A stretch of 37,207 bases of DNA, taken from positions 1 to 37,207 of the forward strand of contig NZ_JALCBM010000038.1 in assembly GCF_028066395.1 (NCBI RefSeq), read 5' to 3'. How positions within the stretch are numbered: position 1 is the stretch's first letter; every line of letters starts with the position of its first letter. The notes below the pieces were generated by a model. That model saw nothing but the letters and a program-made list of their open reading frames with translations, was not told where the DNA came from and did no database searches. This DNA comes from Ruegeria sp. Lineage in GTDB: Bacteria; Pseudomonadota; Alphaproteobacteria; Rhodobacterales; Rhodobacteraceae. Position numbers and translations under genes: made by a program. Positions 1-37,207 of the stretch are shown here, piece after piece.

Positions 1-72
1 TCTCAAGATGCTCGCCCTCGCGAACAAACTGAATGCGATGCCAGCCGAGCCAGAACTGCAGCGTTGAAACTG
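1..72. other. Unassigned sequence beside IS debris
   Basis: This short stretch follows the IstA-like fragment. On the minus strand one frame stays open to the window edge (containing FWLGWHRIQFVREGEHLE), but I do not recognise it. It may be a further piece of mobile-element debris or the end of a truncated gene outside the window. Confidence 0.3.
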
Positions 73-614
73 TCAATTGACCGGTACGCTGCCGTAAAAG
101 TCGAACATCGCAATAAATACAGCAAGTACGACGTCCTTTGTTCGGCTTTCTATTGCTTTCACGTAAATCCTGCGGCTTTTGGCGCTTGCGGTACAAAAGA
201 TATCGTAATCGCGTTCTTTTCGGTCATCACCCAACAAAATGGGGTGCTTGGCTTTTTTCCGCCCTGCAAAGTCTATTTGCAGCATCCCTCCCGGCTCGTA
301 TTCGAAAGTAATTGTGGGATTGTTTTTGCCAGCATGCCACGCAAGAGCACGGTAAAGGTTACCAAGGATAAGTTTGTCGAGCGTCAGGTCTGATACACCA
401 CACCGCAGCCGCTCATTTTCCTTCTGAAGCCGCTTTATTCCTTGATTTGATCTACACCTATTCCGCCATATTGCATGCGCCAGCGGTGATAGGTTTACTC
501 CACAACGCCAATCTGTCTGATCGCATCCAGACGCGGCATGCCTTGCCCCATCAGACCTTCAACCTGCCGCAACTTCAGGACAATTTCTTCCGGCTTCGGT
601 CGCTTGTTTGCCAT
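73..614 (-). pseudogene. Broken chimeric IS remnant: IS3-type OrfA joined to an IstA-like fragment
   Basis: Read from the ATG at 614 on the minus strand, the frame starts like OrfA of IS3-family elements (KRPKPEEIVLKLRQVEGLM, then a Y/H-R-W-R helix-turn-helix region). It meets an in-frame TAA at 497-495, a second at 437-435, and resumes in another frame as the OrfA leucine-zipper part (RLQKENERLR...LTLDKLIL). The same frame then runs straight into protein resembling the catalytic-domain start of IS21 IstA (FEYEPGGMLQIDFAGRK, where the D of QIDFAG would be the first catalytic Asp), ending with FYGSVPVN and a stop at 73. This is therefore debris of at least two elements joined inside LIL-GN, not a working transposase. 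OrfA identity is secure; the IstA assignment is from motif resemblance. Confidence 0.75.
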
Positions 615-667
615 TCTTGGTCTTCTGTTTCCTAATCTTAGCGGTGGACCCAATCAAACGAGGAGGC

Positions 668-1441
668 TCAGTTTCGGAAAGACGGGTCTACCCGATCCAT
701 CCAGCGTAGCATGGCGGGCCATTCCTCGGCGGCGCGGCGGGCCTCGCCCTTGTCCCATTGTTGGGCGGCATGTTCGCGCATATCTTCAGGGGCCAGCAGA
801 ATCTTGTCTTCGCCAGCAGCCTCAAGCAGCAGTTGCGAGCGGATCGCGGTCAGCAGGAAATGCAGTTTCGAGATCGCCTCACCCATGGTGGCACAGGCCA
901 TCAGAAGGCCGTGGTTGCGCAGGATCAGCGCCTCGTAATTGCCCAGATCGCGCACCAGTGCAGGGCCTTCGTCCAACTCGGCGAACCCTTCATAGCCGTG
1001 ATATCCGATCCGGTTGTGGAACCGCAAAGCGGCCTGGGTCATTGGCTTCAACCCATCCTTATGGGCCGAGATCGCCATGCCGGCTTCGGTATGGATGTGA
1101 ACGACCGCGTTGACGTCCGGGCGCGCCTCAAGGATGGCCGAATGGATTGCAAAACCCGAACTGTTGACGTTTTGCGCCTTGAACTCCTCGACCCCGCCCA
1201 GAGGCAGCTTGGCCAGGTTCGACGCGCTGACCTCGTTGAACATCAGGTCATGGGGTTTGATCAGGAAATGATCGGGCTGATCGGGGATGCGCTGCGAGAT
1301 ATGGTTGTAGATCAGCTGCGACCATCCGAACGTGTCACATAGCCGATGCCCGGCAGCGCAATCCACGCGCGCCTGCTGCTCGGAGGCGGTGATTTCGGCG
1401 GGGCGGTCTGCGGTTGTTTGGGCAAGTGAGGTCATGGTCAT
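668..1441 (-). CDS. Class II aldolase/adducin-family protein (copy 1)
   Basis: A 257-residue protein of the class II aldolase/adducin fold, a family of zinc-dependent enzymes that cleave or decarboxylate sugar phosphates and hydroxy/oxo acids. The zinc site is visible as H115-x-H117 in HIHTEAG and H177 in RNHGLL; the acidic catalytic region lies near E85-E86. The open frame extends up to 1534, but a good promoter (1483-1512) lies between 1534 and 1441, so the ATG at 1441 (or the one two codons later) is the likely start. It is the last gene of the minus-strand block with MttB, MsrP and GFA, yet has its own 249-bp upstream region and probably its own promoter. The substrate is unknown. A second family member lies at 30375-31139; the two are clearly diverged. 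Confidence 0.88.
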   Translation of the reverse strand: MTMTSLAQTTADRPAEITASEQQARVDCAAGHRLCDTFGWSQLIYNHISQRIPDQPDHFLIKPHDLMFNEVSASNLAKLPLGGVEEFKAQNVNSSGFAIHSAILEARPDVNAVVHIHTEAGMAISAHKDGLKPMTQAALRFHNRIGYHGYEGFAELDEGPALVRDLGNYEALILRNHGLLMACATMGEAISKLHFLLTAIRSQLLLEAAGEDKILLAPEDMREHAAQQWDKGEARRAAEEWPAMLRWMDRVDPSFRN

Positions 1442-1481
1442 CAAATCCGGGCGCTTGTGAGGTGAGATAAGGTCTTGCCAG

Positions 1482-1495
1482 AAATGTATGCAATT
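1482..1495. promoter_or_regulatory. Candidate operator (AAATGTATGCAATT)
   Basis: A member of a recurring TTG-NATN-CAA-like palindrome family in this window. It lies on the -10 element of the aldolase promoter, a position that fits repression. The reverse complement, TTGCATACATTT, matches 4846-4857 exactly. Confidence 0.55.
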
Positions 1496-1512
1496 GGGCT
1501 TGCTTCTGTCAA
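1483..1512 (-). promoter_or_regulatory. Sigma70-type promoter for the class II aldolase
   Basis: On the minus strand TTGACA (1512-1507) is followed after 18 bp by TACATT (1488-1483). The same two hexamers with the same spacing occur ahead of the permease gene at 4827-4856. An operator-like palindrome covers the -10. The predicted transcript start is about 35 nt before the ATG at 1441. Confidence 0.7.
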
Positions 1513-1638
1513 TGTTAGGTGGGCGGAAAATCAACTGAGACTCAGCGAATTTTGCGATTATATGCCATTAGAATAATGGTGAAATAGATTCACCTTTGCG
1601 ACTATCACCAATAGGGGCACTCCAAGCGGTCTTATTAA

Positions 1639-1649
1639 TTGTATGCAAA
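1639..1649. promoter_or_regulatory. Candidate operator (TTGTATGCAAA)
   Basis: A second site of the same palindrome family, about 155 bp from the one at 1482-1495 and between the aldolase and GFA genes. There is no good -35 at the right distance, so it may be an auxiliary site that supports looping rather than a promoter element. Confidence 0.5.
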
Positions 1650-1690
1650 TAAAGGGGCCAAGTGGTTCTCGCCAAATGCGCCAAGCCAAC

Positions 1691-2110
1691 TTACCCTTTC
1701 ACAAAGGCGCGGGGCCAAGTGGGAAGGTCAGGGGCAATATAGGCCCAGGACACAGCCTTGTCTGTCCAGATTTGTCGTGCAGGTTTTGCCAGTTCGGGAT
1801 CGTCCAACGTACCGGCTTTGAGGAACACGTTGCCGGGGCGTTTGGTGGTGGTGTTGTATAATTGTGTGCCGCAGTCGGCGCAGAAATGCCGGGTCAGCCA
1901 GTGCCCGCTTTCGCCCTGCACCGCGTGGCCCTTGGTCTCGCCCGCCGTCAGGTTAAAGCGGGACCCGTCCAGCGGAATGCCCACATGAAACGCACTGCCG
2001 GACGAGATGCGGCAATCCTTGCAATGGCAATAGGTGGCCCCGGGCAGCGGCCCCTCGCAGGCGTATCTGATCTTGCCGCACAGGCATCCTCCGGTCGTTT
2101 TGTCGGTCAT
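1691..2110 (-). CDS. GFA/CENP-V family zinc protein
   Basis: A 139-residue protein of the GFA (glutathione-dependent formaldehyde-activating enzyme-like) family. The cysteine pattern of the fold is complete: C9-x-C11, C28-x-C30-x2-C33, and C77-x2-C80, which bind two zinc ions in characterised members. Founding members help glutathione capture formaldehyde, but most of the family is uncharacterised. It starts 23 bp after the msrP stop and is probably cotranscribed. Formaldehyde is a plausible by-product of oxidative N-demethylation, so a role in C1 handling would fit this island, but that is inference from context only. Confidence 0.88.
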   Translation of the reverse strand: MTDKTTGGCLCGKIRYACEGPLPGATYCHCKDCRISSGSAFHVGIPLDGSRFNLTAGETKGHAVQGESGHWLTRHFCADCGTQLYNTTTKRPGNVFLKAGTLDDPELAKPARQIWTDKAVSWAYIAPDLPTWPRAFVKG

Positions 2111-2133
2111 TCCATATCCTGTTCGCGCTGCAT

Positions 2134-3039
2134 CTAGATGTGTTCCGTCAGGTCCATGCCGTCATAGAGATGCGCGACCTCATCCGCGTAGCCGTTGAAC
2201 ATGCGGGTCGGGATGCGGCGCGAGAACAGGCCGCCGCCGATCCGCGACTCCATTGCCTGCGACCAGCGCCGGTGGTCTACGTTGGGGTTCACATTGCTAT
2301 AGAACCCGTATTCCGCAGGCCATGACATGTTCCAACTGGACGGCGGCTGTTCGCGCGTCAATGTGATGCGTGAGATGGATTTGATCGACTTGAACCCGTA
2401 TTTCCACGGCACGACCAGCCGGATCGGCGCGCCGTTCTGGTTGGGCAGAGGTTTGTCGTACAGACCTGTCGCCAGAATGGTCAGGGGATGCATTGCCTCA
2501 TCGATCCGCAGTCCCTCGCGATAGGGCCATTCGAGCACCGGAAACCGCGTGCCAGGCATTTCCTCGGGTCGATAGATGGTCTCGAACGCCACATATCTGG
2601 CCGTCTTCTGCACCCCGGCAAAGGCCAGCAAATCGGCCAGTTCGAACCCGTTCCACGGGATCACCATCGACCAGGCCTCGACACAGCGAAGCCGGTAAAT
2701 CCGTTCCTCGATGATCATCTCAGACAGGATGTCCGGTAGCGAGTAAGTGCCGGGTCGGTTGACCAGCCCGTCGATGCGAATGCTCCAGGGTTCGGTGGTC
2801 AGAAGATGCGCGTTCTCAGACGGGCCGTTCTTGCCCGCGCCGAATTCATAGTAGTTGTTGTAGGTGGTGATCTCTTCCCAGGTGTTGGGCGTCAGATCAT
2901 CGGTCTCGGCCCGCAAAGGGGGCGCTATCGTGCCCAGCCCCACCGCGCCTATGCCCGCCATCACCTGACGGCGGTTCAGATACGCCTTGTATGGCGTCAC
3001 ATCCGCATGGGTCAGCGTGTTTTTCCAGCCAAAGGCCAT
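2134..3039 (-). CDS. msrP: Protein-methionine-sulfoxide reductase catalytic subunit MsrP (YedY)
   Basis: A 301-residue periplasmic molybdoenzyme of the sulfite-oxidase fold. Residues 23-24 (NRRQVMAGIGAVG) give a twin-arginine signal. C119 in RLRCVEAWSM is the molybdenum-ligating cysteine, and blocks such as NNYYEFG, YVAFETIYRPEEMPG, NGAPIRLVVPWKYGFK and LTREQPPSSWN match E. coli MsrP closely and colinearly. MsrP reduces oxidised methionine in periplasmic proteins with electrons from the membrane haem protein MsrQ. msrQ is normally adjacent but is absent here; the next gene is the GFA protein. The gene lies 39 bp downstream of the MttB-family gene, an unusual partner. The MsrQ partner must be elsewhere, or electrons come from another donor. 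Confidence 0.95.
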   Translation of the reverse strand: MAFGWKNTLTHADVTPYKAYLNRRQVMAGIGAVGLGTIAPPLRAETDDLTPNTWEEITTYNNYYEFGAGKNGPSENAHLLTTEPWSIRIDGLVNRPGTYSLPDILSEMIIEERIYRLRCVEAWSMVIPWNGFELADLLAFAGVQKTARYVAFETIYRPEEMPGTRFPVLEWPYREGLRIDEAMHPLTILATGLYDKPLPNQNGAPIRLVVPWKYGFKSIKSISRITLTREQPPSSWNMSWPAEYGFYSNVNPNVDHRRWSQAMESRIGGGLFSRRIPTRMFNGYADEVAHLYDGMDLTEHI

Positions 3040-3078
3040 CTGCGTTTCACCGGCGTTCGGATACCCGGCATCCCATGG

Positions 3079-4626
3079 TTACAGCCGCTCTTCGTGGCAC
3101 CGCCGCATATAGGCTTGCAGTGCCTCGTCAATCGCCGGGTCCAGCCCGGGGTCGATCTCATCGTAACGCGCCAGCAGGCTGCGGGCGCTTTCCAGGCCGC
3201 GGGTATTGCTGTCCTTGCTGCCTTCGGCCACCCATGTGTCATAGACTTCGTTGTCCTGAAGCTCGGGCATATAGGGCATGTTTTCGCGCGTGTAGTCTGC
3301 GCCCAGGAAGTGGCTTTCATCCCCGCGCTCGCGCAGCATCTGCAGGACGACCCCGATATCCGCCTTGCTGAGGCCGCTTGCGAACGTATAGCAACTGTCC
3401 ATCAACTCGGCGTCCAGAACCATTTTCGAAAGGTTCCACAGGATCGAGCCCTCCATCGCGCCGGTGCAATGCGAAATCCAGTTGGCCCCGCATTTGACCG
3501 CCGCCTGCGCCCGGATCGCAGCATCGACGCCGGACCAGTAATCCAGCACTTTCGACCCGGATTTTGGACCCTGATTGCGCCAGGGCAGGTTATAGCGCCG
3601 GGCCATCTGGCCGGTCAGGTAGAACAGATGCTCGGCCTCGGGCACGCTTTGTGTGGGCGAGCCGCTTTTCATCGAAACCCCCATCGGCGCATTGGCGAAC
3701 AGGGCAGGTGTGCCCGGCCGGACCAGCTGAGAATAAGCCACGCCGGTCAGGGATTCGGCCACCACCTGCGCCATTGCGCCCAGCTGATGCGGCGGGGTGC
3801 TGGCCCCATAGATCACGAAGGGGCTGAAGATGACGGCCTGACCGGCCTCGGCAAAAATCCTTGCGCCTTCCAGCATCGCCCCGTCCCATTTCAGGGGCGA
3901 ATTGCAATTGGCCAGCGTCGCGGTGACCGTATTGTTGGCCACGAAATCCTGGCCGAAGACGATTCGCGACATCTCAATCGCGTCATTGGCGACCTCTTTG
4001 GAATAAGAGCTGGCGCAATAGGGTTTGTCGGAATAGCGCACCGGGCAGTAAATCTGTTCCAGATGGCGCACCGGCACCGGCACGTCATCAAGGTCAATCG
4101 CCCAGCCGGCGCTGGACAGGTGAATCGGTGACAAGCAGTGCAGCAGTTTGACGATTGTTGGCAGATCATCCTTGACCACCCGGCGGCGCACGCCGTCCAG
4201 ATCGTGGATGAAGGCCCCGCCCTGCGGCGCAAAGATCATGTTCCGTTCGCCGATCTGAACCGATTTTTCGGGGTCGCGGGCGTGCAGAGTGAATTCGCTG
4301 GGGGCCTTGCCGATCAGCTCCATCAGCAGTTCGCGCGGGATGAAGACCTTGTGTCCCTTGACCTGAGCACCTGCGGCCTTCCATAGTTTGATTGCATCAT
4401 CATCCAGGAAATCCACGCCGATTTCCTCGACAATTGTCATGGCGGTCTCGTGAATCAGTTCAACGCCTTCGGCGTCGAGCAATTCGTAAACCGGAATCTC
4501 TCGGCGCAATGTTGGGCGGTGGATGATGGGTGGCAGCAGGCGGGCTTCTCTGCGGCTGGCACGACCGCCGCCTCTGCGTCGGCCCGGCGTTTTTGCCGTG
4601 TCCTCGGACCGTGTCCGGGTGCTCAT
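3079..4626 (-). CDS. MttB-family (trimethylamine methyltransferase-like) protein, non-pyrrolysine, copy 1
   Basis: A 515-residue member of the MttB superfamily. Characterised non-pyrrolysine relatives (MtgB, MtpB, MtcB) transfer a methyl group from glycine betaine, proline betaine or carnitine to a corrinoid protein. No in-frame TAG is present, so it is not a pyrrolysine enzyme. The N-terminus is an Arg/Gly-rich tail (around GRRRGGGRASRREAR) before the barrel. Conserved blocks shared with the copy at 17802 include VSMKSGSP and GQMARRYNLPWR. The ATG at 4626 has an AAGGAG site 9 nt ahead; the upstream extension to 4677 lacks one. It heads a minus-strand block with msrP and is divergent from the permease gene. 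No corrinoid protein is encoded nearby, so the methyl acceptor and the substrate are unknown. Confidence 0.88.
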   Translation of the reverse strand: MSTRTRSEDTAKTPGRRRGGGRASRREARLLPPIIHRPTLRREIPVYELLDAEGVELIHETAMTIVEEIGVDFLDDDAIKLWKAAGAQVKGHKVFIPRELLMELIGKAPSEFTLHARDPEKSVQIGERNMIFAPQGGAFIHDLDGVRRRVVKDDLPTIVKLLHCLSPIHLSSAGWAIDLDDVPVPVRHLEQIYCPVRYSDKPYCASSYSKEVANDAIEMSRIVFGQDFVANNTVTATLANCNSPLKWDGAMLEGARIFAEAGQAVIFSPFVIYGASTPPHQLGAMAQVVAESLTGVAYSQLVRPGTPALFANAPMGVSMKSGSPTQSVPEAEHLFYLTGQMARRYNLPWRNQGPKSGSKVLDYWSGVDAAIRAQAAVKCGANWISHCTGAMEGSILWNLSKMVLDAELMDSCYTFASGLSKADIGVVLQMLRERGDESHFLGADYTRENMPYMPELQDNEVYDTWVAEGSKDSNTRGLESARSLLARYDEIDPGLDPAIDEALQAYMRRCHEERL

Positions 4627-4666
4627 AATCGGGCTCCTTCGGGAAATAGCGGAGATATTCCCCTTA

Positions 4667-4678
4667 TTTGGATACAAA
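4667..4678. promoter_or_regulatory. Candidate operator (TTTGGATACAAA)
   Basis: This palindrome of the recurring family lies 41 bp from the MttB start and 178 bp from a second site at 4845. It is the exact reverse complement of the site at 13633-13644. It is just inside the left edge of the direct repeat, so the duplicate carries it too. Confidence 0.55.
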
Positions 4679-4826
4679 ATATTGTCTAGGTCAAGTGTTT
4701 GGGGTGAGTTGCGTTGAATTTCTGTATTTGGGGGTATTGGGCGGTAAATATGGGGAATTGGCAGTGGTTTTGCCGGTTTATCACGTCATGTGCGGGTGAT
4801 TTCACGAGGGTTGGATTTTTCGATTG

Positions 4827-4856
4827 TTGACAGGTGTGATCTCATTTGCATACATT
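4827..4856 (+). promoter_or_regulatory. Sigma70-type promoter for the transporter operon, copy 1
   Basis: TTGACA (4827-4832), an 18-bp spacer and TACATT (4851-4856) precede the permease ATG by about 136 bp. The spacing and both hexamers are the same as in the aldolase promoter at 1483-1512. The -10 is covered by a candidate operator. The long leader between here and 4993 has no other gene. Confidence 0.7.
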
Positions 4857-4857
4857 T
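4845..4857. promoter_or_regulatory. Candidate operator (TTTGCATACATTT)
   Basis: The site sits on the -10 of the transporter promoter and matches, in reverse complement, the aldolase site at 1482-1495. Position and pairing with 4667-4678 suggest control by a dimeric repressor. Confidence 0.55.
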
Positions 4858-4992
4858 TGAGTGAGACAGCTACATGTGTAACGGCAAACCAAACGCCCTC
4901 TGACATGATGTCGCGCCGCGGGCCTGATCATCGGGGCCCTGCGGTGGCCATCAGTCGACCGGGGATAAACTGAACAGGGAACACATACCTCA

Positions 4993-5988
4993 ATGTCCGA
5001 ATCACAAGCAGCCAACTGGTTGGACCCGTTTTCCGGCAACGCTCTGCCGATCGCCCAGAACTCCGAAAAGGTCATCATGGATTTCCTGGTGGAGAACCGG
5101 TCGTTCTTCAATGTCATCAAGGAGCCGGTGGAATATCTTCTGGTGAGCCTTGAAAACACGCTGACGGGCTCGCCACCGCTGGTGGTGCTGGCCTGTGCAG
5201 TGCTGATCGCCTGGCAGATGGCGGGGCGCAATCAGGCGATTGTGACCGGGGTTCTGCTGGCCGGTCTGGGCTTTATCGGGCCGGGCATGTGGGAGGCGAC
5301 GATGACCACCATCTCGGTGGTGTTGTGTTCGCTGTTTCTGTGCCTGTTGCTGGGCATTCCGCTGGGCATCTGGGCGGGGTTGAGTGATCGCGCCTATGCG
5401 ATCATGCGGCCGATCCTGGATACGATGCAGACGATCCCGTCCTTTGTGTATCTGGTGCCGGTGGCGATCCTGTTTGGCGTGGGCAACGCGCCGGGCGTGG
5501 TGGTGACGGCGGTGCATGCGCTGCCGCCGGTGATCCGTCTGACGGCGCTGGGTCTGCGGCAGGTGCCCGAGGATGTGATCGAGGCGTCGGCCTCGTTCGG
5601 GGCGACGCCGACGCAGGTTCTGCTGAAGGTGCGTCTGCCGTTGTCGGTGCCCAGTATCATGGTGGGTGTGAACCAGACGCTGATGATGTGCCTGTCGATG
5701 GCGGTTGTTGCGTCGATGATCGCGGTTGGCGGTCTGGGGCTTGAGGTTCTGCGCGCCATTGGCCGTCTGGACGTGGGTCTGGCGATTGTCAGCGGCACGG
5801 GGATCGTGGTTCTGGCGATCATTCTGGACCGGATCACGCAAGGCCCGGTGGAGCTGGCCAAGAAGGACCCGCATCGCAAGTGGTATCAGCACGGCCCGGC
5901 GCGTCTGGTGTGGTTGCTGGTCCGGGGTGTCACCGGCTCGAAGGCGGGTGCGCCCGAGCAGTCGATGGCTGCGGACAGCGCCTCGTGA
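4993..5988 (+). CDS. proW: Betaine-type ABC transporter permease (ProW/OpuAB-like), copy 1
   Basis: A 331-residue inner-membrane permease of the ProW family, with several hydrophobic segments (about residues 57-75, 78-92, 103-125 and more to the C-terminus) and a cytoplasmic EAA loop beginning at about residue 197 (EASASFGATPTQVLLKVRLP), where the ATPase docks. The N-terminal 50 residues are polar and atypical. It would form the channel for a quaternary-ammonium compound delivered by the binding protein encoded 63 bp downstream. The operon order is permease, binding protein, ATPase. It is identical at base level to the gene at 32373-33368. The start ATG follows a weak ribosome site; no better start is available in frame. 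Confidence 0.93.
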   Translation: MSESQAANWLDPFSGNALPIAQNSEKVIMDFLVENRSFFNVIKEPVEYLLVSLENTLTGSPPLVVLACAVLIAWQMAGRNQAIVTGVLLAGLGFIGPGMWEATMTTISVVLCSLFLCLLLGIPLGIWAGLSDRAYAIMRPILDTMQTIPSFVYLVPVAILFGVGNAPGVVVTAVHALPPVIRLTALGLRQVPEDVIEASASFGATPTQVLLKVRLPLSVPSIMVGVNQTLMMCLSMAVVASMIAVGGLGLEVLRAIGRLDVGLAIVSGTGIVVLAIILDRITQGPVELAKKDPHRKWYQHGPARLVWLLVRGVTGSKAGAPEQSMAADSAS

Positions 5989-6051
5989 CCGTCCTGTCCG
6001 GGACCGCTGCGCGGGGAACAATCAGGAAAGAATGCTCATAGGGAGGGCAAC

Positions 6052-7086
6052 ATGAAACGAGTAACACCAAAAGGGCTGACCACCGCGTTTAGCGCGCTGG
6101 CCATCGCCGCAACCGCGCTGACCGCAACCGTGGCCAACGCAGCCGACTATATGACACCAGGCGAAGGGGTAACCGTTCAGCCGATGGGGCCGGGCCTTTT
6201 GCGGCGTCAGATGGAAGAGAAAATCTTCACCCAGGCGTTGCAGGATCTTGGTTATGAAGTCAAACCGACGCTTGATCTGAAATACGCACTGATGTTCCTG
6301 TCGGTCGCCAGCGGTGACGGGGATTTCGCCATCGGGTATGCGCATCCCATCCATATCAAGTATTTTGAAAAAGCTGGCGGTGCCGACAAGCTGACAATGC
6401 TGGAAGAGCCGCTATATGGCCCGATGCCGCAAGCCTATTACATCGACAAGGCGTCCTATGATGCGGGCATCCGCTCGATCGAGGATCTGAAAAAGCCCGA
6501 GAATGCGGCCCGGTTTGATACCGATGGCGATGGCAAGGCTGATCTGGTCGGCTGCCAGCCCGGCTGGGGCTGTGAACGGGCCATCGAACATCATCTGGAC
6601 GCCTATGAGCTGCGCGATCACATCACCCATGTTCAAGGTGAATATGCGGTTGTGATGGCGGATGTCATCGCGCGGGCGCAAAAAGGAAACCCGGTTCTGT
6701 ACTTTGCGTTCAGCCCCTATTGGGTTCACGATATTCTGCGTCAGGGTGAACATGTGGAACGGATCGAGGTGCCGTTTACCTCGGTGCATGACAAGGACAA
6801 TGCAACGGTCGAGGATACCACCGTCGACGGAAAGAATGTCGGACATATTCCCTATAACCGCCATATGGTGGCCAACAAGGAATTCCTGGAAAATAACCCG
6901 GCGATCCGTACCCTGTTCGAAGTTGCCCGCATCGACATCAAGGATATCGAAGCCCAGAACCGGCTGATCCATGAGGGCGAGAAACAGCCCGCAGATATCG
7001 ACCGTCACGTCGAGACCTGGATCTCTGACAACCGCGCAGCCTATGACAGCTGGCTGAAAGCGGCACGCGACGCGGCGGCGAACTGA
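6052..7086 (+). CDS. proX: Betaine-type ABC transporter substrate-binding protein (ProX/OpuAC-like), copy 1
   Basis: A 344-residue periplasmic binding protein. Residues 1-30 form a signal peptide with cleavage after ANA; a GGGAGGG site precedes the ATG. The mature protein has the OpuAC/ProX type-II binding fold. Distinct features are a DxDxDG loop (D156-T-D158-G-D160-G) that resembles an EF-hand calcium loop, and a C168-x5-C174 pair (CQPGWGC) that could form a disulfide. The gapless alignment with the paralogue at 33432 shows about 74 percent identity, with residues 121-180 nearly identical and residues 45-120 and 181-300 varied. That pattern suggests a shared scaffold with altered ligand-binding surfaces. 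The ligand class (betaine, choline, carnitine or similar) is inferred from the family. Confidence 0.92.
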   Translation: MKRVTPKGLTTAFSALAIAATALTATVANAADYMTPGEGVTVQPMGPGLLRRQMEEKIFTQALQDLGYEVKPTLDLKYALMFLSVASGDGDFAIGYAHPIHIKYFEKAGGADKLTMLEEPLYGPMPQAYYIDKASYDAGIRSIEDLKKPENAARFDTDGDGKADLVGCQPGWGCERAIEHHLDAYELRDHITHVQGEYAVVMADVIARAQKGNPVLYFAFSPYWVHDILRQGEHVERIEVPFTSVHDKDNATVEDTTVDGKNVGHIPYNRHMVANKEFLENNPAIRTLFEVARIDIKDIEAQNRLIHEGEKQPADIDRHVETWISDNRAAYDSWLKAARDAAAN

Positions 7087-7106
7087 CCTCTTTGCGAAAC
7101 GAACCG

Positions 7107-7131
7107 GGCCGGCGCCCTGATCGCGCCGGCC
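7107..7131 (+). promoter_or_regulatory. Intercistronic RNA hairpin between proX and proV, copy 1
   Basis: A perfect 9-bp GC-rich stem (7107-7115 with 7123-7131) with loop CCTGATC and no U-tract, so not a classic terminator. It lies in the binding protein-ATPase gap, where such stems commonly protect the 3' end of the abundant binding-protein mRNA. The homologous hairpin at 34481-34507 shows compensating base changes. Confidence 0.7.
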
Positions 7132-7170
7132 TGTCCCCCAGACGCCCTCAACCGTAGCGGACCCGAGCCC

Positions 7171-8241
7171 ATGCAGAACACGAATTCGACCTCTTCCAGC
7201 CCTCTGATCGACCTGCGCGGCGTCTGGAAAATTTTCGGCGCCAATGAACAGGCGGTCTGTCAGGACATCAAGAACCGGGGCCTGTCACGGCAGGAGACGC
7301 TGGAACAGCACAAGGCCGTCATGGCTGTCGCCGATGTCACCCTGCAGATCTATCCCGGCGAGACCTTCTGTGTCATGGGCCTGTCCGGCAGCGGCAAATC
7401 TACCCTGGTACGGTTGATCAACCGTTTGATCCCGCCCACGGCGGGCGAGCTGATGGTCAGCGGCCAGAATGTCAGCACCATGGGTGAAAAAGAGGTCCGT
7501 GCCTTCCGCTCGGCCCGGCTGGGCATGGTGTTCCAGAACGCGGCCCTGCTGCCGCACCGCACGGTGCTGGAAAACACCGCCTTCCCGCTGGAGCTGCGCA
7601 ACATGCCCCGCAAGGACCGCGAAGAGAAAGCCCGCGCCGCGCTGGAACTGGTGCATCTGGCCGGGTGGGAGAGCTATTTCCCCGACCAGCTTTCGGGCGG
7701 CATGCAGCAGCGGGTCGGTCTGGCCCGGGCGCTGGCCTCGGACCCGGAGATTTTGCTGATGGACGAACCCTTCAGCGCGCTGGACCCGATCATCCGGCGC
7801 GACCTGCAGGATGAATTCGTCAATATCGTGAAATCGGTGAACAAGACGGCGGTGTTCATCACCCATGACCTGGATGAGGCGATCCGGGTGGGTGACCGCA
7901 TCGCAGTGATGAAAGACGGTCGGGTGCAGCAGGTGGGCACGCCAGTGGATATCGTCATGACCCCGGCCAATGAACATATTGCCAAATTCGTCTCGGGCGT
8001 CTCGCGCCTGCCGATCCTGACGGCAGCAGATGTGATGGACGAGGCCGCCACGGACGCCCCCCAAAACGATCGCGTGGTTCCGGCCCGCGCGCCGCTCTCG
8101 AACGTCATTGATCGCGCCATTGCCGAGGGCTTCCCCATGGGCATCGAACGGGATGGCAAGATTATTGGACAGATCACCGAAAAAAGCCTGCTGAAATCGA
8201 TCTCAACCCATGAGTTCGAGGCGGTCGCGAAATCGGCGTAA
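7171..8241 (+). CDS. proV: Betaine-type ABC transporter ATP-binding protein (ProV/OpuAA-like)
   Basis: A 356-residue ATPase. Walker A is GLSGSGKST at about residues 70-78, the signature LSGGMQQR at about 174, and Walker B LLMDEP around 194-199, followed by the switch histidine in FITHDLDEA. The C-terminal 90 residues after the nucleotide-binding domain correspond to a shortened regulatory (CBS-type) region of ProV. The insert of about 25 residues before the Walker A strand is typical of ProV-type ATPases. It is the only intact ATPase gene for the two permease/binding-protein sets in this window; the second set keeps just a scar (34535-34645), so this protein probably energises both. Confidence 0.94.
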   Translation: MQNTNSTSSSPLIDLRGVWKIFGANEQAVCQDIKNRGLSRQETLEQHKAVMAVADVTLQIYPGETFCVMGLSGSGKSTLVRLINRLIPPTAGELMVSGQNVSTMGEKEVRAFRSARLGMVFQNAALLPHRTVLENTAFPLELRNMPRKDREEKARAALELVHLAGWESYFPDQLSGGMQQRVGLARALASDPEILLMDEPFSALDPIIRRDLQDEFVNIVKSVNKTAVFITHDLDEAIRVGDRIAVMKDGRVQQVGTPVDIVMTPANEHIAKFVSGVSRLPILTAADVMDEAATDAPQNDRVVPARAPLSNVIDRAIAEGFPMGIERDGKIIGQITEKSLLKSISTHEFEAVAKSA

Positions 8242-8292
8242 GCGCCTGCAGGTGACCGGGGCTGGAACGACAGGAAAAGAACAGACACAATC

Positions 8293-8679
8293 ATGACGGA
8301 AAAATCTGAACGCTACCGGCAGGGGATGGAAACGCGGCGTCAGGTGCTGGGGGACGCTTTTGTCGCTGCCGCACCGGTCTCCGAAGGCGCATTGAACGGC
8401 CCCTTTCTGGAAATGGCGACTGAAGCGTCCTGGGGCCATGTCTGGTCGCGCCCCCATTGGTCGCATCGCGAAAGATCGATGGTCACAATCGCCATTCTGG
8501 CCGCCCTTGGTCATCACGAGGAACTGGCGCTTCATATCCGCTCGACCGTGAACACGGGCTGCAGCCGCGAGGACATTCAGGAGGCGTTGATGCATTGCGC
8601 GATCTATGCCGGGGTGCCTGCCGCCAACGGGGCCTTCAAAGTGGCCAAAGCGGTGCTGGCCGAGATGGATGAGACGTAA
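8293..8679 (+). CDS. Carboxymuconolactone decarboxylase-like (AhpD-fold) protein
   Basis: A 128-residue protein of the carboxymuconolactone decarboxylase family. The pattern HWSHRERSMVTIAILAAL...ELALHIRSTVNTGCSREDIQEALMHCAIYAGVPAA is close to the PcaC type, which converts 4-carboxymuconolactone in the protocatechuate pathway. Here it follows the ABC ATPase gene by 51 bp, with no other protocatechuate genes around, so a PcaC function is unlikely; the family is often recruited as small all-helical enzymes of uncertain role. It is presumably cotranscribed with the transporter. Confidence 0.85.
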   Translation: MTEKSERYRQGMETRRQVLGDAFVAAAPVSEGALNGPFLEMATEASWGHVWSRPHWSHRERSMVTIAILAALGHHEELALHIRSTVNTGCSREDIQEALMHCAIYAGVPAANGAFKVAKAVLAEMDET

Positions 8680-8863
8680 TCGGACCGCCTGCAGCCCGCC
8701 AACAACCGGACAATGCGCATGCGCATAACAGCAGAAACATCAAAGGAATTGAACATTTTGTCGCCACGCTTCAAAATCGCCCGAATCTGTCGCAAGCGAA
8801 GCGGAGGAGCAGAATGCCCAAAGGCTGGAAGGATTTCGGGGCTGCAAAGGTGCCGAAACACGC
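8680..8863. other. Regulator promoter region with a perfect 14-bp palindrome
   Basis: The gap ahead of the GntR gene contains ATGCGCATGCGCAT at 8713-8726, a perfect palindrome about 140 bp before the regulator start, and the short upstream reading frame at 8814-8867. The palindrome could be an operator, for instance for autoregulation, but it differs from the TTG-NATN-CAA family found elsewhere. Confidence 0.4.
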
Positions 8864-8867
8864 ATGA
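8814..8867 (+). CDS. Possible 17-codon upstream reading frame coupled to the GntR gene
   Basis: An ATG at 8814 follows GGAGGAG, a better ribosome site than any at the GntR start. It encodes MPKGWKDFGAAKVPKHA and its TGA (8865-8867) overlaps the regulator ATG (8864-8866) as ATGA. The GntR start has no visible ribosome site of its own, so translation may depend on coupling from this leader. No homologue is recognised; the peptide itself may be irrelevant. Confidence 0.45.
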   Translation: MPKGWKDFGAAKVPKHA

Positions 8868-9661
8868 TGAGCAGCGTTGAGATTTTCGAAGCCGTCGCGT
8901 TTTCGCGCGAAAGCCCGTTTGATGCGCAGGCGGACCCCGGGACACGCAACCGCAAGAACGCAAACCGGGATGAGCTGTTCAAGCAGTTGAAACTGGATTT
9001 GCTGCGCGCAACTTTCGAACCCGGTGAACGTCTGATCGAAGAACGGCTGGCCGAACGTCTGGGCGCCAGCCGAACTCCCGTGCGCGAGGTTTTGACACGG
9101 CTGGCCAGTGAAGGGCTGATCGGGACGCGGGGCCGGTCCTACGTGGCGCTTCAGGTGCCGACGGCGACCCTGAAAGAAGTGTTCGAGGTGCGCAAGGCGC
9201 TGGAGATTCTGGCCATCGGTGAGGCTGCGAAGCTGAAGACTGACGCCGGGATGGAAAGCATCTCGCGCGCGATGGAGACGATGCGCGACAGCCATGCCCG
9301 GGGCGACTGGCTGGCGACCAACGCGGCGGACAGCCTGTTTCACCTAAGCATCGCCGAGATGTCCAAAAACAAGACATTGTTCGACGCGCTGTGCCAGATC
9401 CACGAACGGGTGCTGCTGATCCGCAATCAGTTCTTTGCCAACAAGACCTTGCAGACAGTTGCGCTGGAAGAGCATGACAGAATCTTCGACGCGATCGCGC
9501 GCGGGGCCAAAGGTGTGGCGCGGGCCGAGATTGAGCATCATATCGATGGTACGATCAACAAGTTCATGCGCCGTCTGGACGGGCAGGACGCAGAGGAAGA
9601 GACCCCTGCAAACGATCATCGCCCGACCGAAAAAATTACGGCATCCGGCGGCGGTATGTGA
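8864..9661 (+). CDS. GntR-family transcriptional regulator, FCD subfamily
   Basis: A 265-residue regulator. The N-terminal winged helix (about residues 35-97) contains the typical block ERLAERLGASRTPVREVLTRL. The C-terminal FCD domain (about 103-235) keeps the metal/ligand residues D156, H160, H204 and H226. A flexible tail of about 25 residues follows. The first 34 residues are an unusual extension. FCD proteins are usually ligand-released repressors of adjacent catabolic genes, binding palindromes with TTG/CAA-type half-sites. This makes it the leading candidate for the recurring TTG-NATN-CAA sites in the island, although that link is not shown by sequence alone. It sits between the transporter operon and an SDR gene. 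Confidence 0.9.
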   Translation: MMSSVEIFEAVAFSRESPFDAQADPGTRNRKNANRDELFKQLKLDLLRATFEPGERLIEERLAERLGASRTPVREVLTRLASEGLIGTRGRSYVALQVPTATLKEVFEVRKALEILAIGEAAKLKTDAGMESISRAMETMRDSHARGDWLATNAADSLFHLSIAEMSKNKTLFDALCQIHERVLLIRNQFFANKTLQTVALEEHDRIFDAIARGAKGVARAEIEHHIDGTINKFMRRLDGQDAEEETPANDHRPTEKITASGGGM

Positions 9662-9716
9662 GCATGTTTTGCCCGCAAGGCGGTCGGTCAGGTGAACCCA
9701 AGGCAAGGGAATTGAC

Positions 9717-10496
9717 ATGGATTTGGGGATCGAAGGGCAGCGCGCCGTTATTTGCGGTGCCAGCCGGGGTATCGGCTATGGCTGCGCGGACGCGCTGGCG
9801 CGGGCAGGGGCGCAGATCACGCTGGTCGCGCGAAACCCCGAAAAATTGCAGGACGCGGCCAGTCGGCTGGAAAGTAGCCATGGTACAGCGCCCGATGTGA
9901 TCGCTGCGGACCTGTCCACCGAGGCAGGGTGCCAGACGGTCCTGCATGCGCAACCCGATACGGATATTCTGGTGACCAATTGCGGCGGCGCCCCCGCTGG
10001 CGATTTCACCCGTTTCACGCGTCAGGACTGGAGCGATGCGGTGGCGCTGAACATGCTCTCGGCGCTTGATCTGATCCGGGCCTATCTGCCGGGCATGCGA
10101 GAACGCGGACAGGGGCGGATCGTCAACATTCTGAACATCGCGTTGCAGGGGGGTTACCCCGACTTGCCGCTATCCTCGGGTGCAACCGGCGGTCTGGCCA
10201 GTGCCATTGCCAGCCTTGCGCCGTCGGCGGCGCGGGACGGGGTGTCGATCAACAACATTCTGCCCGGACGGTTCGAGACTGAGCGTCTGTCAGACAATAT
10301 CGCTCATGACATCGCCACCACCGGCAAGTCCGAGGCCGAAGTGCGCGCGACCCGTCTGAACCGGCAAGCAGTGCAACGCTTTGGCAACCCGCAAGAGATC
10401 GGCGCGCTCTGCGCCTTCCTGTGCAGCCAGCATGCCGGATACGTGGTCGGTCAGAACATCGCCATGGATGGCGGGGCCCGGCCTTACGAAGTGTAA
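9717..10496 (+). CDS. Atypical SDR-family protein lacking the YxxxK motif
   Basis: A 259-residue Rossmann-fold protein. The cofactor site is normal for an SDR (GASRGIG at 14-20; VTNCGG replaces the usual NNAG). The catalytic residues are not: the Tyr-x3-Lys position reads S153-x3-T157 (SSGATGG), and the usual catalytic Ser region reads NILNIAL. A related SDR subgroup has SNxxR there, so this belongs to a noncanonical branch that may use a different chemistry or act as a binding protein. It follows the GntR gene by 55 bp with a good AAGGGA site and is probably cotranscribed with it. Confidence 0.85.
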   Translation: MDLGIEGQRAVICGASRGIGYGCADALARAGAQITLVARNPEKLQDAASRLESSHGTAPDVIAADLSTEAGCQTVLHAQPDTDILVTNCGGAPAGDFTRFTRQDWSDAVALNMLSALDLIRAYLPGMRERGQGRIVNILNIALQGGYPDLPLSSGATGGLASAIASLAPSAARDGVSINNILPGRFETERLSDNIAHDIATTGKSEAEVRATRLNRQAVQRFGNPQEIGALCAFLCSQHAGYVVGQNIAMDGGARPYEV

Positions 10497-10519
10497 GAAA
10501 CCGGACCCCTGGGGAGAAT

Positions 10520-12181
10520 TCAACTGGCTTGCAACCGCACGCCCGGTGACAGAATCTCCGGGTCGAGGGTGAATTCGATCACCTTGATACCGTGTTGCGC
10601 GCGGGCCTCTTTCAGGGCGTCCTTGAACCCGTCCAGGCATTCGACCCGCCAGGTGCTGGCGCCGAAGGACTTCGCATAGGCGCAGAAATCGGGGTTGCTG
10701 AGCTGCGTGCCGCTGATGCGGGCAGGAAACTCACGCTCCTGATGGGCGCGGATCGTGCCGTAGCGATTGTTGTTGATGATCATCACCGTCAAGGACAGGT
10801 TGTGATGCATCGCCGTGGCCAGTTCCTGACTGGTCATCATGAAACAGCCGTCACCGGCAAAGCAGTATACCTCACGTTCAGGCGTGGCCGAGGCTGCAGC
10901 GACGGCGGCGGGCAGGCCATAGCCCATCGAACCTGATGTCGGTGCCAGTTGTGAGCCTTGTGCCCGATAACGGTAGAAACGGTGCAGCCAGCCGGAATAG
11001 TTCCCGGCCCCGTTGGTCATGATGGCGTCAGGCGGTAGGACATCGCTGAGATGCGCAAAGACATCCGACAGGATATCGTCATCGCCCAGCCGCGCAGCGT
11101 CGGTGAAGGTTTCGAACTGCTGGCGCAGCGCTGTGGTGCCCGGCTGGAACCGGTCCGGCGCCAAGGGTTCCCACTCGGCCACGGCAGAGCAGAAGCTTTC
11201 CAGATCCGAGACTAACGACATGGCGGGTTCAAAGACACGGCCGATTTCCTCGGCCTGAGGGTAGACATGATAAAGCTCGGTCTCGGGCACGGGTGGTTGC
11301 AGCAGTTGATAGCCCGAGGTCGTCATCTCTCCCAACCGGGGTCCGATCGCCAGCAGCAGGTCGCATTCCTTTACCGCATCGATCAGATAGGGCGTCTTGC
11401 CGAGGCTGAAATGACCCACATAATTGGGGTGGTTGTTGTTGATTACCCCTTGCGAGCGGAAAGACACTGCCACCGGCAGCCCCTGCTGTTCGGCAAACCG
11501 GGTCAGAGCGTCCATTCCACCCTGCGTCCACCCTCCGCCACCGGCCAAGATCAGCGGTCGTTGTGCTTGGGCCAGCTTGTCCTTCAACTGCGCCAACTGC
11601 TCGGGCGCGGGCGCGAAGCGCGGCGGCTGAACCGCGCGCGGTGCCTGCGGCGCTATGATTTCTTCATACAGCATATCCTCGGGCAGGGCCAAAACCACCG
11701 GGCCGGGACGGCCTGACAGGGCGGTTCTGAATGCCCGCGAGATATATTCCTGCAACCGCGACGGATCGTCGATCTCGGCCACCCATTTCGCCATCTGACC
11801 GAACATCCGCCGGTAATCCACCTCCTGAAAGGCTTCACGGTCGCGGGTATCGCGGGCGATCTGACCGATGAACAGGATCATCGGTGTCGAATCCTGAAAC
11901 GCTACATGCACGCCCGCGCTGGCATTGGTGGCCCCGGGGGCGCGGGTGACAAAACAGATACCGGGCCGCCCGGTCAGCTTGCCATAGGCATCCGCCGCCA
12001 TCGCAGCGCCGCCCTCTTGCCGGAAAGTGACGAATTCGACGCTGTTCTGACGCTCATACAGCGCATCCAGAACCGGCAGATAGCTTTCGCCGGGCACGCC
12101 GAAAATCCGGTCGACCCCTTGGGTGATCAGCAGATCCACCAGATGGTCGGCGGCGCGTATCTTGGCGGGCTGTACGTTCAT
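10520..12181 (-). CDS. Thiamine-diphosphate-dependent enzyme (acetolactate synthase large-subunit-like)
   Basis: A 553-residue protein of the ThDP family that includes acetolactate synthase, glyoxylate carboligase and 2-oxoacid decarboxylases. The catalytic glutamate is E56 (FRQEGGAAMAADAYG). The cofactor-binding GDG motif is at about residue 442 (GDGCFMM) with the NNN about 27 residues on. It starts inside the stop of the aminotransferase gene (ATGA overlap), so the two are translated together. A plausible pathway is amino acid to 2-oxo acid (aminotransferase) and then decarboxylation or carboligation here. The true substrate is unknown, and biosynthetic acetolactate synthase is unlikely because no small subunit is present. 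Confidence 0.88.
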   Translation of the reverse strand: MNVQPAKIRAADHLVDLLITQGVDRIFGVPGESYLPVLDALYERQNSVEFVTFRQEGGAAMAADAYGKLTGRPGICFVTRAPGATNASAGVHVAFQDSTPMILFIGQIARDTRDREAFQEVDYRRMFGQMAKWVAEIDDPSRLQEYISRAFRTALSGRPGPVVLALPEDMLYEEIIAPQAPRAVQPPRFAPAPEQLAQLKDKLAQAQRPLILAGGGGWTQGGMDALTRFAEQQGLPVAVSFRSQGVINNNHPNYVGHFSLGKTPYLIDAVKECDLLLAIGPRLGEMTTSGYQLLQPPVPETELYHVYPQAEEIGRVFEPAMSLVSDLESFCSAVAEWEPLAPDRFQPGTTALRQQFETFTDAARLGDDDILSDVFAHLSDVLPPDAIMTNGAGNYSGWLHRFYRYRAQGSQLAPTSGSMGYGLPAAVAAASATPEREVYCFAGDGCFMMTSQELATAMHHNLSLTVMIINNNRYGTIRAHQEREFPARISGTQLSNPDFCAYAKSFGASTWRVECLDGFKDALKEARAQHGIKVIEFTLDPEILSPGVRLQAS

Positions 12182-13413
12182 TGGGCGGGCTCTTTCACAG
12201 GTTGCAGCGCGTCCAGCGCGGTTTTCATGCGCTCAACGGCAAGGCTGAGATCGGTATCGGCAACCGCGAAGGACAATCGCAGATGGCCGGGCAGGCCGAA
12301 TTCCGAGCCCGGAACCGTGACCACTTTGGCCTTGTCCAGCAGGTAATCGCTGACCGCGTTGTCATCGGGCAGGATCGTGCCATCCGGTGTCTGACGTTCC
12401 AGCAGGTCGGTGATGCGGACGAAAGCAAAGAAGGACCCTTCGGGCGCGCGCGCCTCGATCCCGTCGATGGCCGAGACGCCGTTGATCAGAATGTCGCGCC
12501 TGCGGGCATAGGCGGTGCGGGCCGTGTCCAGAAAACCCTGCGGACCGGTCAGCGCCTCGACCGCCGCCGCCTGACTGACGGAACAGGGGTTCGAGGTGCT
12601 TTGGCTTTGAACAACGGACATGGCCCGGATCAGCTCGGGCGCACCGCCGGCATAACCCAGCCGCCAGCCGGTCATGGCAAAGGCCTTGGACACGGCGTTC
12701 ACCGTCAGGATGCGCTGTTTCAAATCGGGACGGATCGCGGCGGGTGTGGCAAAGGGCGTGTCGCCAAAACGGATATGTTCATATACATCGTCGGCCATCA
12801 CCCAAAGGCGGGGATGGTCTGCGATGACCTCAAGCAATGCGGCCAGTTCTGCCGCGCTGTAGACCGCGCCCGAAGGATTGCTGGGTGAGTTCAGCAGAAT
12901 CCAGCGGCTTTTGGGGGTAATCGCCTTGCGCAGCTGATCGGGTGTGATCTTGTACCCCGCCTCAAGCTGACCGCTGACGGCAACCGGCTTGGCACCCGCG
13001 ATTTTCACGATGTCGAAATAGGACAGCCAGCAGGGCGTCGGCAGAATCACCTCATCCCCGGCATCAAGCGTGGCCATGAATGCGTTGAAGATCAGCTGCT
13101 TGGCCCCGGCGCCGACCATGACTTCGTTGCGCTCATAGGATAGATTGTTGTCGCGTCGAAACTTCTCGCGCACCGCGTCTTTCATTTCGGCCGTGCCGTC
13201 CAGCGCGGTATAGCGGGTCTGACCGGCGTCGATGGCCGCTTTGGCGGCGGATTTGACGTTGTCGGGCGTGTCGAAATCCGGCTGACCGGCGGACAGGTCG
13301 ATCACGGATACCCCATTTGCACGCAGTTCCCGTGCCGCTTGCGCCAGTTGCAGGATTTTGGAGACACCCATGCCCTCGATCCGGGACGATGTGCTCAGGA
13401 CACCTTCTTTCAT
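12178..13413 (-). CDS. Class I/II PLP-dependent aminotransferase
   Basis: A 411-residue fold-type I aminotransferase of the aspartate aminotransferase Ib type. The Schiff-base lysine is K243 (VSKAFAMTGWRLGYAGG), the substrate-phosphate/PLP region includes GAGAKQ at about 101-106 and NSPSNPSG at 175-182, and DDVYE near 208-212 contains the pyridine-N contact. The ATG at 13413 with GGGGAA ahead is preferred over the longer frame to 13476, which would run through the operator-like site at 13443-13454. It shares a 4-bp overlap with the ThDP enzyme gene. The amino-acid specificity is not readable. Confidence 0.9.
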   Translation of the reverse strand: MKEGVLSTSSRIEGMGVSKILQLAQAARELRANGVSVIDLSAGQPDFDTPDNVKSAAKAAIDAGQTRYTALDGTAEMKDAVREKFRRDNNLSYERNEVMVGAGAKQLIFNAFMATLDAGDEVILPTPCWLSYFDIVKIAGAKPVAVSGQLEAGYKITPDQLRKAITPKSRWILLNSPSNPSGAVYSAAELAALLEVIADHPRLWVMADDVYEHIRFGDTPFATPAAIRPDLKQRILTVNAVSKAFAMTGWRLGYAGGAPELIRAMSVVQSQSTSNPCSVSQAAAVEALTGPQGFLDTARTAYARRRDILINGVSAIDGIEARAPEGSFFAFVRITDLLERQTPDGTILPDDNAVSDYLLDKAKVVTVPGSEFGLPGHLRLSFAVADTDLSLAVERMKTALDALQPVKEPAQ

Positions 13414-13442
13414 CTGTTCCCCGTGTTCTTGTTTATTTCTTT

Positions 13443-13454
13443 TTTGCACACAAA
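13443..13454. promoter_or_regulatory. Candidate operator (TTTGCACACAAA)
   Basis: A palindrome of the TTTG-N4-CAAA type, 30 bp upstream of the aminotransferase ATG, where a bound repressor would block transcription or clearance. It is 190 bp from the partner at 13633-13644. Confidence 0.5.
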
Positions 13455-13613
13455 CGAGAGGTTCGTCAATTGGCACTTCGCATATCGCATTAATGCCTGA
13501 ATTTGCGCGTTATGCAGGCTGAAAGATCAAGCAAACCATAAAATGACCGCATTTTTTGCAGGCCGAGCTTCCGTGAATGGCAATCAGAAGGCACTGCGAT
13601 GTGAGAATTCGCA

Positions 13614-13642
13614 TTGACGGAAGATGTAAAGATTTGTATCCA
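13614..13642 (+). promoter_or_regulatory. Sigma70-type promoter for the HcnABC-like operon, with overlapping operator
   Basis: TTGACG (13614-13619), a 17-bp spacer and TATCCA (13637-13642). The TTTGTATCCAAA palindrome (13633-13644) covers the -10, the same arrangement as at 1483-1512 and 4827-4856. Confidence 0.55.
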
Positions 13643-13644
13643 AA
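13633..13644. promoter_or_regulatory. Candidate operator (TTTGTATCCAAA)
   Basis: The exact reverse complement of the site at 4667-4678. It overlaps the -10 of the rightward promoter. Confidence 0.55.
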
Positions 13645-13850
13645 CAATCAAGGAAATGGATCATTAGCCACTCAATCCGCGTGATCGTGCAAATGGGGGT
13701 TCAAATCGACCCCGGAACGCCTCTGATAGGGGCCCCAAGATCGAAAGCGGGTCGACTGGGCGGGATAAAAATGCACTGCTGGCGGTGGTGAAATGATTGC
13801 GGCTCGACACATCCGGACCGATGTCGCGCAAGGGGCATAGAAAGTGAGCC

Positions 13851-14132
13851 ATGGGTGAATACTCTACGGACGCGGGTGCAGAAACCTTCCAGTTCGAATT
13901 CGACGGCCAAAACATCTCGGCTCAGGCGGGGCAGAGCGTTGCGGCGGCCTTGATGCAGGCCGGTCACCGCTGTCTGCGGATCGACGAATTCGGCACCCCC
14001 AAAGGCGCGTTCTGCGGCATTGGTTTCTGCTGGGAATGCCGCTGTGTCATTGATGGTGTCAGCAATGAACGCGCCTGCATGACGCCCGCGCGCCCGGGAA
14101 TGGTGGTTCAACGTCAGATGGGTCTGGAATGA
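13851..14132 (+). CDS. [2Fe-2S] subunit of an HcnA-like heterotrimeric dehydrogenase
   Basis: A 93-residue ferredoxin-like protein. Cysteines C55, C60, C63 and C76 give the plant-type [2Fe-2S] pattern (GAFCGIGFCWECRC...AC). Proteins like this are the small subunit of HcnABC (hydrogen cyanide synthase), opine oxidases and D-hydroxyproline dehydrogenase (LhpBEF type), which oxidise an amine carbon and pass electrons to the respiratory chain. Its stop overlaps the start of the next gene (ATGA), so the subunits are translationally coupled. The ribosome site is weak. Confidence 0.9.
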   Translation: MGEYSTDAGAETFQFEFDGQNISAQAGQSVAAALMQAGHRCLRIDEFGTPKGAFCGIGFCWECRCVIDGVSNERACMTPARPGMVVQRQMGLE

Positions 14133-15541
14133 TGGGCGGGCATGTGGTCATTGTCGGCGCAGGCCCCGCAGGGATGAGCGCGGCGATTTCGGTGGCCGAG
14201 GCGGGCTGCCGTGTGACCGTGCTGGATGAGGCCGCCCGACCCGGTGGGCAGATTTTTCGACAGGCCGCGCCGGAATTGAAGGCCCCGTCTTACGCGACCG
14301 AGGCCGAACAGCGGCGCAAGGCGGCTTTGCTCGCGGATTTCGCTTCGCTGGGCAAGGCCATCACCTATGTGGCGCAGGCGCAGGTGATTTCGGCTTTTGC
14401 GGGGCCGGAAATTCAATATGTCGCTGATGATGCGACCCATACGCTGAACCCTGATGCTGTCATCCTCGCCACTGGTGTGCGGGAAAAGCTGTTCCCATTT
14501 GAAGGTTGGACGCTGCCGGGCGTTTTGGGCGCAGGTGGGGCGCAATCCATCCTAAAGGCGCAGAATGTGTTGCCGGGCAAGCGCATCGTCATCGCGGGTG
14601 CGGGTCCGCTGCCGATGGTGGTGGCGGCGCAGATGACCCGCGCGGGCGCGGATGTTTTGGCGCTGGCGCAGCTTCATCACGTGCTGTCGATGGGGAGTAA
14701 CCCTCTGGCTCTGCTCGCAGGCCGGGCCTCGGTTCTGGAAGGGCTGGGCTATCTGTCCACCGTCCTGCGCGCGCGCATCCCGCAACTGACCGGTTATGTG
14801 CCGATCCGGGCTGAGGGCGATACGCAGTTGAAATCGGTGGTGCTGGCCAAGCTGGACGCGCAGGGTCAGGTGATCGGAGGCAGCCAAAGGCGCGTCGAAA
14901 CCGATGTTCTGGCGCTGAATTACGGGTTCGTGGCCAATGCCGAGCTGGCAACGATGATGGGCGTGGACCTGCGGTTTGACGAATTCTCGGGCTGGCACCC
15001 GGTGATTGATGACGAAGGCCGTACCTCGGATCCCAGCGTCTTTGCCTGCGGCGATACGGCGGGGTTGCGCGGATCTTACGTGGCACAGGCCGAAGGGCAC
15101 ATTGTTGGTGCCGCAGCCGCCGAGCAAGTGCTTGGCCAAGCGGCAAAGACCGGGCAGAATAGCCTGGTGCAGGCGCGCAAGGCCCGCGCGCAGCAATTGA
15201 AATTCCAATCCACCTTGCGGCACACTCTGAAACTGCCCGATGGGGTCTGGGGCATCTCGACCCCCGACACCATCATCTGCCGCTGCGAAGGCGTGCGCAA
15301 GGCTGAGATATTGGGCGCGCTGGAGCACGGCCATCGTTCGGTCAACGCAATCAAGCGTAACACGCGCTGCGGCATGGGTTGGTGCAATGGGCGCAGTTGT
15401 TTGCACAGCGTCTCGGCGTTGGCCTCGCAAGCGACCGGCGAACCCCCGCAAACACCGATGACCCCGCGCCCGGTGGCCCGGCCCGTAACGCTGGGCGAGT
15501 TGGCAAACGCGCCGGGATATGAGGTGCCTGATGACCACTGA
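14129..15541 (+). CDS. HcnB-like FAD/NAD(P)-binding subunit with C-terminal BFD-type [2Fe-2S] domain
   Basis: A 470-residue flavoprotein. GAGPAG at 10-15 is the FAD Rossmann motif; a second dinucleotide fold begins near residue 151 (RIVIAGAGPLPMV). The C-terminal domain has C384-x-C386 and C414-x4-C419 (ICRCEG...CGMGWC), the BFD-type iron-sulfur motif. This domain order matches the HcnB/OoxA/LhpF-type subunit of heterotrimeric amine dehydrogenases. It overlaps its neighbours on both sides (4 bp upstream, 11 bp downstream), typical of subunits made in fixed ratio. Confidence 0.92.
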   Translation: MMGGHVVIVGAGPAGMSAAISVAEAGCRVTVLDEAARPGGQIFRQAAPELKAPSYATEAEQRRKAALLADFASLGKAITYVAQAQVISAFAGPEIQYVADDATHTLNPDAVILATGVREKLFPFEGWTLPGVLGAGGAQSILKAQNVLPGKRIVIAGAGPLPMVVAAQMTRAGADVLALAQLHHVLSMGSNPLALLAGRASVLEGLGYLSTVLRARIPQLTGYVPIRAEGDTQLKSVVLAKLDAQGQVIGGSQRRVETDVLALNYGFVANAELATMMGVDLRFDEFSGWHPVIDDEGRTSDPSVFACGDTAGLRGSYVAQAEGHIVGAAAAEQVLGQAAKTGQNSLVQARKARAQQLKFQSTLRHTLKLPDGVWGISTPDTIICRCEGVRKAEILGALEHGHRSVNAIKRNTRCGMGWCNGRSCLHSVSALASQATGEPPQTPMTPRPVARPVTLGELANAPGYEVPDDH

Positions 15542-16688
15542 TACCCATCATTGCGATATCCTGATCATTGGGGCTGGGGCCTATGGCCTGTCCTGTGCGT
15601 GGAACATCGCCCGGCGCGACACTGGCGCGCGGATCATGGTTGTCGATGCGGGCGAATTTGCCGAGGGTGCGACAGGCCGCAACGGCTCGGGCTTTCGGAT
15701 GCAATGGGGGTTGGAGCTGAACATCCGCCTGTGCAAGGAAAGCATCGAGTTCTTCGAGAACATCGAAGACCATCTGGATTACCCTGGTGGCATCGAGATG
15801 CGCCAATGCGGCTATCTGCTGTTGGCCAGCAATGAAAAGGAATTGCAACGCCTGAAGGATGCGCAGGACTTGCAGCACCGCTTCGACGTCCCGTCCGAGG
15901 CGATGACGCCCGAGGATTGCCTGCGCATGGTGCCCTCACTGAACCCCGACGGGATCGTGGGCGGTGCGTTCTGTGGCAAGGATGGGGTGGCGAACCCGTT
16001 CCGATATCTCGATGCACTGCAGAAAGCCGCCACGCGGCTGGGGGTTGAAATCCGCTATAGCACCCGGATCGACCGGCTGGTCCCGCAAGGTGCCGGATAT
16101 CGGGCCGAAGGCACCTTTGGTCAGATCACCACAGACAAGGTGCTGATCTGCACCGATTGGGCGGCGTCGGAACTGCTGGACGAACATGATGCGGGCCTTC
16201 CGATCACCGGCCTGCCGAAAGAGGCGCTGGTCAGTCAGCCCTGCGCGCCATGTGTCGATCCGATGGTCGTTTCAATGAAACATCACATCGCCATCGCGCA
16301 GGTGGCGCGTGGCTCGATCGTGTTTACCGTGACCCGGCATCGCGAACCCGGCGGCGATCCCAGCTCGCAGCCAGATTTCCTGAAATTCGCCGGGCGGCAA
16401 TTGCAGGATTTGGTGCCCGGGTTGTCGCATCTGAAAGTGTTCCGCACCTGGGGCGGCGCGTCCTCGGTCACGCCGGATATGCAGGGGATTTACGGCGAAA
16501 CGCAGCTGCCGGGCGTTTATGTGGCCGTCTCGTCCTATCGCGGTTTCATGACTGGACCTGCCGCCGGGCGGATCATGGCCGAGATGGTCGTGAACGGCAA
16601 AAGCAACGACCCGATTGCGGCGGAACTGAACCCGTATCGATTCACGCAGGGCAAGCTGGTCTACGAACCGCTGCTCAATCAGGACTGA
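15531..16688 (+). CDS. HcnC-like FAD-dependent catalytic subunit (DAO family)
   Basis: A 385-residue member of the D-amino-acid oxidase/sarcosine oxidase fold. GAGAYG at 14-19 is the FAD motif, and EGATGRNGSGF around 45-55 contacts the isoalloxazine. As the third subunit it should carry the amine-oxidising site of the complex. The ATG at 15531 with GAGGT ahead is chosen over the earlier ATG at 15519. Substrates of related trimers include glycine, opines, proline and hydroxyproline; in an island with betaine transport and MttB proteins an N-methyl amino acid is an attractive but unproven substrate. Confidence 0.9.
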   Translation: MTTDTHHCDILIIGAGAYGLSCAWNIARRDTGARIMVVDAGEFAEGATGRNGSGFRMQWGLELNIRLCKESIEFFENIEDHLDYPGGIEMRQCGYLLLASNEKELQRLKDAQDLQHRFDVPSEAMTPEDCLRMVPSLNPDGIVGGAFCGKDGVANPFRYLDALQKAATRLGVEIRYSTRIDRLVPQGAGYRAEGTFGQITTDKVLICTDWAASELLDEHDAGLPITGLPKEALVSQPCAPCVDPMVVSMKHHIAIAQVARGSIVFTVTRHREPGGDPSSQPDFLKFAGRQLQDLVPGLSHLKVFRTWGGASSVTPDMQGIYGETQLPGVYVAVSSYRGFMTGPAAGRIMAEMVVNGKSNDPIAAELNPYRFTQGKLVYEPLLNQD

Positions 16689-16712
16689 CAAACAGAAGGC
16701 ACGGAACCCAAC

Positions 16713-17642
16713 ATGGCGATATTCTTTCACTGGGACGAAGCATCAACGGAGCTGTGGCAGGCCGCATTCAAAGAAGCCGGGATCGAGGCTGACCTGCGGT
16801 CCGCGGACAACCTCGGCAATGTCGAGGATATCGAATATGCCATCGTCTGGGCCGCGCCGCATGGGCTGATGGGGACGTTTCCGAACCTGAAATACATCTT
16901 CTCGGTCGGGGCAGGGGTCACCCATATCACGGCGGACCCGGATGCCCCGCTGCATGTTCCGATTGTGCGGTTGCAGGACGATATGCTGGTGCTGGACATG
17001 TCGTGCCATATCATTCATTGGGTGCTGCATTTCCACCGCTACTACTATCGCTACCGGCAATATGAGGCGGACAAGACATGGCTGCGCCACCGCTACCCGG
17101 ACAATTCCGACAAACGTGTCGCCATCATGGGGCTGGGCCAAACGGGACAGGACGCTTGCCGCCGCCTGCACGATCTGGGCTTTGACGTCACTGGCTGGGC
17201 GCGCAGCCCAAAGGAAATCCCCGGCGTGCGCTGCCTGCATGGCGAGGATCAGTTTGCTGAGCTGCTGGCCGGAGCGGATATTCTGGTCAACCTGCTGCCG
17301 CTGACACCGCAGACCGAAAACATCCTGAATGCCCAGACACTTGCGCAGATGCCGGATGGGGCCTTTGTGATCAATTGTAGCCGGGGCGCGTCGATCAATG
17401 ACGCTGACCTGCTGGCCGCGCTGGACAGTGGCAAGATTGAGGCTGCCGCACTGGATGTGTTCCGCACCGAGCCGCTGCCGCAGGACGATCCCTATTGGGA
17501 ACATCCCAACGTCTTTGTCACCCCGCATGCCGCCGCGCCGTCCAATGAACGCTCGGCCGCCGGGTTCATTGTCGGGAATATCAAGAAATGCCTGGATGGT
17601 GGCGTGCCCGCCCCGATTGTCGACCTTGACCGCGGATATTGA
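16713..17642 (+). CDS. D-2-hydroxyacid dehydrogenase, GhrA-like (paralogue 1)
   Basis: A 309-residue NAD(P)-dependent dehydrogenase resembling glyoxylate/hydroxypyruvate reductase A. The cofactor motif GLGQTG begins at about residue 140. The catalytic trio is visible as R224 (NCSRGAS), E253 (TEPLP) and H272 (TPHAAAP). It begins 24 bp after the HcnC-like gene, in the same operon. Its reaction would reduce a 2-oxo acid such as glyoxylate or hydroxypyruvate, or run in reverse. Two other family members lie at 29365 and 34743; this one is the most diverged of the three, though it shares the C-terminal DLDRGY with the third. Confidence 0.92.
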   Translation: MAIFFHWDEASTELWQAAFKEAGIEADLRSADNLGNVEDIEYAIVWAAPHGLMGTFPNLKYIFSVGAGVTHITADPDAPLHVPIVRLQDDMLVLDMSCHIIHWVLHFHRYYYRYRQYEADKTWLRHRYPDNSDKRVAIMGLGQTGQDACRRLHDLGFDVTGWARSPKEIPGVRCLHGEDQFAELLAGADILVNLLPLTPQTENILNAQTLAQMPDGAFVINCSRGASINDADLLAALDSGKIEAAALDVFRTEPLPQDDPYWEHPNVFVTPHAAAPSNERSAAGFIVGNIKKCLDGGVPAPIVDLDRGY

Positions 17643-17702
17643 TGACAAGGCCCTGTGCGGGTGCCAAATTGGTAATCGCGCAGGTGCCGCAGTTGAATTT
17701 TC

Positions 17703-17725
17703 GAAAGCGCCCGAGTGTCGCTTTC
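17703..17725 (+). terminator. Weak hairpin upstream of the second MttB gene
   Basis: A 7-bp stem (GAAAGCG with CGCTTTC) and a 9-nt loop, followed by an AT-rich stretch without a true T-run. It may be an attenuator or RNA-stability element in the 159-bp gap before the MttB-family gene. Confidence 0.3.
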
Positions 17726-17801
17726 TGCAAATTTATTTCGGAATCCTGAAAGAACCCGCCTGCGCGCGCCATTTATATGGCTTCAGGAGGAGCGTATCGA
17801 C

Positions 17802-19358
17802 ATGACAAACTCTGCCACCGCCACACGATCCCGCGCAGGTGGGCGATCCGCCCGCCGGGCGGAACGGACCGCGCCGAAATTCGACATGCTGCCCGGCCTG
17901 ACCCGCAACCTGCCGGTGACCGAGGTCATGGACGGGTCTCAGGTGGAACGGATCGACGCGGCCTCGATGGATATCCTTGAAAATGTCGGCGTCCAGTTCC
18001 GCGACCCGATTGCGCTGGAGGATTGGAAGCGCGCAGGGGCCAAGGTCGAGGATGAGATGGTCTATCTGGATCGCGGCCTTGTGCGCGAACTGATCGCGAC
18101 CATCCCCGGCAATTTCACCTATCATGCTCGCGATCCGCAAAAGAACGTGCGTTTGGGCGGGCGTCATTCGATCTTTGTGCCGATGACTGGCGCGCCTTTC
18201 CTGCGCGATCTGGACGATGTGCGCCGCAATCCGACGCTGGACGATCTGGCGATGTTTCACAAGCTCAGCCATATGCTGCCCGCGCTGCATTCTTCAGCGC
18301 ACCATATTGTTGAACCCTATGATCACCCGATCAGCCAGCGGCATCTGCGGATTACCTATTCCTCGATGAAATATTCGGACAAGACGTTCATGGGCATGAC
18401 CACCAGCCCCAAGAACGCCGAGGATGTGATGGACATGTGCGCCATCTTGTTCGGGGCCGAGTTCATGGAGAGCCACCCTGTCACCACAGGCAATTGCAAC
18501 GGCAATTCCCCGTTGGTCTGGGACGAAACCATGTTGGGCGCAATGCGCGCCTTTTGCCGCCGCAACCAGCCGGTACTGTGCTCACCCTTCGTGCTGGGCG
18601 GAGCCAATACGCCCGCCAGCGTTCCGGCTACCGTCGCGCAACTGAATGCCGAGGCGCTGAGCGCGCTGGCCTATACGCAGGTCATCCGCAAGGGCGCGCC
18701 CGCGATTTATGGGCATTACCTGTCGACGGTGTCGATGAAATCCGGCGCGCCGATGGCGGGCACGCCTGAAATCAGCCTGATGAACTTCATGATCGGTCAG
18801 ATGGCGCGGTATTACGATGTGCCCTGGCGCACCTCGAACACGCTGGGCGGGGCCAAGACGTTTGATGCGCAGGCGGGATATGAATCGGCCACGACGCTGC
18901 AGGCGGTGATCCATTCCGGGGCCAACTATATCTGGCACTCGGCAGGCTGGAACGAGGCCGGGATGCATTGTTCCACCGCCAAGTTCATCGTCGATGCGGA
19001 ACAATGCGCGATGGCCTATTGCATGGCCGAAGGACCAAAATGGGACGATTTCGATCAGGCCCTTGCAGCCGTGCCGGATGTGGGTCCGGGCGGACATTAT
19101 CTGGGCCATCCCCATACGCAGGAGAATTTCCAGCAGGCGTTCTTCATGCCCGAGTTGTTCGACAACAACTCGATCGAACAATGGGTGGCCGAAGGCGAGG
19201 TCGAGATCACCGAGCGCGCGCTGACCCGGGCGAAAAAGCTGCTGGCTGAATATCAGGAGCCCACGCTAGACATGGCCAAAAACGAAGAGCTGCTGGAGTA
19301 CATCGCCCGGCGCGAGCGGGAAATCCCCGCCGCAGATGAGTTGAACCAGACCTATTAA
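17802..19358 (+). CDS. MttB-family (trimethylamine methyltransferase-like) protein, non-pyrrolysine, copy 2
   Basis: A 518-residue MttB-superfamily protein. An AGGAGGA site lies about 10 nt before the ATG at 17802, which is preferred over the longer frame from 17715. Like copy 1 it has a basic Arg/Gly N-terminal tail (TRSRAGGRSARRAER) and no in-frame TAG. The shared core includes VSMKSGAP and GQMARYYDVPWR, but the two copies are well diverged, including near the expected barrel centre, so they probably act on different substrates. It lies at the end of the HcnABC-GhrA block, suggesting demethylation feeds the dehydrogenase. No corrinoid partner is encoded in the window. Confidence 0.88.
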   Translation: MTNSATATRSRAGGRSARRAERTAPKFDMLPGLTRNLPVTEVMDGSQVERIDAASMDILENVGVQFRDPIALEDWKRAGAKVEDEMVYLDRGLVRELIATIPGNFTYHARDPQKNVRLGGRHSIFVPMTGAPFLRDLDDVRRNPTLDDLAMFHKLSHMLPALHSSAHHIVEPYDHPISQRHLRITYSSMKYSDKTFMGMTTSPKNAEDVMDMCAILFGAEFMESHPVTTGNCNGNSPLVWDETMLGAMRAFCRRNQPVLCSPFVLGGANTPASVPATVAQLNAEALSALAYTQVIRKGAPAIYGHYLSTVSMKSGAPMAGTPEISLMNFMIGQMARYYDVPWRTSNTLGGAKTFDAQAGYESATTLQAVIHSGANYIWHSAGWNEAGMHCSTAKFIVDAEQCAMAYCMAEGPKWDDFDQALAAVPDVGPGGHYLGHPHTQENFQQAFFMPELFDNNSIEQWVAEGEVEITERALTRAKKLLAEYQEPTLDMAKNEELLEYIARREREIPAADELNQTY

Positions 19359-19375
19359 GGTAAAGACCCCGAACT

Positions 19376-19405
19376 GGCCCGCCGCTGCTTTGGCGGGCCT
19401 TTTTT
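19376..19405 (+). terminator. Rho-independent terminator after the second MttB gene
   Basis: A perfect 8-bp stem (GGCCCGCC at 19376-19383 with GGCGGGCC at 19392-19399), an 8-nt loop and six T residues at 19400-19405. It closes the 13851-19358 operon 17 bp after the stop codon. Confidence 0.92.
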
Positions 19406-19450
19406 GTGATAGGCATTGCAAAATGGGTGTCTCAAAGGGGGAGGGTATCG

Positions 19451-20182
19451 ATGGATCTTGCCGGAAAAACGGCTCTGGTAACCGGCGCGACCGGGGGGAT
19501 CGGTTCTGCGATTGTCGAACGGCTGCGTAGCGCGGGCGCGCGCGTCGCTGTTGCAGACCGTGTGGTGGATGGTATCCCAGCCGAGGTGCATCTGCCCGGC
19601 GATCTGCTGGACCCCGAATATGCGGACGGTCTGCCCGGCGTTGCCGCAGACCGGCTCGGTGGGCTTGATATCGTCATTAATAATGCCGGGGTGATTTCGC
19701 GGGGGCCGGTCACCGACACCTCTGATCAGGATTGGGCCCTGTCGCTGGGCGTGAATGTCGAGGCCCCGTTTCGCATCTGCCGTGCGGCCATTCCGATCAT
19801 GGCTGACGCTGGTGGCGGTGCAATCGTCAACACGGCCTCGTGCTGGGGTTTGCGTCCCGGCCCCAATCACGCGGTCTATTGCATGACCAAGGCAGCGGTT
19901 GCATCGCTGACCCAGTGCATGGGGATGGATCACGCGCATCAGGGCATCCGCATCAACGCCGTCTGCCCGAATGAGGTGAACACACCGATGCTGCGCTCGG
20001 GCTTTGAACAGCGGGGGTTTGATCCTGACACCGCCGTGGCTGAACTGGGTCAGACCGTGCCGATTGGCCGTATCGCCGAACCCGAGGACATTGCCGATGT
20101 CGTCATGTTCCTTATCTCGGATGCTGCGCGCTATGTCTGCGGCGCATTGGTCGAGGTGAACGGAGGCAAACCCGTCTCATGA
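19451..20182 (+). CDS. SDR-family oxidoreductase
   Basis: A 243-residue classical SDR. The cofactor motif TGATGGIG is at 11-18, NNAG at 77-80, and the catalytic S130, Y143 and K147 are intact. The ATG at 19451 is chosen because GGGGGAGG lies just ahead; the frame is open to 19406 but that part runs into the terminator. It begins 46 bp after the terminator's T-run, so it is expressed by its own promoter or by readthrough. The substrate is unknown; an alcohol/ketone step in the same catabolic programme is likely. Confidence 0.9.
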   Translation: MDLAGKTALVTGATGGIGSAIVERLRSAGARVAVADRVVDGIPAEVHLPGDLLDPEYADGLPGVAADRLGGLDIVINNAGVISRGPVTDTSDQDWALSLGVNVEAPFRICRAAIPIMADAGGGAIVNTASCWGLRPGPNHAVYCMTKAAVASLTQCMGMDHAHQGIRINAVCPNEVNTPMLRSGFEQRGFDPDTAVAELGQTVPIGRIAEPEDIADVVMFLISDAARYVCGALVEVNGGKPVS

Positions 20183-20251
20183 TACGGGCTCTGCGGCAAA
20201 GGGGTTCTGGTTGCGGGCGGGGCCGTGACAGTGTCTGGCTTGTCATAACAC

Positions 20252-21592
20252 TCATTCCTTGCCCGACCGCCATTCCTTCCAGATCAGATAGCTGTTTATC
20301 CCCAGTGACGCGAAGGGTTCCGGTGGCAGGCGCGGCGGGTCCGGTTGTGCCAGAAAATGGTCCGCGATCTCTGATCCGCGTTGCAGCACCAATTCGGCCA
20401 CGCCCATGCCTTGCAACGTCCCCCGGGCGATGCCCAGCCCGTTCTGGCAGCAGGCCGAAAACACCCCGTCCTCAATTTCGCCAAACGCAGCCGAGCCATT
20501 GCGGCTCAGGCACAGCATTCCCGCCCAGCGATGCTCCATCTTCACATCGGGCAGATGTGGAAAGCGCTCGGTGAACTTGCGGTTATGCACCCAGCCCGCG
20601 TTGCGCAGCCGCATCTGGCTGGTTTCGATGGTCGGATGAAAGCTGGACCCGGTGCGGATCAGGATGCGGTCACCATAGCTGCCGGACACCCGCCGGACCG
20701 ACGTCCCCATCGGATTCGCCGGCGTCACTGACCAGCGCGACTGACCGCCCAGCGTGTCGATCTGCGCCTTGCTCAGGGGTGCCGAGATCGAGGCGTAGAG
20801 ACAGATATGCATCAACTGCCGCTGGTAGAACCCAAAGCTTTCCAGATGGCCGTTATTGGCCAGAATGATCCGCCCGGTGCTGACCTGCGCCTTATCCGTT
20901 CTGACCACCCAGCCTGCGCCCTGTTTTTCAAATCTGGTGACCGGGGAATTTTCGAACGCGTCGATCTGCCGGGCCAGCCGGGCCGACAGCGCCCGCACAT
21001 AAGCCGCAGGCTGGATCATGACCGTTCCCGGCGCATAAAGCCCCGAGGTGTAATGCGGGCTGCCCGTGATCTCATGCATTTGCTGCTGGTCATAGAGCGT
21101 ATGCGGCTCACCCAGTTTGGCCAGGTGCTCGGCAAAGGCGCGATTATGCGCGTCGCCCTTTCTGGTGGCGGCTGCGTTGAACTTGCCGCAGGGGTCGAAA
21201 ATGTCCTGCGGAAGGTCGCATTCAGCGGCCACCTCGGTTGCAAATGCGATGGCCTTGCGGTTCAGCGCAATGGCCTTGCGGTCCGCTTCCAGCGCGTCGC
21301 CTGCGTAATTATCCGAGGCCAGGTCATGCGGCAGGTCGATCATGAACCCCGAGTTTCGCCCTGCCGAGCCTTCTGCAAAACGCCCCGCTTCCAGCAGAAC
21401 AACCTTCAGCGACGGATCAAGTTGCAGCAGTCGCCGCGCGGTGCTGAGCCCCGCGAACCCGCCGCCGACGATGGTGATGTCGGCGGTCAGGTCATGATCA
21501 AGGACCGGCAGGGGTGTCTGGGGTGGCAGGATGGCATTCCATCCGGCCCGCCCTGTCTGCCGGGGCAGTCTCTTGGCTTCGTGCCGCGTCAA
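20252..21592 (-). CDS. FAD-dependent oxidoreductase, PuuB-like (DAO family)
   Basis: A 446-residue flavoprotein with GGGFAG at 43-48 (FAD) and GSAGRNSGFMIDLPHD around 74-90, as in gamma-glutamylputrescine oxidase and related amine oxidases. Such enzymes oxidise a primary or secondary amine to an aldehyde or imine plus ammonia or a methylamine. The ATG overlaps the stop of the aldehyde dehydrogenase gene (ATGA), so amine oxidation and aldehyde oxidation are coupled in one transcript with a DapA-family gene. It could also serve as an N-demethylase, since sarcosine oxidase-type relatives do so. Confidence 0.88.
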   Translation of the reverse strand: MTRHEAKRLPRQTGRAGWNAILPPQTPLPVLDHDLTADITIVGGGFAGLSTARRLLQLDPSLKVVLLEAGRFAEGSAGRNSGFMIDLPHDLASDNYAGDALEADRKAIALNRKAIAFATEVAAECDLPQDIFDPCGKFNAAATRKGDAHNRAFAEHLAKLGEPHTLYDQQQMHEITGSPHYTSGLYAPGTVMIQPAAYVRALSARLARQIDAFENSPVTRFEKQGAGWVVRTDKAQVSTGRIILANNGHLESFGFYQRQLMHICLYASISAPLSKAQIDTLGGQSRWSVTPANPMGTSVRRVSGSYGDRILIRTGSSFHPTIETSQMRLRNAGWVHNRKFTERFPHLPDVKMEHRWAGMLCLSRNGSAAFGEIEDGVFSACCQNGLGIARGTLQGMGVAELVLQRGSEIADHFLAQPDPPRLPPEPFASLGINSYLIWKEWRSGKE

Positions 21593-23085
21593 TCCACGGC
21601 CTCGTCCGCGTCGTCGGCCAGATCGATCCAGATGGTTTTCAGCTGGGTGTATTGGTCATGGGCATGGACCGAGTTGTCGCGTCCGCCGAACCCCGACTGC
21701 TTGTAGCCGCCGAAGGGCGTGGTGATGTCGCCCTCACCAAAGCTGTTGACCGTGACTGTCCCGGCCCGGATGGCCCGCGCGCCGCGAATGGCGCGTTTGA
21801 CATTGGCCGTGAAGATCGAAGCGCAGAGGCCGTATTCCGTGTCATTGGCGATCTGGATGGCCTCGTCAAAGCCCGAGACCTCGATCACGCTCAGCACCGG
21901 GCCGAAGATTTCCTCGCGTGCGAGGGTGGCGTCGTTGCCGGGCACTTCGACCACCGTGGCCTCGACAAAGCCGTTTTCGGCCTTGCCGCCGATCACCACA
22001 TTCTCGGCCTGATCCAGATAGCCGCAGACCTTGTTGTAATGCCCTTCGCTGACCAGCGCGCCCATGCGGGTTTCGGGGTCCAGCGGGTCGCCCACATTCC
22101 ACTGTTTGGCGTGATGGGCGATGCGCTCCAGCAATTCAGCCTTTACATCCTTATGCACGATCAGGCGGGAGCTGGCCGAGCAGTTCTCACCCATATTCCA
22201 AAACGCGCCATTGACCACATGCTGCGCTACGCGGTCCAGGTTTTCGGCATCCTCCATGACCACGGCGGGGTTCTTGCCGCCCATTTCCAGCACCACTTCC
22301 TTGGCGTTGCTCTCCGCCGCATAGGTCAGGAACCGCTTGCCGGTGACAGTCGAGCCGGTGAAGGACACCATGTCGATATCCATGTGCCGCCCGATGGGCT
22401 CGCCCACCTGCGCGCCACTGCCCGGAACCACATTCAGAACGCCGCGCGGCAGCCCGGCCTCGGCCGCCAGTTCGGCGACGCGCAGGGCGGTCAGCGTGGT
22501 CTCGGCTGCCGGTTTCAGCACAATAGAACAGCCTGCGGCCAAGGCAGGCCCGATCTTCCACGCCAGCATCAGCAGCGGGAAGTTCCAGGGCAGCACCAGA
22601 CCCACGACGCCAATCGGTTCGCGCACCACCATGGCGATGTGGTCATCGCTGGCGGGTGAGACCTGATCGTACAGCTTGTCGATTGCCTCGGCATGCCATT
22701 TCAGGCAATGGATGGTCTCGGGCACATCGACGGTTTCGCAATCATAGATGGTCTTGCCGCTGTCGATGCTTTCCATCACCGCCAATTCGCGCGCATTTCG
22801 GGTCATCAGCTTGGCGAACCGGATCAGCACATCCTTGCGGTCCGATGGGTGCATCTTGGACCAACGGCCATCGTCAAACGCCTCGCGCGCTTTGGTCACG
22901 GCGAAATCAACGTCATCCGCGTTACAGGCGGCGATGCGGGTCAGTTCCTCACCCGTTGCGGGGTTTGTCGAGACAAAAGTCTCTCCCGAGATCGCGGGGC
23001 GATAACCGCCGTCGATGAAGGCGCCGTTGGGCAGCGAAAGGCCAGCGGCGATGGATTTGTATTCGTCTTGCGTCAGCAATGTCAT
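21589..23085 (-). CDS. Aldehyde dehydrogenase family protein (PuuC/betaine-aldehyde type)
   Basis: A 498-residue NAD(P)-dependent aldehyde dehydrogenase. The catalytic cysteine is C302 (GENCSASS), with the general-base Glu in LEMGGKN. PWNFPLLM and the C-terminal PFGGYKQSGFGGRDNSVHA fit the PuuC-like/gamma-aminobutyraldehyde group. The ATG at 23085 follows GAGG within the last codons of the upstream gene and gives the family's usual length; the longer frame to 23115 would overlap the DapA-family gene. It is encoded between a DapA-family protein and a PuuB-like oxidase, so the aldehyde probably comes from the flavoenzyme. Confidence 0.93.
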   Translation of the reverse strand: MTLLTQDEYKSIAAGLSLPNGAFIDGGYRPAISGETFVSTNPATGEELTRIAACNADDVDFAVTKAREAFDDGRWSKMHPSDRKDVLIRFAKLMTRNARELAVMESIDSGKTIYDCETVDVPETIHCLKWHAEAIDKLYDQVSPASDDHIAMVVREPIGVVGLVLPWNFPLLMLAWKIGPALAAGCSIVLKPAAETTLTALRVAELAAEAGLPRGVLNVVPGSGAQVGEPIGRHMDIDMVSFTGSTVTGKRFLTYAAESNAKEVVLEMGGKNPAVVMEDAENLDRVAQHVVNGAFWNMGENCSASSRLIVHKDVKAELLERIAHHAKQWNVGDPLDPETRMGALVSEGHYNKVCGYLDQAENVVIGGKAENGFVEATVVEVPGNDATLAREEIFGPVLSVIEVSGFDEAIQIANDTEYGLCASIFTANVKRAIRGARAIRAGTVTVNSFGEGDITTPFGGYKQSGFGGRDNSVHAHDQYTQLKTIWIDLADDADEAVD

Positions 23086-23089
23086 GACC

Positions 23090-24007
23090 TCAGCCCTCTG
23101 CCACGATGTCGGCAATTGTCCGTTTCAACACGCGCGTCACCTGTTCCAGCGCACGTTTGTCATCCTTGTTCAGCCCCTTCAGCGGCGGGCGGACCCGACC
23201 GGCCTCGATCCCGTTCATGATGACCCCGTGCTTGATGGTCTGGATGAACTTGCCGCCTTGTTCCAGCACCCGCATCAGCGGCATCATCGCCGACATGATG
23301 CGGCGACCTTTGGCGAAATTGCCCTGCACCACGCAGGCGTCATACAGCGCGACATGTTCAGCAGGTAGAAAGTTCGAGCCGCCACAGACCCAGAATGGCG
23401 CGCCCCAGGCGAAAAACTCCAGCGCCTGATCGTCCATCCCGCAGCCCATCTGGATATGCGGATAGTCCCGGGCCAGCAGATGCACCCGGTTGATATCGCC
23501 CGAGCTTTCCTTGATGCCACAGAAATTCCGGCTGCGACCCACGCGGTCCAAGAATTCCTCACCCATCATGGTGCCGGTACGGTGCGGATAGTTATACAGC
23601 ATCACCGGCAGGTCGGCGGCCTTGTCGATGGCCAGCGCGTTCAGCGCGTTTTCGCGGTCGGTGGGCACCGAATAGGGCGGGCTGGCCAGCAGGATCGCAT
23701 CCGCCCCGATCTCACGCGCGCCCGAGGCCAGTGCGATGGAGTCCGGCGTCAGCATTGCGCCGGTGCCCACGACCAGCGGCAGGCGGGATTTCAACCTCTC
23801 ACGAGTAAACCGCGCCAGTTCCAGCCGCTCTTCGACGGTCTGAGCATAGTTCTCGCCGGTCGAGCCGCCCGAGATCAGGCCGTGCACGCCGTTTTCGATC
23901 AGAAATTCGATCACCTCGGCCAGGGCGTCCCAATTGACGCTGCCATCAACGTGATAGGGGGTAACGACAGGCGTATATATCCCGTCAAAGCGGAAAATTG
24001 GGGTCAT
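23090..24007 (-). CDS. Dihydrodipicolinate synthase (DapA) family lyase or deaminase
   Basis: A 305-residue TIM-barrel aldolase with the Schiff-base lysine K166 (CGIKESSGD), the Tyr Y138 in YNYPHRTG, and GSTGE at 48-52. Those features define the class I pyruvate-dependent lyase/deaminase superfamily, not the specific reaction. True DapA is unlikely, because the gene sits in a catabolic operon with an aldehyde dehydrogenase and a PuuB-like oxidase. Family alternatives include 4-hydroxy-2-oxoglutarate-type aldolases, 5-dehydro-4-deoxyglucarate dehydratase and the pyrroline-4-hydroxy-2-carboxylate deaminase of hydroxyproline breakdown. A GAGG site precedes the ATG. It is divergent from the GlxA-like regulator. 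Confidence 0.9.
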   Translation of the reverse strand: MTPIFRFDGIYTPVVTPYHVDGSVNWDALAEVIEFLIENGVHGLISGGSTGENYAQTVEERLELARFTRERLKSRLPLVVGTGAMLTPDSIALASGAREIGADAILLASPPYSVPTDRENALNALAIDKAADLPVMLYNYPHRTGTMMGEEFLDRVGRSRNFCGIKESSGDINRVHLLARDYPHIQMGCGMDDQALEFFAWGAPFWVCGGSNFLPAEHVALYDACVVQGNFAKGRRIMSAMMPLMRVLEQGGKFIQTIKHGVIMNGIEAGRVRPPLKGLNKDDKRALEQVTRVLKRTIADIVAEG

Positions 24008-24249
24008 TCATTCCTCATTCGGGTTTGTCCTGCGATCCCGTCCGGTGTCTGCGCATGTGACGATTCCACCTTGTTGGCGACAATACAAGCGGCAGGTGCC
24101 GGGTGCGGATGTGCAATTGTGTAAAAACCGGATTTTTCCCGCCGCGTGGCCGCTGTTGTCTGACATGTGTTTGACCGTTCTGGCATGAGCGTTCGTTCGG
24201 GACATCAGCGTGATGGATGGGTCAGTTTCTCCATACAACGATGTCATAA

Positions 24250-24259
24250 TGTATACAAT
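24250..24259. promoter_or_regulatory. Candidate operator (TGTATACAAT)
   Basis: A palindromic core TGTATACA, matching common GntR-FCD-type and AraC-associated sites. It is about 240 bp before the DapA-family start and about 190 bp before the regulator start. Confidence 0.45.
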
Positions 24260-24333
24260 ATAAATATCATCATCGCTATCGTCACTGAAAAATCCAAAAT
24301 AAATGGCAATCGATCTTCCATATTGACTTCATT

Positions 24334-24343
24334 AGTATACAAT
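24334..24343. promoter_or_regulatory. Candidate operator (AGTATACAAT)
   Basis: A second copy of the GTATACAATAT repeat, 84 bp (about eight helical turns) after the first, in the same orientation. Direct-repeat placement would suit AraC-type binding as well as GntR-type. Confidence 0.45.
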
Positions 24344-24443
24344 ATGAGTGAAAGTAGCGCGACGGGCAGAGTTGGAGCGGCCTGCCGTTGCATAGACAGC
24401 CTTGCCCGCTGGTGTCGGGCAGATGCGCAATAGGGTGTAGGAG

Positions 24444-25394
24444 ATGACGCAACCTCAGCATTTCGTTTTCGCATTGGTCCGGGACTTTACCCATATGGCC
24501 TTTGCAAGCGCCGTCGAGCCCTTGCGCCTTGCCAATCTCGTCAGCGGGAAAGAGCTGTACAGCTGGTCTTTTGCCTCGGAAAACGGGGAAAGCGCGACCA
24601 GTTCCAACGGGGCGGTGACGCTGACCCATCATGGGTTCGATGCCATTCCCAAATGCGATTATCTGTTCGTTCTGTCGGGCGCGAATGTGAAAATGCGGTC
24701 TTCTCCGAAACTGCTGGCGCTGGTGCGGCGTGAGCGGACGAAATCAACCCGGATAGGAGCCCTGTGTTCGGGGGCTTATGTTCTGGCGCAGGCCGGTCTG
24801 CTGGACGGGCAGCGGGCGGCGCTGCACTGGGAATTTCACGATGCGTTTCAGGAAGAATTCCCCGATGTGCAGCTGGAGCAAAGCGTGTTTGTTGCGGATG
24901 GGAAATTCATCACCGCCTCGGGCGGGTCGGCAACTGCGGATCTGATGCTGCATCTGATCGAACGCGATCACGGGCATGACGTTTCCGTATTGGTGGCGGA
25001 TCAGATGGTCTACAATGCGGTCCGCGATGGGTCGGCCAGTCAGCGGGTGTCGTTGCAGGCCCGCAATGGCATGCGCAACAAACGGGTGGTCGCGGCAGTG
25101 CAGATGATGGCGGACTCGATCGAGGACCCGCCGTCGCCTTCGGATATCGCCAGCCGGGTCGGGATTTCCACCCGGCAGTTGGAGCGGCTGTTCGGCAAGC
25201 ACCTTCAGAAGACGCCCAAGCAGTACTTCATGGACATGCGTCTGGAACGCGCGCGGTATCTGCTGTTGCAGACCGAGGCATCGATCACCGAGGTCGCTCA
25301 TGCCTGCGGGTTCGTGTCCTCGGGGCATTTCTCGCGCGTGTACCGGACCAGTTTCGGCATTCTGCCAGAACGTCAACGCCACAAGATCACCTGA
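24444..25394 (+). CDS. GlxA-type AraC-family regulator (GATase1-like domain + HTH)
   Basis: A 316-residue regulator with an N-terminal DJ-1/PfpI (GATase1-like) domain (about 5-180; GALCSGAYVLAQAGLLDG carries the nucleophile-elbow cysteine position) and a C-terminal AraC helix-turn-helix pair (about 212-312; SDIASRVGISTRQLERLFGKH and ITEVAHACGFVSSGHFSRVYR). This architecture is that of GbdR, CdhR and ArgR of pseudomonads, which sense glycine betaine, carnitine or arginine and activate their catabolic genes. It supports the reading of the island as a betaine or amino-acid catabolic region. It probably activates the divergent DapA-family operon. Confidence 0.92.
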   Translation: MTQPQHFVFALVRDFTHMAFASAVEPLRLANLVSGKELYSWSFASENGESATSSNGAVTLTHHGFDAIPKCDYLFVLSGANVKMRSSPKLLALVRRERTKSTRIGALCSGAYVLAQAGLLDGQRAALHWEFHDAFQEEFPDVQLEQSVFVADGKFITASGGSATADLMLHLIERDHGHDVSVLVADQMVYNAVRDGSASQRVSLQARNGMRNKRVVAAVQMMADSIEDPPSPSDIASRVGISTRQLERLFGKHLQKTPKQYFMDMRLERARYLLLQTEASITEVAHACGFVSSGHFSRVYRTSFGILPERQRHKIT

Positions 25395-25548
25395 GAAGGG
25401 GACGGAAACCGCATTGAACCTTGCCTAAGCCGCAGGATGACGCGGCACATAACAGTTGCATCCCTCCTGGCCCCGGCCTTGGCGGTGCAGCGCATTCATG
25501 AACCCCGCTTTCGGGAAGCCGGAACACCAAAAGCTACGGAAAACGCCC

Positions 25549-26622
25549 ATGTCTGTAAAATTTCGCCATCTCGGTCACCTTGACATCGAAGGAGGCGGGC
25601 AGGTCCATGTGCGCGGCGATGTCTGCGCCATCGGTCATATCGAAGGAACCTACGGGACCACGTTGGTCGATGTGAAAGACCCGACGAACCCGAAAGTGCA
25701 CAGCCGCCTGACCGTGCCCGAAGGCACCCACAGCCACAAGGCGCGGCTGCACGATGATCTGCTGCTGGTGAATTACGAATCCCTGAAGCGCGGACAGGAT
25801 GACGGGCCACGCGGGCTGCGGGTGATGGATATCTCTGATCCGTCCAACCCGCAGGAGCTGTCCTTTTTCCACACCGCCAAGCGCGGGGTGCACCGGTTTG
25901 ATTTCGATGGGCGCTATGCGTTCATCTCGACCGAGCTGAACGGGTATGACGGTAACATCCTGATGACCGTTGATCTGGCCGATCCATCCAACCCGGTCGA
26001 GGCTTCGCGCTGGTGGTTGCCCGGCCAAAGCCCGCTGGACGGCGTGACCTATGACGGGCCGGGTCTGAACGAAATCCACCATGCGCTGCGCTTTGGTGAT
26101 CTGCTGATGACTTCGTGCTGCAACGCGGGCTGGACGATACTGGACATCAGTGATGTGACGTCGCCCAAAGTGTTTTCACGCCATCCGACACGGCAGAAAT
26201 TCACCCATACCGTCGTTCCCAAGCTGGGTGCGGACGGCAAAATCTCGCATATCATCGCGGTCGAGGAAGCTTGGTGGCATCACCCCGAGGCTGGCGTCGT
26301 GATCTCGGATGTCAGTGATTGGGACAACCCCCAAATCGTCAACACGATCGAACTGCCCTATGGTGATCCCAGCCAGCTTTGGGGCTCGCACCAGCCCAAC
26401 GAAACCGCCGTTGACCGGCTGCTGTTCACCGCCTGGTTTGCCCATGGGTTGCAGGTGTTCGATATTAGCGATCCGTTGAATATCACCAAGGTTGGCGAAT
26501 ACAGCCCCGAACGTCTGGGGTCCCAGGTGATGTCCAACGATGTGTTTGTCGACTGGGATCTGAACCGGGTGTATCTGATGGACCGCCTGCGCGGTCTGGA
26601 CATTCTTGAATTCAGCGAATGA
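25549..26622 (+). CDS. LVIVD-type beta-propeller protein
   Basis: A 357-residue protein of repeated blades. The blade core recurs six times: LVDVKDPTNPKV, VMDISDPSNPQE, TVDLADPSNPVE, ILDISDVTSPKV, ISDVSDWDNPQI and VFDISDPLNITK, with the spacing of a beta-propeller. No signal peptide or enzyme motif is recognised; such proteins are often called LVIVD repeat or selenium-binding-like proteins and mostly lack known activity. Histidines are frequent (HSHK, HRF, HHAL, HHPE), so metal binding is possible. The start at 25549 gives an N-terminus that begins directly with the first strand; the frame is open to 25456. A role in the island is unknown. Confidence 0.85.
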   Translation: MSVKFRHLGHLDIEGGGQVHVRGDVCAIGHIEGTYGTTLVDVKDPTNPKVHSRLTVPEGTHSHKARLHDDLLLVNYESLKRGQDDGPRGLRVMDISDPSNPQELSFFHTAKRGVHRFDFDGRYAFISTELNGYDGNILMTVDLADPSNPVEASRWWLPGQSPLDGVTYDGPGLNEIHHALRFGDLLMTSCCNAGWTILDISDVTSPKVFSRHPTRQKFTHTVVPKLGADGKISHIIAVEEAWWHHPEAGVVISDVSDWDNPQIVNTIELPYGDPSQLWGSHQPNETAVDRLLFTAWFAHGLQVFDISDPLNITKVGEYSPERLGSQVMSNDVFVDWDLNRVYLMDRLRGLDILEFSE

Positions 26623-26773
26623 CATCTTCCGGAACATTGATCCATGATAATCAGCAAAAGCGCGTCGCGGTCATGGGCGGGCGTCAATATGCAATTGATG
26701 GTCTGCGCAGGTGATGACCTCGCGGCAGAGCGCGCTAAAGTAATCTGAACACCCCGTCGAATGGAGGCACGTA
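26623..26773. other. Gap with a possible weak operator
   Basis: The 151-bp gap contains TCAATATGCAATTGA at about 26685-26699, which resembles the recurrent palindrome family but departs from it in one half. No terminator is visible. Confidence 0.3.
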
Positions 26774-28315
26774 ATGGGTAACACGGTCAGCATCGGGCAA
26801 ATTTTGCAGCATGCGCCCGCATCGAATTCGGCCATTCAGGCCCCGGACCGGCCGGGGCTGAGCTATAGTGACCTCTGCGCCTTCATCAGCCGGGTCGGCG
26901 GGCAATTGCGGGCGGCTGGCGTCGGGCGTGGGGCGCGGGTGGCGATTGCCCTGCCCAACGGACCCGAGGCGGCAACCGCTTTTCTGGCCGCCGCGAACTG
27001 CGCCGTCGCGGCGCCACTGAACCCCGGGTATAAGCAGGATGAGTTTGCCTATTATCTGGACGACCTCAGCGCGGCGATCCTGTTGACGGGTGACCTTGAC
27101 GGCCCGGCGGCACTGGCGGCGAAAGGGCTTGGCATCCCGGTGGCGCAGATCTCGGTCGATCCAGACACACCCGCTGGAACCTTCTCGCTGGATTTGCCCG
27201 AAGGCGACCCGCTGCCGCTGGCCGAGGCCGCGTCGGATGATCAATGTCTGGTGCTGCATACCTCGGGGACCACGTCACGGCCCAAGATCGTGCCGCTGAC
27301 CCATGGCAATGTCGCCGCATCCGCCCATAACGTTGCCAACAGCCTTGCGCTGACCCAAGGCGATACCTGCCTGAACGTCATGCCGCTGTTTCACATCCAC
27401 GGGCTGATCGCCGCCGTCTTGTCGTCGCTGACGGCGGGTGCTTCGATCTATTGCACGCCCGGCTTCAACGCGCTGAAGGTCTTTGGCTGGATGCAGGCCA
27501 GCAACCCCACGTGGTACACCGCCGTACCAACCATGCATCAGGCGATCCTGGCACGCGCTGCGCGCAATGCCGATGCGGTGGCGGCTGCGCGGCTGCGCTT
27601 TATCCGCTCATCCTCGGCCTCACTGCCGCCGAATGTCATGGCAGAGCTACAGGACACCTTTGGCTGTCCTGTGGTCGAGGCCTATGGCATGACCGAGGCC
27701 GCGCATCAGATGGCCTGCAACCCGCTGGGGCAGGGCACGCAGGTCGCGGGTTCCGTCGGCTTGCCCGCCGGGCCGGATGTGGCGATCCTGACCGGGGCGG
27801 GGCCGACCACACAGGCTGACCAACTGGGTGAGATCGTGATCAGCGGGCCAAACGTCACCGCCGGATATGAAAGCAACGACAAGGCCAATGCCGAATCCTT
27901 TGTCAGTGACGCAGCCAGCGGCAAGACATGGTTCCGCACCGGTGATCAGGGCCGGTTCGATGCGGGGGGTTACCTGTTCATCACCGGACGGCTGAAAGAG
28001 ATCATCAACCGGGGCGGCGAAAAAATCTCTCCGCGTGAGGTGGATGAGATATTGATGGAACACCCCTCGGTCAGTCAGGCGGTCACCTTTGCGGTGGCGC
28101 ATCCGCAATTGGGCGAGGACGTTGCGGCGGCCATTGTTCTGAACGAGGGCGAGGACGCCGCCGTTTCCGCCCTGCGCGATTTCGCGGCCGAGCGGCTCGC
28201 GGGTTTCAAGGTGCCGCGCAAAATCCTGATCCTTGAGGAAATCCCCAAAGGCCCCACCGGCAAGCTGCAACGGATCGGTCTGGCCAAGACCTTGGGGCTG
28301 GAGGCGGATGCATGA
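26774..28315 (+). CDS. AMP-forming acyl-CoA synthetase (oxalate-CoA ligase/FadK-like)
   Basis: A 513-residue adenylate-forming enzyme. The P-loop is LHTSGTTSRPK near residues 160-170, the A5-type motif YGMTEAAHQM follows, then TGDQGRFD, and the C-terminal hinge GRLKEIINRGGEKISP. PTGKLQR near the end carries the catalytic lysine. It activates a carboxylic acid as a CoA thioester. The general pattern resembles Pcs60/AAE3 oxalyl-CoA synthetases, but the specificity is not determinable. GGAGG precedes the ATG, and the stop overlaps the next gene (ATGA), so the two work as a pair. Confidence 0.92.
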   Translation: MGNTVSIGQILQHAPASNSAIQAPDRPGLSYSDLCAFISRVGGQLRAAGVGRGARVAIALPNGPEAATAFLAAANCAVAAPLNPGYKQDEFAYYLDDLSAAILLTGDLDGPAALAAKGLGIPVAQISVDPDTPAGTFSLDLPEGDPLPLAEAASDDQCLVLHTSGTTSRPKIVPLTHGNVAASAHNVANSLALTQGDTCLNVMPLFHIHGLIAAVLSSLTAGASIYCTPGFNALKVFGWMQASNPTWYTAVPTMHQAILARAARNADAVAAARLRFIRSSSASLPPNVMAELQDTFGCPVVEAYGMTEAAHQMACNPLGQGTQVAGSVGLPAGPDVAILTGAGPTTQADQLGEIVISGPNVTAGYESNDKANAESFVSDAASGKTWFRTGDQGRFDAGGYLFITGRLKEIINRGGEKISPREVDEILMEHPSVSQAVTFAVAHPQLGEDVAAAIVLNEGEDAAVSALRDFAAERLAGFKVPRKILILEEIPKGPTGKLQRIGLAKTLGLEADA

Positions 28316-29352
28316 GCCGGATCTGCATCTTCGGCGCCGGGGCCATCGGTGGCTATCTGGCACATGCCCTGGCAGGAACCGAGGCTGAGGTCAGCGTCGT
28401 TGCCCGCGGTCCGCATCTGGAGGCGATCCGGGAGAACGGCCTGACCCTGATCAAGGATGGCGAACGCAGCACCGTTCAGGTGCAGGCCAGCGCCAATGCC
28501 GCCGATCTGGGGCCGCAGGATTATGTGATCAGCACGCTCAAGGCGCATTCGGTGCCCGCAATCGTGGATCAGTTTCAGCCGCTGCTGGGGCCTGATACGG
28601 CGGTGGTATCGGCCGTGAACGGCATTCCGTGGTGGTATTTCCACAAGGCCGATACCGGCACAGATCTGGACAATCGCTGGCTGGAAACCGTCGATCCGGG
28701 CGGGGCGCAATGGCGGGCCTTCAGGCCGGAGCGCGCCATCGGTTGCGTGGTTTACCCGGCCTGTGCGGTCTCGGCCCCCGGCGAGATCACCCATAAAAGC
28801 GGCGACCGTTTCACGCTGGGCGAGCCTGACGGCAATCGCAGCGACCGGGCCATGCGGCTGTCGAAACTGCTGCGCGACGCGGGCCTGCGCGCGCCGGTCA
28901 AGCCGCGCATCCGGGATGAGATCTGGATCAAGCTCTGGGGCAATTGCTCGTTCAATCCGGTCTCGGCCCTGACCGGCGCCAGTCTGGATCAGATCGGTGG
29001 GGATGCGGCCTGCCGCGCCGTGGTGCGCGACATGATGGTCGAATGCCGCAATGTCGGTCAGGCCGTGGGCGCGCGGTTCAGCGTCCCGATTGAACGGCGG
29101 ATACAGGGCGGGGCCGATATCATCGGCCACAAACCCTCGACCCGCCACGATGTGGAGCAAGGCCGCCCGATGGAGCTGGACGCGCTGGTCAGCACAGTGC
29201 TGGAACTGGCGCGGCGGTTGCAGATTCCAACGCCGACGCTGGATGCGGTTGCGGCGCTGGTGCGGATGCAGGGACAGGTTCTGGGGCTGTATAACCGCCG
29301 CCCGGATGTCGAAGTGGCAATCACCGGTGACTACATTCCCTGCGCGGATTGA
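28312..29352 (+). CDS. 2-dehydropantoate 2-reductase (ApbA/PanE) family oxidoreductase
   Basis: A 346-residue PanE/ApbA-family enzyme with GAGAIGG at 8-14 and the C-terminal helical domain including KLWGNCSFNPVSALTG, where the family's conserved catalytic lysine/asparagine positions lie. The family reduces 2-oxo acids with NADPH; ketopantoate is only one substrate. Its translational coupling to an acyl-CoA synthetase and its place in a catabolic island argue against pantothenate synthesis. At about 346 residues it is longer than PanE of E. coli. Ends 12 bp from a convergent dehydrogenase gene; the two stop codons sit in one small palindrome. Confidence 0.9.
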   Translation: MSRICIFGAGAIGGYLAHALAGTEAEVSVVARGPHLEAIRENGLTLIKDGERSTVQVQASANAADLGPQDYVISTLKAHSVPAIVDQFQPLLGPDTAVVSAVNGIPWWYFHKADTGTDLDNRWLETVDPGGAQWRAFRPERAIGCVVYPACAVSAPGEITHKSGDRFTLGEPDGNRSDRAMRLSKLLRDAGLRAPVKPRIRDEIWIKLWGNCSFNPVSALTGASLDQIGGDAACRAVVRDMMVECRNVGQAVGARFSVPIERRIQGGADIIGHKPSTRHDVEQGRPMELDALVSTVLELARRLQIPTPTLDAVAALVRMQGQVLGLYNRRPDVEVAITGDYIPCAD

Positions 29353-29367
29353 CCCGGCAGGGGGTCA
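29350..29367. terminator. Palindrome that contains both convergent stop codons
   Basis: TGACCC (29350-29355) and GGGTCA (29362-29367) form a 6-bp stem; the left TGA is the stop of the PanE-like gene and the right TCA is the reverse stop of the dehydrogenase gene. No T-run follows, so termination strength is doubtful. Confidence 0.3.
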
Positions 29368-30327
29368 GTATCCCAGCTTGAGATTAACCGAATGGGGCAG
29401 GTCCTCGCCCCGCTGATAATGCTCCAGCGCCTCACCAAACCGGGTCACGACCCGCTCGACATAGCGCGAGGTCGCCCCGGCGATGTGTGGCGAGAGGATG
29501 ACATTCTCCATCGCCCAAAGCGGGTTGACCTTGGGCAGCGGTTCCTGCTCGAACACGTCCAGCGCAGCACCTGCGATCTGACCGGATTGCAGCGCCTCGA
29601 TCAGGGCCGCTTGATCAACGATATCACCGCGCCCGACATTGATCAGAAAGGCGCTGTCCTTCATCAGTCTGAACGCATCTGCCCCCAGAAACTGACGCGT
29701 CCCGTCCGTGCCCGGCAGCGCCAGCACGACGAAATCGCAACGCGGCAGGAAATCCGCCAACTGGTCCGGGGCATAGACCTGATCGACATGTGGCGTGGCC
29801 CGCGCGCTACGTCGCATCCCCAGCACCGTCATCCCGAACCCGGTGGCGCGCCGTGCGATATCCTGCCCGATTGAGCCCAGCCCGATGACCCCAACGGTGA
29901 ATTCCTCCAGCGGAGGCGTCTTGAAATGATCCCAAACGCCCGCCCGCTGATCATCGATCAACTTGCGCACGTTCCAGTGCAGCATCAGCACCGCCCCCAT
30001 CGCGTAATCCGCGACCGAAGGCCGCCCGGCGAAGTTCGTCACCGTGACCCCCTGCAGGTGGTTGCGCGCGGGCAGCAGCGCATCCACGCCAGCGGTTACA
30101 TAGTGAATCCATTTCAGCGATGTGGCTTCCTTCAGCGCCTCAACCGGGGGCCGGAAACACACCAGAATCTCGGTGTCCGGGATCATTGGCGCAAGGGTTT
30201 CCGGGTCTGATGCGACTGACGCGTTCAACTCGGGGAACTCTCTGCCGAGAACCCGATAATATTCCGCCGCTGTCTCGGGGTCGGGGTGATAGACCGTGAC
30301 ATTCGGATAAGCGTTTCTTCGATCCAT
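29365..30327 (-). CDS. D-2-hydroxyacid dehydrogenase (paralogue 2)
   Basis: A 320-residue NAD(P)-dependent dehydrogenase. The cofactor motif GLGSIG occurs in FTVGVIGLGSIGQDIARR, followed by INVGRGDIVDQAAL (catalytic Arg), DVFEQEPLP (Glu) and LSPHIAGATSRY (His). The ATG at 30327 with GGAAG ahead is chosen over the in-frame TTG just before it. The closest relative in the window is the gene at 34743 (shared PPLEEFT, GVDAL, MLHWN blocks). It ends the SDR-aldolase-dehydrogenase operon, and its likely job is interconversion of a 2-oxo acid and a D-2-hydroxy acid. Confidence 0.92.
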   Translation of the reverse strand: MDRRNAYPNVTVYHPDPETAAEYYRVLGREFPELNASVASDPETLAPMIPDTEILVCFRPPVEALKEATSLKWIHYVTAGVDALLPARNHLQGVTVTNFAGRPSVADYAMGAVLMLHWNVRKLIDDQRAGVWDHFKTPPLEEFTVGVIGLGSIGQDIARRATGFGMTVLGMRRSARATPHVDQVYAPDQLADFLPRCDFVVLALPGTDGTRQFLGADAFRLMKDSAFLINVGRGDIVDQAALIEALQSGQIAGAALDVFEQEPLPKVNPLWAMENVILSPHIAGATSRYVERVVTRFGEALEHYQRGEDLPHSVNLKLGY

Positions 30328-30374
30328 CAAGCACTTCCGTTACTCAGGCGCCCATGCACCGGGCTGGCAGGCAA

Positions 30375-31139
30375 TCACGAGGCGTAATCAGCGCCCTCAT
30401 CATCCAGAAATGCGCGCATCTCGGCCAGATGCGCCTTGCTGTAATCGGGATAGTCTTCCAGCTGTTGCGAGGTCTTCTCGGCAATTTCATGCGGCAGATA
30501 CCGCAGCGGCTGACCGGTTTGCAGCGCGCGGATATAGGTCTCGGCCGCGCGTTCGAAGTAATATAGCCGGTTGAACGCATCCGCCACATTGGCGCCCAGA
30601 ACCATGACGCCGTGATTGCCCATGATCATGACCTTTTTCTTCGGGTCCGACAGCATGGCGGCACAGCGTTCGCCCTCGGACTTGAAGGACAGTCCGCCAT
30701 ATTCGGTGTCGATGACGTAGCGGTTATAGAAATTCACCGCGCTTTGCGCGATCGGGGGCAGGTTGGCATCCATCAACGTGCCCAGAACGGTTGAATACAT
30801 GCAATGCACATGGATAACACAGCGCGCATGCGGGCAGTGGCGATGGACCGAGCCATGAACGCCAAGCGCGGTCCGGTTCGTCTTCTCGGCAGAATCCGCC
30901 ACATCACCGTCGTCATTGGCATCCAGCAACAACATGTCCGAGGCCTTGAGCCGACCGAAATGGGCGGGGCTGGGATTGACCAGAAACCGGGTGCCGTCCG
31001 GGCTCACGGCCAGCGAGACGTGATTGGCCACACCTTCATGCAGGTTCAGCTTGTAAATCAGGCGGGCGGCAGCGGCGAGTTCGACCCGTTCATCCCAATG
31101 ATCCATTTCCTGCGGTTTGAGTTGTGCTGCAACTGACAT
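30375..31139 (-). CDS. Class II aldolase/adducin-family protein (copy 2)
   Basis: A 254-residue class II aldolase/adducin-fold protein. Zinc ligands are H110-x-H112 (VIHVHCMYS) and H176 (GNHGVMV). It starts at the ATG 31139 with CGGAGAA ahead, 93 bp after the SDR stop. It is diverged from the copy at 668-1441. Its neighbours, an SDR and a D-2-hydroxyacid dehydrogenase, suggest a route in which a hydroxy acid is oxidised and cleaved. Confidence 0.9.
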   Translation of the reverse strand: MSVAAQLKPQEMDHWDERVELAAAARLIYKLNLHEGVANHVSLAVSPDGTRFLVNPSPAHFGRLKASDMLLLDANDDGDVADSAEKTNRTALGVHGSVHRHCPHARCVIHVHCMYSTVLGTLMDANLPPIAQSAVNFYNRYVIDTEYGGLSFKSEGERCAAMLSDPKKKVMIMGNHGVMVLGANVADAFNRLYYFERAAETYIRALQTGQPLRYLPHEIAEKTSQQLEDYPDYSKAHLAEMRAFLDDEGADYAS

Positions 31140-31231
31140 ATCCAATTCTCCGTTTGGGTCGCGTTCAGTGAGTTTCGATCTTTTCAGGGTTTGCGCACGT
31201 TGATGCGCGGGCAATCATTCGGGGTGTTGCT

Positions 31232-31966
31232 TCAGGGCAGGCTAAGCTTGACCATGCGGCCGCCATCCACCGTGTAGACGTGACCGGTGACAAAGCCGGA
31301 TTCCTCGGCGGCCAGAAAGGCGATAAGGGCGGCGACATCTTCGGGTTTTCCGGTTCTGCCCACGGGGTGTATCTTGCTGAGCCCGCGCAGCAGGGCATCG
31401 GGATTCTCGTGCGACTGAATGAAATCGACATTCAGGTCGGTGTCGATCCAACCCGGGGCCACGGCGTTGCACCGGATGCCTTCCCCGCCGTGGTCGACCG
31501 CAACCGCGCGGGTCAACCCGTGCAGTCCGGATTTGGTCGCGCAATAGGCCGCATGCAGCGGGTTGGCGCCAATGCCCTCGGTCGAGCCGACATTCACGAT
31601 GCTGCCCTTTGTGGCGCGCAGATGCGGCAGCGCGGCCTTGATCAGCAAGAAGGGCGTCGTCAGATTGACGGTCAGGTTGCGTTCCCACTGGTCGAGGGTC
31701 ATGTCCTCGACCTTTATCTCCTGCATCATGCCGGCGTTGTTGACCAGAACATCCAGCCGTCCGGCCCGGTCGATCACGTCCGAGATCACCTGATGTGGGC
31801 TTTGCGTGTCGCTGAAATCGGCGCTGATCGCTTCAAATTCGGGGTCATCCCCCCGTTGTGCGGTAAAGACGCGCGCACCTTCGTCGCGGAGCCTTTGCGC
31901 GACAGCCCGGCCAATGCCACTGCGACCGCCGGTGACAAGCGCCACCTTGCCTTCAAACCTGGTCAT
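31232..31966 (-). CDS. SDR-family oxidoreductase
   Basis: A 244-residue classical SDR with TGGRSGIG at 12-19, NNAG at 76-79, and catalytic S128, Y141 and K145 all present. Its ATG is 74 bp from the left edge of repeat copy 2 and has AAGGAG ahead. The repeat places a duplicated divergent promoter region in front of this gene, in the same position the MttB-family gene holds at copy 1. The gene heads a minus-strand operon with aldolase and dehydrogenase genes. Confidence 0.92.
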   Translation of the reverse strand: MTRFEGKVALVTGGRSGIGRAVAQRLRDEGARVFTAQRGDDPEFEAISADFSDTQSPHQVISDVIDRAGRLDVLVNNAGMMQEIKVEDMTLDQWERNLTVNLTTPFLLIKAALPHLRATKGSIVNVGSTEGIGANPLHAAYCATKSGLHGLTRAVAVDHGGEGIRCNAVAPGWIDTDLNVDFIQSHENPDALLRGLSKIHPVGRTGKPEDVAALIAFLAAEESGFVTGHVYTVDGGRMVKLSLP

Positions 31967-32046
31967 CGTCTTGCCGCTCCTTGCTGCCGGGTGGTGTCAC
32001 TCTTTGCCCGATCCGTGCCCTGTGGCTGGATTTCAATCTGCCCTTA

Positions 32047-32058
32047 TTTGGATACAAA
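32047..32058. promoter_or_regulatory. Candidate operator (TTTGGATACAAA), repeat copy 2
   Basis: Same site as 4667-4678, now 81 bp before the SDR gene on the minus strand. Confidence 0.5.
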
Positions 32059-32206
32059 ATATTGTCCAGGTCAAGTGTTTGGGGTGAGTTGTGCTGAATT
32101 TCTGTATTTGGGGGTATTGGGCGGTAAATATGGGGAATTGGCAGTGGTTTTGCCGGTTTATCACGTCATGTGCGGGTGATTTCACGAGGGTTGGATTTTT
32201 CGATTG

Positions 32207-32237
32207 TTGACAGGTGTGATCTCATTTGCATACATTT
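32207..32237 (+). promoter_or_regulatory. Sigma70-type promoter with overlapping operator, repeat copy 2
   Basis: TTGACA (32207-32212), 18 bp, TACATT (32231-32236), with TTTGCATACATTT at 32225-32237 across the -10. Identical to copy 1, so both transporter operons should respond to the same signal. Confidence 0.7.
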
Positions 32238-32372
32238 TGAGTGAGACAGCTACATGTGTAACGGCAAACCAAACGCCCTCTGACATGATGTCGCGCCGCG
32301 GGCCTGATCATCGGGGCCCTGCGGTGGCCATCAGTCGACCGGGGATAAACTGAACAGGGAACACATACCTCA

Positions 32373-33368
32373 ATGTCCGAATCACAAGCAGCCAACTGGT
32401 TGGACCCGTTTTCCGGCAACGCTCTGCCGATCGCCCAGAACTCCGAAAAGGTCATCATGGATTTCCTGGTGGAGAACCGGTCGTTCTTCAATGTCATCAA
32501 GGAGCCGGTGGAATATCTTCTGGTGAGCCTTGAAAACACGCTGACGGGCTCGCCACCGCTGGTGGTGCTGGCCTGTGCAGTGCTGATCGCCTGGCAGATG
32601 GCGGGGCGCAATCAGGCGATTGTGACCGGGGTTCTGCTGGCCGGTCTGGGCTTTATCGGGCCGGGCATGTGGGAGGCGACGATGACCACCATCTCGGTGG
32701 TGTTGTGTTCGCTGTTTCTGTGCCTGTTGCTGGGCATTCCGCTGGGCATCTGGGCGGGGTTGAGTGATCGCGCCTATGCGATCATGCGGCCGATCCTGGA
32801 TACGATGCAGACGATCCCGTCCTTTGTGTATCTGGTGCCGGTGGCGATCCTGTTTGGCGTGGGCAACGCGCCGGGCGTGGTGGTGACGGCGGTGCATGCG
32901 CTGCCGCCGGTGATCCGTCTGACGGCGCTGGGTCTGCGGCAGGTGCCCGAGGATGTGATCGAGGCGTCGGCCTCGTTCGGGGCGACGCCGACGCAGGTTC
33001 TGCTGAAGGTGCGTCTGCCGTTGTCGGTGCCCAGTATCATGGTGGGTGTGAACCAGACGCTGATGATGTGCCTGTCGATGGCGGTTGTTGCGTCGATGAT
33101 CGCGGTTGGCGGTCTGGGGCTTGAGGTTCTGCGCGCCATTGGCCGTCTGGACGTGGGTCTGGCGATTGTCAGCGGCACGGGGATCGTGGTTCTGGCGATC
33201 ATTCTGGACCGGATCACGCAAGGCCCGGTGGAGCTGGCCAAGAAGGACCCGCATCGCAAGTGGTATCAGCACGGCCCGGCGCGTCTGGTGTGGTTGCTGG
33301 TCCGGGGTGTCACCGGCTCGAAGGCGGGTGCGCCCGAGCAGTCGATGGCTGCGGACAGCGCCTCGTGA
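32373..33368 (+). CDS. proW: Betaine-type ABC transporter permease (ProW/OpuAB-like), copy 2
   Basis: Base-identical to the gene at 4993-5988 and so encodes the same 331-residue permease. Complete sequence identity alongside a strongly diverged binding-protein gene shows that the copies are kept identical by recent transfer. The product should accept either binding protein and pair with the single intact ATPase. Confidence 0.95.
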   Translation: MSESQAANWLDPFSGNALPIAQNSEKVIMDFLVENRSFFNVIKEPVEYLLVSLENTLTGSPPLVVLACAVLIAWQMAGRNQAIVTGVLLAGLGFIGPGMWEATMTTISVVLCSLFLCLLLGIPLGIWAGLSDRAYAIMRPILDTMQTIPSFVYLVPVAILFGVGNAPGVVVTAVHALPPVIRLTALGLRQVPEDVIEASASFGATPTQVLLKVRLPLSVPSIMVGVNQTLMMCLSMAVVASMIAVGGLGLEVLRAIGRLDVGLAIVSGTGIVVLAIILDRITQGPVELAKKDPHRKWYQHGPARLVWLLVRGVTGSKAGAPEQSMAADSAS

Positions 33369-33431
33369 CCGTCCTGTCCGGGACCGCTGCGCGGGGAACA
33401 ATCAGGAAAGAATGCTCATAGGGAGGGCAAC

Positions 33432-34466
33432 ATGAAACGAGTAACACCAAAAGGGCTGACCACCGCGTTCGGCGCGCTGGCCATCGCCGCAACAGCGCTG
33501 ACCGCAACCGTCGCCAACGCAGCCGACTATATGACACCGGGCGAAGGGGTGACCGTACAGCCCACAGGCCCCGGATTTCTGCGCACGCAACTGGAGGAAG
33601 AGGTTGTCATTCGCGGTTTGAAAGAGCTGGGATATGACGTGAAAGAGCCCCTGCACCTGAAATATGCGCTGATGTTTCTAACTGTGGCCAGCGGCGACGC
33701 GGATTATGCGGCCGGATATGCGCATCCCTTGCATCAGGCCTTTTTCGACAAGGCGGGCGGCGACCAGAGCCTGAAAATCACCGAAACGGCGCTGTATGGT
33801 CCGATGCCGTCGGCGTACTATGTGGACAAGGCATCTTATGACGCGGGCATCCGCTCGATCGAGGATCTGAAGAAGCCCGAGAATGCTGCTCGGTTTGACA
33901 CCGATGGCGATGGCAAGGCGGATCTGGTCGGCTGCCAGCCCGGCTGGGGCTGCGAACGGGCCATCGAACATCACATGGACGCCTATGAGCTGCGTGACCA
34001 TGTCACCCATGTGCAGGGCGAATATGCGGTTTTGATCGCCGACGTTGTTGGCCGGGTCGGGCAGAATGACCCGGTTCTTTACTATGCATGGCGCCCCTAT
34101 TGGGTGAACAACATCCTCAAGCAGGGGGTCGAGGTCGAGCGTCTGGAGGTGCCCTTCACCTCGGTCGGCGATGACCCGAGCATTACCGCCGAGCAGACCA
34201 CGATTGACGGCAAGAACCTGGGTCACCTTCCGTTCAATCGCCATTTGGTATCCAACAAGGATTTCCTGGAAAACAACCCGGCGGCTGCGACGTTCATTGA
34301 ACTGGCGCAGATACCGATCGAGGATATCGAGGCGCAGCGCCTGCTGATTTATCAGGGTGAAAAACAGCCCGAAGATATTGAGCGGCATATCACGACCTGG
34401 ATCTCCGACAACCGCGAGGCTTATGACAGTTGGCTGAAAGCGGCGCGCGACGCGGCGACGAACTGA
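33432..34466 (+). CDS. proX: Betaine-type ABC transporter substrate-binding protein (ProX/OpuAC-like), copy 2
   Basis: A 344-residue periplasmic protein, colinear without gaps with the copy at 6052 and about 74 percent identical by hand count (88 differences). The signal peptide differs at one residue. Residues 121-180, including the DxDxDG loop (156-161) and C168/C174, differ at only two positions. Differences cluster in 45-120 (for example GPGFLRTQLEEEV, and AAGYAHPLHQAFF) and 201-225 (YAWRPYWVNN in place of FAFSPYWVHD), where aromatic ligand cages of this family are usually built. It is therefore likely to bind a different but related ligand. Confidence 0.92.
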   Translation: MKRVTPKGLTTAFGALAIAATALTATVANAADYMTPGEGVTVQPTGPGFLRTQLEEEVVIRGLKELGYDVKEPLHLKYALMFLTVASGDADYAAGYAHPLHQAFFDKAGGDQSLKITETALYGPMPSAYYVDKASYDAGIRSIEDLKKPENAARFDTDGDGKADLVGCQPGWGCERAIEHHMDAYELRDHVTHVQGEYAVLIADVVGRVGQNDPVLYYAWRPYWVNNILKQGVEVERLEVPFTSVGDDPSITAEQTTIDGKNLGHLPFNRHLVSNKDFLENNPAAATFIELAQIPIEDIEAQRLLIYQGEKQPEDIERHITTWISDNREAYDSWLKAARDAATN

Positions 34467-34480
34467 TCCGCTGTTATCCC

Positions 34481-34507
34481 GGGCCGACGCCCTCATCGCG
34501 TTGGCCC
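34481..34507 (+). promoter_or_regulatory. Intercistronic RNA hairpin, copy 2
   Basis: A 10-bp stem (34481-34490 with 34498-34507) and 7-nt loop CCTCATC. It is homologous to the hairpin at 7107-7131 with one G-C pair replaced by A-U and another by G-U, so pairing is preserved in spite of substitutions. Confidence 0.7.
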
Positions 34508-34534
34508 GCCATCCACTGTATCGGACCCAAGCCC

Positions 34535-34645
34535 TTGGTGAACACCCAGCACCCTTTGTTCGATTGTACCGCCGAGGGCGTCCCCATGGGCATCGAACAG
34601 AGCCTCCCCAAATCAATCTCAATCCCTGAATCTGAAGCGCTTTGA
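34535..34645 (+). pseudogene. proV remnant: 36-codon scar of the deleted ATPase gene
   Basis: The sequence before it (GGACCCAAGCCC) matches the leader of proV copy 1 (GGACCCGAGCCC). The first codons read LVNTQHPLFD against MQNTNSTSSSPLID, the start codon being TTG instead of ATG, and the frame then jumps to TAEGVPMGIE...SLPKSISIPESEAL, matching the C-terminus of ProV (IAEGFPMGIE...SLLKSISTHEFEAV). About 300 internal codons, including all ATPase motifs, are gone, with the reading frame preserved to the TGA at 34643-34645. The fragment cannot be an ATPase. It shows that the ancestral duplication covered the whole permease-binding protein-ATPase operon. Confidence 0.85.
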
Positions 34646-34691
34646 TTGCCACTGACACCCCTATGAAAGCGACGATATCCACGTACAATGA

Positions 34692-34715
34692 CCGCGCCCC
34701 GGCTGTGCCGGGCGC
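34692..34715 (+). other. GC-rich hairpin ahead of the third dehydrogenase gene
   Basis: CGCGCCCCGGC and GCCGGGCGCG can pair with one bulged C around a TGT loop. No T-run follows. It lies between the proV scar and the next gene and could be a stabiliser or the end of the transporter transcript. Confidence 0.35.
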
Positions 34716-34742
34716 GCTGCACTATTCTGCGCGAGAGGCCGA

Positions 34743-35687
34743 ATGAAAGTTGCCATCTATCACCCGGACACATCCATGGCAGGCGATCTTCACGATCACC
34801 TCATCGGGCAGCATCCCGAATTGCAGGTCGCGGCGGCATCTGCGCCGGACACGCTGGATGACATATTGACGGAGGCCGAGGTTCTGCTGGCCTTTCGACC
34901 CCCTGCCGACAGTCTGGCAAAGGCCGCCAACCTCAGATGGTTGCATCACACCAGTGCGGGCGTGGATGCCCTCATGCCCGCGCGGGATCATCTGAATGGG
35001 GTGACGGTGACCAATTCATCGGGCATCCATTCGCTGATCGCGGATTACTGCATCTGCACCATCCTTATGCTGCACTGGAATTTCCCCAAAGTGCTGGAAA
35101 ACCAGCGCAACCGGAACTGGAGCATGTTCCGCACACCACCGCTTGAAGAGTTCACCCTGGGTATCGTGGGGCTGGGCTCTATCGGGAAAGAGGTCGTGCG
35201 TCGGGCGCAGGGCTGTTCGATGAACATTGTCGGGATGCGGCGCAGCGGTGACCCGGTGCCGGGTGTCTCGCAGGTTTACCGCCCAGATCAGATGGCCGAG
35301 ATGCTGCCGCAATGCGATTTCGTCGTGCTGGCAACGCCGGGAACCGCCGAGACGCGCAAGCTGATCGGGGCACCGGAACTGGAATTGATGAAAGACACCG
35401 CCTTTCTGATCAATGTCGGGCGGGGCGATGTGGTGGACGAGGCCGCGGTGACCCATGCGCTGCAATCCGGCCAGATCGCGGGGGCGGCCCTTGATGTCTT
35501 TGAGCAGGAGCCGCTGCCTGATGACAGCCCGCTCTGGTCGATGGAGAACGTCATCGTCACGCCGCATGTCTCGGGCACAACCTCGCGCTATACCGAGAGG
35601 GTTGTGGGCAAGTTCTGCGAAAACCTTGAGAAATATCGCGCCGGAGAGCCGCTGCCCAATATAGTCGATCTTGATCGAGGGTACTGA
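34743..35687 (+). CDS. D-2-hydroxyacid dehydrogenase (paralogue 3)
   Basis: A 314-residue dehydrogenase with GLGSIGKEVVRR (cofactor site), INVGRGDVVDEAAV (Arg), DVFEQEPLP (Glu) and TPHVSGTTSRY (His). It is closest to the gene at 29365 and shares the terminal DLDRGY with that at 16713. GAGAGG precedes the ATG. It follows the proV scar by 97 bp and precedes an aldehyde dehydrogenase gene by 30 bp, so the second transporter operon has different downstream enzymes from the first. Confidence 0.92.
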   Translation: MKVAIYHPDTSMAGDLHDHLIGQHPELQVAAASAPDTLDDILTEAEVLLAFRPPADSLAKAANLRWLHHTSAGVDALMPARDHLNGVTVTNSSGIHSLIADYCICTILMLHWNFPKVLENQRNRNWSMFRTPPLEEFTLGIVGLGSIGKEVVRRAQGCSMNIVGMRRSGDPVPGVSQVYRPDQMAEMLPQCDFVVLATPGTAETRKLIGAPELELMKDTAFLINVGRGDVVDEAAVTHALQSGQIAGAALDVFEQEPLPDDSPLWSMENVIVTPHVSGTTSRYTERVVGKFCENLEKYRAGEPLPNIVDLDRGY

Positions 35688-35717
35688 CCGGCTTTTGCTG
35701 TTGAATTGGAGAAACCG

Positions 35718-37148
35718 ATGGACGTGAACAAGAACCTGATCGGGGGCGTCTGGGAGGATGGCGCTTCGGTCACGGAAAACCTTAACCCTGCGCAGCCGGA
35801 TGAGGTGGTCGGTCGCTATGCGCGTTCGGATACCGAGGCGGTGAAGGCTGCCGTGGCCGCTGCTGCACAGGCTTTTGAGGGCTGGGCCAATGCCTCGCCC
35901 CAAATACGGGCCGATCTTCTGGATGCCGTCGGCACGCGCATTCTGGCTGAGAAGGACGAAATCGGTCGTCTACTGGCACGCGAGGAAGGCAAGACCCTGG
36001 CCGAGGCCATAGGCGAAACCATCCGGGCCGGGCATCTGTTCAAGTTCTTCGCGGGCGAGGCGCTGCGGGTCGAGGGCGATCTGGTGGCCTCGGTCCGTGC
36101 AGGCGTCGATGTCGAGGTCACGCGTGAGCCGCTGGGGGTCGTTGGCCTGATCACTCCGTGGAACTTTCCGATTGCCATTCCGGCGTGGAAGATCGCCCCG
36201 GCGCTGGCCTATGGCAATACGGTGGTATTCAAACCGGCGGAGCTGACCCCGGCCTGCGCGCATCTTCTGGCGCGATTGCTGCATGAATGCGGCTGCCCGC
36301 CCGGTGTGTTCAATCTGGTGATGGGGCAGGGCTCGGTCATCGGTCCTGCATTGACGGCGCATCCAGATGTGACGGCGATTTCCTTCACCGGATCGGAAGG
36401 TATCGGTGCTGGATTGGCCATGGAATGTGCCCGCAGCCGCAAGAAGCTACAGATGGAGATGGGCGGCAAGAACCCGATGGTGGTTCTGGACGACGCCAAT
36501 CTGGATACGGCGGTTGATACCTGCCTGAACGGTGCGTTTTTCTCGACCGGGCAGCGCTGCACGGCGTCGTCGCGGCTGATCGTGCAGGCGGGCATTCATG
36601 ACCGTTTCGTCGATGCGCTGACGCAGAAGATGCAAGCGCTGGTGGTGGGCGACCCGCTGGATGGCGCGGTACAGATGGGGCCGGTTTCGTCGCAAAGCCA
36701 GTTGGACGGCAATCTGGGTTATGTGACCTTGGCGGGCGAAGAGGGGGCCGAGGTTATCGGTGGCTCCCGTCGCGACAGGCCGGGTTACTTTCAGGACCCC
36801 GCGCTGTTTCTGGGGGCCAGCAATGACATGCGCATCTGTCAGGAGGAGATATTCGGTCCCTGCGCCAGCGTGATCAAGGTCGGTGATTTTGATGAGGCGC
36901 TTGCGGTCGCCAATGACACCCGGTTCGGGCTGTCCTCGGGCATCTGCACCACCTCGCTGGCCCATGCGCGGGCGTTCAAGCGGCGGTCATCGGCCGGGAT
37001 GGTGATGGTCAATCTGCCGACGGCGGGGGTCGATTACCACGTGCCCTTCGGCGGGCGCAAAGGCTCCAGCTTTGGCGCGCGCGAACAGGGGCGTTACGCG
37101 GTCGAGTTCTTCACCTCGGTCAAGACCGCCTATGTGAACGCGGGCTGA
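35718..37148 (+). CDS. Aldehyde dehydrogenase, 2-oxoglutarate-semialdehyde/succinate-semialdehyde type
   Basis: A 476-residue NAD(P)-dependent aldehyde dehydrogenase with the catalytic C281 (TGQRCTASS), Glu in MEMGGKNP, and PWNFPIAIPAWK. The C-terminal block VNLPTAGVDYHVPFGGRKGSS recalls 2-oxoglutarate-semialdehyde dehydrogenases rather than betaine-aldehyde enzymes. The start is the ATG at 35718, because TTGGAGA just upstream is its ribosome site and the earlier TTG in frame is part of that site. With the DapA-family protein it could complete a route to 2-oxoglutarate. That assignment is from motif resemblance only. Confidence 0.9.
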   Translation: MDVNKNLIGGVWEDGASVTENLNPAQPDEVVGRYARSDTEAVKAAVAAAAQAFEGWANASPQIRADLLDAVGTRILAEKDEIGRLLAREEGKTLAEAIGETIRAGHLFKFFAGEALRVEGDLVASVRAGVDVEVTREPLGVVGLITPWNFPIAIPAWKIAPALAYGNTVVFKPAELTPACAHLLARLLHECGCPPGVFNLVMGQGSVIGPALTAHPDVTAISFTGSEGIGAGLAMECARSRKKLQMEMGGKNPMVVLDDANLDTAVDTCLNGAFFSTGQRCTASSRLIVQAGIHDRFVDALTQKMQALVVGDPLDGAVQMGPVSSQSQLDGNLGYVTLAGEEGAEVIGGSRRDRPGYFQDPALFLGASNDMRICQEEIFGPCASVIKVGDFDEALAVANDTRFGLSSGICTTSLAHARAFKRRSSAGMVMVNLPTAGVDYHVPFGGRKGSSFGAREQGRYAVEFFTSVKTAYVNAG

Positions 37149-37151
37149 GCC

Positions 37152-37207
37152 ATGGAACTGGCGGCCTCCCTTTCCGCGCTGCTGGGGCCGGAGGGCTGGA
37201 AAACCGG
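37152..37207 (+). CDS. Start of a further gene, cut by the window end (possibly an FAD-linked oxidase)
   Basis: An ATG 3 bp after the aldehyde dehydrogenase stop opens a frame beginning MELAASLSALLGPEGWKTG. The Leu-rich helix followed by GPEGW is the way many GlcD/LldD-type FAD-linked oxidases start, but 18 codons are too few to be sure. The tight spacing indicates cotranscription. Confidence 0.45.
   Translation, partial: MELAASLSALLGPEGWKT

Follow-up and report, generated by a model that had tools for sequence, protein, structure and literature searches.

A promoter-permease segment repeated around a catabolic block in a Ruegeria draft genome and its probable homogenisation by gene conversion

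The window, i.e. the whole stretch of 37,207 bp analysed here (contig NZ_JALCBM010000038.1 of Ruegeria sp., assembly GCF_028066395.1), carries two transporter operons, parts of which form a direct repeat on either side of a catabolic block (Table 1). The catabolic block encodes an MttB-family methyltransferase, an SDR, an FAD oxidoreductase, an ALDH and a DHDPS-family enzyme. As to the cluster's substrate, the available portions of the literature on homarine, betaines and MttB, including PMC12478193, PMC13390433 and PMC10030565, did not establish a match. The permease of operon 1 scored 353.6 bits against the ProW equivalog model NF008196, below the cut-off of 439, and is ProW-like rather than ProW itself. 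The operon-1 ATPase exceeded the cut-off of the proV-family model TIGR01186 (341.4 versus 326.6 bits) and reached 301.6 of the 444 bits required by the narrower ProV equivalog NF007480. SBP1, the binding protein of operon 1, scored 359.7 bits against the ProX model NF008334 (cut-off 215), while SBP2, that of operon 2, was compared with PDB sequences only; both matched the E. coli ProX structure 1r9l (E values of 4.2e-72 and 2.5e-73).

Table 1. Positions of the repeat pair, transporter genes and associated features in the window
Feature	Position	Strand	Basis or remark
Repeat copy 1	4661..6180	+	Divergent promoter region, entire permease gene, first ~43 binding-protein codons
TTTGGATACAAAA motif, left edge of copy 1	4667..4679	+	
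Exact 1375-bp core, copy 1	4715..6089	+	Single edge in the window's k=55 graph
Permease 1, ProW-like (BPD_transp_1)	4993..5988	+	Pfam and curated-model search
SBP1, ProX-like (OpuAC)	6052..7086	+	
Conserved patch in SBP1, holding the CQPGWGCE loop	6463..6615	+	144/153 nt; fourfold differences 3/23
Complete ATPase, operon 1 (proV family)	7171..8241	+	
GntR/FCD regulator, downstream of operon 1	8864..9661	+	Pfam
Catabolic block between the repeats, conserved in relatives	17715..24007	.	Pfam, curated-model and relative searches
Repeat copy 2	32041..33560	+	Content as in repeat copy 1
TTTGGATACAAAA motif, left edge of copy 2	32047..32059	+	
Exact 1375-bp core, copy 2	32095..33469	+	
Permease 2	32373..33368	+	As assembled, identical to permease 1
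SBP2	33432..34466	+	74% identical to SBP1 in protein
ATPase remnant, operon 2	34538..34645	+	Start region fused in frame to C-terminal end

The preliminary description of this DNA had reported two copies in the same orientation with equal cores, and this was borne out: the cores agree at 1375/1375 bases (0 mismatches) in direct orientation at an offset of 27,380 bp. Similarity begins abruptly at 4661, left of which the two flanks share none, and the first 54 bp (4661-4714) hold 3 mismatches (94% identity). The right border zone, 6090-6180, holds 7 mismatches (92% identity), and further right identity falls to ~73%. This pair was the sole family reported by a direct-repeat scan (at least 40 bp, seed 16), and apart from it the scaffold repeats just one 55-mer, present on both sides of its N gap, and the N gap itself. 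A search of the draft genome with the 1520-bp repeat (E 0.001) returned four matches, namely the two copies and two partial ones (70% and 73%), and no third copy. Chance was rejected as the origin of the exact match, the length of which is far beyond chance. The TTTGGATACAAAA motif at both left repeat edges is a possible candidate for a GntR-type operator.

SBP1 and SBP2 are identical at 256/344 residues overall and at 214/301 past residue 43; the overall difference of 25.6% confirms the ~26% protein difference previously noted directly downstream of the repeats. A binding-protein tree of 25 rows was built from SBP1, SBP2 and 23 loci that were matched and entered out of 24 hand-picked from those fetched. 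The two were sisters in it (support 100/100) on a stem of length 0.86, and the closest other binding protein to SBP1 was 49% identical among 394 family genomes searched, the own genome included. The two operons are thus best read as old paralogs, the binding proteins of which group with each other to the exclusion of all other tree rows, yet are well diverged. We take the Trp positions of the motifs xxWxxLH, PGWGC and PYWV to be the ProX aromatic box. Both SBPs retain PGWGC and PYWV; at xxWxxLH, the aromatic-box Trp looked for in a ProU-type importer is replaced by Ala in both, whereas the other tree rows have Trp in 22/23 and Tyr in one. The conserved patch of SBP1 is closer to SBP2 than the surrounding sequence is, and may be either strongly constrained or a further conversion tract of older date.

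Copy 2 does not lead into a full operon, as permease 2 and SBP2 have no ATPase with them in the operon. What stands in its place is a single 35-codon frame, which lacks 963 bp relative to the operon-1 gene and matches the 3' end of the latter at 27/28 bp. An alignment of 7081-7480 with 34461-34760 scored 44, the best of 200 letter shuffles reaching 33.5. The single complete ATPase likely serves two permease/binding-protein units of differing ligand preference, as judged solely from the absence of an ATPase from operon 2. An alternative ATPase elsewhere, such as the one on contig C101 (50% identical), could also serve operon 2.

The arrangement was sought in relatives, as the preliminary description had proposed for the two copies, and was found in no other strain or species among the genomes searched. 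A DNA search of 101 genomes, including the own, returned elsewhere only partial matches of 63-93% identity, in 58 genomes. Searches for mttB1 and 2HADH3 at strict E values (1e-150 and 1e-100) found them in the own genome only, among 196 including it. The permease was below 60% in all 449 records found in a plasmid collection at E 1e-40, and among genome contigs 41 loci matched, the best at 54%.

The contrast between the identical and the divergent parts of the operons also holds at synonymous sites, where the switch is equally abrupt. Fourfold-degenerate sites differ at 0/209 positions in the permease, 0/9 in SBP codons 1-13, 5/22 in 6091-6180 and 49/82 in the remaining SBP with the conserved patch left aside. 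Since the fourfold sites of the permease are identical and those of the SBP strongly diverged, selection at the protein level cannot explain the identity; selection alone was rejected as its cause, non-coding positions being identical as well. The identity had earlier been attributed to either recent gene conversion or selection. The counts of 0/209 versus 49/82 uphold conversion or recent copying, and selection is not needed. From this synonymous-site contrast we infer recent gene conversion of the promoter and permease. Paralogous sequence is present to the right of the tract, in the form of the SBP and the ATPase remnant; to the left, the sharp border at 4661 implies that conversion stopped at the limit of homology, or that the block came by insertion.

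The account that we favour, and hold to be moderately probable as a whole, is as follows. Two old paralogous operons for ProU-type quaternary-amine importers flank a betaine-type catabolic cluster, and most of the operon-2 ATPase gene has been lost. Recent ectopic gene conversion would then have equalised ~1.4 kb of their front halves, comprising the promoter, the permease and the signal-peptide end of the binding-protein gene. The outcome would be two binding proteins that probably use one ATPase, and loss of the operon-2 ATPase offers a plausible reason for keeping the permeases alike.

The foremost alternative, unlikely in our view yet of some weight, is an effect of assembly, in which the permeases are similar rather than identical, or the flanks are mispaired, and one merged edge was walked twice so that the same consensus was printed in both places. 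The draft genome looks like the product of a k=55 de Bruijn assembler run on short reads, which makes a copied or collapsed repeat a live concern. Contig or gap ends overlap by 55 bp in three places, which points to such an assembly: between the starts of C40 and C106, between the end of C40 and C86 (in which its last 55 bp recur), and between the sequences left and right of the 100-N gap at the window's right end, which have exactly 55 bp in common. A comparison for further contig-end overlaps, a weak test that covered the first 400 bases of C1-C19 (of 140 contigs) together with C106, C40 and end stretches of C24 (first 12 kb) and C101 (last 20 kb), found a common 25-mer only between C40 and C106. 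A k=55 graph built from the window alone branches at the core ends and nowhere else, and represents the repeat by a single edge with two ways in and two ways out; outside the core, exact runs between the copies are all 32 bp or shorter and none reaches 55 bp. Linear, excised-circle and tandem forms were computed to have identical 56-mer sets, and alongside this computation we assume a mechanism by which the core of a two-edge loop is walked twice. Isolated differences between copies may be merged in such a graph, so that "identical" may mean ~98-100%. This was simulated with 4000 draws per divergence, in which differences were distributed evenly along the core and a span limit of 110 bp was assumed; draws that placed a difference less than 55 bp from either end of the core were set aside. 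Of the 1336, 433 and 132 draws kept at 1%, 2% and 3% divergence, 87%, 31% and 6%, respectively, had all differences in closable bulges.

EF-Tu genes served as a control among 21 genomes searched at E 1e-150. None exceeded the cut-off in the own genome, versus two in the 4-contig congener G001; among the 12 same-genus relatives, G001 was the one with two copies, two had a single copy (at a contig end in one of them) and nine had none. Among eight same-class genomes, three had one and five lacked it. The pattern fits a loss of long repeats from short-read drafts, as supporting evidence only. Both this control and that of 16S are weak: 3/10 bacterial control genomes also lacked EF-Tu over the cut-off, and the 16S model, which had no match in the own draft, detected 16S in only 9/14 control genomes. 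Moreover, in the assembly each of the four flanks runs into the core with sequence of its own, and we infer both the assembler and the read type. The available part of a metaSPAdes description (PMC8021871) reports fragments below 1,000 bp for metagenomes and the collapsing of larger bulges than in isolate mode. The same part also describes the use of strain paths in repeat resolution, the acceptance of long reads and, in one comparison, fewer over-collapsed repeats than with MEGAHIT (PMC8021871), handling which makes a correct resolution possible. Neither the absence of differences from the core nor the assignment of left and right flanks to each copy was measured, both being products of the assembly, and copy 2 does not measure the identity independently, the graph being probably unable to keep near-identical copies apart. 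A permease that had diverged like the SBPs (~27% in DNA) would have scarcely any 55-mers in common with its counterpart and could not be merged with it; strong similarity of the block is therefore real.

Rather less probable is a recent segmental duplication, by which the promoter-permease-5' SBP segment was copied into a site that had no permease, in front of SBP2 (or SBP1), with homologous joining at its SBP end and illegitimate recombination at 4661. The abrupt left border without homology past it and the right border within homologous SBP sequence are in keeping with such an event. However, operon 2 retains a remnant of its ATPase and was therefore once a fuller operon, probably with its own permease, and the difference between duplication and conversion is mainly historical.

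Excision or change in copy number, proposed in the preliminary description for the 27.4-kb unit, is possible in principle, in that recombination between the copies would free a circle with the catabolic cluster or duplicate it, giving a mixed population. Direct repeats of 1.4 kb are an adequate substrate for recombination, and excision leaves the 56-mer set unchanged. We nevertheless consider this very improbable, and the proposal gained no support: Pfam found no integrase or transposase family in 30 ORFs of the window (a few short ORFs and the scaffold past the window lying outside the scan), the window has no tRNA, the draft has no third repeat copy, and no empty-site relative was found among the genomes searched. 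Neither an empty site nor a circle junction was seen in the draft, where the 56-mer sets are the same for every form. Slimmer still is the chance that the contig is a two-edge loop standing for a mixed population, with the block integrated in some cells and a 27.4-kb circle or tandem in others. If this were true, the identical permease-promoter block would be the recombination site and would complete a functional uptake operon in each of the two states. After excision, SBP2 would be driven by the left promoter and permease, with SBP1 and the ATPase staying on the circle.

Taken as gene conversion, the shared stretch looks like ordinary copying between related genes. The duplicated tuf genes of Salmonella are likewise held similar by non-reciprocal transfer in continuous tracts, according to the part of that report available (PMC5485169). 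Here, unlike in tuf, the tract comprises a promoter and permease and ends within the next gene, the paralogs of which diverged far, and the case is known from the sequence of one draft genome, without experiment. The ProX-like binding proteins, ProW-like permease and proV-family ATPase resemble ProU/ProVWX of E. coli, whereas the order is permease-SBP-ATPase, the xxWxxLH Trp is Ala in both SBPs and operon 2 lacks the ATPase. In Pseudomonas, the extra quaternary-amine binding proteins CaiX and BetX share the one transporter core of CbcXWV, as described in the available portion of PMC8938411; their operons are without a transporter, whereas the extra SBP here retains a permease copy and misses the ATPase only.

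The locus also provides a simple check for findings of this kind: in a draft with contig-end overlaps of a fixed k, exact direct repeats longer than a short-read fragment should not be read as measured identity or order. On the favoured account, the locus would be a clean case of partial homogenisation of duplicated transporter operons, with the same promoter and permease in both, divergence in the ligand-recognising part and loss of one ATPase.

The direct repeat claimed in the preliminary description was recovered in full: its two cores agree without mismatch over 1375 bp, lie in the same orientation and are spaced 27,380 bp apart on a 43,039-bp scaffold (C40), of which the window takes up bases 1-37207. 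The left edge of similarity is sharp, with three mismatches in the first 54 bp, and on the right side seven mismatches fall within 6090-6180, beyond which the binding-protein genes SBP1 and SBP2 align in parallel (661 of 903 bases identical). A motif resembling TTTGGATACAAAA marks the edge of each repeat copy and also lies upstream of an aminotransferase gene; with a fourth match inside SBP2, this makes four at two or fewer mismatches (0.35 expected), and the motif may serve the island's GntR/FCD regulator as an operator.

Features of the two importer operons and of the region between them
Feature	Position	Content
Repeat copy 1	4661-6180	Promoter region, whole ProW-like permease gene, first codons of ProX-like binding-protein gene
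Repeat copy 2	32041-33560	As copy 1
Exact core, copy 1	4715-6089	
Exact core, copy 2	32095-33469	
TTTGGATACAAAA-like motif	4667-4679, 32047-32059, 13632-13644	
SBP1 gene	6052-7086	Operon 1
Patch in SBP gene	6463-6615	Conserved CQPGWGCE loop
ATPase gene	7171-8241	Complete, proV family; operon 1, after SBP1
Conserved block	17715-24007	MttB-family methyltransferase, SDR, FAD oxidoreductase, ALDH, DHDPS-family enzyme
SDR gene	31232-31966	Beside copy 2
SBP2 gene	33432-34466	Operon 2
Gap 3' of SBP2	34467-34742	276 bp, ATPase remnant
2-hydroxyacid dehydrogenase genes	29363-29788, 35264-35689	Inverted paralogous pair on either side of operon 2

None of 209 fourfold sites differs between the permease copies, versus 49 of 82 in the SBP genes beyond residue 43 with the patch left out. 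Within the patch, which was picked after the profile had been seen, 3 of 23 differ (Fisher p 9e-5 against the rest). SBP1 and SBP2 form a fully supported sister pair on a long stem in a 25-row tree, and the closest other relative among 394 family genomes is 49% identical. The permease block is thus far younger than the SBP split, which calls for recent gene conversion or block copying. The preliminary description had allowed conversion or selection; the first part is supported, and selection on the protein was rejected because the fourfold sites are identical too.

Recent conversion that homogenised the permease block is probably the right reading, the exactness of the identity being something the assembly does not measure. 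The draft (4.33 Mb, 140 contigs, 89.7% complete) repeats the first 55 bases of C40 at the start of contig C106 and its last 55 in contig C86, and the 100-N gap directly after the window's right end (37207) has the same 55 bases, exactly 55, on both sides. These three overlaps were read as the signature of a de Bruijn assembler run at k=55, the value with which the metaSPAdes default series ends; none was found at 19 further contig starts within a small comparison set. No 16S gene was detected in the draft (9 of 14 control genomes had one), nor any EF-Tu gene above the cut-off, which 7 of 14 controls passed, the other seven including four archaea. EF-Tu has two copies in a congener assembled in four contigs (G001), and a search at E 1e-150 found none in 9 of the 12 relatives from the same genus, a pattern that fits loss of long identical repeats from short-read drafts; with such imperfect controls, the EF-Tu and 16S evidence is supporting only.

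In the window's own k=55 graph, branch points occur only at the two ends of the core, which was probably a single edge walked twice by the assembler. How the left and right flanks are joined is then a product of assembly, and the absence of mismatches is no independent comparison of the copies. All visible mismatches lie in stretches without a shared 55-mer. Assembly may accordingly have hidden true differences or paired the flanks wrongly, a less probable explanation that overlaps with conversion. PMC8021871 describes metagenome libraries with fragments below 1,000 bp and merging of bulges by metaSPAdes. In simulated merging (4000 draws per divergence level, differences spread evenly, an assumed limit on bulge span, and exclusion of draws that placed any difference 55 bp or less from a core end), the share of retained draws in which every difference fell inside closable bulges was 87% at 1% divergence (1336 draws), 31% at 2% (433) and 6% at 3% (132). 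The same source describes repeat resolution with strain paths and the acceptance of long reads, so the repeat may have been resolved correctly. On one replicon the two possible flank pairings correspond to integration and excision, and in the window's graph the linear form, a chromosome plus a 27.4-kb circle and a tandem duplication yield identical 56-mers. Excision or amplification of the 27.4-kb unit is very improbable, and the earlier suggestion of a mobile or copy-number-variable island finds no support.

Operon 2 has no complete ATPase gene; the gap 3' of SBP2, which is followed by a 2-hydroxyacid dehydrogenase gene, resembles the SBP-ATPase spacer and ATPase start of operon 1 (alignment score 44 vs. 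a best of 33.5 in 200 shuffles) and matches the ATPase 3' end at 27 of 28 bp. The remnant comprises 35 codons in one frame ending in ...AEGVPMGIEQSLPKSISIPESEAL, where the intact gene reads ...AEGFPMGIER...SLLKSISTHEFEAVAKSA. This in-frame remnant shows that operon 2 formerly had an ATPase gene, of which about 0.96 kb is gone. The dehydrogenase pair flanking operon 2 is 73% complementary in DNA and 58% identical in protein.

In fetched neighbourhoods, the conserved block is whole or nearly whole in six other genomes: Epibacterium (L028), Tritonibacter (L029) and the same-genus G002, G017, G049 and G051. Identities are 88-90% for the methyltransferase (that of G017 lies beyond the fetched stretch), 85-95% for ALDH, 85-92% for the DHDPS-family enzyme, 81-83% for SDR2 where seen and 51-81% for the FAD oxidoreductase. 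In five of the six, all except G049, the DHDPS-family gene and AraC are separated by a GntR-ATPase-permease-SBP cassette. The corresponding place in the genome studied here (24007-24444) lacks it, and the block is flanked by two permease-SBP operons of a different lineage. The SDR gene beside copy 2 is 72-73% identical to a relative's SDR that adjoins SDR2 in the block; here 11 kb separates the two genes, suggesting that the block has been rearranged.

Both SBPs retain PGWGC and PYWV. In the xxWxxLH motif both have Ala in place of the Trp found in 22 of the 23 other rows, which makes a ligand other than glycine betaine likely. A Cyanothece-labelled draft (L031:6611-10978) has three tandem ProX-like SBP genes ahead of one permease, again several receptors beside one permease. 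Most likely, the two operons in this genome encode paralogous importers that share a promoter type and a permease; one ATPase may serve both, and their two receptors may differ in ligand.
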